Source: Parahaliea mediterranea (GTDB lineage Bacteria > Pseudomonadota > Gammaproteobacteria > Pseudomonadales > Halieaceae). Taken from it: DNA of 64,000 nucleotides. The translations under genes and the position numbers were made by a program. This document shows positions 1-64,000 of this stretch, piece after piece. The notes beneath the pieces were generated by a model, which made no database searches, was not told the origin of the DNA, and worked only from the letters and a program-made list of their open reading frames with translations. Each line of letters opens with the position of its first letter. The first letter of the stretch is position 1. Where the stretch lies: contig NZ_QEWO01000003.1 of NCBI RefSeq assembly GCF_003402235.1, forward strand, positions 434,001-498,000, read 5' to 3'.

Positions 1-1
1 C

Positions 2-1018
2 GACCGCCACCCCAATCTGGTGTACATCGCCCAGGCCGGCAACCCGGAACACCAGGCCTACGATGCCCGCCTGCAGCCCTTTCGCGCGGCCCGCTCGGCC
101 TTTCGCTTCCAGGCGGAGTTTGCCGAGCTGTTCAAGGGCTACGCCGCCGCCGGCTATACCGACATCAGCCCCCAGGACCACCCCACCCCAGACCAGACCT
201 TTGAGGACCGCCACACCCTGACCCTCGGCGGACTGACCCTGGAGCTGATTGCCGTACCCGGCGCCGAAACCAACGACTCGCTGGTGATCTGGTTGCCGCA
301 GCAGCGCATTGTGCTCACCGGTAATCTGTTCGGCTGCCCCTTCGGCCACTTTCCCAACCTGTCCACCATCCGCGGCGACCGCTACCGCGACGCCCTGGTG
401 TGCGCCCGCGCCGCCGAGGTGGTGCGCGATCTACAACCCGAGTTGCTGCTGTATGGCCACCACGACCCAGTGCAGGGCGAGGCCCTGATCAGCGCCGAAC
501 TGACCGCCTACCGCGACGCCATTCACCACGTGCACGACGCCGTTGTGGCAGGCATGAACGACGGCAAAGCCCTGCACCAGCTGCAACAGGACATCACCCT
601 GCCGGCCGAGTGCGAGGTGGGCGAGGGCTACGGCAAGGTGAACTGGGGCGTGCGCGCCATCTGGGAAAACTACGCCGGCTGGTTCAAGCACGACTCCACC
701 ACCGAGCTGTACAGCGTGCCGCGCTCGGCGGTGGATGCCGACCTGGTGGCGCTGGCCGGGGCCGCCGCGCTGGTGGAGCGCGCCCAGGAGCGCTTTGCGG
801 CGGGGGAACCCGAGGCCGCCCTGCACCTGCTGGACATTGTGCTGGGGGCGCAACCGGGCAACCCGGAGGCCACCGATCTGGCCATTGCTGTACACCAGCG
901 CCTGCTGGAGGATGCCCGCACCTTCAAGACCACCGGCAACTTCTGGCTTACTGGTTGGTTGGAGGATCGCATCAAGCTGCTGCGCGGCGGCCACACGCCA
1001 GCGCTGGAGAACGTCTGA
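2..1018 (+). CDS. MBL-fold hydrolase with alkyl-sulfatase dimerisation domain (C-terminal part)
   Basis: The reading frame is open from base 2, so the start lies outside the window. An internal GTG at 20 is unlikely to be the true start because the encoded protein would lack the N-terminal metal-binding HxHxDH of the metallo-beta-lactamase fold. Visible are the later part of that fold (TGNLFG, then LLYGHHDP with a likely metal-ligand His) and a helical C-terminal region (ENYAGWF, then ELYSVP) like the dimerisation domain of SdsA1/YjcS alkyl sulfatases. Family members hydrolyse alkyl sulfate esters, but many homologues have no tested substrate. A hairpin terminator follows about 70 bases after the stop. 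The family call is good; the substrate is unknown. Confidence 0.7.
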   Translation, partial: DRHPNLVYIAQAGNPEHQAYDARLQPFRAARSAFRFQAEFAELFKGYAAAGYTDISPQDHPTPDQTFEDRHTLTLGGLTLELIAVPGAETNDSLVIWLPQQRIVLTGNLFGCPFGHFPNLSTIRGDRYRDALVCARAAEVVRDLQPELLLYGHHDPVQGEALISAELTAYRDAIHHVHDAVVAGMNDGKALHQLQQDITLPAECEVGEGYGKVNWGVRAIWENYAGWFKHDSTTELYSVPRSAVDADLVALAGAAALVERAQERFAAGEPEAALHLLDIVLGAQPGNPEATDLAIAVHQRLLEDARTFKTTGNFWLTGWLEDRIKLLRGGHTPALENV

Positions 1019-1089
1019 CAGACTGGCCCCCGGCATCGGAATTACCGATAAGGGTTAGCGACACTAGCGGCTGTTATGGATGAGCACAA

Positions 1090-1113
1090 GGCGCTACAGT
1101 AGCGCCTTTTTTT
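1090..1113 (+). terminator. Rho-independent terminator after the MBL hydrolase gene
   Basis: A 6-bp stem GGCGCT/AGCGCC with loop ACAGT is followed by seven T residues. It ends the upstream transcript. It also argues against the longer start at 1080 for the next gene, because that start would place the hairpin inside the coding region. Confidence 0.8.
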
Positions 1114-1130
1114 CTGGACCCAGCCCACCC

Positions 1131-2138
1131 ATGCCCGCACCGCCACCTGCCCCCACAGCGCCGGACACGGCATCCCTGCCCGCCCGCCTGGCGCGCGAAA
1201 CCGCCAGTTTGCTGGGCATTGGGCCCGGCAACACCTCGCACCGGGAAAAGCTGCTGTCCGCCACCGGCGCGTTTGTTGGCATTCTCTGCTTGAGCCTGCT
1301 GGCCCCGCGGCTGTGGGGCGATACGGCGGGGGTGCTCATCGCCACCTCCATTGGCGCCTCCACGGTGCTGCTGTTTGCCATTCCTCACGGCCCCCTGTCG
1401 CAGCCCTGGCCGGTGCTACTGGGTTACAGCGTGTCCGCCGCCATCGGCGTGAGCTGCGCCCGCTTTATTGCCGACCCGGCGCTGGCCGCAGCCTGCGCCG
1501 TGGGCGGGGCGGTGCTCGCCATGCACTACCTGCGCTGCCTGCACCCGCCGGGCGGGGCCGCCGCCCTGGCCGCGGTGGTGGGCGGCGAGCAGGTGCGCGC
1601 GCTGGGCTACGACTACCTGTTAAGCCCCATCCTCTACAACGGCCTGCTGATGGTGGCGGTGGCGGTGGCGTTCAACATCTGGTTTCGCCACCGCCGTTAC
1701 CCCACCCACCTGTCTCACCTGGGCAGCCGTTCAGCGGCAGCGCCCGCCACCGCCGGCACCGGCCAGCACATCACCCACGAGGACATGGCCTGGGCCCTGC
1801 AAAAAATGGATCTCTACGTGGATGTATCGCCAGAGGACCTGTGCGAACTGTTCGAGCTGGCGGGGGATCACGCCCGCGAGAGTGCCGCGGCGGAGGTTGC
1901 CATTGAGCCCGGCGCCTATTACAGCAACGGCCTCACCGGCTTTCAGTGGCAGGTGTTGAAGGTGGAGGAGATCACCGACGCCGGCAGCGAACGCCGGGGC
2001 CGGGTGCATTTCCAGGTAGTGCACGGCCCTTCCCTTGGCGAGCACAGCTCACTACCGCTGCACGCCTTTCGCCAGCGCGCCCGGGTGCGGGTGCGCTGGG
2101 AACAGGGCCACTGGATCAGGGATGCGGCCGGGCAGTAG
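1131..2138 (+). CDS. HPP family integral membrane protein
   Basis: The first part (about residues 30-200 from this start) holds several hydrophobic segments and the family signature around LHPPGGAAAL, which gives the HPP family its name. The last ~130 residues are soluble and contain a region resembling a regulatory extension. HPP proteins are membrane proteins of mostly unknown role; some plant and cyanobacterial members are linked to nitrite transport. The ATG at 1131 is preferred because an upstream in-frame ATG at 1080 would run through the terminator at 1090-1113. The gene converges on hmp. A link with the neighbouring nitric-oxide genes is possible but not shown. Confidence 0.75.
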   Translation: MPAPPPAPTAPDTASLPARLARETASLLGIGPGNTSHREKLLSATGAFVGILCLSLLAPRLWGDTAGVLIATSIGASTVLLFAIPHGPLSQPWPVLLGYSVSAAIGVSCARFIADPALAAACAVGGAVLAMHYLRCLHPPGGAAALAAVVGGEQVRALGYDYLLSPILYNGLLMVAVAVAFNIWFRHRRYPTHLSHLGSRSAAAPATAGTGQHITHEDMAWALQKMDLYVDVSPEDLCELFELAGDHARESAAAEVAIEPGAYYSNGLTGFQWQVLKVEEITDAGSERRGRVHFQVVHGPSLGEHSSLPLHAFRQRARVRVRWEQGHWIRDAAGQ

Positions 2139-2174
2139 GTCCGGCCGCTTGTCGATGTCGCTGTCGCTACCGCC

Positions 2175-3353
2175 TCAGGCCACCAGATCCTCGGCGGGGC
2201 CGAAGAACTCAAAATGCACCTGGCCGGCGGGCACGCCGAGTTGCTCGGCAATCCGCCGGGCCTGCACCATGAAGGGCTTGGGGCCGAGGAAGTAGTAGTC
2301 CACATCGTGCTCGCCGCCAAGTTGGTCGGCCACCAGTTCCGCGCTCACCAGACCCTGGGCGTGGGGCCGGCACTCGGGCCGCGGCTCGTTGTAAACGTAG
2401 CAGGTGTTCAGGTTGTCGTTGGCCGCCGCCAGTGCGTCCACATGACCGCGAAAGGCGTGGGCGCCGCTGTTTAGGGCCGCGTGGATGAAGTGAATACGGC
2501 GGCCGCTGCCAATGGCGCTGTTCAGCATGCTGATGGCCGGGGTAATGCCCACGCCACCGGTCAGCAGCACCAGCGGGCGCTCGCTGTCGCGCAGCACAAA
2601 ATCACCGCAGGGCGGCAGCAGGTTGACGCGGTCGCCCGCCTGCAGGCGTTCGTGCAAAAAGCCCGACACCAGGCCCTCCGGCTCGCGCTTGACGCTGATG
2701 CGGAAGGCGTCGCCCCCCGGCGCGTCCGACAGGCTGTAATTGCGGCGCACGCTCTGGCCGTCGATGTCCAGCAGCACGGTGATGAACTGGCCCGGGGCGT
2801 AGTCCGGCAGGCTGCCACCGTCGCAGGGCTTGAAGTAGAAGGAGGTAATCACCTCGCTCTCCTGCTCACGCCGCACCAGTTCGAAGGCGCGGGCGCCGCG
2901 CCAGCCGCCGGGCTTCTCTTCGTTGGCGGTATACACCGACTCCTCGGCACCAATCAGCAGGTCGGCCAACTGGCCGTAGGCGGCGCCCCAGGCGGCGAGA
3001 ATCTCCGGTGTGGCGGCCTCGCCCAGCACCTCGGCAATGGCGGCCAACAGGCACTCACCGACAATGGGGTACTGCTCCGGCTGGATGCCCAGGGCACAGT
3101 GTTTCTGCACGATGCGCCCCACCGCCTCGTCGAGCACGCCGAGATTGTCGATATTGGCGGCATAGGCCACCACCGCGTTGGCCAGGGCCCGCGGCTGACT
3201 GCCACTGCCCTGGTGGCTCTGGTTGAAGTAAGGAATCACTTCGGGGTAGCGCTCGAACATCAGCGGGTAAAAGCACTGGGTGATCTGCTCCGCGTGCTGC
3301 TGCACGGCGGGCACGGTGGCTTTGATGATGTCGATCGTGGGCGCATCTAGCAT
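2175..3353 (-). CDS. hmp: Flavohaemoprotein, nitric oxide dioxygenase
   Basis: The 392 residues match the usual length of Hmp. An N-terminal globin domain (about 1-140) carries the proximal haem His85 in KHCALGI. A ferredoxin-reductase-like FAD domain follows with RNYSLSDAPG, then an NAD(P) domain with LTGGVGITP, ending near FEFFGP. The enzyme is cytoplasmic and oxidises NO to nitrate using O2 and NAD(P)H. It is divergent from norR across 190 bases that hold three NorR-type sites and a sigma54-type promoter reading toward hmp. This is the arrangement of fhp/fhpR in Pseudomonas, so NO-induced, NorR-dependent expression is expected. Confidence 0.97.
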   Translation of the reverse strand: MLDAPTIDIIKATVPAVQQHAEQITQCFYPLMFERYPEVIPYFNQSHQGSGSQPRALANAVVAYAANIDNLGVLDEAVGRIVQKHCALGIQPEQYPIVGECLLAAIAEVLGEAATPEILAAWGAAYGQLADLLIGAEESVYTANEEKPGGWRGARAFELVRREQESEVITSFYFKPCDGGSLPDYAPGQFITVLLDIDGQSVRRNYSLSDAPGGDAFRISVKREPEGLVSGFLHERLQAGDRVNLLPPCGDFVLRDSERPLVLLTGGVGITPAISMLNSAIGSGRRIHFIHAALNSGAHAFRGHVDALAAANDNLNTCYVYNEPRPECRPHAQGLVSAELVADQLGGEHDVDYYFLGPKPFMVQARRIAEQLGVPAGQVHFEFFGPAEDLVA

Positions 3354-3423
3354 GGAAATACCTCTTGTTGTCGGTCAGCTGTGGTCGGTCAGCCTTGGGG
3401 CACCCTGCCCCAGCACCCGGCCT

Positions 3424-3441
3424 ATACAGGTTTCGTGCCAA
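3424..3441 (-). promoter_or_regulatory. Sigma54 (-24/-12) promoter candidate for hmp
   Basis: On the minus strand the sequence reads TTGGCACG, four bases, CTGTAT. The -24 element is a perfect TGGCAC and the GG to -12 dinucleotide spacing is the required 10 bases, although the -12 GC is GT. It lies about 75 bases upstream of the hmp start and just downstream of three NorR sites, as expected for enhancer-dependent transcription. Confidence 0.65.
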
Positions 3442-3482
3442 CCCGCCGGAGCCTGCAAAACCAGGGGACTCCGGCTCAATCA

Positions 3483-3540
3483 GGTCAGAATAACCCACGC
3501 ACTCACCCTGTCATTTTGACTGCAATAGGTTAAACTGACC
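3483..3540. promoter_or_regulatory. Three tandem NorR enhancer sites (GT-N7-AC)
   Basis: Three copies of the NorR core are present: GGT-N7-ACC at 3483-3495, GTCATTTTGAC at 3510-3520 and GGT-N7-ACC at 3528-3540. Known NorR enhancers consist of three GT-N7-AC sites upstream of a sigma54 promoter. Here they sit between norR and hmp, immediately upstream of the norR start, so they may also mediate autoregulation. Confidence 0.8.
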
Positions 3541-3543
3541 CAC

Positions 3544-5103
3544 ATGCCTATCCAGCCCATCATCGACCTCATTGAGGACCTGAACCGCGACCTCACCGCC
3601 CCCCAGCGGTACCAGCGCGTGGTGCAGGCCGTTCACCACGCCATTCCCTGCGATGCGGTGGCCCTGCTGCAGCTGGAGAACAACGCCCTGCACCCGGTGG
3701 CCGTGATCGGCCTGCGCCACGAGGCCATCGGGCGCCGCTTCGACCTGCACCACCACCCGCGCCTGGCCGCCATCCTACGGCGCGAAGAACCCACCCGCTT
3801 CGAAGCCGACAGCCCCCTGCCGGACCCCTACGACGGGCTGGTGGAGGCTGAACACCACCTGGCGGTGCATGACTGCCTGGGCAGCCCGATTTACATCGAC
3901 GGCGAGCTGTGGGGCGCCCTGACCCTGGATGCCCTGCAACACGGCACCTTCGACAACCTCTCCTGGACCGAGCTGCGGGCCTACATTGCCGCCGCGGCCG
4001 CCACCATCAAAACCAGCTTGCACATCAGCGCCCTGCGGCAGCGGGCCGAACAGAGCGCGGCCATCGCCCAGCGCCTGATGGAAACCGACACCGCGCCGGA
4101 GCTGCTCGGCCGCAGCCCCGCCATGCACGCCCTGCTGGAGGAAATTCGCACCGTGGCCCCCAGCGACCTGTCGGTGCTGATCACCGGCGAAACCGGGGTG
4201 GGCAAGGACCTGGTAGCCCGCGCTATCCACAGTGCCTCGCGCCGCGCCACGGCGCCCTTGGTGCAGGTGAACTGCGCGGCGCTACCGGAATCGGTGGTGG
4301 AAAGCGAGCTGTTCGGCCACCTGCGCGGCGCCTTCACCGGCGCCAGCCGGGACCGCAGCGGGCGCTTTGAGCTGGCCGATGGCGGCAGCCTGTATCTGGA
4401 TGAAATCGGCGAACTGCCGCTGGGGGTGCAGGCCAAGCTGCTGCGGGCCCTGCAGAGCGGCGAGATCCAGCGGGTTGGCAGCGACCGCACGCTGTCGGTG
4501 GATGTGCGCATCATCGCCGCCACCAACCGTGACCTGGAACAGGAAGTGCAGGCCGGCCGCTTCCGCGCCGACCTCTATCATCGCCTGAGCGTCTACCCGA
4601 TGCAGGTGCCCCCGCTGCGCGAGCGCCAGCGCGATGTGGAGATTCTCGCCGGGCATTTTCTGGAGCAGCTGCAACACCGGCTCGGCATCCAGCACCTGCG
4701 ACTGAGCCCCGCCGCCACGGCACAGCTGCGCGGCTATGACTGGCCGGGCAACGTGCGCGAGCTGGAGCACCTGCTGAGCCGGGCGGCACTCAAGGCCCGG
4801 CGCGAGCAAGCCGGCAGCGCCGCCACGGTCACCATCGGCCCCACCCAGCTGGAGCTGCCGCAAACCGCCACGCCGCCAGAAGCTGCTGCCCCAACTATTA
4901 CCCCAACTATTACCCCAACTACAGCCAGCGGCGTCGCCGGCGCGGGCCTGCGCGAGCGCACCGACGACTTCCAGCGCCAGTTGATTACTGCGGAGCTACA
5001 GCGCCAGCAGGGCAACCTGGCCGCCACCGCCCGGGCCCTGCAGGTGGACCGCAGCAACCTGGCCCGCAGCATGCGCCGCCTGGATATCAGCGCGCCCGCC
5101 TAG
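3544..5103 (+). CDS. norR: NO-responsive sigma54-dependent activator NorR/FhpR
   Basis: The order is GAF sensor (about 1-180), AAA+ domain with Walker A GETGVGKD near 215 and sigma54-contact loop GAFTGA at 262-267, then a C-terminal Fis-type helix-turn-helix. The non-haem iron ligands of E. coli NorR (R75, D96, D99, C113, D131) all have equivalents here shifted by two positions: R73, D94, D97, C111, D129. This strongly supports direct NO sensing. A low-complexity linker of repeated TITP units precedes the DNA-binding domain. The gene is divergent from hmp, which is its likely main target. Confidence 0.95.
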   Translation: MPIQPIIDLIEDLNRDLTAPQRYQRVVQAVHHAIPCDAVALLQLENNALHPVAVIGLRHEAIGRRFDLHHHPRLAAILRREEPTRFEADSPLPDPYDGLVEAEHHLAVHDCLGSPIYIDGELWGALTLDALQHGTFDNLSWTELRAYIAAAAATIKTSLHISALRQRAEQSAAIAQRLMETDTAPELLGRSPAMHALLEEIRTVAPSDLSVLITGETGVGKDLVARAIHSASRRATAPLVQVNCAALPESVVESELFGHLRGAFTGASRDRSGRFELADGGSLYLDEIGELPLGVQAKLLRALQSGEIQRVGSDRTLSVDVRIIAATNRDLEQEVQAGRFRADLYHRLSVYPMQVPPLRERQRDVEILAGHFLEQLQHRLGIQHLRLSPAATAQLRGYDWPGNVRELEHLLSRAALKARREQAGSAATVTIGPTQLELPQTATPPEAAAPTITPTITPTTASGVAGAGLRERTDDFQRQLITAELQRQQGNLAATARALQVDRSNLARSMRRLDISAPA

Positions 5104-5121
5104 CCATTGCCCTGGCAGGCG

Positions 5122-6483
5122 TCAGGCCAGCCGGTAGCAGGGCTGGTATTCGCCCTCACATTCGCCCAGCTTCATGCGCTGTTCGCGCACCATCATGCGC
5201 AGCAGGGTGTCCATGGATTGCAGCAGGCGCGGGTCGCCGTGAATGCGGTAAGGGCCGTGGCGGCGCACCTGCTCAATGCCAAAGGCTTTTACGTTACCCG
5301 CCACCAAGCCGGAGAATGCCCGCCGCAGTTGGCTGGCCAGGGCCGCGGTGGGCAGCGCCGGGTTGAGGTCCAGCGCCGCCATGTTGTCGTGGGTGGGCAC
5401 AAAGGGCTGCTGCAGCGAGGGCTCGATGGCCAGATCCCAGTTGAAGTAGTAGGCCTGGCCCCGCTCCCGGCGCCGGCTGTGCACCTCGGTCACGGCGGCC
5501 TTGACCGCGCGGCCAACCGCGCCGGCGTCGCCGACAATCACCTGGTAGTAATCGCGCACGCCCTCCCCCAGGCAATCCACCAGGAAGCGTTCCAGCTGGT
5601 CGAAATAGCCACGGCACTGGGCGGGGCCGGCGAACACCAGCGGAATGGCGCCGTGGTTGCCCTCGTGCATCAGAATACTCAGCAGGTAGAGCACCTCTTC
5701 CACCGTGCCCACCCCGCCGGGAAACACGACAATGGTATGCGCCAGGCGCACGAAGGCCTCCAGCCGCTTCTCGATGTCCGGCATGATGACCAGTTCATTG
5801 ACGATGGCGTTGGGCGATTCCGACGCGATAATGCCCGGCTCGCTGATACCAATATAGCGCCCGTTCTTCACCTGCTGCTTGGCATGGCCCACCGCCGCCC
5901 CTTTCATGGGGCCTTTCATGGCGCCAATGCCGCAGCCGGTCACGATATCCAGCCCGCGCAGGCCCAGTTCGTAACCCACCTGCTTGGCGAAGTCGTACTC
6001 TTCCCGGGGGATGGCGTGGCCGCCCCAGCACACCACCAGTTGCGGCGGCACATCGGGCTGCACAATCCGCGCGTTGCGCAGCATGCGAAACACCATGTTG
6101 GTGGTATCCGCCGGGGAGGTATCGGCCCGGTTGGCAGACAGCAGCTTGAAGTCGGTGTAGACAATGTCGCGCAGGGCAGAGAACAGGTGTTCCTGAATGC
6201 CGCGAATCATCTGCCCGTCGACAAAGGCCTGGGCCGGCGCGTTGCTCAGTTCCAGCTTCAGGCCCCGCGGCTGGGGCACCACCTTAATATCAAAATCGGA
6301 GTAGTCCGCGTAGATCTGCGCCGCATCATCCTTGTCGCTGTCGGTGTTGAGAATGGCCAGCGCGCAGCTGCGAAACAACTCGTAAAGCTCACCGCGACTG
6401 CCAGTCAGGCCTTCGATTTCCGCGCGGGACAACAGGTTGAGGGACTTGATGGGGTTGATAACGGCGTGGGGGATTTTCTGCAT
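5122..6483 (-). CDS. ppnN: Pyrimidine/purine nucleotide 5'-monophosphate nucleosidase PpnN
   Basis: The 453-residue protein has the full three-part architecture of YgdH/PpnN: an N-terminal domain beginning MQKIPHAVI, a central LOG-type Rossmann nucleosidase domain with GCGIGAMKGPMKGA and the signature PGGVGTVEE, and a C-terminal domain. PpnN hydrolyses the N-glycosidic bond of nucleoside monophosphates in the cytoplasm and in E. coli is regulated by (p)ppGpp. It stands alone and converges on norR. The start codon at 6483 gives the standard family N-terminus. Confidence 0.95.
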   Translation of the reverse strand: MQKIPHAVINPIKSLNLLSRAEIEGLTGSRGELYELFRSCALAILNTDSDKDDAAQIYADYSDFDIKVVPQPRGLKLELSNAPAQAFVDGQMIRGIQEHLFSALRDIVYTDFKLLSANRADTSPADTTNMVFRMLRNARIVQPDVPPQLVVCWGGHAIPREEYDFAKQVGYELGLRGLDIVTGCGIGAMKGPMKGAAVGHAKQQVKNGRYIGISEPGIIASESPNAIVNELVIMPDIEKRLEAFVRLAHTIVVFPGGVGTVEEVLYLLSILMHEGNHGAIPLVFAGPAQCRGYFDQLERFLVDCLGEGVRDYYQVIVGDAGAVGRAVKAAVTEVHSRRRERGQAYYFNWDLAIEPSLQQPFVPTHDNMAALDLNPALPTAALASQLRRAFSGLVAGNVKAFGIEQVRRHGPYRIHGDPRLLQSMDTLLRMMVREQRMKLGECEGEYQPCYRLA

Positions 6484-6522
6484 AGTGTGCTTCCGCTGTA
6501 CTTGGTGATGCGCCCGCCCCCA

Positions 6523-7344
6523 TTACGGCGCCGGACACGGCGGCACGGCGGCGTGGTAGGTCGGGAACTGTGCCAGATTATCGCTATCGGCCACCGGCGC
6601 ATACCATTCATCATCCCAGATGCAGTACCAGTGGCTGTTCGGCAGGGTGCGCAGTTCAAAACCCAGCCGCCGCTTCTGGATAGCGGGCACAAACCAGAGC
6701 CGCGCCCAGGCCTCGATGTCGCGGGCAAGCCGCAGCGGCCCCGCATCGACCGGCTCAATGCCAAGATCAAAGGCCAGCCGGGCCACCACCTCCTTGGCGG
6801 CGCGATCATCGGCGGCAATAAAGGTACTGGTGCGCTCACCCAACACCAGCGGATCGTCGATAACAAAGGAGCCGGCCAGTACGGTTTTCACCACCCGCGC
6901 CCCGGGGTTCCACTGCTGGATCAGCTCTGCGCTGGAGGTGTCCACCTGGCTTTGTAGGTAGCCATCCGCCGCCTGGCGCGCCGGCGTGGAGATATCCACC
7001 ACAATTTTGCCATCGAGCGAACCGAGGTTCCTGGCCACGGTGGCCATCGCCGGCCAGGGCACCGCCAGCACCACAATCTCGCCCTGCTGCGCCGCCGCCA
7101 GCGGCAGGGCCGCGCTCGCCCCCTGGCCGCTGCGTGCAACCAGCGCGCGCACTGCCTCCCGGCCGGGGTCGCGACTGCCATACACAACCTGGTAGCCTTT
7201 TTCCGCCAGCTTCGGGCCGATCGAGTCCCCCATGTCGCCGGTGCCAATGACCGCCACGACCCTGCCAGCACTGAAGGCGTCTGGCATGGGTACAGCCAAT
7301 AGCAGCGCCACAACGCTTGACCACAACACTTGTCTCATACGCAT
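6523..7344 (-). CDS. Exported NADPH-dependent F420-reductase-like Rossmann protein
   Basis: After a hydrophobic signal-like N-terminus (about residues 1-26, ending in AFSAG) comes a Rossmann fold starting VVAVIGTGDMG, with VVYGSRDP and VVLAVPW segments typical of the F420/NADP oxidoreductase-like family. A unique C-terminal stretch of about 60 residues is rich in Trp and Tyr. The family transfers hydride to or from NADP. A cleavable signal on such an enzyme is odd, since free NADPH is not expected in the periplasm. There is no twin-arginine motif. It is separated by 45 bases from the upstream M20 gene and may be co-transcribed with it. Confidence 0.65.
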   Translation of the reverse strand: MRMRQVLWSSVVALLLAVPMPDAFSAGRVVAVIGTGDMGDSIGPKLAEKGYQVVYGSRDPGREAVRALVARSGQGASAALPLAAAQQGEIVVLAVPWPAMATVARNLGSLDGKIVVDISTPARQAADGYLQSQVDTSSAELIQQWNPGARVVKTVLAGSFVIDDPLVLGERTSTFIAADDRAAKEVVARLAFDLGIEPVDAGPLRLARDIEAWARLWFVPAIQKRRLGFELRTLPNSHWYCIWDDEWYAPVADSDNLAQFPTYHAAVPPCPAP

Positions 7345-7389
7345 TTCCTCCGACCCTGTTCGACCCTTAAAAGAGGATAACAGGTATGG

Positions 7390-8721
7390 CTACTTTGGCC
7401 TCGCTGTATCCAACACAGCCAGCGTCAGTACCGTAACCCCGGTACGTATCGCCCCGACAGGGTCGGGCGCAAAATAAGGGGAGTGGTTCACCGGCAGCGG
7501 AGCGCCGCGTCGCTCGTGATCAGCAATCATGGCAGGGTCAAAACCACCAATGACGAAGTACACCGACGGCACGCCGGCATCCATAAATGCGGCAAAGTCC
7601 TCGCCGGGGGCCGAAGGCGGCGCACTCGCTGGCAATACGGTGGCCCTACCCGGCAGCGCCGAATCGAGCATTTCACCCAGATGCCGAACCATGGACGTGT
7701 CGTTCATCATGGGCGCGGCTCCACCGCGATGAATAATGTCGGGCTCCGGAGCGCCAGCCATCAAGGCAGCCGCCTTGGCTGTGCGTCGCACCCCATCTTT
7801 CAGCACAGACAGGTGGGCAGATGAGAAGGCTCGCAATGATAGTTTCAAGGTCGCTGTATCCGGAATGATATTGGCGACAGTGCCTGCATTGAACGCCCCC
7901 ACCGTGATAACACCAAACGCGCCGGCATCTTTTTCGCGACTGACTATCGATTGCACGTCAGTGACAAAATGTGCCCCCATAACCACCGGGTCAATCGTGG
8001 CTGAAGGCATCGAACCGTGGCCACCACGCCCCCGGAACACGATCTCCAGTGTGTCAGTTGCACTGGAACTGGCGCCTTCTTTGAGTAAAACCGAACCGGC
8101 AGGGAAGGGAGCAACATGGGCGGCAAAGCCAACATCCGGCCGGGGGAACCGCTCGAACAGGCCGTCATCCAGCATGGCCTTGGCGCCACTCAGCGTTTCT
8201 TCCGCTGGCTGACCCACAAACAGCAACGTGCCACGCCACTGATCCTTCATCGACAACAGTGCCTGGGCGGTGCCAACCCACCACGTCATGTGGGCATCGT
8301 GACCGCAGCTGTGTGTGGTCAATTGCTCTTTGCCATCCACCGCTTCACGATAAACACTGGCGTAAGGGAGTCCGGTCTTCTCCTCCATCGCAAGACCATC
8401 CAGCTCGGTGCGCACAAGCACAGTAGGCCCAACGCCATTACGATAGATCGCAACAACACCGGTCTTGCCGACACCTTCGGTCACCTCAAACCCCAGGGCC
8501 CGCATCCTGGCGGCAAGCAGCCTGGCAGTGCGAACTTCACGGAATGCTGTCTCGGGATGGGAGTGCAAATCCCGATAGAGCCGGCCAAGCTCGGGCGTAT
8601 GGCGATCAAGGTGCGTCTCTATTTCTGCCCTGGCCCACGCACTGTCAAATTCAGCAGCATGGATATTGCCAGCACCGGCCAGGCTCACCGCAACAGCGCA
8701 TAAAAGGAAACGAATTTTCAT
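7390..8721 (-). CDS. Periplasmic M20-family amidohydrolase (hippurate hydrolase-like)
   Basis: The start at 8721 gives a clean signal peptide (MKIRFLLCAVAVSLAGAG, cleavage near IHAAE). The upstream in-frame extension to 8847 would run into the MFS gene and is rejected. Metal-binding motifs of the M20 peptidase family are visible: HSCGHDAHMT, QPAEETLSGA, and a late HS near the end. Members hydrolyse N-acyl amino acids or related amides with two metal ions. It lies downstream of an MFS transporter on the same strand, suggesting cleavage of an exported or incoming amide conjugate. The substrate is unknown. Confidence 0.82.
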   Translation of the reverse strand: MKIRFLLCAVAVSLAGAGNIHAAEFDSAWARAEIETHLDRHTPELGRLYRDLHSHPETAFREVRTARLLAARMRALGFEVTEGVGKTGVVAIYRNGVGPTVLVRTELDGLAMEEKTGLPYASVYREAVDGKEQLTTHSCGHDAHMTWWVGTAQALLSMKDQWRGTLLFVGQPAEETLSGAKAMLDDGLFERFPRPDVGFAAHVAPFPAGSVLLKEGASSSATDTLEIVFRGRGGHGSMPSATIDPVVMGAHFVTDVQSIVSREKDAGAFGVITVGAFNAGTVANIIPDTATLKLSLRAFSSAHLSVLKDGVRRTAKAAALMAGAPEPDIIHRGGAAPMMNDTSMVRHLGEMLDSALPGRATVLPASAPPSAPGEDFAAFMDAGVPSVYFVIGGFDPAMIADHERRGAPLPVNHSPYFAPDPVGAIRTGVTVLTLAVLDTARPK

Positions 8722-8827
8722 AGCATTGCACCTTGGTTCAGAAGGACGAGTGGAACGATTGACCGAGGACACCCCGGCCTCGGCTAATGGCGTGCGCTGC
8801 ACCAGGGCACCATGGACAGGGCGGGAG

Positions 8828-10183
8828 CTACTGCAAAGCAGGCCCAAGTCGTTTCAAGTGGCCGAATTGACCGATGGCGTAAAGCGCCAGAATCAACGCG
8901 GCGGCGCAGGCCCCTACGCCCACCAACGCCAGGGAATAGCGCAGAGCCAGCGGATCCTCAAATAGAAAGTCCGTCAGGACGGCAACCAGGGTTGGGCCAA
9001 GTCCAAGCCCGACTATATTGATCGCAAAAAGATAAAAGGCGGCTGCCTGGGCCCTGAGCCGGTTGGGCGTAACTTCATGGATTGCCGCCATGGCAACGCC
9101 CAGGGGAAGCCCGCCAATCAGATTCAGCAAGGCAATCAGCGCGAGGCAGTGCCAGGCATTGTCCAGTAGCGCCATGCTGGCAGCTGGCAACAACAGCGCC
9201 GCACTTCCCCAGACAGCCATCCTGAGATTGGCCAGATCGTCACCTGACGATAGGCGCCGACTGGCAATCCAACCGCCGGCAAGGATGCCAGTCGGACCGG
9301 ATATCAAGACCACTGCGCCATAATAGCGACTGACCTCCAGCGTTCCCCAGGCAAAGGTGCGCATAAAGAATGACGGCGCCCAAGCGGAAAGAGAATAGGA
9401 GTACATCACAAGGCAAGCCATTGTCAGACAAAAGCTGGCATAAAAACGCCAGCGCAAGGCGAACCACTGCATGGCCTCTCTGAAGGGAATCACTTCGTCA
9501 CCCCCACCGCCCTGACGCACTGGCTCACGGACAGTACACATCAGCAGGAAGAACACGACACCCGGAAGCCCCACCACGATGAAGGCCAACTGCCAGCTGT
9601 ATAACTCGCCCACCAATGGCAGCACTACGGAGCCAAGCGTATCGATCCATTCAATGACCATCCCGCCCAGAATCAGCGCTACGCCCCCGCCAAGAAAGAC
9701 CCCCAGCGTATAGACGCTCATGGCCCTGGCCCGCATTTCGCGGGGGAAATAATCGGCGATCATCGAATACGCCGCGGGCGACAGGGCCGCCTCGCCCACC
9801 CCCACACCCATGCGCGCCAGAAACAGGGCGCTGAAGCTCTTCGCCACCCCGCACAGGCAGGTCATCAGGCTCCATATCAGCACACCGATGGCAATGATGC
9901 TGCGGCGGCTTTTCGCATCCGCCAGGCGGGCAATGGGCATGCCCAAAAAGGTGTAGAACACCGCAAAGGCAAAACCGTAGAGCAGGCTGATCTCGGTATC
10001 GCTGAGCTGCAGGTCGCGCTTGATCGGCTCGATCAGCAGCACAATGATCGTCCGGTCAACAAACGAGAACATGTACAGCAGCATCAAAAGGCCGGTGACA
10101 TACCAGGCGTACCGAGGGTCGGGCCAGACGTGATCGTCATTTGCCGCGATGGTGTCAGAACGCATTCCTTGCGCACGATTCAT
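8828..10183 (-). CDS. MFS transporter, Spinster-like
   Basis: The protein has 451 residues with about 12 hydrophobic segments. The early motif YMFSFVDRTIIVLL and the loop RLADAKSRRSIIAIG are typical of Spinster-type major facilitators, which are common next to aromatic- and steroid-degradation genes in marine proteobacteria. It is probably an inner-membrane uptake carrier for a hydrophobic organic acid. It is divergent from the tandem-HxlR regulator gene at 10395, and the 211-base gap between them contains the shared TTGC-N6-AGACTAAC motif. The M20 gene follows 106 bases downstream. Confidence 0.85.
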   Translation of the reverse strand: MNRAQGMRSDTIAANDDHVWPDPRYAWYVTGLLMLLYMFSFVDRTIIVLLIEPIKRDLQLSDTEISLLYGFAFAVFYTFLGMPIARLADAKSRRSIIAIGVLIWSLMTCLCGVAKSFSALFLARMGVGVGEAALSPAAYSMIADYFPREMRARAMSVYTLGVFLGGGVALILGGMVIEWIDTLGSVVLPLVGELYSWQLAFIVVGLPGVVFFLLMCTVREPVRQGGGGDEVIPFREAMQWFALRWRFYASFCLTMACLVMYSYSLSAWAPSFFMRTFAWGTLEVSRYYGAVVLISGPTGILAGGWIASRRLSSGDDLANLRMAVWGSAALLLPAASMALLDNAWHCLALIALLNLIGGLPLGVAMAAIHEVTPNRLRAQAAAFYLFAINIVGLGLGPTLVAVLTDFLFEDPLALRYSLALVGVGACAAALILALYAIGQFGHLKRLGPALQ

Positions 10184-10319
10184 AGAGCTTGCCTGGATTA
10201 GGGCTGGGTCGACACCAAAGTTGTCTGGCTATCGAGCAACACGGTGCCATCACGCTGCATGCTGGCTATTGTCCCCGCCATGCTCAAAAAGGCTGGCATT
10301 GCATGGGAGGAGTTCATAC

Positions 10320-10337
10320 TTGCGTTATGAGACTAAC
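10320..10337 (+). promoter_or_regulatory. Shared operator candidate TTGC-N6-AGACTAAC (site 1)
   Basis: TTGC GTTATG AGACTAAC lies in the divergent region between the MFS gene and the first tandem-HxlR gene. It is one of six similar sequences in promoter regions of both catabolic loci. The regulator is inferred to be one or both tandem-HxlR proteins. Confidence 0.55.
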
Positions 10338-10394
10338 AGGCAACCCTCCCTATCGCAACGGTATTGATGTAGTCTTCCCCACCGGGGGCCAAGA

Positions 10395-11354
10395 ATGCAC
10401 TTTTCAACTTATATTCAATCGACAGCGATCACTCAGGGGCTTGAGGTGATTGGTGACCGCTGGACCGTCCTGATTATTCGTGACGCCTTTCTCGGGCGAA
10501 CGACTTTCGGCGAATTTCGCGACCATACCGGCGCCCCCCGCAGCACCTTGGTCAACCGGCTGGATAAGCTGGTCTTTAATGGCATCCTGTACAAAAACCC
10601 CTACAACTACACGCCTTTGCGATTCGAATACCGGCTGACTGACAAGGGGCGGGCGCTATATCCCTGGGCACTGCTTATCTGGGACTGGGATCGCAAGTGG
10701 GCGGACACCGCGGAAGACCAACTGCCACAGCGCATCTACCACAAGGGCTGCGATAGCTGGATGCGGCCGGTGGCAGCGTGTGCTCACTGCAAAGAGCCTC
10801 TGGCCCTGCGGGACATTGGCCACTCGGTCAACCATGACTATACAGCGCCCACCGCCAACACACGCAGCAAGCGACTCACGCGTGCGCGCAGCAATCGTGG
10901 TGGGGCTCCGGCCGACAAAAGTCTGTGGCATGTGACCGATGTCATCGCGGACCGCTGGACGCCACAAATCCTCGCTGCCTGCTTCTTTGGCATAGGGCGC
11001 TACGACGACTTTCGGCGCAAACTGGGGATTGCCACCAACATCCTCTCCGATCGCCTGAAACAGCTGGTAGAAACGGGGATACTGGTGCGCAATTCGTATC
11101 AGGAAAGCCCGCCACGGTACCGCTACGAACTGACCGAAAAGGGCGAGGCACTCTACCCCATCACCCTGGCCTTACAGCAATGGGTGCTTGAATGGATTCC
11201 CCAGGCAAACACCCTGCCGATACACCTGAAGCACACGCCCTGCGGTAAAACGCTGACGACGGCTGTTGTCTGCAATGTCTGCTCAGAACCACTGAAAGCG
11301 CACGAAGTTCGCTTTGTGTTTCGCGATGACAAAAGCAGGGACAACATCAAGTAG
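10395..11354 (+). CDS. Tandem-HxlR transcriptional regulator (copy 1)
   Basis: Two HxlR-type winged-helix domains are fused in one chain: about residues 10-105 (GDRWTVLIIRD, LVNRLDKLV, YRLTDKGRALYPW) and 178-270 (ADRWTPQILAA, LSDRLKQLV, YELTEKGEALYP). Normal HxlR proteins have one domain and act as dimers, so this chain resembles a pre-formed dimer. Each domain is followed by an identical Cys pattern H-x2-C-x9-C-x2-C (H116/C119/C129/C132 and H280/C283/C293/C296), which looks like a small metal-binding ribbon. A paralogue is at 49865. The effector is unknown; targets are probably the genes carrying the shared operator motif. Confidence 0.85.
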   Translation: MHFSTYIQSTAITQGLEVIGDRWTVLIIRDAFLGRTTFGEFRDHTGAPRSTLVNRLDKLVFNGILYKNPYNYTPLRFEYRLTDKGRALYPWALLIWDWDRKWADTAEDQLPQRIYHKGCDSWMRPVAACAHCKEPLALRDIGHSVNHDYTAPTANTRSKRLTRARSNRGGAPADKSLWHVTDVIADRWTPQILAACFFGIGRYDDFRRKLGIATNILSDRLKQLVETGILVRNSYQESPPRYRYELTEKGEALYPITLALQQWVLEWIPQANTLPIHLKHTPCGKTLTTAVVCNVCSEPLKAHEVRFVFRDDKSRDNIK

Positions 11355-11391
11355 GAAGTCCGGTACGGCAAATGCCGCCCCTCGCAGGCCC

Positions 11392-12225
11392 TTAGGCGGT
11401 ACCCAGCGAAAAGGAGCGCACACCAAAGCCGTTCTCTCCGGGTATGCCATGGCCCGCCTCTACGGTGTAGGCCCGTTTGCGCCAGCCGGAGAGTTCGAAC
11501 GCCTTCCAATTCTCTGCCGCGCCCGCCAGGCGATCCGCCAGGAGGTACATCACCAGCGGATGGCTGCCCATGCCGAGATGACTGCAATTGACACCGACAT
11601 TCTCCACTGACGCGCTACCCAGCGGGTCTATACAGTAATCCCAACTGGCAATGCCATCGCTATAGCTGTAAACCGCTGTGCAGGGTACGGGCGGTGGGTG
11701 CTGCCACACCGCATCCGGATCACTCAGCGAGTCCATCCCGTTGCCCTTCAGGTATTTATAGATCTTCACGATGGGGCCATTAACAGGATGCCCCGCCGGT
11801 ATGCGAAACGGGCTTGCCAGTGTAACAACGCGGTCGACAAGGTCTGGCATTTCGTGCGCCAGCAACCGCGCATGGATGCCACCCAGGCTCCAACCGACAA
11901 GCCTCACCGGCTTGGCATGGCTATCGGCAATGCTATCGAGGCGCTCACGCAATTGGGCCACCAAATGCTTATCCAGCCCGGTATTGCGTTTGATGCCACT
12001 GCTATAGGTCGTATATCCCAGCCCCCGCAGCCAGCCACGAATGGCCAAGGTGCTTCGGTCACTTGCAAGGTAACCTGGAAGTACCAGCACAGGATTGCTC
12101 TCTCCCCGAGGCAAGGTGTGCAGCAGCGGGACCAACAGCGGAAGCATCGCACTTTCATAGACAAACCGCGCTTCTGAGACGGGCCAGGTCAGCGGCGGGC
12201 GGATGGTGGTCATTTCGTCACTCAT
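11392..12225 (-). CDS. Alpha/beta hydrolase, lipase-like
   Basis: The hydrolase core begins near LVLPGYLASD, and the nucleophile elbow GWSLGG supplies the Ser. HLGMGSHPL near the end probably supplies the His. The family includes triacylglycerol lipases and esterases. The start at 12225 (MSDEMTT) is chosen because the longer frame to 12381 overlaps the upstream WS/DGAT gene, while this start follows that gene's stop by four bases. The tight spacing makes a two-gene operon with WS/DGAT, consistent with turnover of storage lipid esters. There is no signal peptide, so it is likely cytoplasmic. Confidence 0.8.
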   Translation of the reverse strand: MSDEMTTIRPPLTWPVSEARFVYESAMLPLLVPLLHTLPRGESNPVLVLPGYLASDRSTLAIRGWLRGLGYTTYSSGIKRNTGLDKHLVAQLRERLDSIADSHAKPVRLVGWSLGGIHARLLAHEMPDLVDRVVTLASPFRIPAGHPVNGPIVKIYKYLKGNGMDSLSDPDAVWQHPPPVPCTAVYSYSDGIASWDYCIDPLGSASVENVGVNCSHLGMGSHPLVMYLLADRLAGAAENWKAFELSGWRKRAYTVEAGHGIPGENGFGVRSFSLGTA

Positions 12226-12229
12226 ACAG

Positions 12230-13639
12230 CTACTCCAATTTAAATGCGGCCAGAAGCTCATCGCATGCGGCATCGAGATACCCGGCCAGGTTGCCAATAT
12301 CGGGAAGCATACCCCTACAGGAGCTAAGAGAAAGGCACAGCGTACCGTTGTAGCTGCTGGCCAATACCAACAACCCGACACCGTCTATGACTGGACCACA
12401 GCCCCAAATAGAGAGTAGACGTGCGCCACAAAAGTACAGTGGTTGCTGCGGACCTGGCACATTGGTAATTACCGCATTACTCAATCGGGTGCGCGCACCA
12501 AGCCCCATGCCATTGACCAAACGACCTGCCAGTGCCAGCGTAACGGAAGGGATGTTGTGCTGCAGCTCAGTCATCTGCCGCGCGCTGACTGCATCCATGG
12601 TCACTTTCGAAGCCCGGGTAATATCGCTGATACGCCTGAGGCGTTCGCGCGGGTCAGGCTCATCGGTCACCAGCGAACAACTCATCAGCGTCACCTGATT
12701 ACCCGGATCCCGTTGCGACGCCGAGCGGGTGCTGATCGGTACCAGAGCCACCAGGCTCTGGTCGGGCAACTCCTGTTGCTGGAGAAGGAAGCGCCTTAAT
12801 GCACCAGATACCACGGCGAGCACCACATCATTCACCGTCACTCCGGGCACCTGTTCCTTGATCTTCTTAAACGTTGCGAGCTTGAACTGGTGGCCATCAA
12901 AAACGCGATGCGGCGACACCTTGCCATTGAAACGGGTCTGAGGCACCGAAGTGGCGGCACCTTCATTGCCACTGCGGTAGGACAGCGCCATGCGACCCAG
13001 GGTGGGGAAGGTAACCGCCAGCGATCGAGCAAGGCGGAATGGCTGGCGAACGTTGTTGTAAAGCACCCGGCTAAACAGTGCAACAGGCCCCGGCAAAGCG
13101 CGCGGTCGCCAATCCTCTTCACTGGTGGAGGACGGGGCTGCGGGATCGAGGTCATGCAGTGCACCAAGCAAATCAATTGCGGTTGAACCGTCGATGGCGG
13201 CGTGGTGGTACTTGGCAATAATCGCAAAACTGCCCTTGGGCAGGTTTTTGATGTTGTCCAGCCCCTCAACCACGTACATTTCCCATGCCGGCCGACTCAT
13301 ATCGAGTGGGCGGGAATGAATACGCGCCGCCTGGATGCAGAACTGACGCCAGTCTCCGGGCTTCGGCAAGGCAATATGACGGACGTGGAACTCGATATCG
13401 AAACTGGCGTCATCCACCCAATAAGGGTAGTCAACACTGAATGGCACCTGGTACAACTTTTGCCGAAACACCGGTGAGCGCGACAGCCTTGACTCGATGT
13501 GATCAAGGATGCGCTTAAAACGCAGCACGCCGCGCTTTACCGTCGACTGGTCATAGAGATAGACACTGGTGAGGTGGTTGTACTTGCCCTCTCCCTCCAT
13601 GTAAATAAACGCTGAATCCAATCCACTTAGTTGCCGCAC
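12230..13639 (-). CDS. Wax ester synthase/diacylglycerol acyltransferase
   Basis: The 469-residue protein has the normal bacterial WS/DGAT length. The condensing motif HHAAIDG is at residues 145-151 (HHxxxDG consensus), and the conserved N-terminus resembles LSGLDSAFIYME. A later block around NAVITNVPGPQQPLY is also typical. The enzyme esterifies fatty alcohols or diacylglycerol with acyl-CoA to make neutral storage lipid at the inner membrane. It is first in an operon with the lipase-like gene. The pair implies synthesis and mobilisation of wax esters or triacylglycerol. Confidence 0.93.
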   Translation of the reverse strand: MRQLSGLDSAFIYMEGEGKYNHLTSVYLYDQSTVKRGVLRFKRILDHIESRLSRSPVFRQKLYQVPFSVDYPYWVDDASFDIEFHVRHIALPKPGDWRQFCIQAARIHSRPLDMSRPAWEMYVVEGLDNIKNLPKGSFAIIAKYHHAAIDGSTAIDLLGALHDLDPAAPSSTSEEDWRPRALPGPVALFSRVLYNNVRQPFRLARSLAVTFPTLGRMALSYRSGNEGAATSVPQTRFNGKVSPHRVFDGHQFKLATFKKIKEQVPGVTVNDVVLAVVSGALRRFLLQQQELPDQSLVALVPISTRSASQRDPGNQVTLMSCSLVTDEPDPRERLRRISDITRASKVTMDAVSARQMTELQHNIPSVTLALAGRLVNGMGLGARTRLSNAVITNVPGPQQPLYFCGARLLSIWGCGPVIDGVGLLVLASSYNGTLCLSLSSCRGMLPDIGNLAGYLDAACDELLAAFKLE

Positions 13640-13834
13640 AACGACCCTCCTAAAACAAGGCTGGTAGAGACCGCCTGTCTATGGTTTTTATTTTTGTGCT
13701 ACACCCCGGCAGCTCCGCACCAGTACATTGCATGGAAAATACCTCGGCACGCAATGGCCACCTTATCGCGGCTACGGCACGCCACGTCGAAAATAACTGG
13801 GCACTGAATGTGCCCGGCCAGTGGCGCCCGTTCA

Positions 13835-16075
13835 TCAGAACCAGTAGTAGTTGAAGGTGGCCCCGTAGGTGCGCGGTGGCGCCAGAACATCCACAGCGCC
13901 ACCGAAGGTATCCACGATGCGGTGAATCGGATACTGCTCGTCATTGAGGTTTTTACCCCACAGCGACAGGTCCCAGTTTCCGCCCTGGGAGGTGTACTTC
14001 AGCGAGGTATCGTAAACGACGTAGCCGTCAATCAAGGATCGGCCGTTATTGCTGGAATCCTGGAAGAACTCGCCACTGTAGGCGGCCGTACCGCTGAGAT
14101 CGAGGAATGCGCCGCTCTCCAATGGCCAGTGATATGCCAGGGTCAAAGCACCGGATTTATTCGGTGAACGGGCCAGTTCGTTGCCACTGTAATCCACTAC
14201 AGTGCCGGTATTGGGGTTGAACAGCGTATAGTCCTTGTATTCGTGGTCCATGAAGGCCAGGTTGCCGGACAATGTCAGGCCCTCTGTCAGCGCGGCGGAG
14301 AAATCCACTTCGATACCTTGCACTGATGCCTCCTTGGCATTGTCAGCGACCAACTGCAGGCTGATCAGCTGAAATACCTGCAGATCTTCATAATCCAAGT
14401 CGAAGGCAGACACGTTCAGGCGCAGTCGATTGTCAAACCACTGGGTTTTGGCACCAATTTCAAGATTGGTCGCAAGCTCAGGCTCCAACGCCCGTTCAGC
14501 GACATCGGCCGATGTCGCCTGGGAAACAAAAGCGCCGCTCTTGTACCCGCGCGATGCAGTAAAGTACAGCAGGTGATCATCAGACACATTCCAGTCCAGC
14601 GACAATCGCGGGCTTACTTCGCCCCATGAATCATCCGACTTTGCCAGATAGTCCGTCCCCGGTCCCAGAGGAATGGCCGCTGGCGAACCGTCCTTTACGT
14701 TATCCGTAGCGGCCTGCTTGATGTCCTTATCATCGCGGGTATAGCGGGCGCCCAATGTCAACGCCAGGCTGGACGAAATATCGTAGGTAACTTGGCCGAA
14801 CACCGCGTAGCTTTCCGTGGTGTTGTCCTGAGTAAACGATACGTTCCCACTGAAGGGAGCAAAGCCCGCCGGCAGCAAGGTGGTATCAAAGGTCTCGATG
14901 CGGTCAACCGTTTCCCTCAGGTAATACAAGCCCACAACCCAGTGGGCGTTGGCTGAATCGCCCGCCAGTCGCAGTTCCTGCGAAAATTGTTCGGCGCCTT
15001 CATCGGCGTTATTCACTACCCCGACCAATCCCGGGGGCGAATCGAAGCCTCCCAAATTCTGCAGCCAAGAGAGGTCGCTCTTGCGATAGGCCGAAAGCGA
15101 CGTGAACGTGCCCCATTCAATATCTACATCTGCCCGCAGGAGGGCACCATATACCTCCCTTTCTTGATATTGCTTGACGCGGTTGTCGCACTTGCGAGGA
15201 TCAGGCGTCGTATCCGCCGCTGCCTGATTGGCGGGAACATAAGCGCCACCAAAGGGCTGGCCAGGAGAATTCAGTTCCGTCATGTAGCGGCACGGGCCGT
15301 TGTTATCGTCCTTTGAATAATCAACACCGAGCAAGATATCGGTGACATCATTCGGGGTAATGGCAAGTTGGGCTCGCGTGCTCAGGTTGTCGACATCGTC
15401 CAGTTCCTGGCCGTTGCGGGTATTTTTGGCAAAGCCATCGCGGTCACGCTTGGAGAAGGTGAATTTACCGGCGATATTGTCTGACAATGAGCCATTAACG
15501 TAGCCGCGGTACACCTGGAGGTTTTCGTTACCGATGGTCACCCCAGCCTTGGCGTCAAATTCATGGGTGGGTTTGGTGGTGTAGAAATTGATGGCGCCGC
15601 CGGCAACGTTCTTTCCGTACAGTGTACCCTGCGGCCCGCGTAGCACCTCGATACGATCCAGGTCGTACAGATCAAGGGATGATGCGCCAGGCCGCCCCAA
15701 ATAAACCTCGTCGATGAACACCGCTACTGCCGGATCGGATCCGGCCGAGTCATTGGAGTTACCGATACCGCGCAGGTATATCTGCGGCTCACCAATATTG
15801 AAGGTACTGATATTGAGGTTGGGAGTCTGCAGCGAAATATCGCCCAACTCAGTAATACCAGCGGGACCGACCTGGTCACCGCTAAACACAGAAACCGATA
15901 GCGGGACGTCCTGCAGATTTTGACTGCGCTTTTCCGCCGTCACCACCACCTCTTCAAGAACAGCCTGGGCTAGGACATGACTACTATTAGCGGCCACCAC
16001 AGCGGCCGCAAGGGCGGCTCCTACAGCCTGATAAGCCTGAATGCGACTGGTCATATTGTTCACCTTGTTATTCAC
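13835..16075 (-). CDS. TonB-dependent outer-membrane receptor (copy 1)
   Basis: The protein has 746 residues with an N-terminal signal (about 1-36), a TonB-box-like EEVVVTAEKRSQNLQDVPLS, a plug domain (LRGPQGTLYGKNVAGGA, INFYT) and a beta-barrel ending in an aromatic residue (FNYYWF). It belongs to the group of receptors common in sphingomonads and marine gammaproteobacteria near catabolic genes, not to classic siderophore receptors. It is divergent from cassette A across a 434-base control region, suggesting it imports the cassette's substrate. The receptor at 50900 is the counterpart near cassette B and shares the same TonB-box, plug motifs and overall order. Confidence 0.9.
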   Translation of the reverse strand: MNNKVNNMTSRIQAYQAVGAALAAAVVAANSSHVLAQAVLEEVVVTAEKRSQNLQDVPLSVSVFSGDQVGPAGITELGDISLQTPNLNISTFNIGEPQIYLRGIGNSNDSAGSDPAVAVFIDEVYLGRPGASSLDLYDLDRIEVLRGPQGTLYGKNVAGGAINFYTTKPTHEFDAKAGVTIGNENLQVYRGYVNGSLSDNIAGKFTFSKRDRDGFAKNTRNGQELDDVDNLSTRAQLAITPNDVTDILLGVDYSKDDNNGPCRYMTELNSPGQPFGGAYVPANQAAADTTPDPRKCDNRVKQYQEREVYGALLRADVDIEWGTFTSLSAYRKSDLSWLQNLGGFDSPPGLVGVVNNADEGAEQFSQELRLAGDSANAHWVVGLYYLRETVDRIETFDTTLLPAGFAPFSGNVSFTQDNTTESYAVFGQVTYDISSSLALTLGARYTRDDKDIKQAATDNVKDGSPAAIPLGPGTDYLAKSDDSWGEVSPRLSLDWNVSDDHLLYFTASRGYKSGAFVSQATSADVAERALEPELATNLEIGAKTQWFDNRLRLNVSAFDLDYEDLQVFQLISLQLVADNAKEASVQGIEVDFSAALTEGLTLSGNLAFMDHEYKDYTLFNPNTGTVVDYSGNELARSPNKSGALTLAYHWPLESGAFLDLSGTAAYSGEFFQDSSNNGRSLIDGYVVYDTSLKYTSQGGNWDLSLWGKNLNDEQYPIHRIVDTFGGAVDVLAPPRTYGATFNYYWF

Positions 16076-16509
16076 CTTTATAGAACGATGGGCTCGCCAT
16101 CACACTTAATTGCATTATTGAACTTACTGATTTTGATTTTCACCGTCAATGCCATTTTTACCGGCCGGGTCCAAAGCGCTCGCCTGACCAGCTTCCAGCC
16201 TCGCCATCCCCGCTCCGCCAAAAACATTCCGCGCCTGGAAATTATTCGATATTAATCAATGATATATAAACTTTAGCGAGTTCTGTGACGATACTTTCAA
16301 CACCGCACCCTGCACTGTGAGACGGGAGAAAACGAGCGCTCGCGATGACGATAATTTAGAATATTCATCATATGAATTGCATTATAAGACCATAATGGAT
16401 AGCCTGCGCACAAAGTTGACAACAACAGGGTAGTTCCGGCCCGTGCGCTTGCAGCGCTCTGCACACCGGCACCACTGCCGACATAATCTATAAAAGGAAG
16501 CCCAAGCCT
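16076..16509. promoter_or_regulatory. Divergent control region between TonB receptor 1 and cassette A
   Basis: This 434-base gap is AT-rich and has no coding frame I would support. It contains a perfect inverted repeat ATTCAT-CAT-ATGAAT at 16363-16377. Next to it is the motif TTGC ATTATA AGACCATA at 16377-16394. A weaker relative, TTGC ATTATT GAACTTAC, is at 16110-16127, close to the receptor start. A Shine-Dalgarno-like AAAGGAAG precedes the NMO gene. Confidence 0.6.
16377..16394 (+). promoter_or_regulatory. Shared operator candidate TTGC-N6-AGACCATA (site 2)
   Basis: TTGC ATTATA AGACCATA lies about 116 bases upstream of the cassette A start and abuts the inverted repeat at 16363-16377. It differs from the other sites in one base of the AGACT core (AGACC). 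Confidence 0.45.
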
Positions 16510-17418
16510 ATGTCGCCCATGTTTGCCAATTTGCGTCTGCCGGCCATCCAGGCGCCGATGTTCCTGCAGTCCGGACCAGACATGGTGATTGCCAGCTGCA
16601 AGTCCGGCGTGATCGGCACCTTCCCCTCGCTGAACACCCGCACGGTGGAGCAACTGGATGAATGGCTGAGCACCATCACCGAGGCCGTAGATAGCGCCAC
16701 CGATGCCCCCTGGGGTATCAACCTGATGATGCATCGCACCAACCTTCGGCGCGACGCAGATATGGCACTGGCGGTCAAATACCGCGCCCCGCTGGTCATT
16801 TCCGCACTGGGCAGCCCGCGCGATGCCATCGACGCGATTCACAGTTACGGCGGCAAGGTCTTTGCCGACGTGGTAACCACGGTGCACGCGCGCAAAGCCA
16901 TCGACGCTGGTGTCGATGGGCTGGTTCTGGTGGCGGCGGGCGCCGGTGGGCATACCGGCCAGCTATCCGGCTTTGCCTTTGTCGAGGAAGTGCGCACCTT
17001 CTGGGATGGCCCCATCGTGCTGGGCGGCGGCATTTCTTCCGGCCGGGCCATCCGCGCGGCAGAGGTACTGGGCGCAACCTACGCCTACCTGGGCACGCGC
17101 TTCATCGCCACCGACGAAAGCATGGCCGTGCAGGAATACAAGCAGATGGTGGTCGATGCCAGCGGCAGCGACATCATCTGTTCAGACGCCCTGACCGGGG
17201 TCAAGGCCAACTGGCTGCGCGGCAGCCTGATCAAAGCAGGCTTCGACCCCGACCACATGCCCAGCGCAGGCAAGATCGACATCACCCAGTCCTCGGGTGA
17301 CGCCAAGCGCTGGCGCGATGTGTGGGCCGCGGGCCAGGGGGTCGGGGCTATTGATGATGTGCTTCCTATCGCCACACTTGTCGACCGACTCGTCGGCGAA
17401 TACAACGCGGCAAAATAA
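16510..17418 (+). CDS. NMO/2-nitropropane-dioxygenase-like FMN protein (copy A)
   Basis: The 302-residue TIM-barrel flavoprotein has the family motifs QAPMF, GAGGHTG (phosphate/FMN loop with the conserved His) and GGGISSGRAIRAAEVLGA. Family members include nitronate monooxygenases and FabK-like enoyl reductases. In CoA-degradation clusters they often replace enoyl-CoA reductases or isomerases. A nitronate substrate is therefore not implied. It is the first gene of cassette A, 29 bases ahead of the ligase gene. Copy B is at 55826. The flavin-binding call is firm; the reaction is not. Confidence 0.8.
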   Translation: MSPMFANLRLPAIQAPMFLQSGPDMVIASCKSGVIGTFPSLNTRTVEQLDEWLSTITEAVDSATDAPWGINLMMHRTNLRRDADMALAVKYRAPLVISALGSPRDAIDAIHSYGGKVFADVVTTVHARKAIDAGVDGLVLVAAGAGGHTGQLSGFAFVEEVRTFWDGPIVLGGGISSGRAIRAAEVLGATYAYLGTRFIATDESMAVQEYKQMVVDASGSDIICSDALTGVKANWLRGSLIKAGFDPDHMPSAGKIDITQSSGDAKRWRDVWAAGQGVGAIDDVLPIATLVDRLVGEYNAAK

Positions 17419-17447
17419 TTCCAAGGGACTAGCCCGGGGAGAAGACA

Positions 17448-19112
17448 ATGCGTACCAGCTCTCAACAACGCATCAACTCGATGACCAGCGCAGGTTACTG
17501 GGGCAGCGATACGCTGCATTCACTGCTCGCCCTGTGGGCCAGCAAGGCACCATCGTCCCTGGCTGTCATCGACCAGCCCAACAAGGCCGAACTCACCGAC
17601 ATCCCGGCGCGCAGGCTCAGCTACGGCGACCTCGATGCGCTCAGCGCCCAGTATGCCGCCGAATTGCTGGCCCTTGGCATCAAGCCGGGTGACCGCCTGC
17701 TGGTGCAACTGCCAAACATCAGCGAACTGATTGCCCTGTACTACGCAACCAGCAGGATTGGCGCAATCATCTCGCCCGTTCCCGTTCAGTACGGTGCCCT
17801 TGAGCTGACGAAGTTTGCTGGCGTACTGAACCCCGCGGCGTTGATCACCCTGCCCCGGCTGCGCAACCAGGCACTGGCAGAGCTCGCCCGCCAGGCCCTC
17901 CCCGGGCTTGCCATCTGGGAGATTGGCAGCGACATCGGCGCTGCCGATACGATCAGCGACGCAGGCCGAGAGCGCCTGCAGGCCCACGAGGCCAGCCAGG
18001 CGGATGCCAACGACATTGTCACCGTGTGCTGGACCTCTGGCACCACGGGCACGCCCAAGGGCGTGCCGCGCTCCCACAATATGTGGATTGCCATCGCCCG
18101 CTACACGATTGCCGCGGGCGCCTACCGCCAGGGCGAAGTCCTGCTCGCTCCCTTTCCCATGATCAACATGGCGGCCATTGGCGGCTTTCTGTTCCCCGCC
18201 GCCCTGCTTGGGGCAACCCTGGTACTACACCACCCCATCGACCCACCGCTCTACCTGCAGCAACTTCAGGACGAACAGGTAACCTTTACCATTGCGCCGC
18301 CGGCCCTGCTCAATCGCCTGGCCCAGCAGAGCGCACTGTGGGCCGACGGCGACTACAGCTCGCTGCGGGCCATCGGTTCCGGTTCGGTGCCGCTGTCGCC
18401 GTCGATGATCGCCACCTTCGAAAACGACTACGGCAAGAAGATCATCAATTTCTACGGTTCCAATGAGGGCATCAGCCTGTTCTCCACACCGGAGATCGCG
18501 CCGAGCCCAGAGTATCGCGCCGCGCTGTTCCCGCGCCTGGGCGTGGAAGGCATGCCCTGGGAAAACGACGCCCATGCCTCCATTCACACCCGGGTCATAG
18601 ACACCGCCACTGGGGCCACCATTACTGAGCCTGGCATCGCCGGCGAACTCTGCATATCCAGCCCGGCCATCTTCGACGGCTACCTGGATCACGACGGCGA
18701 TGGGGTGTTCACGCAAGACGGCTTTTTCCGCACCGGCGATCTGGTGGAAATATGCGGGGAGCCGGCGTGCTACTACCGCATTGTTGGGCGCTGCAAAGAC
18801 ATCATCAACCGCGGCGGCATGAAGATCTCGCCCGCCGAACTCGACACCGTGCTGGAAGGCCACCCGCAATTGCTGGAAGCGGCGGTTTGCGCCTACCCCG
18901 ACGACATGCTGGGAGAAAAGGTGTGTGCCTGCATCGTGCCCAGCGATGACGCACCCGAACCCTCCCTGGAAGACCTGTGCCGCTGGATGCTGGACAAAGG
19001 CATTGCCAAGTTCAAGCTGCCTGAGCGGTTGGAGGTTTTTGACGCACTGCCCCGCAATCCTGTGGGCAAGGTGGTACGCAGCCAGCTACAAGCACTGGTA
19101 GAAGGACGATAA
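17448..19112 (+). CDS. Acyl-CoA ligase, AMP-forming (copy A)
   Basis: The 554-residue ANL-superfamily enzyme carries the P-loop TSGTTGTPKGVPRS, the A5 region FYGSNEGIS, GDLVEI, the hinge GRCKDIINRGGMKISPAEL and the C-terminal catalytic Lys in NPVGKVVR. It activates a carboxylic acid to its CoA thioester through an acyl-adenylate in the cytoplasm. The start at 17448 follows a weak GGGGAGA ribosome site. The stop is four bases before the thiolase gene. Substrate cannot be read from the sequence; the cassette context suggests an acid made by oxidative cleavage. Confidence 0.92.
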   Translation: MRTSSQQRINSMTSAGYWGSDTLHSLLALWASKAPSSLAVIDQPNKAELTDIPARRLSYGDLDALSAQYAAELLALGIKPGDRLLVQLPNISELIALYYATSRIGAIISPVPVQYGALELTKFAGVLNPAALITLPRLRNQALAELARQALPGLAIWEIGSDIGAADTISDAGRERLQAHEASQADANDIVTVCWTSGTTGTPKGVPRSHNMWIAIARYTIAAGAYRQGEVLLAPFPMINMAAIGGFLFPAALLGATLVLHHPIDPPLYLQQLQDEQVTFTIAPPALLNRLAQQSALWADGDYSSLRAIGSGSVPLSPSMIATFENDYGKKIINFYGSNEGISLFSTPEIAPSPEYRAALFPRLGVEGMPWENDAHASIHTRVIDTATGATITEPGIAGELCISSPAIFDGYLDHDGDGVFTQDGFFRTGDLVEICGEPACYYRIVGRCKDIINRGGMKISPAELDTVLEGHPQLLEAAVCAYPDDMLGEKVCACIVPSDDAPEPSLEDLCRWMLDKGIAKFKLPERLEVFDALPRNPVGKVVRSQLQALVEGR

Positions 19113-19116
19113 ACCC

Positions 19117-20349
19117 ATGACATCGATTTATATCCTCGGCGGCGCGCAAACCGACTTTGCGCGCAACTGGGCCCGGGAGGGCCTGGGCATTTATGACATG
19201 TTCGAGGAAGCCCTGCACGGCGCCGTGCGCGACGCCTCCATCGAACCCTGCCAGATCCAGGTGGGCCACGTCGGCAACTTCGTGGGCGACCTGTTCTGCG
19301 GGCAGGGCCAGCTCAACGGCTTTTTCGCCGAGGTATACCCCGAGCTGACCGGCATACCCACCGCGCGCCACGAAGCCGCATGCGCCTCTGGCACTATGGC
19401 CATACTGGCCGCCATGCGCGACATAGAAGCGGGCCACTACCAGGTAGCCGCAGTGGTCGGCGTGGAGCTGATGCGCAATGTCGATGGCCGCACCGGCGCC
19501 GAGCATCTGGGCGCGGCGGCGTGGGCGGGCCGCGAAGCGCTGGACTGCACCTACCCCTGGCCACACATGTTCGACCAGGTCATTCGCGAATACGATGCCC
19601 GCTACGGTATCCACGGCGACGCCCTGCTGCGCATCGCCGAAATCAACTTCAGCAACGCGCGCACCAACCCCCGCGCCCAGAGCCGGAGCTGGCAGTTCCC
19701 CGAGGGCAGCTTCAGTTGCAATGACGAACTCAACCCGGTGATCGAAGGCCGGGTGCGGCGGCAGGATTGCGGCCAGATCACCGATGGCGCCGCCTGCGTG
19801 ATTCTCGCCGGTGAATCCGCCGCCAGAGAACATGCCGAGCGCACCGGCACATCGCTGGCCAACATTCCGCGCATCAAGGGCTGGGGACATCGCTCTGCCC
19901 CCCTGTCACTGGCCAGCAAGCTGCAACGCAGCGCGGGCGCTCCGCTGATCTTTCCCCACGTCCGGGATATGTTCAACGACGCACTGCGCCGCGCCGGGAT
20001 TGGCGCCGTAACCGAGCTGGATGGCCTGGAAACCCACGACTGTTTCTCGATCACCGAATACATGGTCATTGACCATTCGGGCCTGACCGCTCCCGGCGAA
20101 AGCTGGAAGGCGGTTATGGATGGTCGCATCACCCGCGATGGCGACTTTCCCATCAACCCCAGCGGCGGGCTTATCGGCCTTGGTCACCCGGTGGGGGCCA
20201 CCGGCGTGCGCATGGCCCTGGACTGCGCGCGCCAGGTGACCGGCCGCGCAGACGGCTACCAACTGGCCAACGCCCGCACCCTTGCCACCTTCAACCTGGG
20301 CGGCAGTGCCACCACCTGCTCCAGCCTGATTATTGGGTGTGACCAATGA
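19117..20349 (+). CDS. SCP-x/acetyl-CoA acetyltransferase-type thiolase (copy A)
   Basis: The 410-residue thiolase-fold protein has the nucleophile Cys in AACASGTMA (about residue 89), the His/Asp block ETHDCFSITEY and the GGLIGLGHPVGATG motif. The C-terminal NLGGSATT replaces the CxG of classical thiolases, as in sterol-carrier-protein-x-type enzymes. Such enzymes cleave branched or ring-derived 3-ketoacyl-CoA. Its stop codon overlaps the start of the next thiolase (ATGA), indicating translational coupling. Copy B at 58428 is alike over its whole length. Confidence 0.85.
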   Translation: MTSIYILGGAQTDFARNWAREGLGIYDMFEEALHGAVRDASIEPCQIQVGHVGNFVGDLFCGQGQLNGFFAEVYPELTGIPTARHEAACASGTMAILAAMRDIEAGHYQVAAVVGVELMRNVDGRTGAEHLGAAAWAGREALDCTYPWPHMFDQVIREYDARYGIHGDALLRIAEINFSNARTNPRAQSRSWQFPEGSFSCNDELNPVIEGRVRRQDCGQITDGAACVILAGESAAREHAERTGTSLANIPRIKGWGHRSAPLSLASKLQRSAGAPLIFPHVRDMFNDALRRAGIGAVTELDGLETHDCFSITEYMVIDHSGLTAPGESWKAVMDGRITRDGDFPINPSGGLIGLGHPVGATGVRMALDCARQVTGRADGYQLANARTLATFNLGGSATTCSSLIIGCDQ

Positions 20350-21536
20350 CCGACGCCTTTATCTACGATGCCATTCGCAGCCCAAGGGGGCGAGCCAAGG
20401 AGTTCGGTGGGCTACACCCGCTGACGCCCCAGGAGCTGCTCAAGCAACTGTATGACGCACTCACCACCCGAACCGGGCTGGATCCACAGCAGGTGGGCGA
20501 TGTCATACTCGGCTGCGCCACCCAGCATGGCGAGCAGGCAGGCAACATTGCCAAATCCTCCACCCTGTATGCGGGCTGGCCGAGTGCAGTTCCGGGCATG
20601 ACCATCAACCGCTACTGCTCGTCCGGTATCGAGAGTGTTGCCCTGGCCGCCCTCAAGGTGCAGGCCGGCCTGGGCTCACTCAATGTGGCGGGAGGCGTGG
20701 AAATGATGTCGCGCGTGCCCATGCTGGCGGACGATGCCCGGGTCTTCAAGGATCCGGATTTTGCCGCCCGCTGCCGCATGCTGATGATGGGCAATGGCGC
20801 CGACCTGGTGGCCAGCCTGCAGGGCGTCAGTCGCGAGGAGGCCGATGCCCTTGCCCTTGGCAGCCACACCCGCGCGGCCTACGCCCAGGACAACAACTAC
20901 TACACCTCCATAGTACCCATCCAATCCCCCGGCGGGGGCTGGATCGACAAGGACGAGTGCATCCGCCGCAATACCACCGCAGAAAGCCTGGCCGCCCTGG
21001 CGCCGGCATTCGCTGCGGCCGGCGCAGCCGGGGTCGATGCCTACCAGCTGTCCGCTCACCCCCAGCTCGGCGCCGTTCAGCACATTCACACCGCGGGCAA
21101 TTCACCCGCCATGGCTGATGGCGCGGCACTGGTGATCGTCGGTGGCGAGAATGTCATGGATGCCAAGCCAAGAGCACGGATTTTGTCATCAGTGGTTGTA
21201 GCCGCCGATCCCACACAGGTGCTGTCGGGCTGTGTTGAAGCCACCAGGGCGCTGCTCAAAAAACACCGGCTCAAGGCTTCGGATATCGACCTGTTCGAAA
21301 TCCACGAGGCCTTTGCCGCCATTGCGGTTATGGCGCACCGCGAGCTGAACATTCCGCTGGACAAGCTGAACGTGAATGGCGGCGTGATCGCGCTGGGCCA
21401 CCCTATGGGCGCCACCGGCGCGATGATGCTCGGCACGCTGCTCGACGAACTGGAGCGGCGCAACCTGCAGCGGGGCGTGGTGTCCGCCGCGGGAGCGGCG
21501 GGCACCGGTAGCGCGATGTTGATTGAACGATGCTGA
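20346..21536 (+). CDS. FadI/FadA-type thiolase lacking the second catalytic Cys (copy A)
   Basis: The 396-residue thiolase has the nucleophile Cys in NRYCSSGIES, EIHEAFAAI and NGGVIALGHPMGATG. In classical enzymes the C-terminal region reads ACAAGG or CIGGG and supplies a second Cys that acts as base. Here the aligned segment is SAAGAAGTGSA, with no Cys. The same change is in copy B (59657), so it is not a sequencing error. The protein may thus have a modified mechanism or another base. Its start overlaps the previous stop by four bases. It converges on the AraC gene. Confidence 0.88.
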   Translation: MTDAFIYDAIRSPRGRAKEFGGLHPLTPQELLKQLYDALTTRTGLDPQQVGDVILGCATQHGEQAGNIAKSSTLYAGWPSAVPGMTINRYCSSGIESVALAALKVQAGLGSLNVAGGVEMMSRVPMLADDARVFKDPDFAARCRMLMMGNGADLVASLQGVSREEADALALGSHTRAAYAQDNNYYTSIVPIQSPGGGWIDKDECIRRNTTAESLAALAPAFAAAGAAGVDAYQLSAHPQLGAVQHIHTAGNSPAMADGAALVIVGGENVMDAKPRARILSSVVVAADPTQVLSGCVEATRALLKKHRLKASDIDLFEIHEAFAAIAVMAHRELNIPLDKLNVNGGVIALGHPMGATGAMMLGTLLDELERRNLQRGVVSAAGAAGTGSAMLIERC

Positions 21537-21541
21537 AACAC

Positions 21542-22405
21542 CTAAATGTGATGATCACGGTACACGCTCGGTGATTGGCCCACATGCTGCTTGAAGGTTC
21601 TGCTCAGATGGGCGTGGCTGGAAAAACCTGTGCTGCAGGCAATTTCTGTAATAGAGGCCGCTGAGTGAATCAGCAGCCACTGGGCGCGGCGTATGCGCTG
21701 CTCAATTACATATCGGCCAGGTGTGGCACCGAACGCACGCCGAAAGCCGCTAAGAAATGCTTCACTATTCATACCCACCATCGCCTGCAGTTCCGCTACC
21801 GTAATGCGCTCAGCCAGCTTGTTGTGGATATAGGTGCGCAGGGCCTTGATCCTCGCACTATCGAACTGCGGGTGGGTAGGCTCCCGCGCCGGCGCGCAGC
21901 CGTATGCACGATAAAGGTGTAAACACAGGGAGCGCAGTACGGAATCAGCAAGCATGGCCGATACGTCGTCGGCATCGCACGCCGTCGCCTGCATGAATTC
22001 GCGCATGGCCCAGTAGCAGAAGGGGTCACGCACCCCCTGCATAGGCGAGAGTGTCTCCAGGCTAGGCAGGCCGGAGAACAATCTGATCATGAAATCTTCA
22101 TGCAGCGTGATAACCGCATACTCAATATCGCCGCCGCGGGCACGGCTGGCATATCGGTATCCCGCCGGAACAATCCAGACTTCTTCTACGTTGGCTGGCG
22201 CAACCGACATGGAGCATCCGTCAAGTTCAGTTTCCAGCTCGGTCATACGCCCGGCGAGATGCACAATGACAGAATGCCGCCGATCCTGGATGGACCATTC
22301 AACTCCGCCTTCAATATTTTCACGCGTAAATTCAATATCCACGCCATCCAGAAAAGCCCATTTTCTGGTAGAGCGAGCCACCTCTGCCGACACCGTTTTC
22401 TCCAT
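21542..22405 (-). CDS. AraC-family transcriptional regulator
   Basis: The 288-residue protein has an N-terminal effector domain and a C-terminal pair of helix-turn-helix motifs (ITVAELQAMVGMNSEAFL and SITEIACSTGFSSHAHLSRTF), ending with the usual PSVYRD. The start at 22405 (MEKTVSAE) is chosen because GAGGGA lies five bases upstream; the longer frame to 22552 lacks such a site and is basic and Cys/Arg-rich. It is divergent from the SDR gene at 22573, which it probably controls, and converges on cassette A. The ligand is unknown. Confidence 0.88.
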   Translation of the reverse strand: MEKTVSAEVARSTRKWAFLDGVDIEFTRENIEGGVEWSIQDRRHSVIVHLAGRMTELETELDGCSMSVAPANVEEVWIVPAGYRYASRARGGDIEYAVITLHEDFMIRLFSGLPSLETLSPMQGVRDPFCYWAMREFMQATACDADDVSAMLADSVLRSLCLHLYRAYGCAPAREPTHPQFDSARIKALRTYIHNKLAERITVAELQAMVGMNSEAFLSGFRRAFGATPGRYVIEQRIRRAQWLLIHSAASITEIACSTGFSSHAHLSRTFKQHVGQSPSVYRDHHI

Positions 22406-22572
22406 AAGTCCCTCAACAGAAATATGCAAGCGCCCAAGGAATGTGAAAGCAACGCGGTAGCGAGAATCGTACCATAGCTTTCGGCGACGGGGCGCCGTAC
22501 AGCAGCCGACAGAAAACCACCTAACAGGCTGCCACATGTTTATACGACCCAATCACGCATCAGAGGCAAACT

Positions 22573-23343
22573 ATGAACAATTCACTGCAGGGAAAAGTCG
22601 TTATCATCGCCGGCGGCGCCAAGAATCTGGGCGGTCTTCTGGCGCGCGAATGTGCAAGAAAAGGTGCCAAGGCGGTTGCCATTCACTACAACAGCGACAG
22701 TACGAAAGCGGCGGCTGATGACACCATCGCAGCCATTCGCGCCGCTGGCGCCGAAGCGGTTGCCTTCCAGGCAGACCTCACCAGCGCAGCGGCCATGGAG
22801 CAGTTGTTTTCCGATGTGGTAGAAGCTGTCGGGCCACCTGACATCGCCATCAATACCGTCGGTATGGTGGTGAAAAAGCCCCTGTCTGAGGTGACCGAGG
22901 AAGTCTTCGATCAATCCTGCGCCGTCAATGTCAAGTCCGCCTTCTTCTTTATCAAGGAAGCTGGCCAACACATCAACGACAACGGAAAGATCTGCACCAT
23001 TGTAACCTCACTGCTCGGCGCCTTTACGCCCTTCTACGCAGCTTACGAAGGCCTCAAGGCGCCGGTCGAGCACTTCACTCGCGCAGCAGCAAAGGAACTG
23101 GGAGAACGGGGTATCTCCGTCAACGCCATTGGCCCTGGCCCAATGGATACCCCCTTCTTCTACCCCGCCGAGGGTGACGACGCCGTAGCCTATCACCGGT
23201 CCGCTGCCGCGCTATCCTCCTTTTCCAAAACCGGGCTTACCGACATTGAGGATATAGTTCCGTGGATTCTGTTCATGGTATCCGAGGGCTGGTGGATGAC
23301 CGGCCAGACCATTCTGGTGAACGGTGGGTACACCACGAAATAG
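22573..23343 (+). CDS. Short-chain dehydrogenase/reductase
   Basis: The 256-residue classical SDR has the cofactor loop GGAKNLGGLLA (a variant of TGxxxGxG), NTVGMVV in the NNAG position, a catalytic Ser in VTSLLGAF and YEGLK as the YxxxK pair. The fold ends with the usual WMTGQTILVNGGYTTK. It probably oxidises or reduces a hydroxy or keto group with NAD(P). It is divergent from the AraC gene across 167 bases, suggesting ligand-controlled expression. The substrate is not evident. Confidence 0.88.
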   Translation: MNNSLQGKVVIIAGGAKNLGGLLARECARKGAKAVAIHYNSDSTKAAADDTIAAIRAAGAEAVAFQADLTSAAAMEQLFSDVVEAVGPPDIAINTVGMVVKKPLSEVTEEVFDQSCAVNVKSAFFFIKEAGQHINDNGKICTIVTSLLGAFTPFYAAYEGLKAPVEHFTRAAAKELGERGISVNAIGPGPMDTPFFYPAEGDDAVAYHRSAAALSSFSKTGLTDIEDIVPWILFMVSEGWWMTGQTILVNGGYTTK

Positions 23344-23445
23344 GCAGCAGAAATCAGCTGGAATCATCACAAGTCGGGTGGTCGACTTAACGACTTCTGT
23401 GGGAACCAAACGCTCTTCTCTTTACGCAACCGAAAGGCGTAGGCT

Positions 23446-23718
23446 ATGCGAACACTAATTATTATTGGTTTGGGGTTTCTGGCACTTTTCGCATTGGTCT
23501 ACGCTGTCCGTGCGCTGGCAAGGGATCGCCCCGGTATCATACGACTGGCGCTCATGCTGTTTATTCCCGCCTGGGGTCTGGCTGCCCTGTATAACCTTTG
23601 GCTGGGTTTGAGTAGCGGCTATTCACTCGCGGAAGAACTGCCCATCTTCGCCCTGATTTTCTCGCCGCCTGCTATCGCAGCGCTGCTGATTCGCGCGAAT
23701 ATCACACCCAAATCCTGA
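23446..23718 (+). CDS. Small hydrophobic membrane protein, unknown function
   Basis: The 90-residue protein has three hydrophobic segments: about 2-22, 35-58 and 66-84. A short basic stretch (RALARDRPG) lies between the first two. I recognise no family. It is 102 bases downstream of the SDR gene on the same strand. An ATG at 23446 is preceded by AACCGAAAGG, a weak ribosome site. It is probably a real gene because the frame is clean and the composition is membrane-like. Confidence 0.55.
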   Translation: MRTLIIIGLGFLALFALVYAVRALARDRPGIIRLALMLFIPAWGLAALYNLWLGLSSGYSLAEELPIFALIFSPPAIAALLIRANITPKS

Positions 23719-23748
23719 CAACGGGAAAACGCTGCGGCCTATCGATAG

Positions 23749-24444
23749 CTACCAGAGCTTCCTCCCCCTCACACCACCCAGGACACACACCAGGCCCACC
23801 AACAGAGCGATGGCCGCAGGCGACAGTGTGGGCACAGCACGTGGCGATAGCGGAACAGGTGGCTCAACGGGCGGGTCAGGTGGGACGACGGGGGGGCCAC
23901 CCGGGATAATCTGCCATTGCCCGGCTGCTAGCGACGAGGCGCGCGAGTACCCGCGCCCAAACAACAGCGATGAGCAGGGAGTATCCGCGGCGGGAAAGCT
24001 ACGGCAGGGCGCGTCGTTGACCAGTTCATCCCGCGAATTCACGAAGGATAGCCACATTCTGTCTATCGGTGCGTCATGACTGTGTGGCAGCGGGCTGTAG
24101 AGAAAGAAATTCCAAGAAACGATATTTCCTGTCGCATCAGTACTGACAATAAGCTGCGGCCCGGCGCCCAGGGCATCGTAAAAGATACCCGCACCAGCCG
24201 CGACGGTGTTCACTGTGTCATTGAACGACCAATCACTAATCTGAGCGCCTATATCAACGTCTACAAGGTTGGCTGGCAGCGGTGAAGTGGTTTCGATAAA
24301 TCCTGTCACCACGGCACCCGTTACGTAGGCAGTGCCGGCATCAATGCGCTCTACCGGCGCGCCTGTATACTCGTAACGTGTGCTTTGCCCGAAACTAAAA
24401 CAGGGCAAAAATAACAACACCGCTGCCAATTTTCCCGACGCCAT
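23749..24444 (-). CDS. Exported protein with IPTL-CTERM-like sorting tail
   Basis: The start at 24444 gives a signal peptide (MASGKLAAVLLFLPCFSFGQS) preceded by GGGAGAAGGGAC; the extension to 24504 is less likely. The body resembles the bead-like domains of PEP-CTERM-type secreted proteins. A proline-rich linker (VVPPDPPVEPPVPLSP) precedes a C-terminal VPTLSPAAIALLVG, a hydrophobic stretch and RGRK. This tripartite tail fits the IPTL-CTERM class of exosortase-like sorting signals, so surface or outer-membrane processing is predicted. No sorting enzyme is in the window. SurE lies upstream on the same strand. Confidence 0.65.
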   Translation of the reverse strand: MASGKLAAVLLFLPCFSFGQSTRYEYTGAPVERIDAGTAYVTGAVVTGFIETTSPLPANLVDVDIGAQISDWSFNDTVNTVAAGAGIFYDALGAGPQLIVSTDATGNIVSWNFFLYSPLPHSHDAPIDRMWLSFVNSRDELVNDAPCRSFPAADTPCSSLLFGRGYSRASSLAAGQWQIIPGGPPVVPPDPPVEPPVPLSPRAVPTLSPAAIALLVGLVCVLGGVRGRKLW

Positions 24445-24578
24445 GTCCCTTCTCCCCGGCTCCATAACCACATCGCCAAGGGTCGCCGTTACCCAAGCTC
24501 GCACCTAGCATGCAGTACAAGCCCGGGAATTACCAGACAACGCGCCCATCAATGGAGCGGTGGTATACGACCCGCCCC

Positions 24579-25574
24579 TCAGTAACCCATCATTCGCAGT
24601 GTCCGCCGCAGCTTGGACAGGAATTTTCGCGAGCCTTTCCGCGGCTTTTTGTTCAGCGAGAAATCACCATCTATCGGCACGATCGCTACATAGTTCAACC
24701 CGGTAAGGGTGGTATCGGCATCGCGCGCTTCCTGCAGGCTGACTGGCGCATAGTCGAGAACACCGCCGGCAACAGCGGTACCATCGTCAACGTCGACACA
24801 TTCTTCTCTGCAGCCATAGACCACCGAGCTAGGGACACCACGCAAGATGCCGACCTGTCCCTGGCGCGCAATCCGGGCGCCATAGATCTGATCAGCCGGC
24901 GGGTAGTTGATGTTGAGGCCAACACCCTGCGGCATCAGCTCGCCGCTACGGGATACCGATTCCAGCGTAGCAATAAAGTCCACCAGCCACTGCGCAACAG
25001 TGTCGAACTGCCGCTGGTTGAGCGCCTCGCATTCGGGCGTGTGGTCGTCGCAGCGTTCATCGGTGCTGATGGCAATCGCCGGCAGCTGGTGATTGCCAAT
25101 AACCGTCGACAGGGCGCTGTTAGCTGCGCCGACCGTCCCTGAGAGCAGAGCAATGGCGCCGGTGTTCTGGCCAGCGTTGATGCCGGATATCAACAGGTCC
25201 GGCGCAGCGCCGCCCAACACGGTTTCGGCAATGGAAATGCCCACCGCCCCGGCGGTGACCGGTTCAGCGCCTGTAATACCATCACTCAGGGCCACCGAGT
25301 ACTCCAACGCCCCGTCCATGGAGTTCTGCTTAACAATCTCCAGCGATGACAGGTTGATCGCCGCGCTGGATGCACTTTGCTGGGTCAACGACCCGGACAG
25401 CACGACACTGTGCCCCGCTCCTACCAAAGCGGATTTCATCGCCTGTATGCCCTGCGCACTCCAACCATCGTCGTTGGTGAGCACGATATTCAGAGCAGCT
25501 GCATCATTCGATACCGCGCCGCCCAGAATAGACGCACTGAGTGCGAAACCTGTAAGTAGTTGCTTCATTGCCAT
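24579..25574 (-). CDS. Exported SurE-family 5'/3'-nucleotidase-like phosphatase
   Basis: A signal peptide (about 1-28, MAMKQLLTGFALSASILGG) precedes the SurE core. LNIVLTNDDGWSAQGI holds the paired Asp metal ligands, LLISGINAGQNTG is the second SurE motif and VGAANSAL follows. Housekeeping SurE is cytoplasmic, about 250 residues and lacks a signal, so this 331-residue form is probably a secreted acid phosphatase or nucleotidase of the same fold. The C-terminal ~80 residues are extra relative to SurE. It may be co-transcribed with the IPTL-CTERM gene 134 bases downstream. Confidence 0.8.
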   Translation of the reverse strand: MAMKQLLTGFALSASILGGAVSNDAAALNIVLTNDDGWSAQGIQAMKSALVGAGHSVVLSGSLTQQSASSAAINLSSLEIVKQNSMDGALEYSVALSDGITGAEPVTAGAVGISIAETVLGGAAPDLLISGINAGQNTGAIALLSGTVGAANSALSTVIGNHQLPAIAISTDERCDDHTPECEALNQRQFDTVAQWLVDFIATLESVSRSGELMPQGVGLNINYPPADQIYGARIARQGQVGILRGVPSSVVYGCREECVDVDDGTAVAGGVLDYAPVSLQEARDADTTLTGLNYVAIVPIDGDFSLNKKPRKGSRKFLSKLRRTLRMMGY

Positions 25575-25646
25575 TGCCTCTTATCACTCCCTTGAATGTA
25601 TCGGTGTAATCCCTGACATTGGCGCGCAGCGATTCGGACCCCAGGA

Positions 25647-26129
25647 TCAATGACCATCCGTCGCTCCACGCGCCTTTAAGATCAGCGCTGTGGCCGTACC
25701 TTTTGCTATTAGGCGGCCCTCATCATTGCGCAGCCAGCCTTCCGCCATGCAAGTGCGACGGCCGCTGTGCTCTATTCGCGCGCCCACCAGCACAGCCTGG
25801 TCATCCGGCAACAGTGAATCGATGAACTTGATCGACAGATCCATCATGGTGTAGCTGCTACCCGGACTCAGCGTTGTGGTGATCGCTGATCCGATCGCCG
25901 TATCAAGCAGCGAAGCCAGTATGCCCCTATGCACAGTGCCCTGATGGTCAACGTGCGCCGCGCGCGGTGTGTAGCGGTAGCAAACATTACCTTTGGCAAT
26001 GCGCTCTACCTCGTACGCCAAGTCACAGGCGACACCCGGCCGGCATTCCTCGTCTTCTTCGAGAATGCGCGCCCGGGTCAGGCCGCTGAGCTGGATGTAG
26101 GCATGATGCTGATTGATGTTGCTTTGCAC
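25647..26129 (-). CDS. PaaI-family hotdog thioesterase
   Basis: The 160-residue protein has the hotdog helix motif HVDHQGTVHRGILASLLDTA, the PaaI/YbgC-type HGG-like active-site region, and the strand SYTMMDLSIKFI. Such enzymes hydrolyse aromatic or medium-chain acyl-CoA thioesters, releasing CoA in stalled catabolic pathways. It lies 53 bases downstream of the carotenoid oxygenase gene on the same strand and could be in its operon. Translation from 26129 gives a normal family N-terminus. Confidence 0.82.
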   Translation of the reverse strand: MQSNINQHHAYIQLSGLTRARILEEDEECRPGVACDLAYEVERIAKGNVCYRYTPRAAHVDHQGTVHRGILASLLDTAIGSAITTTLSPGSSYTMMDLSIKFIDSLLPDDQAVLVGARIEHSGRRTCMAEGWLRNDEGRLIAKGTATALILKARGATDGH

Positions 26130-26182
26130 GTAGCTGATACCTTTATTGGCTTTTATTATGCCGGTGGCGCCTGTTTCCGTGT

Positions 26183-27652
26183 TTAGCGCCAGCGCTCCAC
26201 CGACTCAGCCAGCAAATCGCCCGGCGCCCAGCAACTGTGGAATCCCCCCGGAATGCGCTGGGGCATAATGACCCGCGCCAGGGGACCTTGCTCTATATCT
26301 CTGGCATCGTAGATCTGGAACTCCCCGCGCCCGGCCTCAGTATCGTTCACCAGCGTCACCACGTAACCGTCGTCCTCGCCGGAGCTGTTGTCGCGCGGCG
26401 CAAAGGGCGCTTCAGAGCCATAGCGGCCAGGCCCAAACTTGTACTGTTGTACCGAGCCCTTGGCCATATCGAAGCGCACCAGGCCATCAAACAACTGGAC
26501 ATCGGCATCGGCAAAGCTCACGTGATAGCTGATGTCACTCTTCTGGCCGTAATACCGCGCATTGATCATCGGAAACTCGGAGGCAACGTCAAACACCGGC
26601 TCTTCCCGCGCCTGCCCGGTGCGCAGGTTAAAGCGCCAGCGGTGGTAAGTCGGATCGATCTTCATCCACGCCAGCAGGTTGCCAAAAGCGCCGGGCAGGG
26701 TACCCTTCGGCTCGGGCGTGTTGGTTTTGCAGCCTTCCATCACAATCTCGTCGCCCTCTTCCCAGGCATTGACGATGTGATAGATGTAGCAGGGGTCGCA
26801 CTCAAACCAGCGAATGGTTTCGCCACCGTCGTAACGGCCAATCACGCCAAACCGGCTCGGCATGTCCGGGTAGTAGGTGACCTTGTGGATATCCTTGCGC
26901 AGCAGTTCCGGGTCCCAGAACAGGGGCAAATCCATCAGGATGGTGTATTGCTGGGTGATGGCCAGGGTATGTGGCAGCCGCGCCCCGGGCAGGTCGATGG
27001 GTGTGAAGTGACGCAGGCTGCCATCGGCATTGAGCACACCGTAGGTCATATAGGGCGGTTTGGCCGCGTAGTCGAAGAAGATCAGCTCTCCCGTGCGCTC
27101 GTCCACCATACTGTGTGCGGATAGCGAGCGGATGCCCAGCTGATCGAGATCCAGCCGGCCGCTGGTTTCCAGCGTTTCAGGGTCCAGCAGGTAGCCATCG
27201 CCGCATTGGTAGAAGGTGGATACCAACTGGCCGTTAAAGAACACAACGTCTGTGTTGGATGAGTCCTTCAGAAACCCGTCGGAGCCGGACAAGTGCGGCA
27301 ATTCGCGCCGGCTATCAGCCGCCAGGCCAGGGTAAAGCGCCTGCCCTGCTGCATCTTCATCGGCCAGACCATCGGTCCGTACCCAACGGTTTCGGTAGCT
27401 GGCTTTGCCATCCTTTATCGACACGGCATGGATCATGCCGTCACCGTCGAAGTAGTGATACATCCCGATCGGACTGTGGCGCACATTAGGGCCATTGCGG
27501 AAGTACACACCGGAAAAGTCACGGGGTATTTCGCCTATCACCTCAAGATCGGTGGCTTCCAGCTCCTGCCGCAGGGGCGCATGATGCCACTCCAGATAGG
27601 GGTTGCCCCCACTGCTGAACGGTTCTGTTAACTGACTGAGCACCCTTGCCAT
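26183..27652 (-). CDS. Carotenoid-cleavage-type dioxygenase (copy 1)
   Basis: The protein has 489 residues from the start at 27652 (MARVLSQ), which has AGGAG ten bases upstream; the extension to 27685 is rejected. The seven-bladed RPE65/CCD family signature is clear. The four iron-binding His are in SAHSMVD, LPHTLAIT, YHIVNAWEEGD and GGFHSCW. FRNGPN and FDGDGMIH at the N-terminus are also typical. The family cleaves a C=C bond in carotenoids, apocarotenoids or stilbenes to two aldehydes or ketones. A copy is at 53308. The promoter region carries motif site 3. Substrate unknown. Confidence 0.93.
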   Translation of the reverse strand: MARVLSQLTEPFSSGGNPYLEWHHAPLRQELEATDLEVIGEIPRDFSGVYFRNGPNVRHSPIGMYHYFDGDGMIHAVSIKDGKASYRNRWVRTDGLADEDAAGQALYPGLAADSRRELPHLSGSDGFLKDSSNTDVVFFNGQLVSTFYQCGDGYLLDPETLETSGRLDLDQLGIRSLSAHSMVDERTGELIFFDYAAKPPYMTYGVLNADGSLRHFTPIDLPGARLPHTLAITQQYTILMDLPLFWDPELLRKDIHKVTYYPDMPSRFGVIGRYDGGETIRWFECDPCYIYHIVNAWEEGDEIVMEGCKTNTPEPKGTLPGAFGNLLAWMKIDPTYHRWRFNLRTGQAREEPVFDVASEFPMINARYYGQKSDISYHVSFADADVQLFDGLVRFDMAKGSVQQYKFGPGRYGSEAPFAPRDNSSGEDDGYVVTLVNDTEAGRGEFQIYDARDIEQGPLARVIMPQRIPGGFHSCWAPGDLLAESVERWR

Positions 27653-27706
27653 TGCTTTAACTCCTGAATGAGGTTGACTGCACACAAGTTACGACACGAT
27701 ATTAAC

Positions 27707-27724
27707 TTGCACTATTAGACTAAC
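27707..27724 (+). promoter_or_regulatory. Shared operator candidate TTGC-N6-AGACTAAC (site 3)
   Basis: TTGC ACTATT AGACTAAC lies 55 bases upstream of the carotenoid oxygenase 1 start codon. It matches site 1 in all positions of the TTGC and AGACTAAC halves. Confidence 0.6.
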
Positions 27725-27790
27725 AACTGAAAAGGAAATTTAACAAGCACTTTTTATCAATTTTTCCTGCTTATTCTTTAGATTTTTTAC

Positions 27791-27808
27791 AGGCGTTATG
27801 AGACTTAT
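27791..27808 (+). promoter_or_regulatory. Shared operator candidate (site 4)
   Basis: AGGC GTTATG AGACTTAT shares the central GTTATGAGACT with site 1 (11 consecutive bases including one more G/C), but the first two bases of TTGC differ. It sits between the two divergent genes. Confidence 0.5.
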
Positions 27809-28041
27809 CGGAAAATCCCAATCTGTTTTGCCCCCAGACAGGCCATTGGCCAGATCCTTACCTGCATCGAACGGTATCATGGCCCTTGAGGTCCCGGCCG
27901 TATAACATCCTTGCTCCCACTTCATTCGGGGAATGCCCACGCAACAGCTCGGCACACTGAATGTCATAACCGGCTCTTTTGCGGTCCCGGCCAGCGACTT
28001 CAGCCAACCCTGCACAGCAAAGGATAGGAGTCTGCGTCAGA

Positions 28042-28857
28042 ATGAGTTCACCCGCCGTCATCACCGCCCGCGACGGGGCGGTTTTTATCGTTTCCATCAA
28101 CCGCCCGGAAGTGCGCAATGCCGTTGACCGGCCCACCGCCACCGCGCTACGCGAGGCCTTTGAAACCTTCGAGCAGGATGAAGGGCTGCACGTAGCAATC
28201 TTGCATGGTAAGGGCGGCAACTTCTGCGCCGGCGCGGACCTTGGCGCCATGTCGGACCCCGCGCGCCGCAACGATGTTGAGCCACAAGGGACAGCGCCGG
28301 GCCCGATGGGGCCAACCCGCATGGCGTTCAGCAAGCCAGTGATTGCCGCCATTAGCGGCTACGCCGTCGCCGGCGGCCTGGAACTGGCGCTGATGTGCGA
28401 TTTGCGCGTTGCGGAAGCATCGTCAACCTTCGGCGTGTTCTGTCGGCGCTGGGGTGTGCCGCTGATTGATGGCGGCACGGTACGTCTTCCACGATTGATT
28501 GGGCACAGCAGGGCAATGGACATGATTTTGACCGGCCGGCCTGTCACCGCAAGCGAGGCCCTCAGCTTTGGCCTGGCCAACCGTGTGGTTGACGATGGCA
28601 GTGCTTTGGACAGCGCCATTGCGCTGGCGCACGAGATCGCCGCATTTCCACAGCATTGCTTACGCGCAGACAGGGCATCAGCCATTGAACAGTGGGACAC
28701 ATCGCAGGAGGCTGCCCTTCGCAATGAAGGCGCCCGGGGCTACCCGATCGTCTTTACCGAAGCCATTGAGGGTGCTGGCAGGTTTGCAGCGGGGGCCGGA
28801 CGGCATGGACAGTTTGACAGCAGCCAGGCCAACCGATCAGAAAGCAAAGAGCCGTGA
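28042..28857 (+). CDS. Enoyl-CoA hydratase/isomerase
   Basis: From the start at 28042 (MSSPAVI) the 271-residue crotonase-fold protein begins with the usual VFIVSINRPEVRNAVD. The oxyanion loop GNFCAGADL and the helix YAVAGGLELALMCDLRVAE follow. The extension to 27979 is excluded because it has no ribosome site and AGGAG lies before 28042. Crotonases hydrate or isomerise enoyl-CoA. Divergence from carotenoid oxygenase 1 across a shared control region suggests it works on CoA esters derived from the cleavage product. Confidence 0.88.
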   Translation: MSSPAVITARDGAVFIVSINRPEVRNAVDRPTATALREAFETFEQDEGLHVAILHGKGGNFCAGADLGAMSDPARRNDVEPQGTAPGPMGPTRMAFSKPVIAAISGYAVAGGLELALMCDLRVAEASSTFGVFCRRWGVPLIDGGTVRLPRLIGHSRAMDMILTGRPVTASEALSFGLANRVVDDGSALDSAIALAHEIAAFPQHCLRADRASAIEQWDTSQEAALRNEGARGYPIVFTEAIEGAGRFAAGAGRHGQFDSSQANRSESKEP

Positions 28858-29270
28858 CCGAGATCTGGCGGCATTCCGCCGAGCCGGGCGCTTGAGCAGC
28901 CGTAACGCTCTTTTCGCTACGAAACTTTTAAAAGGGACAGATGTATCGCTCCCGAGCAAACGGATGAGGCCAGGGAAGATGCAGGCGCTCCCAGGCTCGC
29001 TGCGCGAGGGTTGAAAGAGGGTGGAGCGTGTAAGCGCCGAACTAAAGGCGAAATCGTGCTTCAGCGTGTCCAGACCCAACCGCTGCTAATCTTGCGGCGG
29101 ACCGAAACCAAGAAACGCGGCTGGATCGCCAGCAGGCTCCTGTCGCTGCAAAGATCACGGCTTTCCTAGCTCCCGGCCCGCACTGGCGCCGCCTGCAATT
29201 CATTTTTCTTTCTCATTTTCCTTTCTCATTTTCGGGTTTTGGCCCTTGCCGGAATCGGATTTGGCATTTT
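28858..29270. other. Non-coding region before the zinc island
   Basis: This stretch of about 410 bases has no coding frame that I can support. Near its end is a 13-base tandem direct repeat CTTTCTCATTTTC at 29208-29220 and 29221-29233. No tRNA-like or terminator structure was convincing. Confidence 0.4.
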
Positions 29271-29287
29271 ATGATATGTTATATCAT
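29271..29287. promoter_or_regulatory. Zur box 1
   Basis: ATGATATGTTATATCAT is a palindrome with arms ATGATAT/ATATCAT around GTT. It resembles gammaproteobacterial Zur operators in its GTTATA core, and recurs exactly at 38100-38116 and with few changes at 37400-37416. It lies 20 bases upstream of the COG0523 remnant that heads the zrgA-zur-merC group. Confidence 0.8.
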
Positions 29288-29307
29288 TTTTATGCAAGGC
29301 GATCGAA

Positions 29308-29693
29308 GTGACCCACCAGCACCCCGAGCCCAATACAGACAACCAGCGTAAGAGGATGGATGCACCCGGAAAACTGGCTGTCACCGTCCTGTCCGGCTTC
29401 CTCGGCGCCGGCAAAACCACGGTACTGAGCCACGTGTTGAACAACCGGGAAGGCCGGCGGGTGGCGGTAATCGTTAACGATATCAGCGAAATCAATATCG
29501 ACGCCAGCGCCGTGCAGAACGAGGTGCAACTGACATGCGCCAGGAACTGGTATTCATCGGCCAGAACCTGGACAGGAACCAGGTTGTGCTGGCTCTGGAC
29601 GATTGCCTGCTGAACGATGATGAGCTGCTGGCGGGGTGTGAATACTGGCAGAGCCTGCCCAGCCGTGACAGCGGAATCCCGGCGCCTGCTTGA
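29308..29693 (+). pseudogene. COG0523 zinc GTPase (ZigA/YeiR-type) remnant with internal deletion
   Basis: The N-terminal frame encodes a good COG0523 start: [22 protein letters not shown] (Walker A) and [15 protein letters not shown]. After about residue 73 (NEVQL) the match jumps directly to the extreme C-terminal block of the family in the +2 frame (from 29535): [26 protein letters not shown], ending at 29693. The central ~250 codons, including the CxCC metal site, are missing and the join is frame-shifted. The first frame stops at 29613. An intact gene would have encoded a Zur-regulated zinc metallochaperone GTPase of about 400 residues. Confidence 0.85.
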
Positions 29694-29768
29694 GGACCGC
29701 TCCCCCGCCGTCGAGAACGGACAGCAGCGCCTCCTCTGACGCCTGATGTGCTCTAGGACAAACTTCCC

Positions 29769-30401
29769 ATGCATACCCTCGCCATTCTCGTCCCTCTGGC
29801 ATTCGCCATTGCACCGATCTCCGGTAGCGCGATGCCTGACGGGCATCAAGGGAACCACGCTGAACCCAGGGATGCCACCAGTGACAATAGGCACCATGCC
29901 CATGTGCATGGCATAGCAGAGCTGCTGGTGGCACTCGAAGGGGAACAACTGCACATAGAACTGCTATCCCCCGCGGTGAATATGGTTGGTTTTGAGGGCG
30001 CCGCCGACAGCCCGGAGCGGCAGGTGGCAATGAACAACGCCAGGGAGATACTGCAGGATGCCGGCAAGCTCTTTCAGATTGGCCGGGGAGAATGCCGGCT
30101 GGCCGCGCACGAGGTGGATTTTGGCAGCCTGGTCGCCAGTAGCGGCGCGCATCAGGCCGACCAAGATGGCGAGCAGAACGATGGCAAGCATCGCAAACAG
30201 GATCATCAGGTCCGGACGCACAGCGATATCCGCGCAAGTTATCAGTACTTCTGCGAACAGCCGAAGGACCTGGAGTCCGTGTCTGTCCGGCTGCACAGCC
30301 ACTTCCCGGGCATTCAGTCCGTGCAAGCGCAGTGGATCGTGAATGGTCGACAGGACATGGCAACACTGGATAATAGCCAGGTCCACCTTGTCTTCAGGTA
30401 A
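29769..30401 (+). CDS. zrgA: ZrgA-like zinc-uptake protein (DUF2796)
   Basis: The 210-residue exported protein has a signal peptide (about 1-20), then a His-rich stretch with HHAHVHGIAEL, the hallmark of the DUF2796 family, and a second His/Asp-rich loop (GKHRKQDHQ, residues ~135-150). The family includes ZrgA of Vibrio zinc uptake and PA4063 of Pseudomonas aeruginosa. It is expected to bind periplasmic zinc and pass it to an ABC permease such as the one at 38155-40073. It lies downstream of Zur box 1 and six bases ahead of zur. Confidence 0.88.
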   Translation: MHTLAILVPLAFAIAPISGSAMPDGHQGNHAEPRDATSDNRHHAHVHGIAELLVALEGEQLHIELLSPAVNMVGFEGAADSPERQVAMNNAREILQDAGKLFQIGRGECRLAAHEVDFGSLVASSGAHQADQDGEQNDGKHRKQDHQVRTHSDIRASYQYFCEQPKDLESVSVRLHSHFPGIQSVQAQWIVNGRQDMATLDNSQVHLVFR

Positions 30402-30407
30402 CCGAAC

Positions 30408-30860
30408 ATGAGCAGAATCACCACCATCCTGGACCATGCCGAGGAAAGCTGTCGCGCCAGCGGCGCCAAGCTGACCGAGAAACGCAAACGCATCCTCACC
30501 GGGCTACTGCGCTCGGAAAAGGCCCAGTCGGCCTACGAGCTGATTGACTACATGCAGAAGGAGTTCGACGAGTCCCTGCCCCCGACCACCGTGTATCGCA
30601 TCCTCGACTTTCTCGCGGGCGAAAACCTGGTGCACAAGCTCCACCTCGCCAACAAGTACGTCGCCTGTTCCCATATCACCTGCGACCACGCTCATGAGGT
30701 TCCCCAGTTCCTGATCTGCGACGAATGCAGCAACGTCAAAGAGATCGGGATCAAAAAGACCCTGATCAACACCCTGAAACGCAACGTAGAGGAAGCGGGC
30801 TACGTCCTCAGAAGCCCGCAGCTGGAGTTGCACTGCCTCTGCCAGGACTGCGCCCGCTAA
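30408..30860 (+). CDS. zur: Zinc uptake regulator Zur (Fur family)
   Basis: The 150-residue Fur-family repressor has a winged helix with LPPTTVYRILDFLA, and metal-binding residues typical of Zur: H76, C87/H89 in VACSHI, H94/H96, and two structural CxxC pairs at C104/C107 and C145/C148 (CLCQDC). When zinc is bound it represses zinc-uptake genes. It starts six bases after zrgA and is probably in an operon with it and the MerC-like gene, under Zur box 1, giving autoregulation. It is the likely reader of all three 17-bp operators in this window. Confidence 0.93.
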   Translation: MSRITTILDHAEESCRASGAKLTEKRKRILTGLLRSEKAQSAYELIDYMQKEFDESLPPTTVYRILDFLAGENLVHKLHLANKYVACSHITCDHAHEVPQFLICDECSNVKEIGIKKTLINTLKRNVEEAGYVLRSPQLELHCLCQDCAR

Positions 30861-30889
30861 CCGCCTGGCAGCCATGACATGGAGACAAA

Positions 30890-31300
30890 GTGATACCCCT
30901 TTCAATGAACATCGACAGGGCGGCCATCGGCCTGTCCCTGGCCTGCGCCATCCACTGCCTGCTGCTCCCCCTTGCGGTGGTCATGCTGCCCGCCCTTGCT
31001 GGCACAGCCTTCGGCGACGAACGTTTTCATCAATGGATGCTACTGGTTGTCATCCCCACCAGCGCCTTCGCCTTGACCATGGGATGCCGGCGCCACCGGA
31101 ATTTTGGGGTGCTGATACCGGCCCTAGCGGGGCTCGCCTTGCTCACCCTGGCGGTGCTTTTTGGTCATGACCTGCTGGGAGACGATGGCGAGAAGATCGC
31201 CTCTCTGACAGGCGCTTTATTGATTGCGATCAGTCACCTACGAAACCACACGCTGTGCAGACGTTCACAGTGTGATGATTGTGACACCCGCAACGAATAG
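30890..31300 (+). CDS. MerC-domain membrane protein
   Basis: The GTG at 30890 is preceded by GGAG at a good distance. The 136-residue protein has four hydrophobic segments, the first with the MerC-type Cys site ACAIHCLLLPL, and a soluble tail with CRRSQCDDC. MerC proteins are inner-membrane metal carriers; MerC-like genes are common in Zur regulons, where a metal role other than mercury is likely. It lies 29 bases after zur and probably belongs to that operon. Confidence 0.82.
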   Translation: MIPLSMNIDRAAIGLSLACAIHCLLLPLAVVMLPALAGTAFGDERFHQWMLLVVIPTSAFALTMGCRRHRNFGVLIPALAGLALLTLAVLFGHDLLGDDGEKIASLTGALLIAISHLRNHTLCRRSQCDDCDTRNE

Positions 31301-31345
31301 CGAGATGCCATGCACAAGCAAAGGCATTGTTCCAGGATAACGGCA

Positions 31346-31580
31346 ATGTCCAAATTGAAGGCCGTCCCCTCCAGTGTCATCACCGGATTTCTGGATATCG
31401 GGGCACGGGCAAGCAGTTTTAACCACCTTGTTCGAAACCCCCGAACTCCCCTGCGCCCTGGAAACCCTGGAGACGCCTTTCTGGACTGGGCATTACCCAC
31501 TGCTCTCCCCTCGGCCCGGCTCTGGCTCACGAATATCCGAGCAAGAACCGCAAGGGAAACGGGTAAACGCTGCAACATAG
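31346..31580 (+). pseudogene. Second COG0523 GTPase remnant
   Basis: The reading begins MSKLKAVPSSVITGFL then DIGARASSFNHLVRN. This matches a COG0523 start in which the P-loop GAGKTSLLNHLV has been degraded; the invariant Lys and Thr are lost. After about 30 codons all similarity stops and the rest of the reading frame looks like non-coding sequence that ends within the adjacent ABC permease. The open frame of 122 codons from 31310 is therefore not a functional gene. It lies beside merC and inside the zinc island, where COG0523 genes are expected. Confidence 0.6.
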
Positions 31581-31600
31581 CGCCTTATCGAGTATACGAC

Positions 31601-32959
31601 CTACTGCACACCCGACACGCGGGCAATGCCTCGCGCGCCAAGATACGCCAGCAGTGCAGCCACAAGCATCAGCATTAGCAGTGATACAACTGCCAGGGAA
31701 TCGCTCTGTACGCGCGGGGCGTAGCGTGGGATCTGGTTGAAATCAGCCCGCGTAAAGGGGCGGTCGTTGAACAGGTAAGGATAGTAGAAGTGCCGCAGTT
31801 TTTCGTGGAAGCCAGCAATACTGTCCTGGTAGGCAAACTGCCCCAGCTGATCGGTATCGGCGAGGCGGTGAACTATAGTCATGGCACCCACCCCCGGCAG
31901 AACATAGCCAAGGCGGCGAGTCCAATCCTCGCGGGCGATGAGGCTGGTGCGATAGGCGACGACGTCTTCCGCAACGGCCTCATCACCGACCTGGTGCATG
32001 GCGTAGTACCACTTCCAGTGGAAGCGACCTTCAAACTGCCCCTTCTCGCGCCACTGGGGATGGCTGGAGAAAAAGCGCTCGAAGGTCTCGCTTTTGGGGA
32101 TATCCCAGCCGGCGTGAACCGCCTCACGCTGCGCCAGCGTCAGATCGATGCCTTTGCCCGCTGGAATGGCACGAGCAATCACCGCATTACCCAGAGTCGG
32201 CAGGATGAGCGTCAACACAATCCAGCAACCGGTCATAGCCGCAGCGGCGGTGGTCGATGCGCGCAACAGGCTGCCTAGCAGCAGCGCCAGGCCAAACCAG
32301 AAGGCACAGTACAAGGCAGCGGTCAGCAGCATTGCAGCCGTGCCCGTCATCGGTGCCGCCGCCAAACAGGCACCCACAATCAGTGGCAGGCCGAGGGCAA
32401 TCACCACCAGCAGGTAGCGCAGAATTACCCGGCGACGCCACACCCCACCGCCCGGCAGGGACAGCAACAGCCGCAGTCGGCCCGCTTCGCGCTCCCCTGT
32501 CACGAGGTCATGGGCGAGCGCAATGATCACCAGCGGCGTCAGGTAAACAAGTACAAAGGCCCAGTCGAAAACCCCGGGCAGGGCAAGTTCTGGGTTATAG
32601 ATTTCTGCGTCATAGAGCTGCTGCTGCAGGCCAAGCGCACGAACCCTTAGTACATAGGGCTGCAGGTCGCGCAGACCCATCGCGGCAAAGGCCAGCGCGG
32701 GCGGCGGATCCTGGGTGAGCATGAAGGCATAGTAGCCCGCATAGCCTGGATCGCCCCGAGGGCCCGCCTGAGCCTGCTCGACCGCGGCGAGATCCTCCTC
32801 CTGTGCCTGTGCGACCCGTTCAATCACCTCTTGCTGGCCACTCACCTGCACGCTTCCCGACCAGACGGCCGCCACCGACAGCGCCACTAACAACAACAGC
32901 GCGACCAGGTTACGCCCGGATTTCAGCAGCAACAGGGCTTCTGCATGGACTGGGGTCAT
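31601..32959 (-). CDS. ABC-2-type permease with DUF3526 (second permease)
   Basis: The start at 32959 (MTPVHAEAL) overlaps the upstream permease stop by ATGA. The 452-residue protein has an N-terminal transmembrane segment (about 20-40), a large periplasmic loop, and five to six membrane segments later (FAFVLVYLTPLVIIALAHDLVTGERE, then LRLLLSLPGG). The layout is the same as the preceding gene. DUF3526 permeases belong to NosY/GldF-type ABC-2 systems, often exporters or maturation factors. It is the last gene of the Zur-controlled TonB receptor operon. Confidence 0.82.
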   Translation of the reverse strand: MTPVHAEALLLLKSGRNLVALLLLVALSVAAVWSGSVQVSGQQEVIERVAQAQEEDLAAVEQAQAGPRGDPGYAGYYAFMLTQDPPPALAFAAMGLRDLQPYVLRVRALGLQQQLYDAEIYNPELALPGVFDWAFVLVYLTPLVIIALAHDLVTGEREAGRLRLLLSLPGGGVWRRRVILRYLLVVIALGLPLIVGACLAAAPMTGTAAMLLTAALYCAFWFGLALLLGSLLRASTTAAAAMTGCWIVLTLILPTLGNAVIARAIPAGKGIDLTLAQREAVHAGWDIPKSETFERFFSSHPQWREKGQFEGRFHWKWYYAMHQVGDEAVAEDVVAYRTSLIAREDWTRRLGYVLPGVGAMTIVHRLADTDQLGQFAYQDSIAGFHEKLRHFYYPYLFNDRPFTRADFNQIPRYAPRVQSDSLAVVSLLMLMLVAALLAYLGARGIARVSGVQ

Positions 32960-34374
32960 TTGGCAATCCTCTCTAAACGTTGCGCGGCAAACGCCGCAAT
33001 GGTCAGGAGCCCGCCGATCCAGCCCACCAACACAACAAATGGCCACAGAATGTCTTCCTGGCGCCGCAGGGGATCCAACGCCTGATAGTCGAAGCGTGGA
33101 ATGTCCTGCCAGTAGGTCGCCGAGATCCGTGGGTCTTCGCCGCTGATACCGGGCAACAGCTCGGCCTGCATGCGATTCAATTGCTGCACGAAGCGGTAGC
33201 GAAAGTCCTCCGCCTGTTGCAGGAAGTCGCTGTGCGCGCCGGCATCGCTGCCCGCCAGTGTCATCGATAATTGGCGAATCGCCAGCAGCGGGCTGAGTGC
33301 GGAAAAGGCATGGACAAATCGATTCTGGGCCGACTCCCGCGCTGCGCTGCGGCTGGCGGCCTCCGCATAGATCGCACTGGTCAAACGCTCACCCTCGATG
33401 CCGACGAGCCCGGCGTACTGGACGGGAAGCTCCTCAATTGACTCGACCCCGTACTCAGCCAGCACTTTCTCCCGGAACTCATTGAAGTAGGGATCCTCCG
33501 GGTCGTGGCTATCGCCGATCGCCGCCAGTTCGCGATGCAGGACAATCTCAGTTTCAATCTTGGTATCCAGGCTGATGCGCGCCGCCGCCACTTCCGGCAA
33601 CACGCGCGGCAGCAGGATGACCACCACCATCCACAACCCCACCAGCACAGCCAGCGCGTCCCGCGGGCGCTGCACCAGGGCCGAGGCCGAAACGCTCAGC
33701 AACACCCACAACAACAGCCAGGCGCTATAGCCACCGAGCATCAGCAATGTCTCCGGCCACGCTGCGGCGCCAGCCAGGGCAAAGCCGAGCAGGACAATAA
33801 AGGCTGGCAAGCCCACGGCAAGGGCGATAGCAGCGTGGCCCAGAAGCTTGCCAAGCAGCAGCTCACGGCCGTTGATCCCGTGCGCCAGCATCAATCGCAA
33901 GGTCCCGCGCTCCCGCTCTCGCGCCACACTGGCAAAGCCGAGAAAGATAAGTAACAGCGGTGCCAGCGTCTGCAGCACGAAGGCCGGAGTCAACTGGCCG
34001 AAGCGCAGCAGCAGCGAGGACTGGCGGGCCTCAGCAAAGTTGGCGCTGTTCTGGCGGTGTCCCTCCAGGAAAATGATATTGCCGGTGAAGCTGTCCACAC
34101 CGGAATCGAAGAAGGCCAGCGGTGCAATCGGCCGGAAAACAAACTGGCCGTAGTGCACCATACGGTGCGGGTGCCGGTCGGGCTGTTGATCAAAGGCGTG
34201 GTCAACCGTCGCCTGGTAGTGCGCGCGATCAGCCTCGATACTGCTATGCCGCTCCAGGCTGGTAAAGCTAGCCACCAACACCAGAAGAACCAGCAGCGCG
34301 GTTGCCACCAGGCCCGCCCGGTTGCGCAGCAGGGCCCGCCATTCCTCGCGGGCAATCAATGTGGCCCCTGTCAT
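32956..34374 (-). CDS. ABC-2-type permease with DUF3526 (first permease)
   Basis: The 472-residue membrane protein has a first transmembrane segment near residues 18-40 (LVATALLVLLVLVASF), a periplasmic region of about 100 residues, and a membrane core with VARERERGTLRLMLAHGI, the cytoplasmic coupling motif of ABC-2 permeases. Its start overlaps the ATPase stop, and its stop overlaps the next permease start (ATGA). The two permeases probably form a heterodimer. Their substrate is unknown; zinc limitation as inducer is inferred from the operator upstream of the operon. Confidence 0.82.
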   Translation of the reverse strand: MTGATLIAREEWRALLRNRAGLVATALLVLLVLVASFTSLERHSSIEADRAHYQATVDHAFDQQPDRHPHRMVHYGQFVFRPIAPLAFFDSGVDSFTGNIIFLEGHRQNSANFAEARQSSLLLRFGQLTPAFVLQTLAPLLLIFLGFASVARERERGTLRLMLAHGINGRELLLGKLLGHAAIALAVGLPAFIVLLGFALAGAAAWPETLLMLGGYSAWLLLWVLLSVSASALVQRPRDALAVLVGLWMVVVILLPRVLPEVAAARISLDTKIETEIVLHRELAAIGDSHDPEDPYFNEFREKVLAEYGVESIEELPVQYAGLVGIEGERLTSAIYAEAASRSAARESAQNRFVHAFSALSPLLAIRQLSMTLAGSDAGAHSDFLQQAEDFRYRFVQQLNRMQAELLPGISGEDPRISATYWQDIPRFDYQALDPLRRQEDILWPFVVLVGWIGGLLTIAAFAAQRLERIAK

Positions 34375-35147
34375 GCCGCAGCACCCGGGTGGGTATAACG
34401 GTCGTGCAGGGCGTTGAGATCAAAGCGTACGCTCTGTGCACTCGCCTGCTGCTCTTCTTCGATGCGCCCTTCCGCCAGAAAGCCGATGCGATCCGCAATA
34501 TCCACGGCGCTGACCAGATCGTGGGTCACCATCAACACCGCAACCTTTCGCTCCCTTGCAGTATCCAGCAACTGGTTGAATTCCAGCACTGCACGCGGAT
34601 CAAGGCCCGATGTCGGTTCGTCCAGCAGCAATACCGGGACATCGCGTGCCAATGCCAGGGCAATGGCCGTCTTCTGGCGCATGCCCTTAGAAAAGCCAGC
34701 TAGCGGCTTGTCCCAGGCGTCCGCGGCCAGGCCTACCGCCTGCAGGGCGGGCTCGATCCGGTCGGTGCTCTGGTCAGTGCGCCGGTCGGTGCCCTGCCCG
34801 GCGTCGGCCAGCGCCAGGAAATAGCTGATGTTTTCCCGCGCCGTAAGGTGCTCGTACAGGGAGACGTTCTCGGGCACATAGGCGAGTTGGGCTCGCGCCC
34901 TGCGCGGTTCTGTGACGGGATCGATGCCACATACGCGCACCGAGCCTGCACTGGGAGCAATAAATCCCAGCAACGCGGCGAGTGTAGTGGACTTGCCCGC
35001 CCCATTGCCCCCGAGCAGCGCGTAGATCTCCCCGCTGTGAACATCCAGGTTCAGGCCGTGCAGTACCGCCTTCTCTTCATAACGGTGCTGCAGGTTCTCA
35101 ATCGCAATCGCCGGCCCTGGTGCGCTGTGTTGCTGTTTGTCAGACAT
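34371..35147 (-). CDS. ABC transporter ATP-binding protein (ABC-2 type)
   Basis: From 35147 (MSDKQQHS) the protein has 258 residues. The Walker A is GGNGAGKST, the signature region is LAGFSKGMRQK, Walker B is VLLLDEPTSGLDP and the switch His is in MVTHD. The longer frame to 35408 lies inside the receptor gene and is rejected. It follows the receptor stop by three bases and overlaps the permease, so the four genes form one operon. The closest type is the CcmA/NosF-like ATPases that partner with ABC-2 permeases. Confidence 0.9.
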   Translation of the reverse strand: MSDKQQHSAPGPAIAIENLQHRYEEKAVLHGLNLDVHSGEIYALLGGNGAGKSTTLAALLGFIAPSAGSVRVCGIDPVTEPRRARAQLAYVPENVSLYEHLTARENISYFLALADAGQGTDRRTDQSTDRIEPALQAVGLAADAWDKPLAGFSKGMRQKTAIALALARDVPVLLLDEPTSGLDPRAVLEFNQLLDTARERKVAVLMVTHDLVSAVDIADRIGFLAEGRIEEEQQASAQSVRFDLNALHDRYTHPGAAA

Positions 35148-35149
35148 TG

Positions 35150-37303
35150 TCAGAATCCTACCTTGATACCAATAGTGGTGGTGCGCGGCGCTCCCGGCTG
35201 CACCCATAGCTGGGAATAACTGTTGGCGTACCAGTCCTCGTCGAACAGGTTGGTAATACTGCCGTTCATCGTAATGTGATCCGTCAGCTTTACCTCGCCA
35301 AAGATGCGGACCAGGGTGTGGTCCGGCAGGGTAAAATCGGTGCCCGTTGCACCCAGCCGCTCTCCAACATACTGAACGCCGGCACCGGCCATTATCTCCC
35401 GCTGCCACAGCCGGAAGCGCTTTAGGGCCTGCGCATTCAACTGGTGATCTGGGATGTTGATCAGTGGATCGCCGGGCTCGATCACAAAAGAAAAATTTGG
35501 GTCGAGGACACTCGAACGGGACTGCGCATCAACGTAAGCGTAACTCAGCAGCACCTCGATACCGCCGGGAAGCTGACCATTGAGGTCAAACTCCAGGCCC
35601 TGGCTGCGCGCCTTGCCGATAGTGACGGAAAAACCGGGATTGTTGATATCGCTGGCGAGGACATTGCCCTTCTCCAACTGAAACACGGTAAATGTGCCGC
35701 TCAGATTGCCATCGACGAATGCAAACTTCGCGCCCGCCTCGATGGATTCGCTGTCCTCGGGGTCGAAAATCACACCACTTACATCGGTTCCGATATTGGC
35801 GCGGAAGCCCTCGCTGTAGGCGGCATAGAGGGTAAGAGCATCGTTCAGATCAAACACGATGCCGGCCTGCGGGCTGATACGGTCATCGTCGCGCTCGCTG
35901 ACGATATCGGTGAGATAGTTCTCTGTGCGCAGGGTGAAATCGTCATAACGCGCCCCGAGGCGTATCTGCAGGCGCTCGGTCAGCTCGATCTGGTCCTGGA
36001 TGAAGACACCCATCGACTCCTGTACGTCCAGACGGTCATTGTTGGGCAGCGGCGTCGGCAGGGAGAAGCGGCCGTACTCCGGATCGAAGATATCAATAAC
36101 GTAGGCTTCTTCCTCGCTGGGATGACTGGCCACGGAGGATGGGCGTACGCGACGGAAGTCCTGATAGTTTTCAAACTCATCGTGATCAGCGCCAACGAGG
36201 AGTCGATGCCGCACCGCTGCGGTGTGGAACTCTCCACTCAGCTCGCCCCGGTACACCGACTGCTTTGAATCGTAGAGCCGCGAGCGGCGCTGCCGCGACA
36301 GCGACTCGCCATCGATAAAAATCGGCTGGCGCGACGTTGCCAGTTCCGGATCCGACGAGAAGCCGGTCAGCAGCGTGTCGCGAACACTGGCGCCCAGCAG
36401 CAGGCTCCACTGCTCGTTGAAATCATGCTGCAGGCGCAATTGGTGGCCTTCCGCCTCGGCCACATGATCGCCGTCGCCGGGCTCGCCGAGAAAGCGCTCG
36501 CGCGGAACCGTATCGAAATCATCGTTCAATACGACGATACCGCGGTCAAAGGGCACCTCGACCCGGGTCTTTTCCAGGCCATAAGTCAGACGGGTACGCT
36601 CCCCCACGGCCAGGCCGATGGACGGTAGAAAACCCCAGCGGTACTCCTCGATTATATCGCGGAAGCTCTCAGCCTCCTCGATATAGCCAATCAGCCGCGC
36701 GGTCAGGAAATCGGTGAAGGCGAGGTTGAGGTCGGCGTCGCCGCGCTGCCGGTCAAAACTACCACCCTGCACGCCGACTGTACCGAAGGTCTCGCCCAGC
36801 CGCCCCTGCTTGGTAACCAGGTTGATCGTTCCACCAGGCTCGCCGCGGCCCAGCAGCGCTGCCGACGGACCTTTCAACACCTCGACTCGCTCGATACCGG
36901 CGACGTCGCGCTCCCCACCGAAACCGCGCCCGCCGTTGAAACCGTTGACGAGATAGCCGGTCGGTATGTTCTCGTCACCGGCGAAACCGCGAATGGCAAA
37001 GGAATCCCACAAGCCACCGAGCGTATTCTGCCGGGCGACCGATGCGTCCAGGTCAAGTGCATCATTGAGGCGGATAATGCCGTTTTGTTCCAGCGTACCG
37101 GCTTCGATCACGTCAATGGACTGGGGTATCTCGGTCAGCGCGAAATTACCGCGGTAGGCCTGCCTGACGCCGACCACCACAACCTCTTCGGGCCCCATAG
37201 GCGGGCCTGCGATGGCGTCAACAGTCTGGGATTGGGCGGGCATCCAGGCCATCGCCAGGGCTATCGACGTCGCAAGAGCGGCGAGATGGGTCAAAGTGCT
37301 CAT
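35150..37303 (-). CDS. Zur-controlled TonB-dependent receptor
   Basis: The start at 37303 (MSTLTHLAALATS) gives a signal peptide ending near MPAQSQ. The receptor is 717 residues, with a TonB-box-like EEVVVVGVRQAYRGN, plug motifs LKGPSAALLGRGEPGGTINLV (siderophore-receptor type) and a barrel ending in VGF. The plug resembles ferric-siderophore and metallophore receptors more than the catabolic receptors at 13835 and 50900. Zur box 2 is about 100 bases upstream. The receptor probably imports zinc or a zinc-chelator complex, but the coupled ABC genes are of ABC-2, not import, type. Confidence 0.88.
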   Translation of the reverse strand: MSTLTHLAALATSIALAMAWMPAQSQTVDAIAGPPMGPEEVVVVGVRQAYRGNFALTEIPQSIDVIEAGTLEQNGIIRLNDALDLDASVARQNTLGGLWDSFAIRGFAGDENIPTGYLVNGFNGGRGFGGERDVAGIERVEVLKGPSAALLGRGEPGGTINLVTKQGRLGETFGTVGVQGGSFDRQRGDADLNLAFTDFLTARLIGYIEEAESFRDIIEEYRWGFLPSIGLAVGERTRLTYGLEKTRVEVPFDRGIVVLNDDFDTVPRERFLGEPGDGDHVAEAEGHQLRLQHDFNEQWSLLLGASVRDTLLTGFSSDPELATSRQPIFIDGESLSRQRRSRLYDSKQSVYRGELSGEFHTAAVRHRLLVGADHDEFENYQDFRRVRPSSVASHPSEEEAYVIDIFDPEYGRFSLPTPLPNNDRLDVQESMGVFIQDQIELTERLQIRLGARYDDFTLRTENYLTDIVSERDDDRISPQAGIVFDLNDALTLYAAYSEGFRANIGTDVSGVIFDPEDSESIEAGAKFAFVDGNLSGTFTVFQLEKGNVLASDINNPGFSVTIGKARSQGLEFDLNGQLPGGIEVLLSYAYVDAQSRSSVLDPNFSFVIEPGDPLINIPDHQLNAQALKRFRLWQREIMAGAGVQYVGERLGATGTDFTLPDHTLVRIFGEVKLTDHITMNGSITNLFDEDWYANSYSQLWVQPGAPRTTTIGIKVGF

Positions 37304-37399
37304 GGGTCTACCAGGAAGATTCAGGAAAGCGTGAAGAACGAGGAAGCAAGGGTCTTTTCCATTGTCATACTTTGCAGGCAAGCCCTACATTTAAATGAA

Positions 37400-37416
37400 A
37401 TGATATATTATATCTT
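37400..37416. promoter_or_regulatory. Zur box 2
   Basis: ATGATATATTATATCTT is the same palindrome as boxes 1 and 3 with changes in the spacer (ATT) and the penultimate base. It lies about 97 bases upstream of the TonB receptor start, and 20 bases from the 3' end of the DUF3299 gene. Confidence 0.7.
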
Positions 37417-37435
37417 TTAATGAAAGCAACCCTCC

Positions 37436-38074
37436 CTACTCTTCTATATAGACTTCGATTTGCTCTACACGAATGCTGTATGCCGCGATCGCGGTGTCAT
37501 TCTCGACCAACGAGGTGCTCAGCACCCCTAGCAACCAGTACGGCTGATACAGCGAATCCAGGACGATACCCCTGTCGTATTCGGCATAGACAATCTGGTT
37601 CGGCGGTGGTGGCGGCATATGAATACAGGCGCCAAAGTAGGGAACCAGAAAGAACTTAGTGATCCCCCGCTGATCTTGGCCAAATTCCAGCGGGACGATA
37701 AATCCCGGCAACCGTATGGCCTGGCCGTCAAACTCAGGAACCACTCTCGCCGATACCAGCGCCTGCTGGTAGCGACTGTCACTGGCCTGATCCATGGCCA
37801 GTTGCATCTGGCTGGCTATCTGGTCCTCAACGGAACCGTCAACAATGTCACCCAGCGATTCCGGTGGATTGAGCAACGCATCGAGATCGTCCTGCGGTAT
37901 CAGGTCGATCCATTCGATGGTGCGAAACGCTTTGTCAATGGGCTGCGCGCCGCCTTCCTCGGCTGGCAATGGCAGGGGAGTAAGGAAAATCAGCGTTGCC
38001 ACGACCATAGCGCAGGCTGCGCGGATGCAAGGGCTTAAAACAGAAACAAGCAAAGTACCCTCCGGGGAACGCAT
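37436..38074 (-). CDS. Exported DUF3299 protein of zinc-uptake clusters
   Basis: The start at 38074 (MRSPEGTLL) gives a signal-like N-terminus ending near PLPAEE; a GTG at 38095 is an alternative that would leave only four bases to the Zur box. The mature part contains IEWIDLIPQDDLDALLNPP and PGFIVPLEF with ACIHMPPPPPNQIV, the conserved DUF3299 block with Cys and His. Homologues PA4066 in Pseudomonas aeruginosa and ZrgE in Vibrio sit beside the same ABC genes. It is divergent from the ABC pair across Zur box 3. A periplasmic zinc-handling role is expected. Confidence 0.85.
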   Translation of the reverse strand: MRSPEGTLLVSVLSPCIRAACAMVVATLIFLTPLPLPAEEGGAQPIDKAFRTIEWIDLIPQDDLDALLNPPESLGDIVDGSVEDQIASQMQLAMDQASDSRYQQALVSARVVPEFDGQAIRLPGFIVPLEFGQDQRGITKFFLVPYFGACIHMPPPPPNQIVYAEYDRGIVLDSLYQPYWLLGVLSTSLVENDTAIAAYSIRVEQIEVYIEE

Positions 38075-38099
38075 GCACTTGACGCAAGGCGACACAAAA

Positions 38100-38116
38100 A
38101 TGATATGTTATATCAT
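38100..38116. promoter_or_regulatory. Zur box 3
   Basis: ATGATATGTTATATCAT is identical to box 1. It lies between divergent genes DUF3299 and the ABC ATPase, about 26 bases from one start and 39 from the other, so a single bound Zur dimer could repress both. Confidence 0.8.
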
Positions 38117-38154
38117 AATAGATTGCTACCACTCAGCGTCGTCAGGAGTAAACC

Positions 38155-38823
38155 TTGATCGCCTCCATCAACAACCTCCGCTTCCACTACGCTGGTACCG
38201 ATGAGCCATTGCTTGACATCCCGCGCTGGTCGCTTGCCGGCGGTGAACAGATCTTCCTGCATGGCCACTCAGGCACCGGCAAATCCACCCTGCTGAACCT
38301 GCTCGCCGGCATGCTGCTCCCCGACACCGGGACGATCGACATCCTCGGCAAGCGAATCAGTACACTGAGTGCGAGGCAAAGGGACAAATGGCGCGCACGC
38401 CATATCGGCGTTGTGTTCCAGCAGTTCAACCTGATCCCCTACCTCAGCCCCATCGACAACATTCGCCTGGCATCGCACTTCGGCGGTAAGGCGGATGCCA
38501 CCGCACGCGCACAACAATTGCTCGGGTCGCTGGGCATTCAAACCGTACTGTTTCAGCGGCCGGCTGCCCAACTCAGTATCGGGCAACAGCAACGGGTGGC
38601 GATCGCCAGAGCACTGATCAACCGCCCGGAACTGCTGCTGGCGGACGAACCGACTTCGGCACTGGACAGGACAAACCGCGACGCCTTTCTGTCACTGCTA
38701 CTGGAACAGGTCGCGCACAATCACACAGCACTGATTTTTGTGAGTCACGACCTCAACCTGGCAAAACGTTTTTCCCGGGTTGAAGCGCTGGCGGACCTCA
38801 ATCACGCCGGCGGGAGACACTGA
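38155..38823 (+). CDS. LolD/MacB-type ABC ATPase of zinc-uptake cluster
   Basis: Translation begins at TTG 38155, which has AGGAG six bases upstream. The 222-residue ATPase has Walker A GHSGTGKST, Q-loop VFQQFNLIPYLS, signature LSIGQQQRVAIARAL, Walker B LLLADEPTSALD and switch His in VSHDLN. It belongs to the LolD/MacB subgroup and matches PA4064/ZrgC-type ATPases by context. It is coupled to the permease gene, which starts at its last base. Together they are predicted to take part in zinc transport with ZrgA and DUF3299 proteins. Confidence 0.88.
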   Translation: MIASINNLRFHYAGTDEPLLDIPRWSLAGGEQIFLHGHSGTGKSTLLNLLAGMLLPDTGTIDILGKRISTLSARQRDKWRARHIGVVFQQFNLIPYLSPIDNIRLASHFGGKADATARAQQLLGSLGIQTVLFQRPAAQLSIGQQQRVAIARALINRPELLLADEPTSALDRTNRDAFLSLLLEQVAHNHTALIFVSHDLNLAKRFSRVEALADLNHAGGRH

Positions 38824-40073
38824 TGTTCTTCCGCCTAACGTTAGCGAGCCTCTGGAATCGTCGCGGCTCCGCCGTGCTCACCCTGCTGGCCGTCACGGTC
38901 AGCGTCTTTGTACTGCTGGGCGTTGAGCAGATTCGCCATCAAGCCAGGGCCAGCTTTGGCAATACGGTATCCGGCATCGACCTGATCGTCGGCGCCCGCA
39001 CCGGCGACATCAACCTCCTGCTCTACTCGGTGTTTCGCCTGGGCAACGCCACCAACAATATCAACTGGCAAAGCTACCGGGAGATCGCCGACGACCCGGG
39101 TGTCGCCTGGACTATTCCGATATCCCTGGGCGACTCCCACAGGGGCTATCGGGTGATGGGCACCACTGGCGACTATTTCACCCATTTTCACTACGGGCAG
39201 GACAGGCCCCTGCAACTTGCCAAGGGAGCGCCGTTCTCTGACCGATTCGACGTGGTGCTTGGCAGTGAGGTGGCGCACTCTCTCGGCTACCAACTAAAGG
39301 ACAAACTGGTACTGGCCCACGGTCTCGGCAGCACCAGCTTCAGCCAGCACGCCGATACCCCCTTTCAGGTCACCGGCATTCTGGCACCCACCGGCACGCC
39401 AGTGGACCAGACACTGCATGTCAGCCTGCAAGGTATCGAAGCCATGCATATCGGCTGGCGCGATGGCGTCAAGCTCCCAGGCGCTTCTCACCGTCTGAAC
39501 GAGAACACCCGGCAGGAACTAACCCCTGAGAGCATCACCGCTTTTATGGTGGGACTGACATCAAAGCTGAATACCTTCCGCTTGCAGCGCCAGATCAACA
39601 CCTACCGCGCTGAGCCGCTACTGGCCATTCTTCCCGGCGTCACCCTGGCGGAGCTCTGGCAGATGACGGCCATCATGGAAAATGCCCTGCGGCTGACCTC
39701 CGCCCTGGTGCTGCTCGCTTCGCTACTGGGGCTCGCGGCCATGCTGTTGGCATCACTGCGCGAGCGTCAACGGGAAGTCGCCGTGCTGCGCGCCATTGGC
39801 GCATCGCCGTGGTTCCTGCTCGCCCTGATCGAGGCCGAAGCCCTGATCATCACCGTGGGTGGCTCGCTGCTGGCACTGGCCTTGCTGTCCCTGTGCACGA
39901 CCCTGTCCGCCGACGGGCTGGCGGCACAGATCAGTCTGTTCATCGAAAGCGCCGCCATCACCCGCACCGCCCCGCCCTATCTGCTGGCCATCGTTGCGGG
40001 CGCGATGGCCATCGCCCTAGTACCGGGCATTCGTATTTACCGCAGTGCCCTAGCCCAGCAGTTAACTTACTGA
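38823..40073 (+). CDS. FtsX/MacB-type ABC permease of zinc-uptake cluster
   Basis: The 416-residue protein has one N-terminal transmembrane segment (about 15-38), a large periplasmic domain, and three C-terminal segments (about 283-305, 325-350, 385-405), the MacB/FtsX layout. The coupling region LRERQREVAVLRAIGASP precedes the second membrane segment. PA4065/ZrgB-type permeases share it. The start overlaps the ATPase stop by one base. It may extract or load zinc-binding proteins rather than act as a pore; the mechanism of this family is not settled. Confidence 0.88.
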   Translation: MFFRLTLASLWNRRGSAVLTLLAVTVSVFVLLGVEQIRHQARASFGNTVSGIDLIVGARTGDINLLLYSVFRLGNATNNINWQSYREIADDPGVAWTIPISLGDSHRGYRVMGTTGDYFTHFHYGQDRPLQLAKGAPFSDRFDVVLGSEVAHSLGYQLKDKLVLAHGLGSTSFSQHADTPFQVTGILAPTGTPVDQTLHVSLQGIEAMHIGWRDGVKLPGASHRLNENTRQELTPESITAFMVGLTSKLNTFRLQRQINTYRAEPLLAILPGVTLAELWQMTAIMENALRLTSALVLLASLLGLAAMLLASLRERQREVAVLRAIGASPWFLLALIEAEALIITVGGSLLALALLSLCTTLSADGLAAQISLFIESAAITRTAPPYLLAIVAGAMAIALVPGIRIYRSALAQQLTY

Positions 40074-40089
40074 AGCCAAAGGGCGACTG

Positions 40090-40380
40090 TCATTCGTCCG
40101 GCAGGTAGACGATCTCCCCCGATTCCAACTGGTAGGCCGTGCCGATTTTCTTGCCATTACCCTGGCCGGCAAGGCGTCCTTCGGCCCGGTAGCGGCGGAT
40201 TTCCTTGCCCTGTTTCGCGACAATTTCCATATTGTCCTATCCCCGGCTTGTCACGATGGTGAATTCTTCCGGGAACAGCAGTTCGCCGATGCTCAGGTAG
40301 TTCACCATGGTGACCATCAGAGCCACGGAAAACACCATGGCGATATCGAACAGGCTGGTCAGCGAGGACCATCGTTCCCC
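40090..40380 (-). pseudogene. DUF2149-family membrane protein remnant
   Basis: On the minus strand, frame from 40380, the sequence reads SSLTSLFDIAMVFSVALMV, then YLSIGELLFPEEFTIV, a stop codon (TAG at 40239-40241), and in the same frame MEIVAKQGKEIRRYRAEG and GTAYQLESGEIVYLPDE before TGA. This is the layout of DUF2149 proteins (one membrane helix, then EDFT..NPG..DMEI and GTAYR.E.GEIVYVP), but it is split by the nonsense codon and lacks an N-terminus. A 46-codon open frame (40090-40230) is left. DUF2149 genes accompany ExbB-like and CobN-like genes in Zur regulons. Confidence 0.75.
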
Positions 40381-40481
40381 TTACCGGGCCGATAGCGGAC
40401 TTGCACCGCCAAGTCATCCGTCCACCACCACGTGTACCGGAACAGCGCTAGTCACGGCGCTACGCGCCATGCCTGGCGCAC

Positions 40482-40506
40482 AAAAAAGGGGGCCCAGAGG
40501 GCCCCC
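40482..40506 (-). terminator. Rho-independent terminator of amtB operon
   Basis: Read on the minus strand, GGGGGCCC-TCT-GGGCCCCC forms an 8-bp GC stem followed by six T residues (A-run at 40482-40487 on the plus strand). It lies 31 bases beyond the amtB stop. Confidence 0.9.
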
Positions 40507-40536
40507 AAACACGCATCCGAAAATGCGCCCGCAAGC

Positions 40537-41808
40537 TTATTTGGCGGAGACAAACTCCGGGTAGGCCTCAAGGCCACACTCGGACAGGTCCACACCTTCG
40601 TACTCTTCCTCTTCACTGACGCGCAGGCCGATGATGAGTTTGATGACGTACCAGACGATCAGGCTGGTGACGAAGACCCAGGCGAAGATCACCAGCGCGC
40701 CCACCAGCTGACCCATGAAGGTCGCGTCGGCGTCGGACAGCAGCACGGCGAAGATACCCCACAGGCCGACCACACCGTGGACGGAGATGGCACCGACCGG
40801 GTCGTCGATTTTCAGCTTGTCCAGCATCACGATACTGAACACCACAATCACACCGCCGATGGCGCCGATGATGGTGGCCAGCAGGGGCGAGGGGTCGGCC
40901 GGCTCGGCGGTGATGGCCACCAGGCCCGCCAGGGCGCCGTTCAGGGCCATGGTGAGGTCGGCCTTGCCGAACATGATGCGCGCCAGCAGCAGGGCGGCAA
41001 TCAAACCACCGGCAGCGGCGGCGTTGGTATTCAGGAACACGTTGGCGACTTCGTTGGCCACCGCGATACCGCCCAGCTTGAGGGTGGAGCCGCCGTTAAA
41101 GCCGAACCAGCCCATCCACAGGATGAAGGTACCCAGCGTGGCCAGCGGCATGTTGGCGCCGGGAATGGCGTTGACACTGCCGTCGGCGCGGTACTTGCCT
41201 TTACGCGCACCCAGCAGCAGCACACCTGCCAGCGCCGCGGCGGCACCCGCCAGGTGAACAATGCCGGAGCCGGCGTAGTCGCTGTAGCTGAGAGCGCCGA
41301 TGAAAGGCACTTCTTTGCCGCCCCAGGTCCAGCCACCCTCGATGGGGTAGATGAAGCCGGTCATCACCACGGCGAAGGCCATGAAAGCCCACAGTTTCAT
41401 GCGCTCGGCCACGGCACCGGACACGATGGACATGGCGGTGGCAACAAACACCACCTGGAAGAAGAAGTCAGAGGCACCGGAGTACACCGAATCGCCACCA
41501 AAGCCCGCCTCGGCAGAATCCGCCAGCACTTGGGCAACGGCCGCGTCGTCCATTTGCGCCACGGTGGTTACACCGGACAGGAAGAAGCCACCGTCGTACA
41601 TGAAGTGGTAACCGCAGATCAGGTACATGGTGCAGGCCACTGAGAACAGGGCCACGTTCTTGGTCAGGATTTCGGTGGTGTTCTTGGCGCGCACCAGGCC
41701 CGCCTCAAGCATGGCGAAGCCCGCCGCCATCCACATCACCAGCGCGCCGCACACCAGGAAATAAAAGGTGTCCATTGCGTACTGCAATTCGTAAATATTG
41801 TTTTCCAT
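40537..41808 (-). CDS. amtB: Ammonium transporter
   Basis: The 423-residue protein has eleven hydrophobic segments, N-terminus AMDTFYFLVCGALVM, and the twin pore His in GSGIVHLAGAAAA and ISVHGVVGLWG. The Amt signature DYAGSGIVHLAGG-type region is present. It transports ammonium/ammonia across the inner membrane under nitrogen limitation and is blocked by GlnK. It is 37 bases downstream of glnK, and the operon ends with a strong terminator. Confidence 0.97.
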   Translation of the reverse strand: MENNIYELQYAMDTFYFLVCGALVMWMAAGFAMLEAGLVRAKNTTEILTKNVALFSVACTMYLICGYHFMYDGGFFLSGVTTVAQMDDAAVAQVLADSAEAGFGGDSVYSGASDFFFQVVFVATAMSIVSGAVAERMKLWAFMAFAVVMTGFIYPIEGGWTWGGKEVPFIGALSYSDYAGSGIVHLAGAAAALAGVLLLGARKGKYRADGSVNAIPGANMPLATLGTFILWMGWFGFNGGSTLKLGGIAVANEVANVFLNTNAAAAGGLIAALLLARIMFGKADLTMALNGALAGLVAITAEPADPSPLLATIIGAIGGVIVVFSIVMLDKLKIDDPVGAISVHGVVGLWGIFAVLLSDADATFMGQLVGALVIFAWVFVTSLIVWYVIKLIIGLRVSEEEEYEGVDLSECGLEAYPEFVSAK

Positions 41809-41845
41809 GGGATAAAAGTCTCTCTGTGTGATCCTGGGCGCTTTA

Positions 41846-42199
<354 letters not shown>

Positions 42200-42205
42200 T
42201 TAGGT

Positions 42206-42223
42206 GGGCGCCCGCGCGGGCGC
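42206..42223. other. Perfect 18-bp palindrome between porin and glnK
   Basis: GGCGCCCGCGCGGGCGCC is perfectly self-complementary and could form a strong RNA hairpin in the 64-base gap. No T-run follows, so it is unlikely to be a full terminator, but it could protect or attenuate the upstream porin message. Confidence 0.5.
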
Positions 42224-42248
42224 CGGTTGCTGCGTTACACGCCCCTGC

Positions 42249-42977
42249 TTACATGCTCTTGGAAATGGAGAACACCAGATCGGGCTCAACCAGGTCGTCC
42301 AGATCAAAGTACTCATCGCCGTCCAGGTCGGTGCCGATGTAGGCCAGGGTCCAGTCCACCGCCCAGTAGGAGGCGGTCAGGCCAACGGAATAATCCACAA
42401 AGCCGTCCTTGTCGGTGGACAGGTAGCCACCGCCGTCTTCCACGTCGTTGTAGCCAACGTGCAGGTCCAGGGAGAGGTTGTCACCCAGGCCCAGGCTGTA
42501 GTCGGCGTAGTAGTAGTAGAACTCGCCGGTCTCGGCGTAGTAGTCATCCGAGTAGGCCGCCCCCAGCGTCACATCCCAGAACGACACGCTGCCGTAGATT
42601 TCCTGGTAATCCCCTTCCAGGCCATCGTCACCGGGGTAGTCGTAGTACAGATAACCCACATCAACGCCCACACCGCTTTCGGTCTCCATGCTCCAGCCCG
42701 CGTAGTAGTCCAGCTCCAGCGAGCCGTCCACGCCCTCCCCTTCGGCGGTCAGGAAGTCCACGGTGGAACCCCAGGTGCCCACATAAAAGCCGGGGCCAAA
42801 GGACAGATCGAAGCCGCCCTGTACGGCAATGTCGTCGTTGGACTGGGAAATACCGCGGAAGCGGTAATCGCTGGTCAGCGCGACGTTACCGCTGATTTCT
42901 ACCTCGGCCATCGCGCCGGCGGCACCGGTCAGAAGCACAGCGGCCGTCGTTGCGGTGAGCAGTTTTTTGTTGAGCAT
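42249..42977 (-). CDS. TorF-family outer-membrane porin
   Basis: The start at 42977 (MLNKKLLTATTAAVLLTG) gives a signal peptide cleaved near AMAEVEISG. The 242-residue protein is rich in Tyr, Asp and alternating beta-strand pattern, begins with SDYRFRGISQSNDDIAVQGG and ends in an aromatic-hydrophobic strand (LVFSISKSM). This is the TorF family of predicted small-molecule porins that often lie next to glnK-amtB. The long N-terminal extension to 43517 is rejected. A role in outer-membrane passage of ammonium or small nitrogen compounds is inferred. Confidence 0.85.
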   Translation of the reverse strand: MLNKKLLTATTAAVLLTGAAGAMAEVEISGNVALTSDYRFRGISQSNDDIAVQGGFDLSFGPGFYVGTWGSTVDFLTAEGEGVDGSLELDYYAGWSMETESGVGVDVGYLYYDYPGDDGLEGDYQEIYGSVSFWDVTLGAAYSDDYYAETGEFYYYYADYSLGLGDNLSLDLHVGYNDVEDGGGYLSTDKDGFVDYSVGLTASYWAVDWTLAYIGTDLDGDEYFDLDDLVEPDLVFSISKSM

Positions 42978-43077
42978 CGTTCGTTCTCCTTGTAATGAAT
43001 CCCCTGGCCGCCTTTGTTTACGGGGTAACTTGCTGCGTGCGGCTTCGGAGACGTTGTCAAACCTGCGCTGCGGAAAT

Positions 43078-43093
43078 TGCACGGCATGTGCCA
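43078..43093 (-). promoter_or_regulatory. Sigma54 promoter of porin-glnK-amtB
   Basis: On the minus strand TGGCAC-ATGCC-GTGCA fits the sigma54 consensus (TGGCAC-N5-TTGCA) with one mismatch and exact GG-N10-GC spacing. It lies about 100 bases upstream of the porin start. The 313-base gap has no other supported gene. Confidence 0.8.
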
Positions 43094-43181
43094 GAATGTA
43101 TTTTTTTCTTACAAAACAAGCGGATATCGGCAAAACACAGGCAATTACCGATAGCGGCCTGCGCGACAGCACCGGCATTGC

Positions 43182-43196
43182 GCACACTAATGGTGC
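43182..43196. promoter_or_regulatory. NtrC-site candidate
   Basis: GCACACTAATGGTGC matches the NtrC dyad GCACCA-N3-TGGTGC with two mismatches. A further GGTGCACC lies about 15 bases away, near 43211. Both are about 90-120 bases upstream of the sigma54 promoter, where enhancer sites are expected. Confidence 0.55.
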
Positions 43197-43290
43197 GCCG
43201 CTCGCAAACGGTGCACCCAAATGACCTGTGCCCCGGGAGCGTTTTCCACTAGACTCCCGCCAACCCCACGGCAAAGCACAGGTACAGCAC

Positions 43291-43554
43291 ATGGCGCTCA
43301 AACCGCCCCCCATCGGCGATGTCATCCAGCAAGTGAATGACCTAGTGGGCTCCAGCGGGCTGAAGGACGACGTGGACCGCGGCGTGCGCACCCTGGCCCA
43401 GGCCGCCATGAAGCGCCTGGATGTGGTGAGCCGGGAAGAATTCGACGCCCAGGCCGCCGTGCTGCAGCGCACCCGCGCTCGCCTCGCCGCCCTGGAGGCG
43501 GAACTGGAAGCCCTCACCCGGGACGTGGAAACACTGGAAAAAGGCCCTCAGTAG
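43291..43554 (+). CDS. ubiK: Ubiquinone biosynthesis accessory factor UbiK
   Basis: The start at 43291 (MALKPPPIGDVI) gives an 87-residue protein, the normal UbiK/YqiC length. The N-terminal amphipathic helix and the block VREEFDAQ-like VSREEFDAQAAVLQRTR, followed by a coiled-coil (LAALEAELEALT), fit the family. UbiK assists the ubiquinone-biosynthesis complex at the membrane during aerobic growth. The gene lies 54 bases ahead of comM. Confidence 0.9.
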   Translation: MALKPPPIGDVIQQVNDLVGSSGLKDDVDRGVRTLAQAAMKRLDVVSREEFDAQAAVLQRTRARLAALEAELEALTRDVETLEKGPQ

Positions 43555-43608
43555 GGCCAAAAGCACAGCACATGGCGCGGCGTGGCCGTGCCGGCTCAGG
43601 GAAGAGCA

Positions 43609-45096
43609 ATGGAACTGTCGGTGGTGTACAGCCGGGCGTCTGCCGGCATGGATGCGCCGCTGGTGCAGGTGGAAACCCACCTCGCCAATGGCCTGCCCGC
43701 TTTTCATATCGTCGGTTTGCCGGCCACCGCTGTGCGCGAGAGCAAGGACCGCGTGCGCAGCGCCCTGCTGAACTCCCACTTCCAGTTTCCCGACCGGCGC
43801 ATCACCGTCAACCTCGCCCCGGCGGACCTGCCCAAGGAGGGCGGCCGCTTTGATCTGGCCATTGCCCTGGGCATCCTTGCCGCATCGGGGCAGCTGCCAG
43901 CGGACAAACTCCCGCAGTATGAATTTTTGAGCGAACTGGCCCTGGACGGGCGCTTGCGCGGCTCACCAGCAGTGATCACCGCCACCCAGTGCTGCACCAA
44001 AGCGGGGCGCAGCCTGGTGACCGCACCCACCTGCGGCCCCGCGGCAGCCGCGGTTCCGCACAGTGAGGTGATTGTCGCCGACGACCTGCTCACCCTCTGC
44101 GCCCACCTGGCGGGCCGCGCTACACTCACCCCCTGCCAGGGGCTCACCCCGGCCACAGAGAGCAGCAATCACCCAGACCTGGCGGATGTCATCGGCCAAC
44201 CCCTGGCCTGCCGGGTACTGGAAGTCGCCGCCAGTGGCGGCCACCATCTGTTGCTGAGCGGCCCGCCCGGCACGGGTAAAACCCTGCTGGCCAGCCGCCT
44301 GCCCGGCATTCTGCCGCCCATGGATGGCGCCCAGGCCATCACTCACGCCGCCCTGCAGGATCTGAGCGGGGACGCCGCCACACTGTGCTACCGGCGGCCT
44401 TTCCGCCAGCCCCACCACAGCGCCAGTGCCGCCGCCCTGGTGGGTGGTGGCGGCCGCCCCATGCCGGGGGAAATCTCCCTTGCCCACGGTGGCGTGCTGT
44501 TTCTGGATGAATTGCCCGAATTCAACCGCCAGGTGCTGGAAACCCTGCGCGAGCCGCTGGAAAGCGGCGAAATCACCCTGTCCCGGGCCCGCCACCGGCT
44601 TACCTACCCCGCGCGCTTCCAGCTGGTGGCCGCCATGAACCCCTGCCCCTGCGGCTACCTGGGTGACCGGGATCACCACTGCCGCTGCACCCCCGACCAG
44701 GTACAGCGCTACCGCCAGCGCATCTCCGGCCCCCTGCTGGATCGCATCGACCTGCAACTGGAAGTGCAGCGCATCAGCGCCGGTGACCTGCTAAAGGGCG
44801 GTGTGCGGGGAGAGCCCTCCAGCGTGGTGCGCGAGCGCGTCAGCGCCTGTCAGCAACGCCAGCGCGAGCGACAGGGCTGCACCAACGACGCCCTACACAG
44901 CCAGGCCCTGATGGATGCCTGCCAACTGGATCGGCAAGGGGAACAGTTGCTGACCACCGCCGCCGACAACCTGCACCTGTCCATGCGCGCCGTACACCGC
45001 CTGCTGCGGGTGGCCCGCACCCTGGCCGACATGCAAGGGTGCGACAAGGTGGCCCAGCCCCACCTGGCGGAAGCACTGGCCTACCGGCGGCTGTAG
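43609..45096 (+). CDS. comM: YifB/ComM-type Mg-chelatase-like AAA+ ATPase
   Basis: From 43609 (MELSVVYSRAS) the protein has 495 residues. Order: N-terminal ChlI-like lid domain with GLPAFHIVGLPATAVRESKDRVR, Walker A LSGPPGTGKT, Walker B LFLDELPEF, and the C-terminal block with a CxCG-like MNPCPCGYLGD and HR motif SMRAVHRLLRVARTLADM. The ATG at 43582 is a possible but less conserved start. ComM homologues are helicases that promote branch migration during natural transformation. It converges on the peptidase gene with ten bases between. Confidence 0.92.
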   Translation: MELSVVYSRASAGMDAPLVQVETHLANGLPAFHIVGLPATAVRESKDRVRSALLNSHFQFPDRRITVNLAPADLPKEGGRFDLAIALGILAASGQLPADKLPQYEFLSELALDGRLRGSPAVITATQCCTKAGRSLVTAPTCGPAAAAVPHSEVIVADDLLTLCAHLAGRATLTPCQGLTPATESSNHPDLADVIGQPLACRVLEVAASGGHHLLLSGPPGTGKTLLASRLPGILPPMDGAQAITHAALQDLSGDAATLCYRRPFRQPHHSASAAALVGGGGRPMPGEISLAHGGVLFLDELPEFNRQVLETLREPLESGEITLSRARHRLTYPARFQLVAAMNPCPCGYLGDRDHHCRCTPDQVQRYRQRISGPLLDRIDLQLEVQRISAGDLLKGGVRGEPSSVVRERVSACQQRQRERQGCTNDALHSQALMDACQLDRQGEQLLTTAADNLHLSMRAVHRLLRVARTLADMQGCDKVAQPHLAEALAYRRL

Positions 45097-45106
45097 GGCA
45101 AACCGG

Positions 45107-47962
45107 CTAGCGCTGTGTATTGGTGGCTCGCTGCTGCAGACTTCGGAAGCGGGCGTCTGCGTCCTGCGCTGGCGATTCCTGTCGACGCAATGCTGGGAAC
45201 GGCGTGACTGCGCCAGGGGTGGCGGCAGCCTCACTACGAATACCGGGGCTGAAGCTGGCGCTGATGGCCAGGTTGCGCCGGTTTCGGTCGAGAACAATGG
45301 CGTCGGTATCGAACAGGGTTCGGTAGGCACCGCATGCCTCCCCGGCGTCGCAGATGAACTGGTCATTATCCATATCTGAACCAACCACCAGTTGGTACCT
45401 GCCTTCCAGAACCCGCCGGAAGTTGAATGCATAGCGACCATTCGCGGGTTCCAGTATTTGCTGGTCAACCGTCTCACCTTCGCTATCCACCAGCAACAGA
45501 TACAACACCCCGGTGCTGGTCGCCGAAGCCTCAACCGAGTCGACGGTCGCCATCAACCGCAAGGTTTCACTTCCGGCGGTGCTGTCGATACGCAGGGTGC
45601 TCTCATAGACGCCGGGACTAAGGGTGCCCGCTCGCACACTCAACTGATACTGGCCAAGACCCTTGTCATCCGTTGCCAGCGGATGCACAGCAAGCCAGGG
45701 CGCCGGGCTCTGAATGGTTTTGACGCGCAGCGTGCCGCCGCCGCTGTTGCCGATGGTGATCAGGCTGGAGCCGACGCCTAAAGCCACATCCCTAGGAAAC
45801 ACCTGGAGCACCGGTACCGCAACGTCGGGTGCGCTTCCCGCAGCACGGGCCGTGCGCACCGCCTGCGCCGCATCGAGCAGACCATGGCCGTACTGGGCAT
45901 CCCAACCCGGCGGGCCCAAGTCAGTAGTGAGGCGCCCCTGACTCAGCCACTGATCCACCTGAGCGGGGGTCAATGATGGGCGCACGGCTTTCATCAACGC
46001 GATAACGCCGGCAACGTGGGGACTGGCCATGGACGTGCCCTGTTGTGAGCTAATGCCGTAATTCACCCCGAACAGCGTATCGCTGCCCACGGTGCTAATC
46101 ACACCATCGGTATTGCCGTCGCCATCCCGGTCGACCCCCATGTCGCCCCCGGGCGCTACCATATCGAGGGTTGTACCAAAATTGGAGTAAGGTGCCCGGA
46201 CTCCGCTAAGATCCACCGCGCCGACAGAGATCACCCCCGGGTAGGCAGCGGGGAAACTGGGTTGACTGCTGTTGTCATTACCAGACGCGGCCACCACAAT
46301 AACGCCTCGCTGGCGCGCCCTGGCGATGGCGTTGCGCATGGCTTCAGAGCTTCCTGCGCCACCCAGGCTGAGGTTAATGACATCGGCCCGCCTGGCGGGA
46401 ACGGTTCCTGAGTCGTTTTCAAGTCCGGCTGCGTAGCGCACTCCCTGAACAATATCGTACAAAGTGCCACCGCCCTCGCCGAGCACGCGTATCGGCATCA
46501 CCCGAGTATGCCACCCGACGCCCGCCACACCGCGGCCATTGTTGGTAATGGCGCCCACGGTGCCACTGACATGGGACCCGTGGTAGCTGCTCTGCCCTGC
46601 CACACCTTCATCGCCCGGGTCGTTGGCGTCGGGGTCGATCCCGTCACCATCACCCGACCGATAGGGGTCACGGATAAAGTCATAGCCATCGACAAATTTA
46701 CCACTCAGGTCCGGATGCCTGCGCAACACGCCGGTATCGACCACCGCGACAATGACATCGCGACTACCACGGGTAACTTCCCATGCATCAGGAAGGTTGA
46801 TCTGGCGATAGTGCCACTGCAGAGGATAGTACTGGTCATTGGGCACAGCCGTGGCATGGAAGCGGTAGTTCGGCTCGGCAAACTCAACATCAGCCCGGTG
46901 ATTCAGCGCTTTCACCTGCAACAACGTGCGCCATTTTTGCTCCAGCTCCGTGGTAAGAAAATTGCCTGTCTTACCGGGGGCGGGGGTTGAACTTGTGATA
47001 CTCGCTGCAGACAGGTTCGAGAGCGATTCAAGCTTCAGGGGCTCTGTGCGAGCAGCCGTTGCCGAAGCGGCCGCCTGGCCACGCGCCACCTTCGGCGGCC
47101 GGTACTGCACCACCGCTGTATCGGCTTCAAAATCAGCCGATGCCGTTAAACCACCACCGAGTGCCGAAGGCAACTGCCCAATGGACAATGTATAGTTGGA
47201 TGCGCCCGAATAGGCACTCACATTCACCACGTAGCGCCCGCTGCGTGTCACTGCAAGCGATTCATGAAAGCTTGTATTGATCGAAAAATCGATGATCCGC
47301 CCGGCAGGATCGAATAGATAGAGATCCAGGTCTCCCTGCTCGGGATCCGCCACATTCAGGGCGATGACCTGGCCGGCCAGCAAGTCCACCGAATAGAAAT
47401 CTTCGCTATCGCCGAAATCCGTGGATGGCCCGGGTTCGCCCTCGCCAATGACATTGGCGTAGCCCCCGATGGTGGCGGGATTGGACACTGGCTGAGCCTG
47501 GAAAGGCGTATCGTTAGGGGTATAGGTGGCATTGACGTCGTTGACATCACTGTCTGTCCGGGATTGCGCAGCAACAGCCACAGAGCCAGCCAATGCGTAA
47601 TACCGCGCTGGCTCAAACACCGGCTCCAAATGGAACACCTGGTTCGACCGCAGCACTGCCATCAGGTCGGCATTGCCAACAAACCCCGTCGTGTTCAGTA
47701 CACAGGCACCCACGCTGCCACCGCAGAAATAGCCATTGTCCCGCCGCCAACCGCGAAAGACGTAGCCACTCTCCTCTATCGCCAGAAATCGCTCATTGAA
47801 GTTGGTGTCGCGCACATCCAACTCACACACGGCTCCAGCATTGCACTGGTAGCGGCCAGACGCGGATTCGACCCGCCCACCTTCAGGCACTTCAATGCGG
47901 ACTTTGCAGCCACCCAATACAGACAGCACGACGCTGACAATCAACCACTGACGAACTAGCAA
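45107..47962 (-). CDS. Subtilisin-like (S8) serine protease lipoprotein
   Basis: The 951-residue protein starts with a lipoprotein signal (lipobox VLGGC, Cys19). A region near 180-250 with DSEDFYSVDLLAGQ and LDLYLFDPAG is a PPC-type (bacterial pre-peptidase) domain. The S8 catalytic triad is visible: Asp in VAVVDTGV, His in YHGSHVSGT and Ser in GTSMASPHVAG. A C-terminal beta-rich region follows, ending in GAVTPFPAL. It is predicted to be an outer-membrane-anchored or secreted protease for protein degradation. There is no operon partner. Confidence 0.9.
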   Translation of the reverse strand: MLVRQWLIVSVVLSVLGGCKVRIEVPEGGRVESASGRYQCNAGAVCELDVRDTNFNERFLAIEESGYVFRGWRRDNGYFCGGSVGACVLNTTGFVGNADLMAVLRSNQVFHLEPVFEPARYYALAGSVAVAAQSRTDSDVNDVNATYTPNDTPFQAQPVSNPATIGGYANVIGEGEPGPSTDFGDSEDFYSVDLLAGQVIALNVADPEQGDLDLYLFDPAGRIIDFSINTSFHESLAVTRSGRYVVNVSAYSGASNYTLSIGQLPSALGGGLTASADFEADTAVVQYRPPKVARGQAAASATAARTEPLKLESLSNLSAASITSSTPAPGKTGNFLTTELEQKWRTLLQVKALNHRADVEFAEPNYRFHATAVPNDQYYPLQWHYRQINLPDAWEVTRGSRDVIVAVVDTGVLRRHPDLSGKFVDGYDFIRDPYRSGDGDGIDPDANDPGDEGVAGQSSYHGSHVSGTVGAITNNGRGVAGVGWHTRVMPIRVLGEGGGTLYDIVQGVRYAAGLENDSGTVPARRADVINLSLGGAGSSEAMRNAIARARQRGVIVVAASGNDNSSQPSFPAAYPGVISVGAVDLSGVRAPYSNFGTTLDMVAPGGDMGVDRDGDGNTDGVISTVGSDTLFGVNYGISSQQGTSMASPHVAGVIALMKAVRPSLTPAQVDQWLSQGRLTTDLGPPGWDAQYGHGLLDAAQAVRTARAAGSAPDVAVPVLQVFPRDVALGVGSSLITIGNSGGGTLRVKTIQSPAPWLAVHPLATDDKGLGQYQLSVRAGTLSPGVYESTLRIDSTAGSETLRLMATVDSVEASATSTGVLYLLLVDSEGETVDQQILEPANGRYAFNFRRVLEGRYQLVVGSDMDNDQFICDAGEACGAYRTLFDTDAIVLDRNRRNLAISASFSPGIRSEAAATPGAVTPFPALRRQESPAQDADARFRSLQQRATNTQR

Positions 47963-48109
47963 AACCCCAGCCTCCCTGCAGGATATTATCGACGCTTTTG
48001 AGCGCCTCTGATCCTAGCATCCGGCCGGGTCAACAGCTATACGCCGATAAGCCAGCTAGGCGCGGGCCGATACCCACTGGCAGCGCAAGCGGCGCAAGGG
48101 GAAAGAGCG

Positions 48110-49780
48110 CTATGCGGCCATGCGCTTGCTCTGCACGATCCGAAAACGCGCGGTGACAAAGGCCAGGTCGGCCAGGCAGGCATTACCCGCCGGGTTGAGG
48201 CCGGTTACGTGAAAGTCGGAATAGGCCGCGGCGAAGTTGATCGGCATGCCATGCAGGTTCACCGCCACCGATGCGCCGGCGGCGTGGTAGGCCTCTACGG
48301 CGGCATCGATGAAGGCCTCGTCGGTGGAGTACACGTGGGAGGTAATGGCGCCGCATTCGCGGGCATTGCTGGTGGCATCGTCCAGGCAGCCCTGGGCGCT
48401 GTGGTTGGCCACGATAAAGGACACCGGCCCGAACACTTCCTGGCGGTACAGGTCGCGGTCGGCCTCGGTGGCGGCAATGATCAGCGGCGACGCGGTGCGT
48501 GCAGCGGGGAACTCGGCATACGCCAGCGGCGCCGAGTCGCGCAGCAGGCGCTCGCCGGCCAATTCGCGGTAGCGCTGCACGTTGTCCAGCACGGCATCAT
48601 CGAACAGGGTGCCGCAGAGCGTCGCCGCCCGGCGCGGCTCTGCCAACCAGCCGTCCACGGCCTCGCAGATTGCCGCCTGCACCTGCGCGACCGGTACTTT
48701 TTTGCCAGCCACCCGCACGCCGTCTGCAGGAAGGTGGATATTCTGCACGCTGGTACACATCTGCGCCGATGCCTGGCACAGGGACTGGGCAATGGCCCGG
48801 GCGGTGGCGGCGAGGTCATCGGTGGATTCCAGCACCACCGAGTTGCAGCCGGCGGTTTCGGTATACACCTGCTTGCCGGGGCAATTCTGCTCCAGGTAGG
48901 CGCCAAAACGCGGGCTGCCGGTAAAGTCGACAATGGCGGTGTCCGGGTGCTCCACCAGTTGCAGGGCAATGGGCGCCTCGCGGGTATCAGCCGCCAGCGT
49001 TACCAGGTTGGGATCGAACCCCGCCTCGGCCAGCACCTCGCGGCACACCCTGGCCACCATGGCCACCGGCAGGGTGGCGGCCGGGTGGGGCTTGAGGATG
49101 ACGGGGTTGCCCGTGGCCAGCGAGGCGCACAGGGCCGGGTAGGTATTCCACAGGGGGAAGGTGGCGCAGCAGATCACCACCGATACACCACGGGGCAGCA
49201 GGCGGTACTGCTTGTCGAGGCAGGCGGCACCGTCGCCGCCAAAGCTGCGCTCCCAGCGCGCGGTGGCCGGCACGTCGGCCATGGCCTTGTGGGCATAGGC
49301 CAGTGCTTCCAGCCCGCGGTCCAGGGCATTGGCGCCACTGCCGGCAAAGGCCATCACGTAGGACTGGCCGGAGGTGTGCATGGTGGCGTGGGCATTGGCA
49401 AACAGCTGCTCGCCGCAACGCTGCAGAATCTCCAGGCACACGCCCACGCGCTGCTCAGGGGTTGTTGCACCCCATTGCGGCCGCGCCGCGGCAATGGCGG
49501 CGAACAGCGGGGCCGGGTCTGGCCGTGGGTAGCGCACCCCCAGCGGCTCGCCGGTGTAGGGAGAGACCTCTTCACCCACCCGCGCGACTTCGCCGGGCTG
49601 GGTCAGTGGAAAGTCCGCCTGCAGCATGGCCTCGAAGGCCGCCTGGCCGGCGGCGGGCTTTTCTTCGCCGTGAATCTTGGTGCTGGGGCTTTCCGGCCAG
49701 CCACTCCAGGAATAGCGCCTGGCGCAGGCGTCGAGGGCTTTATCCAGCAGGGGGCGGTGTTTTGAGAACCAGTCAGTCAT
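48110..49780 (-). CDS. paaN: PaaN-type aldehyde dehydrogenase
   Basis: The 556-residue protein has the aldehyde dehydrogenase fold with PaaN-like N-terminus (HRPLLDKALDACARRYSW). NAD site FPLWNTYPALCASLATGNPVILKPHP, catalytic Glu in ETAGCNSVVLES, and catalytic Cys in SAQMCTSVQN are present. PaaN-type enzymes oxidise ring-opening aldehydes of phenylacetate degradation or related aldehydes. No other paa genes are nearby. Its upstream region carries motif site 5, and the tandem-HxlR regulator follows upstream on the same strand; oxidation of an aldehyde made by the carotenoid oxygenase is a reasonable inference. Confidence 0.85.
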   Translation of the reverse strand: MTDWFSKHRPLLDKALDACARRYSWSGWPESPSTKIHGEEKPAAGQAAFEAMLQADFPLTQPGEVARVGEEVSPYTGEPLGVRYPRPDPAPLFAAIAAARPQWGATTPEQRVGVCLEILQRCGEQLFANAHATMHTSGQSYVMAFAGSGANALDRGLEALAYAHKAMADVPATARWERSFGGDGAACLDKQYRLLPRGVSVVICCATFPLWNTYPALCASLATGNPVILKPHPAATLPVAMVARVCREVLAEAGFDPNLVTLAADTREAPIALQLVEHPDTAIVDFTGSPRFGAYLEQNCPGKQVYTETAGCNSVVLESTDDLAATARAIAQSLCQASAQMCTSVQNIHLPADGVRVAGKKVPVAQVQAAICEAVDGWLAEPRRAATLCGTLFDDAVLDNVQRYRELAGERLLRDSAPLAYAEFPAARTASPLIIAATEADRDLYRQEVFGPVSFIVANHSAQGCLDDATSNARECGAITSHVYSTDEAFIDAAVEAYHAAGASVAVNLHGMPINFAAAYSDFHVTGLNPAGNACLADLAFVTARFRIVQSKRMAA

Positions 49781-49825
49781 GTGTGAGGCACGTGTCTACC
49801 AAGGGGGGAAAGCACGATGCCACAG

Positions 49826-49843
49826 ATAAGTCTTTTTATGCAA
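49826..49843 (-). promoter_or_regulatory. Shared operator candidate TTGC-N6-AGACTTAT (site 5)
   Basis: On the minus strand TTGC ATAAAA AGACTTAT lies about 46 bases upstream of the paaN-type gene, in the 84-base gap below the regulator gene. Confidence 0.6.
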
Positions 49844-49864
49844 GTATTTGGTTTTACAGGGTGT

Positions 49865-50812
49865 TTAACCGCCAGCCGCTGAGGACGGGCTCATGCCCTG
49901 AATGGTGAAATCCACCTCGTGCGCCCGCACTTCCTCGCCACACTGGTCACAGACCACCTGGCCTGTCAACGGGCGTTCACAGGTGGTGTGGGTCAGCGCC
50001 ATCGGGTGCCCTGCACCACTGGAGTCACACCAGCGATCCCCCCACTGCAGTAGGGTGAGAAACCAGGGGAAGAGATCCCACCCCTTGTCGGTAAGGTGGT
50101 ATTCGTGGCGCAGGGGCCGCTGCTGGTAGGGCCGCTGTTCGAAGATGCCCTGCTCCACCAGAAAGCGCATGCGGTCCGACAGGATGTTGGTGGCCACCGG
50201 CAGCTCCCGGTGGAACTCATCGAAACGATGCAAGCCATGCAAAGCTAGTGCGATGACATTTGCGGTCCAGCGGTCGCCCACCAGGTTCACCAGGTTGCGA
50301 TAGACGTGCCGCTCACTGGGCACCGCATCTGCCGACAGGGACGAGCGACGCCGTACTTTCTTATCGCGCACGTCACGTGTTGCACCGGGACCGGGCTGGT
50401 AGCGCACTGCGCGGCCATCCACCGCCTGGTGGCAGTGGCTGCAATCCATGCGCGGCACAAAGGCTTTGCCGCAGTTGCGGTGCACCAGCCTTACCGCCTG
50501 GATGTCCGGGGTATCGTAGTAGCGATCCTCCCACACCACGGCCATCAGGGCGTTGTGGTAGAGGTCCACCGACTTGCGCGTCAGGTGATAAGTGGGGTGG
50601 CGCGCGCCGCCACGGCGCCGCAGGCAATCGTGATCCTGCAGCCACTTGAGCCGGTCCGACAGCACACCGCGGGAAATACCGGTCTCCTGCAGGATGCCAC
50701 CGAAGGAGTGAATCCCCCAGAATACTTCCTGCAGAATCAGCAGGCACCACTTGTCGCCAATCTGGTCCAGCGCCCGGTTGATGGAACTGGCACGTGTTGT
50801 TAATTCAGTCAT
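49865..50812 (-). CDS. Tandem-HxlR transcriptional regulator (copy 2)
   Basis: The start at 50812 (MTELTTRASS) is preferred to 50833. The protein has two HxlR winged-helix domains: GDKWCLLILQE...LSDRLKWL...YHLTRK and GDRWTANVIALAL...LSDRMRFLV...YHLTDKGWDLFPW. Each is followed by H-x2-C-x9-C-x2-C, identical in spacing to that in copy 1 (10395). The Cys pattern in all four repeats suggests a metal-binding element. It lies between the paaN-type gene and the TonB receptor. It is the likely regulator of the second catabolic block, perhaps with overlapping specificity with copy 1. Confidence 0.85.
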   Translation of the reverse strand: MTELTTRASSINRALDQIGDKWCLLILQEVFWGIHSFGGILQETGISRGVLSDRLKWLQDHDCLRRRGGARHPTYHLTRKSVDLYHNALMAVVWEDRYYDTPDIQAVRLVHRNCGKAFVPRMDCSHCHQAVDGRAVRYQPGPGATRDVRDKKVRRRSSLSADAVPSERHVYRNLVNLVGDRWTANVIALALHGLHRFDEFHRELPVATNILSDRMRFLVEQGIFEQRPYQQRPLRHEYHLTDKGWDLFPWFLTLLQWGDRWCDSSGAGHPMALTHTTCERPLTGQVVCDQCGEEVRAHEVDFTIQGMSPSSAAGG

Positions 50813-50899
50813 ACAGCCGCCTGGCAATCGCAAGCGGCTATTGTGCCCAATGCCGGCGGGGAATTCATACCGGCACTGGGCAGGTGCATCACTGGGAGC

Positions 50900-53221
50900 T
50901 CAGAAGCTCTTGGTGACGGTCAGCCCATAGGTACGCGGGGCCATGTAGAACTCCGATGTCACGCCAGTGGGGTCGACGATCAGGTTCGACAGCACCAGCT
51001 CGTCGGTGAGGTTTTTACCCCACACGTCAACCGTCAGGCTGGTATCGGCACTGGCCCAGCTCACGCTGGCATCCAGCAGACCCTCGGCCGGCTGGGCTTC
51101 CCGCTCACGGTTCTGCGGCCCCAGAAAGTATTCGTCCTTCCAGCTGTAGGTGGCGCCGAAGTCCACCGTGCTGCCGCCGCTCAGCGGCCAGCGGTAGTTG
51201 GCGCTTACCGTGTAGGCCTGCTCGGGCGCGTAGGCCAGGTTGTTGCCGGAAAGATCGTTACCGTTGGAGTTGACGAATTCATCGTAAGTGGCATCGTTCC
51301 AGCTGTAGCTGGCGCTCAGGGTGAGGTTTTCAGTGGGCACGATATCGAAGGAGGCTTCCACCCCTTCCGATGCCGCCTGGGCGTTAAGCAGGGTCAGCAG
51401 GAACAGGCTGTTCAGCTCGAATACCTGCAGGTCTTCGTAGTCCATGTCGAAGTAGGACAGGTTGAACTGCAGGCGGTTGTCCCACCAGTTCGACTTCATG
51501 CCCACCTCGCGGTTGGTGACAAACTCCGGGTCCACCGGCTGGGCGGCCACCGAGGGCAGGTTGGTCTGGGACTGGAAGGCCCCGCTCTTGTAGCCTTCTG
51601 AATAGGTGGCGTAGAGCATCATGCCATCCCAGGGGTGCCAGGCCACCGACAGCTTCTGGGTGACCTTGGACCAGGAATCGCTGGCCGACACCGGCGCTGC
51701 GAATTCCGGCAGGATCAGCGGGACGCCCGAAGGCGTGGTGCCCAGCAGGTCGATGGCATTCTGGGTAATGTCCTTCTCGTCCTCCGCCCAGCGCAGGCCG
51801 TAGGTCAGGGTCAGCTGCTCGGTAATATGCCAGTCGGCCTGACCGTAGGCCGCCATGCTCTTGGTGGTATTGTCCTGGGTAAAGAGCACATCCCCGGTGC
51901 CGGCCAGGCCGAGCCCCTGCAGCAGGGTGCTGTACTGGGTGTAGAACTCCTCTTCGCGCTCGACGTCCTCTTCCATGTAGAAGGCGCCCAGCAGCCAGTT
52001 GAAACGATCGGTGCTGCCGGCCAGGCGGAACTCCTGAGACCACTGGGACGCCTCTTCCTCGGCGGCGTCAATCACGTTCTCCGGCCCGGTGAAGGAGCCG
52101 GGAGGCAGGGGCACCCCCGGGGGCGAGGGCGCGTCCAGGTCAATCAGCGGCAGGCCGGTGAGGTCGTCCAGGCTGTTGTAGTCGCTGAAGCGCCAGGCGG
52201 TGATGGAGGTCAGGGTGGCCACGTCCATGTCGTACTCAAGGCGCGCCATCAGGCCGCCGGTTTCGCGCTCCTGGGTGGTATCGAACTGCGACGCGCAGTT
52301 GCGCACATCGGACCGGTAGCGATCAGACATGGCGCCCTCCCAGAAGGGGCCGAGCCCGGCGATGGCCTTGTCCAGGTTGCCCACATGGCGGCAACTGCCG
52401 TTGGTTTCGTTGTCGGCGTAGTCGGCGCCCAGCAGCAATTCCGCGTTGTCGCCGATATCGAACAGCAACTGGCCGCGCGCGCTCCAGTTCTCCAGGCTGC
52501 CCATGTCGTCACCGGCGTTGGCGGCACCGATGCTGCCACCGATCAGTTTGCTCGCCGAGAAATCCCCCATGCTGGCAATCTCGTCGGCGGTGATGACGTT
52601 CTTGCCAAAGCCGTCGCGCTCACGCCAGGAAAATACCAGCTTGCCGGCGGTGCCGTCGCTCAGCGGCCCGGAAGCCAGCCCCTGCAGGTGCAACAGCCCA
52701 TCGCTGCCGACCGAGCCGCGCAGGCGCAGCTCCCCCTCCTCGGAGGGCCGGCTGGTCACGATATTAACCGCGCCGCCGTTAGTGTTCTTGCCATACAGGG
52801 TGCCCTGGGGGCCGCGCAGGATTTCGATGCGCTCCAGGTCGAACAGGTCAAAACCGATGCCGCCGGTACGGCCGATGTACACCTCGTCGATGAACACGCC
52901 CACCGCCGGGTCCGACGCTGCGGAATCGGAGCTGTTGCCGATACCGCGGATGTAAATACGCGGCTCGCCCACGTTGAACTGGTTGAAGGTGAGCCCGGGG
53001 GTGCGATAGGCGATGTCGTTCAGCCCCTCGATTTTGCCCACCTCGACATTACCGCCATCGACCGCCGCCACCGACAGCGGCACGTCCTGGATACTCTGGC
53101 TGCGCTTCTCGGCGGTGACGATCACCTCTTCGAGCTGGGGTTGGGCGTAGGCAGCCTGCTGCACGGCCAGCGCCAGTGGGAGCAGTGCTGTTGCGGGTGC
53201 ACGGAACAGGGTTTTTTTCAT
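50900..53221 (-). CDS. TonB-dependent outer-membrane receptor (copy 2)
   Basis: The 773-residue receptor has a signal peptide (about 1-27, ending AYAQP), TonB-box EEVIVTAEKRSQSIQDVPLS, plug motif LRGPQGTLYGKNTNGGAVNIVTS and a barrel ending in VTKSF. The overall layout, including DYEDLQVF in the barrel, closely matches the receptor at 13835. It probably imports the substrate for the second catabolic block. The gap upstream to the carotenoid oxygenase gene is 86 bases, and both are on the minus strand, so they may be co-transcribed. Confidence 0.9.
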   Translation of the reverse strand: MKKTLFRAPATALLPLALAVQQAAYAQPQLEEVIVTAEKRSQSIQDVPLSVAAVDGGNVEVGKIEGLNDIAYRTPGLTFNQFNVGEPRIYIRGIGNSSDSAASDPAVGVFIDEVYIGRTGGIGFDLFDLERIEILRGPQGTLYGKNTNGGAVNIVTSRPSEEGELRLRGSVGSDGLLHLQGLASGPLSDGTAGKLVFSWRERDGFGKNVITADEIASMGDFSASKLIGGSIGAANAGDDMGSLENWSARGQLLFDIGDNAELLLGADYADNETNGSCRHVGNLDKAIAGLGPFWEGAMSDRYRSDVRNCASQFDTTQERETGGLMARLEYDMDVATLTSITAWRFSDYNSLDDLTGLPLIDLDAPSPPGVPLPPGSFTGPENVIDAAEEEASQWSQEFRLAGSTDRFNWLLGAFYMEEDVEREEEFYTQYSTLLQGLGLAGTGDVLFTQDNTTKSMAAYGQADWHITEQLTLTYGLRWAEDEKDITQNAIDLLGTTPSGVPLILPEFAAPVSASDSWSKVTQKLSVAWHPWDGMMLYATYSEGYKSGAFQSQTNLPSVAAQPVDPEFVTNREVGMKSNWWDNRLQFNLSYFDMDYEDLQVFELNSLFLLTLLNAQAASEGVEASFDIVPTENLTLSASYSWNDATYDEFVNSNGNDLSGNNLAYAPEQAYTVSANYRWPLSGGSTVDFGATYSWKDEYFLGPQNREREAQPAEGLLDASVSWASADTSLTVDVWGKNLTDELVLSNLIVDPTGVTSEFYMAPRTYGLTVTKSF

Positions 53222-53307
53222 GGGAGCCTCTGAATGAACATTATGGTTTATGGGTCGGGGCTGCGTGTTGCGGGTACGGCTTTAAGCCGGCGGGCCGGAG
53301 CGCATGC

Positions 53308-54831
53308 TCAGGCCGCCGGGTACAGATCTTCTCCTCGGGCCCAGGTGGCGTGAAACCCGTAGGGCACGCGCTGCGGCATGCGCACCCGGGCGATGGGGCC
53401 GGCCTCGATGTCAGTGGCGTCAAACACCAGGCAGTGGGACTGCCAGTTCTTGCTATCGGTCACCAGGGTAATCACATAGCCGTCATCTTCCGGGTCCTGG
53501 GCGGTGGCACCGCGGCGCGGGGCGTACACGGCTTCGCTGCCAAACACACCGGCACCGTAGTCCCACTGCCAGCGGCGGCCGCTGTCGTTGTCGTACTTCA
53601 CCAGGCCGGTAAAGCGCAGGGTGTAGCCGCCTTCGTGGTGCAGGGGAATATGCTGGTGGTAGGCGTAGCGGCCCTTGATGCCCATGTACAGCGGGTTGGT
53701 CTTGTTGAATTCGGTGTTCAGGTCGTCCAGGTCACCCTCGCGTACTTCGCCGGTGCGCAGGTTGAAGGCCCAGCGGTAGTTGTTGGCCTCCAGGCGCATG
53801 TAGGCCAGCATGGAGGCCAGTTCGCCCTCGCCGGGCTGGGCGGCGGGCATGGGGTTGGTGGAGCGGCAGCCGTCCATGATCAGCCAGTCGCCCTCTTCCC
53901 AGCAGTTGCTGGTGTGCAGGATGTAGCCCGGCTCGCACTCGAACCAGCGCACCTCGCTGCCAGCGCCGTGGCGGGGGATGACCCCGAAGCGGATGGGCAG
54001 GTCACGGTGAAAGGTCAGCACCCGGTAGCCGTGGCGGCGCAGCACGTCCATGTCGTGAAAAAAGGGCAGGTCGTGCAGCACGGTGTAATTGCGGCTGACC
54101 CCAATGTCATGGGGCAGGCGCGGCCCGGGCAGGTCGATGGCCACTTCGTGCAGCAGCCGGCCGCGAGCGTCGGCCACGCCGTAGGTCATGTAGGGCGGCT
54201 CGTTGCCATAATCAAAAAACAGCAGCTCGCCGGTGTGCGGGTCAACCTTGGAGTGGGCCGACATACGCCGCTTGTCGCGCCCCTGCAGCTCAAAGTAGCC
54301 GCGGGTGCCCAGATCGTGGGCGTCCACCCGGTAGGGGTGGCCGGCGTTGTACCACAGACTCATCAGGGAGCCATCGTAAAGAAAGATGTCGGTGTTGGAG
54401 GTGTCCTTGATGCCAAAGGGCGACAGCTCGTAGTCAAAGGGCCCCATCACCCCCGGGGAGATGGAGCGGCCATCGCGCAGTTCACTGTTGCGCGCCAGGG
54501 TATCGACATAGCGGTTGTGGTAGCGCGCCCGGCCCTGGTGAAAATAAACCCCGTGAATCATGCCGTCGCCATCGAAGGGGTGGTAGCGGTTCTTGGGCTC
54601 GAATCGCGGGTTGGGGCCATTGCGGAAGTAAGCGCCGCAGAGGTCGGCGGGCAACTCGCCCTCCACCGGCAGGTCACCCACGTCCATCTCCGTATTGACC
54701 GGTGCGTAAACGCCGTGCAGGTAGGGGTTGTCGTGGGCGTAAATCCACGGCTGGGTGTTCTCGAATTCGGCAACGCCGCCAATGCACTGCTCGACAGACG
54801 GGTATTCGGTGACTCGGCTCAGGGGCTGCAT
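53308..54831 (-). CDS. Carotenoid-cleavage-type dioxygenase (copy 2)
   Basis: The 507-residue RPE65/CCD-family enzyme has the four iron His in SAHSKVD, LPHDIGVS, ILHTSNCWEEGD and GFHATW, plus FRNGPNPRF and FDGDGMIHGV. It is similar in layout to copy 1 (26183) but longer at the N-terminus and in loops. It probably cleaves a double bond in a polyene, apocarotenoid or stilbene. It is divergent from the DUF1295 gene, with motif site 6 between them. The TonB receptor gene is downstream on the same strand. Confidence 0.93.
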   Translation of the reverse strand: MQPLSRVTEYPSVEQCIGGVAEFENTQPWIYAHDNPYLHGVYAPVNTEMDVGDLPVEGELPADLCGAYFRNGPNPRFEPKNRYHPFDGDGMIHGVYFHQGRARYHNRYVDTLARNSELRDGRSISPGVMGPFDYELSPFGIKDTSNTDIFLYDGSLMSLWYNAGHPYRVDAHDLGTRGYFELQGRDKRRMSAHSKVDPHTGELLFFDYGNEPPYMTYGVADARGRLLHEVAIDLPGPRLPHDIGVSRNYTVLHDLPFFHDMDVLRRHGYRVLTFHRDLPIRFGVIPRHGAGSEVRWFECEPGYILHTSNCWEEGDWLIMDGCRSTNPMPAAQPGEGELASMLAYMRLEANNYRWAFNLRTGEVREGDLDDLNTEFNKTNPLYMGIKGRYAYHQHIPLHHEGGYTLRFTGLVKYDNDSGRRWQWDYGAGVFGSEAVYAPRRGATAQDPEDDGYVITLVTDSKNWQSHCLVFDATDIEAGPIARVRMPQRVPYGFHATWARGEDLYPAA

Positions 54832-54911
54832 GGCTGTCTCCCTCGGGGTTTCGGGTGGGCGACCCGCTCGCGCCGGGCCGCAGGACCAGTGTCCTCTTTT
54901 TCAACACTTGC

Positions 54912-54940
54912 TTGCGTAACAAGACTAAAGCTTATAGTCT
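54912..54940 (+). promoter_or_regulatory. Shared operator candidate (site 6) with overlapping inverted repeat
   Basis: TTGC GTAACA AGACTAAA is at 54912-54929. Its AGACTA half also pairs with TAGTCT to form AGACTA-N7-TAGTCT at 54922-54940. It lies in the 149-base divergent gap, 52 bases before the DUF1295 start. The inverted arrangement suggests two regulator units meeting head to head. Confidence 0.6.
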
Positions 54941-54980
54941 ATTTACAAAAGTGACAAGCATAATAATTTGCGGAGCCCCG

Positions 54981-55778
54981 ATGGATTACCCCGGACTGTT
55001 TCTCGCCACCGCCGCCCTGGCACTGGGGGCGGTGCTGCTGCTGTGGCTGCTGAGCATCCCCCTGCGCGATGTGAGCATTATCGACATGGCCTTTGCCGGC
55101 ATTCTGGCGGGCATCGCGGTGCTGGCCTATGTACTGGCCGACACTATCGCCCCGCTGCAGCTGATGCTGCTGGGCATGGTGCTGGCCTGGGCGCTGCGTA
55201 TGAGCGCCCACCTTTTGCGGCGCAACTGGGGCCACGGCGAAGACCCGCGCTACGCCCGGCTGCGCACCTGGGTCGATAACGACCGCGCCTTTATCTGGCT
55301 CAGCCTGCGCCAGGTGTTTCTGCTGCAGGGCGTGGTGATCTGGCTGGTGGCCCTGCCGCTGCAGGTGGGCATGCTGGCGCCGGCGGATACCACCCCCGGC
55401 GCCCTGGCCTGGGCCGGGCTGGCCCTGTGGGCGACGGGCCTGGCCTTTGAAACCGTGGCCGACTGGCAATTGACACAGTTTCGCGCCGACCCCTCGCGGC
55501 GCGGCACCGTGCTCGACACCGGCCTGTGGCGCTATTCCCGCCACCCCAACTACTTCGGTGAGCTCTGCGTGTGGTGGGGCATCTTCCTGGTGGCCTGCCA
55601 GGCACCCTGGGGCTTTGCCACCATCATCGGCCCCCTGGCCTACAGCCACCTGGTGGTCAACGTTACCGGCCAGCGCACCCTCGACAAGAAAATGGCCCGG
55701 GAAAAACCGGCCTACCGGCAATACATGGCCGTCACCAGCGGACTCATTCCCCTGCCCCCGCGCCGGCCCGGCGCCTGA
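54981..55778 (+). CDS. DUF1295 membrane protein (steroid 5-alpha-reductase-like)
   Basis: The start at 54981 (MDYPGLFLA) gives 265 residues; the extension to 54855 would cross the operator and is rejected. The protein has about six hydrophobic segments and the family motif RYSRHPNYFGE near residue 190, common to DUF1295 and isoprenylcysteine methyltransferase/5-alpha-reductase relatives. It is predicted to be a membrane-bound NADPH-dependent reductase of an enone. It is the first gene of the block leading to cassette B, with 47 bases to the NMO gene. Cassette A has no such gene next to it. Confidence 0.82.
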   Translation: MDYPGLFLATAALALGAVLLLWLLSIPLRDVSIIDMAFAGILAGIAVLAYVLADTIAPLQLMLLGMVLAWALRMSAHLLRRNWGHGEDPRYARLRTWVDNDRAFIWLSLRQVFLLQGVVIWLVALPLQVGMLAPADTTPGALAWAGLALWATGLAFETVADWQLTQFRADPSRRGTVLDTGLWRYSRHPNYFGELCVWWGIFLVACQAPWGFATIIGPLAYSHLVVNVTGQRTLDKKMAREKPAYRQYMAVTSGLIPLPPRRPGA

Positions 55779-55825
55779 CCCTGATTTTGACCCTGATCCT
55801 GCCCCTGACCACACGGAATACAGCA

Positions 55826-56755
55826 ATGCCGACACGTTCTGATTTTTCGCTCTCCCGCCTGCGCCTGCCGGCCTTTCAGGCGCCGATGTTCCTGCAGTCG
55901 GGGCCCGACATGGTGATCGCCGCCTGCAAGGCCGGCATGGTGGGCAGCTTTCCGTCCCTCAACGCCCGCACCACCGAACAGCTGGAGCAATGGCTGCAGC
56001 GCATCACCAGCGAACTGGACCCTGCCACCGATGCGCCCTGGGCCATCAACCTGATGATGCACCGCTCCAACGAGCGCCGCGACGAAGACCTGGCGCTGGC
56101 GGTGAAGTACCGCGCGCCGATCATGATCTCCGCCCTCGGCAGCCCCCGGGACGCGGTGGAGGCCATCCACAGCTACGGCGGGCAGATCTACGCCGATGTG
56201 ATCAACGTGACCTTTGCCCGCAAGGCCATTGCCGCCGGTGTCGATGGCCTGGTGCTGGTGGCGGCCGGCGCCGGTGGCCACACCGGGCAGCTGTCTGGCT
56301 TTGCTTTTGTCGAAGAGGTGCGCCGCTTCTGGGATGGCCCCATCGTGCTCGGCGGCGGTATTTCATCAGGTCGCGCCATCCGCGCGGCAGAAGTGCTCGG
56401 GGCCACCTACGCTTACCTGGGCACCCGGTTTATCGCCACCGAAGAGAGCATGGCGGTGGACGAATACAAACAGATGCTGGTGGCCGCCAGTGGCGAGGAC
56501 ATCATCTGCTCCGACGCCCTCACCGGGGTGAAGGCCAACTGGCTGCGCGGCAGCCTGGAAAAAGCCGGCTACAACCCGGATGACATGCCAGCCGCGGGCG
56601 CCATCGACATCACCCGCTCCGCCGGCGACGCCAAGCGCTGGCGGGACGTGTGGGCCGCCGGCCAAGGTGCCGGCGCCATCGACGAAGTGCTCAGCGTGGC
56701 GACACTGGTGGACCGCCTGGTCGCCGAATACCGTTCTGCCTGCGAGGGCCCCTGA
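55826..56755 (+). CDS. NMO-like FMN protein (copy B)
   Basis: The start at 55826 (MPTRSDFSL) gives 309 residues, matching copy A (16510); the longer frame to 55571 lies inside DUF1295. Motifs QAPMF, GAGGHTG and GGGISSGRAIRAAEVLGA are the same as in copy A. The protein is probably an FMN-dependent enoyl-CoA-type reductase or oxidase of the nitronate monooxygenase family. The ligase gene starts two bases after its stop, closer than in copy A. Confidence 0.82.
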   Translation: MPTRSDFSLSRLRLPAFQAPMFLQSGPDMVIAACKAGMVGSFPSLNARTTEQLEQWLQRITSELDPATDAPWAINLMMHRSNERRDEDLALAVKYRAPIMISALGSPRDAVEAIHSYGGQIYADVINVTFARKAIAAGVDGLVLVAAGAGGHTGQLSGFAFVEEVRRFWDGPIVLGGGISSGRAIRAAEVLGATYAYLGTRFIATEESMAVDEYKQMLVAASGEDIICSDALTGVKANWLRGSLEKAGYNPDDMPAAGAIDITRSAGDAKRWRDVWAAGQGAGAIDEVLSVATLVDRLVAEYRSACEGP

Positions 56756-56756
56756 C

Positions 56757-58424
56757 ATGCGCACCAGCTCACCCGACCGCATCCGCCAGCTCACCGAACA
56801 GGGCTTTTGGGGCAGTGACACCCTGCACAGCCTGCTCGCCGACTGCGCCCAGCGCAGCCCCGACACCCTGGCGGTGGCCGACCAGCCCAACAAGGCGGCG
56901 CTGTGCGGCATCGACCCACTGCGCCTGAGCTTTGCCGAGCTGGAGCGCTTTAGCGCCCAACTGGCCTGCCAACTGCTGAACAAGGGCATTACCGCCGGCG
57001 ACCGCCTGCTGGTGCAGCTGCCCAACATCGTGGAACTGGTGGCGCTGTATTACGCCTGCAGCCGCATTGGCGCGGTGATCTCGCCCATTCCGGTGCAGTA
57101 CGGCGCCCACGAACTGCGCCAGTTTGCCGCCACCCTGCAGCCGGCCGCCTGCATCACGCTGGGAGACTTTCGCGGGGAAGACCTGGCCGCGCGCGCCGCC
57201 AGCGCCCTGGCGGACTGCCCGGTGTGGGCCCTGGGCTCGGACATCGGCGGTGGCGCCACCGTCACCCGGGATGACCTTCAGAACCTGGCCCGCCACAGCG
57301 CCGCCCACCCCACGGATGCCAACGACATCGTCACCCTGTGCTGGACCTCCGGCACCACCGGCACCCCCAAGGGCGTGCCGCGCTCCCACAACATGTGGGT
57401 CGCCATCGCCCGCAACACCATGGAGGCCGGCGACTACCAGCCCGGCGAAACCCTGCTGGCGCCCTTCCCGCTGATCAACATGGCGGCCATTGGCGGCTTT
57501 CTGTTTCCGGCGGCACTGCTGGGCGCAACCCTGGTGCTGCACCACCCCATGGACCCGCCCCTGTACCTCAAGCAGCTGCAGGACGAGCGCGTCACCTTCA
57601 CCATCGCGCCGCCGGCCCTGCTCAACCAGTTGGCCCACCAGCCGGCACTTTGGCAGCAGGGTGACTTCAGCGCCCTGCGCGCCTTTGGCTCCGGCTCCGT
57701 GCCCCTGTCGCCGGCCATGATCGACACCATCGAGGGGGACTACGGCAAGGCCATCATCAACTTCTACGGCTCCAACGAAGGCATCAGCCTGTTTGCCACC
57801 CCCGCCACGGCAGCAGACGCCGAGACCCGCGCCGCCCTGTTCCCACGCCTGGGCGTGGCGGGCATGCCCTGGCAGGGCCGGGCCCACGCCAGCACCACCA
57901 CCCGGGTGATCGACCCGGACAGCGGGCGCGAGATCACCACCCCCGGCCAGGCCGGCGAGCTGTGCATCAGCGGCCCGGCCGTGTTCGACGGCTACCTGGA
58001 CCACAACGGCGAGGGCGTGTTTACCGCCGACGGCCTGTTTCGCACCGGCGACCTGGTGGAGATTGCCGGCGACCCGCCCAACTACTACCGCATCGTCGGG
58101 CGCTGCAAGGACATCATCAACCGCGGCGGCATGAAGATTTCGCCCTCGGACCTGGACACGGTGCTGGAGGGCCACCCCGACCTGGCCGAAGCCGCGGTGT
58201 GCGCCTATGCCGACGCCATGCTGGGGGAGAAGGTCTGCGCCTGCGTGGTGCCCGCCGCCGGCCGCGAGGCCCCCACCCTGGCAGCACTCGGACAGTGGCT
58301 GCTGGAGCGCGGCGTCGCCAAATTCAAGCTGCCCGAGCGCCTTGAGGTGCTGAACGCCCTGCCCCGCAACCCGGTGGGCAAAGTGGTGCGGGGCGACCTG
58401 CAGCGGCTGATCACAGAGGAATAA
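56757..58424 (+). CDS. Acyl-CoA ligase, AMP-forming (copy B)
   Basis: The start at 56757 (MRTSSPDRIRQ) gives 555 residues. It has the ANL motifs TSGTTGTPKGVPRS, FYGSNEGIS, GDLVEI, GRCKDIINRGGMKISPSDL and NPVGKVVR with catalytic Lys. It aligns with copy A over its whole length, including the conserved stretch around PIPVQYGAHEL. Substrate is unknown, presumably an acid close to that of copy A. The stop is three bases before the thiolase start. Confidence 0.92.
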   Translation: MRTSSPDRIRQLTEQGFWGSDTLHSLLADCAQRSPDTLAVADQPNKAALCGIDPLRLSFAELERFSAQLACQLLNKGITAGDRLLVQLPNIVELVALYYACSRIGAVISPIPVQYGAHELRQFAATLQPAACITLGDFRGEDLAARAASALADCPVWALGSDIGGGATVTRDDLQNLARHSAAHPTDANDIVTLCWTSGTTGTPKGVPRSHNMWVAIARNTMEAGDYQPGETLLAPFPLINMAAIGGFLFPAALLGATLVLHHPMDPPLYLKQLQDERVTFTIAPPALLNQLAHQPALWQQGDFSALRAFGSGSVPLSPAMIDTIEGDYGKAIINFYGSNEGISLFATPATAADAETRAALFPRLGVAGMPWQGRAHASTTTRVIDPDSGREITTPGQAGELCISGPAVFDGYLDHNGEGVFTADGLFRTGDLVEIAGDPPNYYRIVGRCKDIINRGGMKISPSDLDTVLEGHPDLAEAAVCAYADAMLGEKVCACVVPAAGREAPTLAALGQWLLERGVAKFKLPERLEVLNALPRNPVGKVVRGDLQRLITEE

Positions 58425-58427
58425 ACC

Positions 58428-59660
58428 ATGACAGATATCTATATTCTGGGCGGCAGCCAGACCGACTTCGCCCGCAACTGGGCCCGCGAGGGGCTGGAAA
58501 TTTACGACCTGTTCAGCGAAGCCCTCAGCACCGGCATCGCCGACGCCGGTATCGAACCGGCACAGATTGAAGTGGGCCACGTTGGCAACTTTGTCGGCGA
58601 CCTGTTTGCCCGCCAGGGCCAGCTGAACGGCTTTTTCGCCGAGGTGTATCCCGAGCTGTGCGGCATACCCACCTCCCGCCACGAGGCGGCCTGCGCCTCG
58701 GGCACCATGGCCATGCTGGCGGCCATGCGCGATATCGAGGCGGGCCACTACCGCTGTGCCGCCGTGGTCGGCCTGGAGCTGATGCGCAACGTAAACGGCA
58801 AAACCGGCGCCGAATACCTGGGCGCCGCCGCCTGGGTCGGCCGCGAAGCCACCGACTGCGACTTTCCCTGGCCCTTCATGTTCGACCGTATTACCCGCGA
58901 GTACGACACCCGCCACGGTATTGACGGCGACCACCTGCTGCGCATTGCACAGAACAACTTCGCCAACGCCAAGCGCAACCCGCTGGCCCAGAGCCGCGAC
59001 TGGCAGTTCCCCGCGGGCTGCTTCAGCGTCGATGACGACCTCAACCCGGTGATTGAAGGCCGGGTGCGCAAGATGGACTGCGGCCAGATCACCGACGGCG
59101 CCGCCTGCGTGATTCTGGCCGATGCGGCCACCGCCCGGGCGCACGCCCGGGCCCGGGGGCTATCGCTGGCGGCCATTCCACGCATCAAGGGCTGGGGCCA
59201 CCGCAGCGCGCCCCTGTCGCTGGAGCACAAACTCACGCTCAGCGCCGGCCAGCCGCTGCTGTTTCCCCATGTGCGGGACATGTTCAACGACGCCCTGCGC
59301 CGCGCCGGCTTTGCTGCGGTCACCGACCTGGACGGCCTGGAAACCCATGACTGCTTCTCGGTCACCGAGTACATGGCCATCGACCACAGCGGCCTGACCG
59401 CCCCGGGTGAAAGCTGGAAGGCAGTGGAAGACGGCCGCATCGCCGTTGATGGCGACTTCCCCATCAACCCCAGCGGCGGCCTGATTGGCCTTGGCCACCC
59501 GGTGGGCGCCACCGGCGTGCGCATGGCGCTGGACTGCGCGCGCCAGGTGAGCGGCCGCGCCGGCGGTTGCCAACTGCCCCGGGCCCGCAACCTGGCCACC
59601 TTCAACCTCGGCGGCAGCGCCACCACCTGCGCCAGCCTGATTATCGGAGTGGATGAATGA
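58428..59660 (+). CDS. SCP-x-type thiolase (copy B)
   Basis: The 410-residue thiolase has the same length as copy A (19117). It carries the nucleophile Cys in AACASGTMA, ETHDCFSVTEY, and GGLIGLGHPVGATG, and ends NLGGSATTC. The N-terminal region IYILGGSQTDFARNWAREGLE is nearly identical to copy A. The stop overlaps the next gene by ATGA. It probably cleaves a branched or ring-derived 3-ketoacyl-CoA. Confidence 0.85.
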   Translation: MTDIYILGGSQTDFARNWAREGLEIYDLFSEALSTGIADAGIEPAQIEVGHVGNFVGDLFARQGQLNGFFAEVYPELCGIPTSRHEAACASGTMAMLAAMRDIEAGHYRCAAVVGLELMRNVNGKTGAEYLGAAAWVGREATDCDFPWPFMFDRITREYDTRHGIDGDHLLRIAQNNFANAKRNPLAQSRDWQFPAGCFSVDDDLNPVIEGRVRKMDCGQITDGAACVILADAATARAHARARGLSLAAIPRIKGWGHRSAPLSLEHKLTLSAGQPLLFPHVRDMFNDALRRAGFAAVTDLDGLETHDCFSVTEYMAIDHSGLTAPGESWKAVEDGRIAVDGDFPINPSGGLIGLGHPVGATGVRMALDCARQVSGRAGGCQLPRARNLATFNLGGSATTCASLIIGVDE

Positions 59661-60850
59661 AACACGCGCTGATTTACGATGCCATTCGCAGCCCCCGCGG
59701 CCGCGCCAAGGACAACGGCGGCCTGCACGAACTGACGCCCCACGCCCTGCTCAAGCAGCTCTACAGCGCCCTTGGCGAGCGCACCGGCCTGGCACCGGCG
59801 CAGGTGGGGGATGTCATCCTCGGCTGCGCCACCCAGCACGGCGAGCAGGCCGGCAATATCGCCAAGGCCTCCACCCTGTACGCCGGCTGGCCGAGCCAGG
59901 TGCCGGGCATGACCATCAACCGCTACTGCTCATCGGGCATCGACAGCGTGGCGCTGGCGGCTTTGAAGGTACAGGCCGGCCTGGTGGATACCGCCCTCGG
60001 CGGCGGCGTGGAGATGATGTCGCGGGTGCCGATGCTGGCGGACGACGCCCGGGTGTTCAAAGACCCGGCCTTCGCCGCCCGCTGCCAGATGCTGATGATG
60101 GGCAACGGCGCCGACCTTGTCGCCACCCTGCACGGCGTCAGCCGGGCACAGGCCGACGCCCTGGCCGAGCGCAGTCAGCAGCGCGCCGCCCAGGCCCGCG
60201 ACGCCGGCTACTTTGCCTCCATCGTGCCCATCACCCGCGCCGATGGCAGCCAGTGCCAGCAGGATGAGTGCATTCGCGCGGACACCACCGCCGCATCCCT
60301 CGCCGCGCTGGAACCTGCCTTCGCCCGGGCCGGCGCCATGGGCATTGATGACTACCAACTGGCGGCCCACCGCCAACTGTCGGCGGTGCAGCACATCCAC
60401 ACCGCCGGTAATTCCCCCGCCATGGCCGACGGCGCCGCCCTGGTGCTGGTGGCCGCCGAGGGCGCGCTGGATGCCCGGCCCCGCGCTCGCATTGTGGCCA
60501 GCAACACGGTGGCGGCAGACCCAACCCAGGTGCTGTCCGGCTGCGTGGAAGCCACCCGCGCGCTCATGGCGCAGCACCGGCTCACCGCCGCCGATATCGA
60601 CCTGTTCGAGATTCACGAGGCCTTTGCCGCCATCTCGGTGATGGGCATGCGCGAACTCGACATCTCCGAGGACAAGTACAACGTCAACGGCGGCGTGATC
60701 GCCCTGGGCCACCCGATGGGCGCCACCGGCGCCATGATGCTGGGCACCCTGCTGGACGAGTTGGAGCGGCGCGACCTACAGCGCGGCATCGTCTCTGCCG
60801 CTGGCGCCGCCGGCACCGGCAGCGCCCTGCTGATTGAACGCCTGCCCTGA
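59657..60850 (+). CDS. FadI/FadA-type thiolase lacking the second catalytic Cys (copy B)
   Basis: The 397-residue protein aligns with copy A (20346) throughout. Nucleophile NRYCSSGIDS, EIHEAFAAI and GGVIALGHPMGATG are present, whereas the C-terminal segment SAAGAAGTGSA again has no Cys where classical thiolases have one. Retention of the change in both paralogues suggests it is functional. It is the last gene of cassette B, 30 bases before the tannase-family gene. Confidence 0.88.
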   Translation: MKHALIYDAIRSPRGRAKDNGGLHELTPHALLKQLYSALGERTGLAPAQVGDVILGCATQHGEQAGNIAKASTLYAGWPSQVPGMTINRYCSSGIDSVALAALKVQAGLVDTALGGGVEMMSRVPMLADDARVFKDPAFAARCQMLMMGNGADLVATLHGVSRAQADALAERSQQRAAQARDAGYFASIVPITRADGSQCQQDECIRADTTAASLAALEPAFARAGAMGIDDYQLAAHRQLSAVQHIHTAGNSPAMADGAALVLVAAEGALDARPRARIVASNTVAADPTQVLSGCVEATRALMAQHRLTAADIDLFEIHEAFAAISVMGMRELDISEDKYNVNGGVIALGHPMGATGAMMLGTLLDELERRDLQRGIVSAAGAAGTGSALLIERLP

Positions 60851-60880
60851 CCCACACCACTGTAATAACAAGGATCTGCC

Positions 60881-62437
60881 ATGCACTACCGCCTGACCCT
60901 GCTCGCGGCCATCGCGCTGATCGCCGCCTGCGCCAATCCTTCGGTGCCCAACACTGCCGGCACCCCCGACGTTGCTACAACCCGCGACACCGCCGGCCAC
61001 TGCGCCGCCCTGGCCGGGCACACCGCGGCGGCTACCGCCGTCACCAGTGCCCGGGAAGTGCGCGACCACGACAAGCTGCCACCCTTCTGCCAGGTTGAGG
61101 GCCACATTGAGGGCAAAGTGGGTTTTGTGATGCGTATGCCGGTGGCCGACTGGAACCACAAATTTGTGGTGGCCGGCTGCGGCGGCTTTTGCGGTGGGCT
61201 GGACCCGGACAAGGCCGGTTACTCCAACAGCCTGAACACCGCCCTGGCGGAGGGCTATGCCGCCATCCTCAGCGACAGCGGCCACCAGGCCCCCAACTGG
61301 CAAACCGACTGGGCACTGGATGACCCCCGCGCCCTGGAACTGTACGCCGGCGCCTGGATGCCCCTGGCCGTTGCCAGCGGCCGCTCCCTGGCGGCTGATT
61401 ACTACCAGGACGCACCGCGGCGCACCTATTTCTCCGGCTGTTCCAACGGCGGCCGCCTGGGCCTGTACGCCGCCCAGCGCTACCCGGCCCTGTTCGACGG
61501 CATTGCCGCCGGCGATGGCATTTTCGACCTCAGCGGCAACGGCGGCATTCACGGCCTGTGGCTGCTGCAAACCACCCGCAATCCGGACGGCAGCGCGGTG
61601 ATCTCACAGGCCAAGGTGCCCCTGCTGGCGAGGCACGTGATGCAGCGCTGCGACGCCCTGGACGGGGTTGAAGACGGCATTGTCGCCCGCCCGGAGCTGT
61701 GTGACCCCGCCCCGGCAGCACTGCAGTGCCAAAGCGGCGAGGCGGCCGATGACTGCTTCAGCGCGCAGGAAGTGCGCGCCATCGAGCGCCTGTACCAGGG
61801 TGCCACCGTTGACGGCGAATCCCTGTTCCCGGGCATTGCCCCCGGCTCCGAGGCCTACTGGCCGATCTGGGTGGTGGGCACCGACGAGGCCATGGCCTGG
61901 GGCGAGCGCGCCGGCGAGGGCTACCTGCGCCTGGCCTACGGCATTCCCGCCGATGCGCCCTTCCACCCCCACGACTACCAGCTGGGCAGGGAAATCGAAC
62001 GCATTCAGGCCCTGGCCCCGCTGGTGAATGCCACCGACCCCAACCTGGACGCCCTGGCCGCCGCCGGCACCCGGCTGTTCTATTATCAGGGGCTGGCGGA
62101 CCCGCTGATCCTCCCCGGCCGCACCCTCACCTATTTTGATGAAGTCCGCGCGGCCTCCCAAGCGCAAACGCTGACGGATTCGGCGCGCTTTGTTACCGTA
62201 CCGGGCTTTGGCCATTGCTGGGAACGCACGGGACTCACCGCCGATGACTTCAATCCGCTGCAGATTATTGACCGCTGGGTGGAACAGGGCGAGGCGCCGG
62301 ATGCGGTGCTGGCCCACCAGCGCGACGCCGACGGCGCCATCATTCGCAGCCGCACCCTGTGCGCCCTGCCGGCCCGGGCGGTGTACCAGGGCGGCGACCC
62401 GGACAGCGCCGACAGCTTCCGCTGCGAGGCACCCTGA
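60881..62437 (+). CDS. Tannase/feruloyl esterase-family lipoprotein
   Basis: The 518-residue protein starts with a lipoprotein-like signal (IALIAACANPS, Cys18). It has the family nucleophile GCSNGGRLGLY (Ser next to Cys) and the late FGHCWERTG, fitting the CS-D-HC motif of tannases and feruloyl esterases in which two Cys bridge the triad. It hydrolyses an ester of an aromatic acid or similar in the periplasm or on the outer membrane. It is 30 bases after cassette B and could feed the released acid to the ligase. Confidence 0.87.
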   Translation: MHYRLTLLAAIALIAACANPSVPNTAGTPDVATTRDTAGHCAALAGHTAAATAVTSAREVRDHDKLPPFCQVEGHIEGKVGFVMRMPVADWNHKFVVAGCGGFCGGLDPDKAGYSNSLNTALAEGYAAILSDSGHQAPNWQTDWALDDPRALELYAGAWMPLAVASGRSLAADYYQDAPRRTYFSGCSNGGRLGLYAAQRYPALFDGIAAGDGIFDLSGNGGIHGLWLLQTTRNPDGSAVISQAKVPLLARHVMQRCDALDGVEDGIVARPELCDPAPAALQCQSGEAADDCFSAQEVRAIERLYQGATVDGESLFPGIAPGSEAYWPIWVVGTDEAMAWGERAGEGYLRLAYGIPADAPFHPHDYQLGREIERIQALAPLVNATDPNLDALAAAGTRLFYYQGLADPLILPGRTLTYFDEVRAASQAQTLTDSARFVTVPGFGHCWERTGLTADDFNPLQIIDRWVEQGEAPDAVLAHQRDADGAIIRSRTLCALPARAVYQGGDPDSADSFRCEAP

Positions 62438-62455
62438 GGCCGGGGCGGTGCAGCC

Positions 62456-63127
62456 ATGAGGCCGGTGGACGCCGCCTCCCTGGTGATAGTGCGCAACCGG
62501 CGCGAGGTACTGATGGGCCTGCGCAGCTCGCGCCACGTGTTTGTGCCGCAGCAGTATGTGTTCCCGGGCGGGCGGGTGGATGCCGGTGACGGCCGCGTGG
62601 CCGCGCCCTTTGCCCTGAGCGAGCACAGCCGCCAGCGCCTGGAGCGCAGTGCCAGCGCCGCCCGCAGCCGCGCCATCGCCATGGCGGCGGTGCGCGAAAC
62701 CTGGGAGGAAACCGGGCTGCTGCTGGGCAAGCCCCCGGCGCAAACACTGCGCACCCGCTCACCCTCGTGGCGGCCCTTTTACCGCCAGGGCCTGGTGCCG
62801 GCGCTGCAGCACATGGATTACTTCGCCCGCGCCATCACCCCGCCCAACAACGTGCGCCGCTTCGACGCGCGCTTTTTTGCCACCGATGCCCGCCACTGCG
62901 CCGGACGCCTGCGCAGCAACGGCGAGCTGGAAAACCTGCACTGGGTGCCCCTGGCTGACACCGCCGGCCTGCCCATGATCGGCATCACCCGGCTGGTGCT
63001 GGCGCTGGTGCAGGAGGCCCTGGGCGACAGCGAGGCCCGCCGCCGCGCAGTGGCGGTGGAGCCCGCCGTGGCCCGCTATGAGCTGGTGGAGCAGCACACC
63101 CTGCCGCCCAACCTGCTGGGCGGCTAG
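62456..63127 (+). CDS. NUDIX hydrolase
   Basis: The 223-residue protein contains VFPGGRVDAGD and the NUDIX-box-like AVRETWEETGLLLG, which supplies the metal-binding Glu residues. It belongs to the class of longer NUDIX proteins related to CoA pyrophosphatases/NUDT8-19-type, plausible next to CoA enzymes, but the substrate is unproven. It is 18 bases downstream of the tannase-family gene and likely in the same operon. Confidence 0.85.
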   Translation: MRPVDAASLVIVRNRREVLMGLRSSRHVFVPQQYVFPGGRVDAGDGRVAAPFALSEHSRQRLERSASAARSRAIAMAAVRETWEETGLLLGKPPAQTLRTRSPSWRPFYRQGLVPALQHMDYFARAITPPNNVRRFDARFFATDARHCAGRLRSNGELENLHWVPLADTAGLPMIGITRLVLALVQEALGDSEARRRAVAVEPAVARYELVEQHTLPPNLLGG

Positions 63128-63133
63128 ACGGCG

Positions 63134-64000
63134 CTAGCTGAAGCGCTCGCCGCGCTGTGCCATGTCCAGCAGCAGCTGTGGCGGGGCAAAATCCGCCCCG
63201 TAGCGCTCGGCCAGTTGCGCGGCGCGCTCGGCAAAAGCCTTGAGGCCGTAAGCGTTCACGCACTGGTACACACCGCCGGTGTGAGGCGGAAAGCCAATGC
63301 CCATGATGGAGCCGATATTGCCGTCCGGCACGCTGGTGAGCACGCCCTCCTCCATGATGCGAATGGCCTCCAGCACTTGGGGGAACAGCAGGCGGTCGCG
63401 CACGTCCTCGAAGGGAATGTCGGTGTAGCCCTCGGGGGCAAAGCGCGCCTTCAGGCCCGGCCAGGTAGCCACTTTTTTGCCGCGCTCATCGTAATCGTAA
63501 AAGCCGCCGCCGGCCTGCTGGCCCTTGCGCTGGCAGTCTTCGATCATCACCCGGATCACTTCCGACTCGGGGGCGCTCTCGAAGGCTTCGCCCCGCGCCT
63601 CGGCGTCCTTCCTGCGCTGCTGCATGCCGTGGTAGGCGGTTTCGATGGAGATGCTGTCCAGGGTTTCCAGCGGCCCCATGGGCGAGCCGTTGAAGGCGGC
63701 GGCATTTTCGATCAGGGCCGGGTTCACGCCTTCGGCCAACATGCGCTGGCCCTGGGTGATGGTCTGGCCGATCACCCGGGTGGTAAAGAAGCCGGGGGCG
63801 TCCTTGACCACGATGGGCTTTTTACCCAGCTGCTGGGACAGATCGAAGGCCAGGGCCAGGGCTTCGTCCGAGGTCTGCTCGCCGGTGATGATCTCCACCA
63901 GCGGCATGCGCTCGGCGGGCGAGAAGAAGTGCATGCCAATGAAGTTGGCCGGGCGCACCGAGGCTGCGGCCAGTTCGGTGATGGGCAGGGCCGAGGTGTT
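63134..64000 (-). CDS. FadB/FadJ-type 3-hydroxyacyl-CoA dehydrogenase (C-terminal part)
   Basis: The frame is open to the window end; NTSALPITELA at the end of the window is the expected sequence before RPANFIGMHFFSP, so the true start is beyond 64000. Motifs FIGMHFFSPAERMPLVEI, DAPGFFTTRV and GIGFPPHTGGVYQ are typical of the dehydrogenase and C-terminal domain of the multifunctional fatty-acid oxidation alpha subunit. It oxidises 3-hydroxyacyl-CoA with NAD. It converges on the NUDIX gene. Confidence 0.92.
   Translation of the reverse strand, partial: NTSALPITELAAASVRPANFIGMHFFSPAERMPLVEIITGEQTSDEALALAFDLSQQLGKKPIVVKDAPGFFTTRVIGQTITQGQRMLAEGVNPALIENAAAFNGSPMGPLETLDSISIETAYHGMQQRRKDAEARGEAFESAPESEVIRVMIEDCQRKGQQAGGGFYDYDERGKKVATWPGLKARFAPEGYTDIPFEDVRDRLLFPQVLEAIRIMEEGVLTSVPDGNIGSIMGIGFPPHTGGVYQCVNAYGLKAFAERAAQLAERYGADFAPPQLLLDMAQRGERFS

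Follow-up and report, generated by a model that had tools for sequence, protein, structure and literature searches.

A sequence motif that recurs in two catabolic loci of Parahaliea mediterranea is most probably (at about 0.78) the asymmetric operator of tandem HxlR proteins, with one regulator and one operator variant per locus and with repression until a ligand binds as the likely mode of action. The window (the whole 64 000-nucleotide stretch of DNA that was analysed) contains the following genes of loci A and B, which are separated by a zinc-uptake cluster and unrelated genes.

8828..10183, − strand, MFS transporter, locus A
10395..11354, + strand, HxlR-A, tandem HxlR regulator, 319 aa
13835..16075, − strand, TonB-dependent receptor A
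16510..21536, + strand, presumed operon A: NMO-like flavoprotein, acyl-CoA synthetase, SCP2-type thiolase, thiolase
21542–22552, AraC-family gene, locus A
26183..27685, − strand, RPE65-family carotenoid oxygenase A; ATG with ribosome-site-like AGGAG near 27652
27979..28857, + strand, enoyl-CoA hydratase, locus A
48110..49780, − strand, aldehyde dehydrogenase PaaN_2 (TIGR02288, above cut-off), locus B
49865..50833, − strand, HxlR-B, tandem HxlR regulator, 322 aa, 34% identical to HxlR-A
50900..53221, − strand, TonB-dependent receptor B
53308..54831, − strand, RPE65-family carotenoid oxygenase B
54855..60850, + strand, presumed operon B: DUF1295 protein, NMO, acyl-CoA synthetase, SCP2-type thiolase, thiolase
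60881..62437, + strand, tannase/feruloyl-esterase-family protein, downstream in locus B

The two oxygenases are the only RPE65 matches in the genome, and the solved chain closest to them in sequence is a carotenoid 9,10-dioxygenase. The loci resemble those of lignostilbene and apocarotenoid dioxygenases in placing an RPE65-family cleavage enzyme beside genes for aldehyde oxidation and CoA activation; they differ in that neither oxygenase comes close to the NCBIfam equivalog cut-offs of the lignostilbene and 8'-apocarotenoid enzymes.

An earlier note made from the sequence had proposed six sites of the form TTGC-N6-AGACTWA in intergenic gaps. All six are present at the places given, four as exact copies (10320+, 27707+, 49827− and 54912+) and two (16377+ and 27791+) with two mismatches each, and all lie between likely genes; for 54912 this depends on the start of the DUF1295 gene, as the site falls inside that reading frame only with a far-upstream start and an ATG is present at 54981. 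The exact pattern occurs four times in the 5.09 Mb genome, every time inside the window, and its reversal does not occur at all. Looser forms were no commoner than controls: with up to two mismatches the window gave 15 matches against a shuffle mean of 11.9 (25 of 100 shuffles reached 15), and with up to one mismatch the genome gave 32 matches against 46 for the reversed pattern. The frequency comparison that the note had suggested leaves the exact motif standing, though not its loose forms.

The motif was also sought without a seed in some 107 kb of largely non-coding DNA taken from 40 related loci, with the window left out. Expectation maximization (EM) from 300 starts ranked the same motif first, TTACTTGCATAAAnAGACTt; it was found in all of the best 25 solutions, the best of which has sites in 28 loci. 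A scan of the window with the relatives' motif found five of the six proposed sites again and added 16106+, 54935− and a doubtful match at 37410−. The sixth (27787) was recovered through a second motif variant, scoring 9.9 bits with the general matrix and 22.1 bits with the A-type one. A core matrix of 20 columns, made from relatives' sites only, gave eight window matches above 16 bits, including the doubtful one, compared with a mean of 0.08 and a maximum of two for 60 column-permuted matrices. On the organism's own genome the relatives-only model R1 gave six matches at E ≤ 10, every one in the window (37410− among them), and the relatives-only A-type model R2 gave two, both in locus A. The sites are as follows.

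10316..10335, + strand, A-type candidate operator, 59 bp upstream of HxlR-A and about 130 bp upstream of the divergent MFS gene
16106..16125, + strand, A-type candidate operator missed by the earlier note, before TonB receptor A (23.8 bits general, 21.8 bits A-type)
16373..16392, + strand, A-type candidate operator before the NMO–ACS–thiolase operon, divergent from TonB receptor A
27703..27722, + strand, A-type candidate operator before carotenoid oxygenase A
27787..27806, + strand, A-type candidate operator, second site in the oxygenase A/hydratase gap
37410..37429, − strand, doubtful site before the zinc-cluster TonB receptor (22.8 bits, R1 E = 1.2, 11.7 bits on the A matrix)
49828..49847, − strand, B-type candidate operator before the PaaN-like aldehyde dehydrogenase, the genome's best R1 match
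54908..54927, + strand, B-type candidate operator in the oxygenase B/DUF1295 gap
54935..54954, − strand, B-type candidate operator missed by the earlier note, on the opposite strand and facing oxygenase B (29.9 bits)

Sites orthologous to 49828− and 54908+ are present in relatives, and the pair 54908+/54935− is conserved in the relative loci L065–L068; the exact motif thus also withstood the examination of conservation before orthologous genes. The reading that it is a chance repetition selected by a pattern-seeking reader, with which the lack of enrichment of the loose forms would agree, is hardly credible given its independent recovery from relatives and its confinement to the window.

The site at 37410− was first accepted as a member of the set and then doubted, because it overlaps an inverted repeat (GATATA-T-TATATC, 37402–37414), which we take to resemble the Zur consensus, within a zinc-uptake cluster and because its A-matrix score is weak. 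A Fur-family gene (30408) and ZrgA (29769) are nearby, and the site probably does not belong to the operator set.

HxlR-A contains two HxlR domains, and behind each of them lies a zinc-ribbon-like H-C-CxxC segment. The two tandem proteins score 139.1 and 105.3 bits on PF01638 (cut-off 20.8) with four domain matches, two apiece, and are the genome's only two frames with double matches; its other four HxlR matches are single, in frames of 126–185 aa. The two-domain single chain is also found in the 37 aligned proteins. By sequence, PA1607 is the closest match to the N-terminal half of HxlR-A, and PA1374 and YodB/HypR-type chains are the closest to its C-terminal half. An AlphaFold2 model of HxlR-B (pLDDT 85.1, pTM 0.85) gave nine Foldseek matches at E ≤ 0.001, all to PA1374, PA1607, HypR or YodB chains. 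A PF01638 domain above cut-off is shared with Bacillus subtilis HxlR, YodB and HypR, but the solved HxlR/DUF24 proteins are chains of 107–168 residues, and the window proteins, at 319–322 aa with two domains per chain, fall outside the single-domain, ∼110–170 aa description of the family; they further differ in the additional H-C-CxxC segment of each domain and in a predicted operator that is asymmetric.

According to one study, MarR/DUF24 proteins bind DNA as dimers, and an engineered HxlR-cpYFP-HxlR single-chain formaldehyde sensor is still ligand-responsive (PMC7835342). As there described, the sensor likewise joins two HxlR units in a single chain; it is artificial with identical halves, whereas the window proteins are natural with unlike halves. 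A single tandem chain would act as a ready-made HxlR dimer whose two heads would contact unlike half-sites, one of them ACTT.. and the other AGACT... How these half-sites are arranged can be suggested from column self-similarity: a 14 bp direct repeat scores best for the A motif, and inverted readings compete for the B motif. The operators of YodB-type HxlR members are palindromic; the one predicted here is asymmetric. One Microthrix site is nearly palindromic, and a search for an ACTT-type palindrome (ACTTV-Nk-BAAGT) before single-HxlR genes found none beyond one near match (0.42 expected).

Co-occurrence of site and regulator was surveyed in 195 relatives (own genome counted) at a site threshold of E ≤ 0.05. 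A site was present in 35 of the 54 genomes with a full-length tandem HxlR and in 8 of the 141 without (Fisher 1.8e-17), a comparison that is partly circular because the training sites were drawn from loci that had been selected as carrying a tandem HxlR; the other 19 of the 54 have no site at this threshold, and 13 of 71 tree rows have none near a panel gene. Within 20 kb of a tandem HxlR gene lie 58 of the relatives' 75 strong sites (E ≤ 0.05); of the 17 unlinked ones, 15 were fetched, and five of these are chance-like with no catabolic neighbour. Thirteen tandem-HxlR loci that were not used for the matrix gave 14 matches in 250 kb against a permuted mean of 1.28, and 61 single-HxlR control loci gave 7 in 1.1 Mb against 3.08. 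The two best A-matrix matches in a 20 kb locus of Agromyces (Actinomycetota) directly precede cluster genes, and the best matches in Microthrix and Caulobacteraceae MAGs lie before the regulator. Linkage, co-occurrence, covariation of operator and regulator, and recurrence in an actinobacterium make the tandem HxlR proteins, as the earlier note had supposed, the best candidate readers, and a tandem HxlR protein is likely to be what binds the motif.

AraC-type proteins read asymmetric two-box sites. The TTGC-N6-AGACT arrangement presumably resembles AraC/XylS half-sites, and an AraC-type gene (21542–22552) sits in locus A, so that its product was considered as the reader. This gene was rejected as not conserved together with the sites: it had no match (at 1e-15 or 1e-8) in 80 relative stretches, many of them holding sites, and in a further 80 loci only weak matches of 31–33% in L191 and L254. 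The proteins scanned in locus B include no AraC gene, and the centre of the site follows the HxlR clade; an AraC reader is thus quite improbable. A published account of PamR (PMC5730154) has no bearing here.

The sites form two blocks, at about 10–28 kb and 50–55 kb, and each block adjoins a tandem HxlR and a carotenoid oxygenase of its own. Columns 11–13 read TAT in the five locus A sites and AAA, AAA and AAC in the three locus B sites, giving approximate operators of ACTTGC-RYTAT-nAGACTWAY for HxlR-A and ACTTKY-RTAAM-nAGACTWA for HxlR-B. In relatives, with the centre columns masked during site selection, the best site had a TnT centre in 8 of 10 A-clade but 3 of 35 B-clade loci (p = 3e-5), and over all sites this centre was found in 12 of 15 A-clade against 4 of 91 B-clade; part of this covariation reflects shared ancestry, because the two clades also have different hosts. 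When EM was run on 11 A-clade loci without the window, the top three solutions gave GTAACTT..ATTATGAGACTAA. Among the fetched loci, both operator types occur together only in the window and in G004 (L067/L098). The centre variants and their covariation with clade therefore make it probable that two regulons run in parallel, each pairing a tandem HxlR with a carotenoid oxygenase, from which we infer an arrangement of 'one locus, one regulator'. The operator set proposed in the earlier note accordingly stands, but its single regulon spanning 45 kb is not supported, given the two blocks, their different centres and the zinc-uptake cluster and other genes that lie between them.

Since both sets have the outer parts of the motif in common, some cross-talk between them is possible. 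It is unlikely, however, that the regulators are interchangeable within one regulon, both reading all sites while the centre drifts neutrally. The common outer blocks ACTT and AGACT are compatible with this, as is 54935−, which scores well on both matrices (24.1 bits on the A matrix despite its locus B position), but the centre follows the HxlR clade and differs between two loci of one genome.

The placement of the sites bears on the mode of action. In many relatives the site overlaps the predicted −35/spacer region of a TATAAT promoter of the oxygenase gene, and TATAAT-like boxes downstream of the pooled sites peak at column 27 (26 of 70; 9 at the next most frequent offset). Most examples of this phased −10 box belong to oxygenase B orthologues; in the window only 54908+ has a near match (TATAGT, column 26), 54935− and 16106 having two mismatches and the remaining sites three to four. 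Sites in the opposite orientation precede ACS_A (12 of 12) and TBDT_B (8 of 8). If the motif were a core promoter element read by a special sigma factor, this would explain the fixed TATAAT distance before many oxygenase B orthologues; such a reading is very improbable in view of these opposite orientations, the head-to-head pair 54908+/54935− and the confinement of the sites to the window in a 5 Mb genome.

Activation is a more serious, though still doubtful, alternative, in which the tandem HxlR would sit at the spacer/−35 region and aid RNA polymerase at a poor −35 box. The span of the site, its fixed distance to TATAAT in relatives and the imperfect −35 sequence TTGCAT are in line with this, and Bacillus HxlR is called a positive regulator in PMC7835342. 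The opposite-orientation sites before ACS_A and TBDT_B and the missing phased −10 boxes at most window sites speak against an activator and are what is expected of a blocking operator. In the preferred reading of repression, the bound regulator would most likely block RNA polymerase at the oxygenase, receptor and activation/β-oxidation genes, and release would follow binding of a ligand related either to the substrate or to the product of its cleavage.

No report on tandem HxlR proteins or on the motif was found in the open-licence PMC literature. The local catabolic regulons of the IclR and GntR families, for which motif surveys are reported, are similar in having a local regulator, motifs upstream of operons and covariation of regulator and motif; they differ in that no comparable survey of tandem HxlRs was found in the same literature. 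It is about an even chance that the tandem HxlRs form a distinct class of natural single-chain pseudo-dimers, whose two different heads read two different half-sites set in a constant, asymmetric order (possibly a 14 bp direct repeat), which is largely devoted to carotenoid-oxygenase catabolic clusters in two phyla at least, the Pseudomonadota and the Actinomycetota, and in which clades with matching operators insulate paralogous clusters. A predicted operator is now assigned to the tandem HxlR group, so that target genes can be found by scanning, and the case is one of a natural fused dimer predicted to act on an asymmetric site, with two paralogues per cell. The motif marks a carotenoid-oxygenase-like catabolic pathway in many Halieaceae-type genomes and some others, and the ligand that releases the regulator could point to the substrate of this pathway.

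The motif TTGC-N6-AGACTWA, a putative operator, occurs in two look-alike catabolic clusters, loci A and B, each carrying a tandem HxlR regulator with two HxlR domains in one chain (HxlR-A and HxlR-B). These are the only double-HxlR frames of the genome (5.09 Mb in 29 contigs), the remaining four HxlR matches being single and in frames of 126–185 aa outside the two loci; likewise, the only two RPE65 matches lie one in each locus. Loci A and B are separated by a zinc-uptake cluster, an ammonium transporter with P-II and further genes.

Gene content (positions in the window)
Locus A, about 8.8–28.9 kb: MFS transporter, tandem HxlR-A, alpha/beta hydrolase, WS/DGAT acyltransferase, TonB receptor; NMO, acyl-CoA synthetase, SCP2-type thiolase, thiolase, AraC regulator; SDR, SurE, thioesterase, RPE65-family oxygenase, enoyl-CoA hydratase.
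Zinc-uptake cluster, 29300–40073: ZrgA, Fur-family (Zur-like) gene, DUF3526/ABC2 permeases, ABC ATPase, TonB receptor, DUF3299, MacB/FtsX.
Locus B, about 48.1–62.4 kb: PaaN-type aldehyde dehydrogenase, tandem HxlR-B, TonB receptor, RPE65-family oxygenase, DUF1295; NMO, acyl-CoA synthetase, SCP2-type thiolase, thiolase, tannase/feruloyl-esterase-family protein.

The aldehyde dehydrogenase of locus B (48110–49780) scored above the NCBIfam PaaN_2 cut-off; no phenylacetate genes were noticed among its scanned neighbours, and it may be a paralogue that was taken over to process cleavage aldehydes. The tannase/feruloyl-esterase-family gene (60881–62437) closes operon B, has homologues in several related clusters and could point to substrates of ester or phenolic type.

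The regulator structure, predicted with a pLDDT of 85.1 and a pTM of 0.85, contains a pair of winged-helix heads; behind each head comes a strand-rich segment in which one H and three C residues are conserved, and these segments are suggestive of zinc ribbons. The nine best PDB matches were all HxlR-type chains. In a study of Bacillus HxlR (PMC7835342), the protein is described as a dimer on DNA, and two copies joined in one chain as retaining the ligand response. The open-access PMC literature, a scope outside which most subscription papers fall, yielded no description of tandem HxlR regulators or of the motif.

All six sites of the earlier note were present in the window sequence. The rarity of the motif held for its exact form (four occurrences genome-wide, all in the window; none of the reversed pattern) but not for the one-mismatch form (32 occurrences versus 46 of the reversed pattern). 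As the one-mismatch pattern was no commoner than its control, the information resides in the full motif. This was recovered independently of the window: 195 genomes were searched for tandem HxlR relatives, 40 surrounding stretches were fetched, in many of which the gene order of locus B is conserved, and about 107 kb of their DNA, most of it noncoding and none of it from the window, went into unseeded EM with 300 starts. One motif, TTACTTGCATAAAnAGACTt, appeared in various registers and strands in all 25 of the best solutions listed, the best having sites in 28 of the 40 loci. Thinning reduced its 60 sites to 43, and the window was scanned with the resulting general matrix and with a second matrix built from A-clade loci without the window.

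Sites in the window (start of the 26-column match, strand, location, score)
10314, plus, locus A: general matrix 22.6 bits, A matrix 26.7 bits
16104, plus, locus A: general 23.8, A 21.8
16371, plus, locus A: general 29.6, A 22.9
27701, plus, locus A: general 24.6, A 36.0
27785, locus A: general 9.9, A 22.1
37406, minus, zinc-uptake cluster: general 22.8
49824, minus, locus B: general 37.1
54906, plus, locus B: general 21.9
54931, minus, locus B: general 29.9

After 54906 the next general-matrix score in the window was 13.8 bits, equal to the maximum in 30 Markov sequences. The doubtful minus-strand site before the TonB receptor of the zinc-uptake cluster overlaps an inverted repeat (GATATA-T-TATATC, 37402–37414), which we take to resemble a Zur box. 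A calibrated model of the general motif (R1), made without the window, gave six matches at E ≤ 10 among the 150 of 408 first-look candidates scored genome-wide, a list from which 10316 and 16106 were absent; all six lie in the window (49827−, 54932−, 54908+, 16373+, 37413− and 27703+; E from 0.001 to 2.3). With a model of the A matrix (R2), two places in the genome reached E ≤ 10, each of them within locus A.

Specificity was assessed with a 20-column core at a threshold of 16 bits against column-permuted matrices. The window gave eight matches, including the doubtful 37410− (permuted mean 0.08, 60 permutations), and 13 tandem-HxlR loci outside the matrix gave 14 (mean 1.28, maximum 5, 60 permutations); 61 single-HxlR loci (1.1 Mb) gave seven (mean 3.08, maximum 7, 25 permutations). 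The set L140–179 gave 67 (mean 1.60) and is partly circular because some of its loci were fetched for their R1 matches. Of the 197 sites in the pooled loci, which include the training loci, 145 are upstream of a panel gene at a distance of at most 300 bp. Eight fall inside panel genes, which account for 40% of the DNA.

Across the 195 genomes, scanned under stricter filters than the own-genome scan and with 39 candidates scored per genome, R1 gave at least 75 matches at E ≤ 0.05 in 43 genomes. A match was present in 35 of the 54 genomes with a full-length tandem HxlR versus eight of the 141 without (Fisher 1.8e-17), and 58 of the 75 matches lie within 20 kb of such a gene. Stretches were fetched for 15 of the 17 unlinked matches (left out: G048:C26 and G165:C89): ten adjoin cluster-type genes, nine of them an oxygenase, synthetase, thiolase or NMO and one (G022:C1) a TonB receptor as its only such neighbour, and five (in G066, G115, G148, G168 and G177) have none. 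No R1 match at E ≤ 0.05 was found in 19 of the 54 genomes with a tandem HxlR, nor a site near a panel gene for 13 of 71 HxlR tree rows. Six loci with B-clade tandem HxlRs (L087, L090, L092, L093, L094 and L170) are without nearby oxygenase matches or clear sites; among their genomes, G013, G035 and G070 carry sites and an oxygenase elsewhere (L148, L152 and L153).

A quick maximum-likelihood tree was made of 71 tandem HxlRs (long-branch warning; six stop-containing proteins dropped). It placed HxlR-A in a set of 13 rows (SH-aLRT 96), and the clade that holds HxlR-B has 43 rows (SH-aLRT 100). The operator centre varies with this division. When sites were chosen with columns 11–14 masked and loci labelled by A or B protein, column 11 was T in 23/41 A versus 18/99 B sites and column 13 in 22/41 versus 21/99. 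By clade (input of 11 A and 42 B loci, site-less loci uncounted, the window and L197 excluded, the latter for its two tandem HxlRs), a TnT centre was found in the best site of 8/10 A versus 3/35 B loci (p = 3e-5) and in 12/15 versus 4/91 of all sites (p = 3e-10). When the 11 A loci were submitted by themselves to unseeded EM, the three best solutions showed GTAACTT..ATTATGAGACTAA. The weakest site of the earlier note, 27785, rose from 9.9 bits on the general matrix to 22.1 on the A matrix, on which the three locus B sites scored 24.1, 18.6 and 15.5. Columns 11–13 read TAT in the five A sites of the window and AAA, AAA and AAC in the three B sites. A loci and B loci come from different hosts, so ancestry contributes to this covariation; both operator types coexist, with the centres expected for each, in the window and in genome G004. 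In Aliiglaciecola (L197, 1501–10918) two tandem HxlRs of different clades flank one oxygenase cluster with at least five sites.

Pooled sites and alignment placed a TATAAT at a constant distance after the motif in many orthologues of oxygenase B, 26 of 70 TATAAT-like boxes being at column 27 and nine at the next best offset; this puts the site over the predicted −35 box and spacer. In the window a near −10 box was found only at 54908+ (TATAGT, column 26), the other sites having 2–4 mismatches. That the motif is itself a promoter element, to which its fixed spacing would be suited, is unlikely: sites occur in both orientations, which favours an operator. We prefer steric repression over activation: the bound regulator would block the promoter and a ligand would release it.

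In a deltaproteobacterial MAG (L190, 9879–9922) two overlapping weaker B-type sites (15.3 and 13.6 bits) lie in tandem directly upstream of a tandem HxlR. The two top places in a Caulobacteraceae MAG lie between the HxlR and DUF1295 genes and before the oxygenase, and the two in a Microthrix MAG (Actinomycetota) are at 6149 and directly before a tandem HxlR match whose frame contains a stop. Agromyces cerinus (Actinomycetota, 71% GC; L195, 35–10921) carries a tandem HxlR beside homologues of NMO, synthetase, dehydrogenase, oxygenase and thiolase; the highest A-matrix scores in its 20 kb locus are 18.9 and 10.6, against 3.3 at the next distinct place, and their positions are upstream of the dehydrogenase and between thiolase and synthetase. 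The recurrence of this set with A-type sites would reflect either horizontal transfer or an old pathway.
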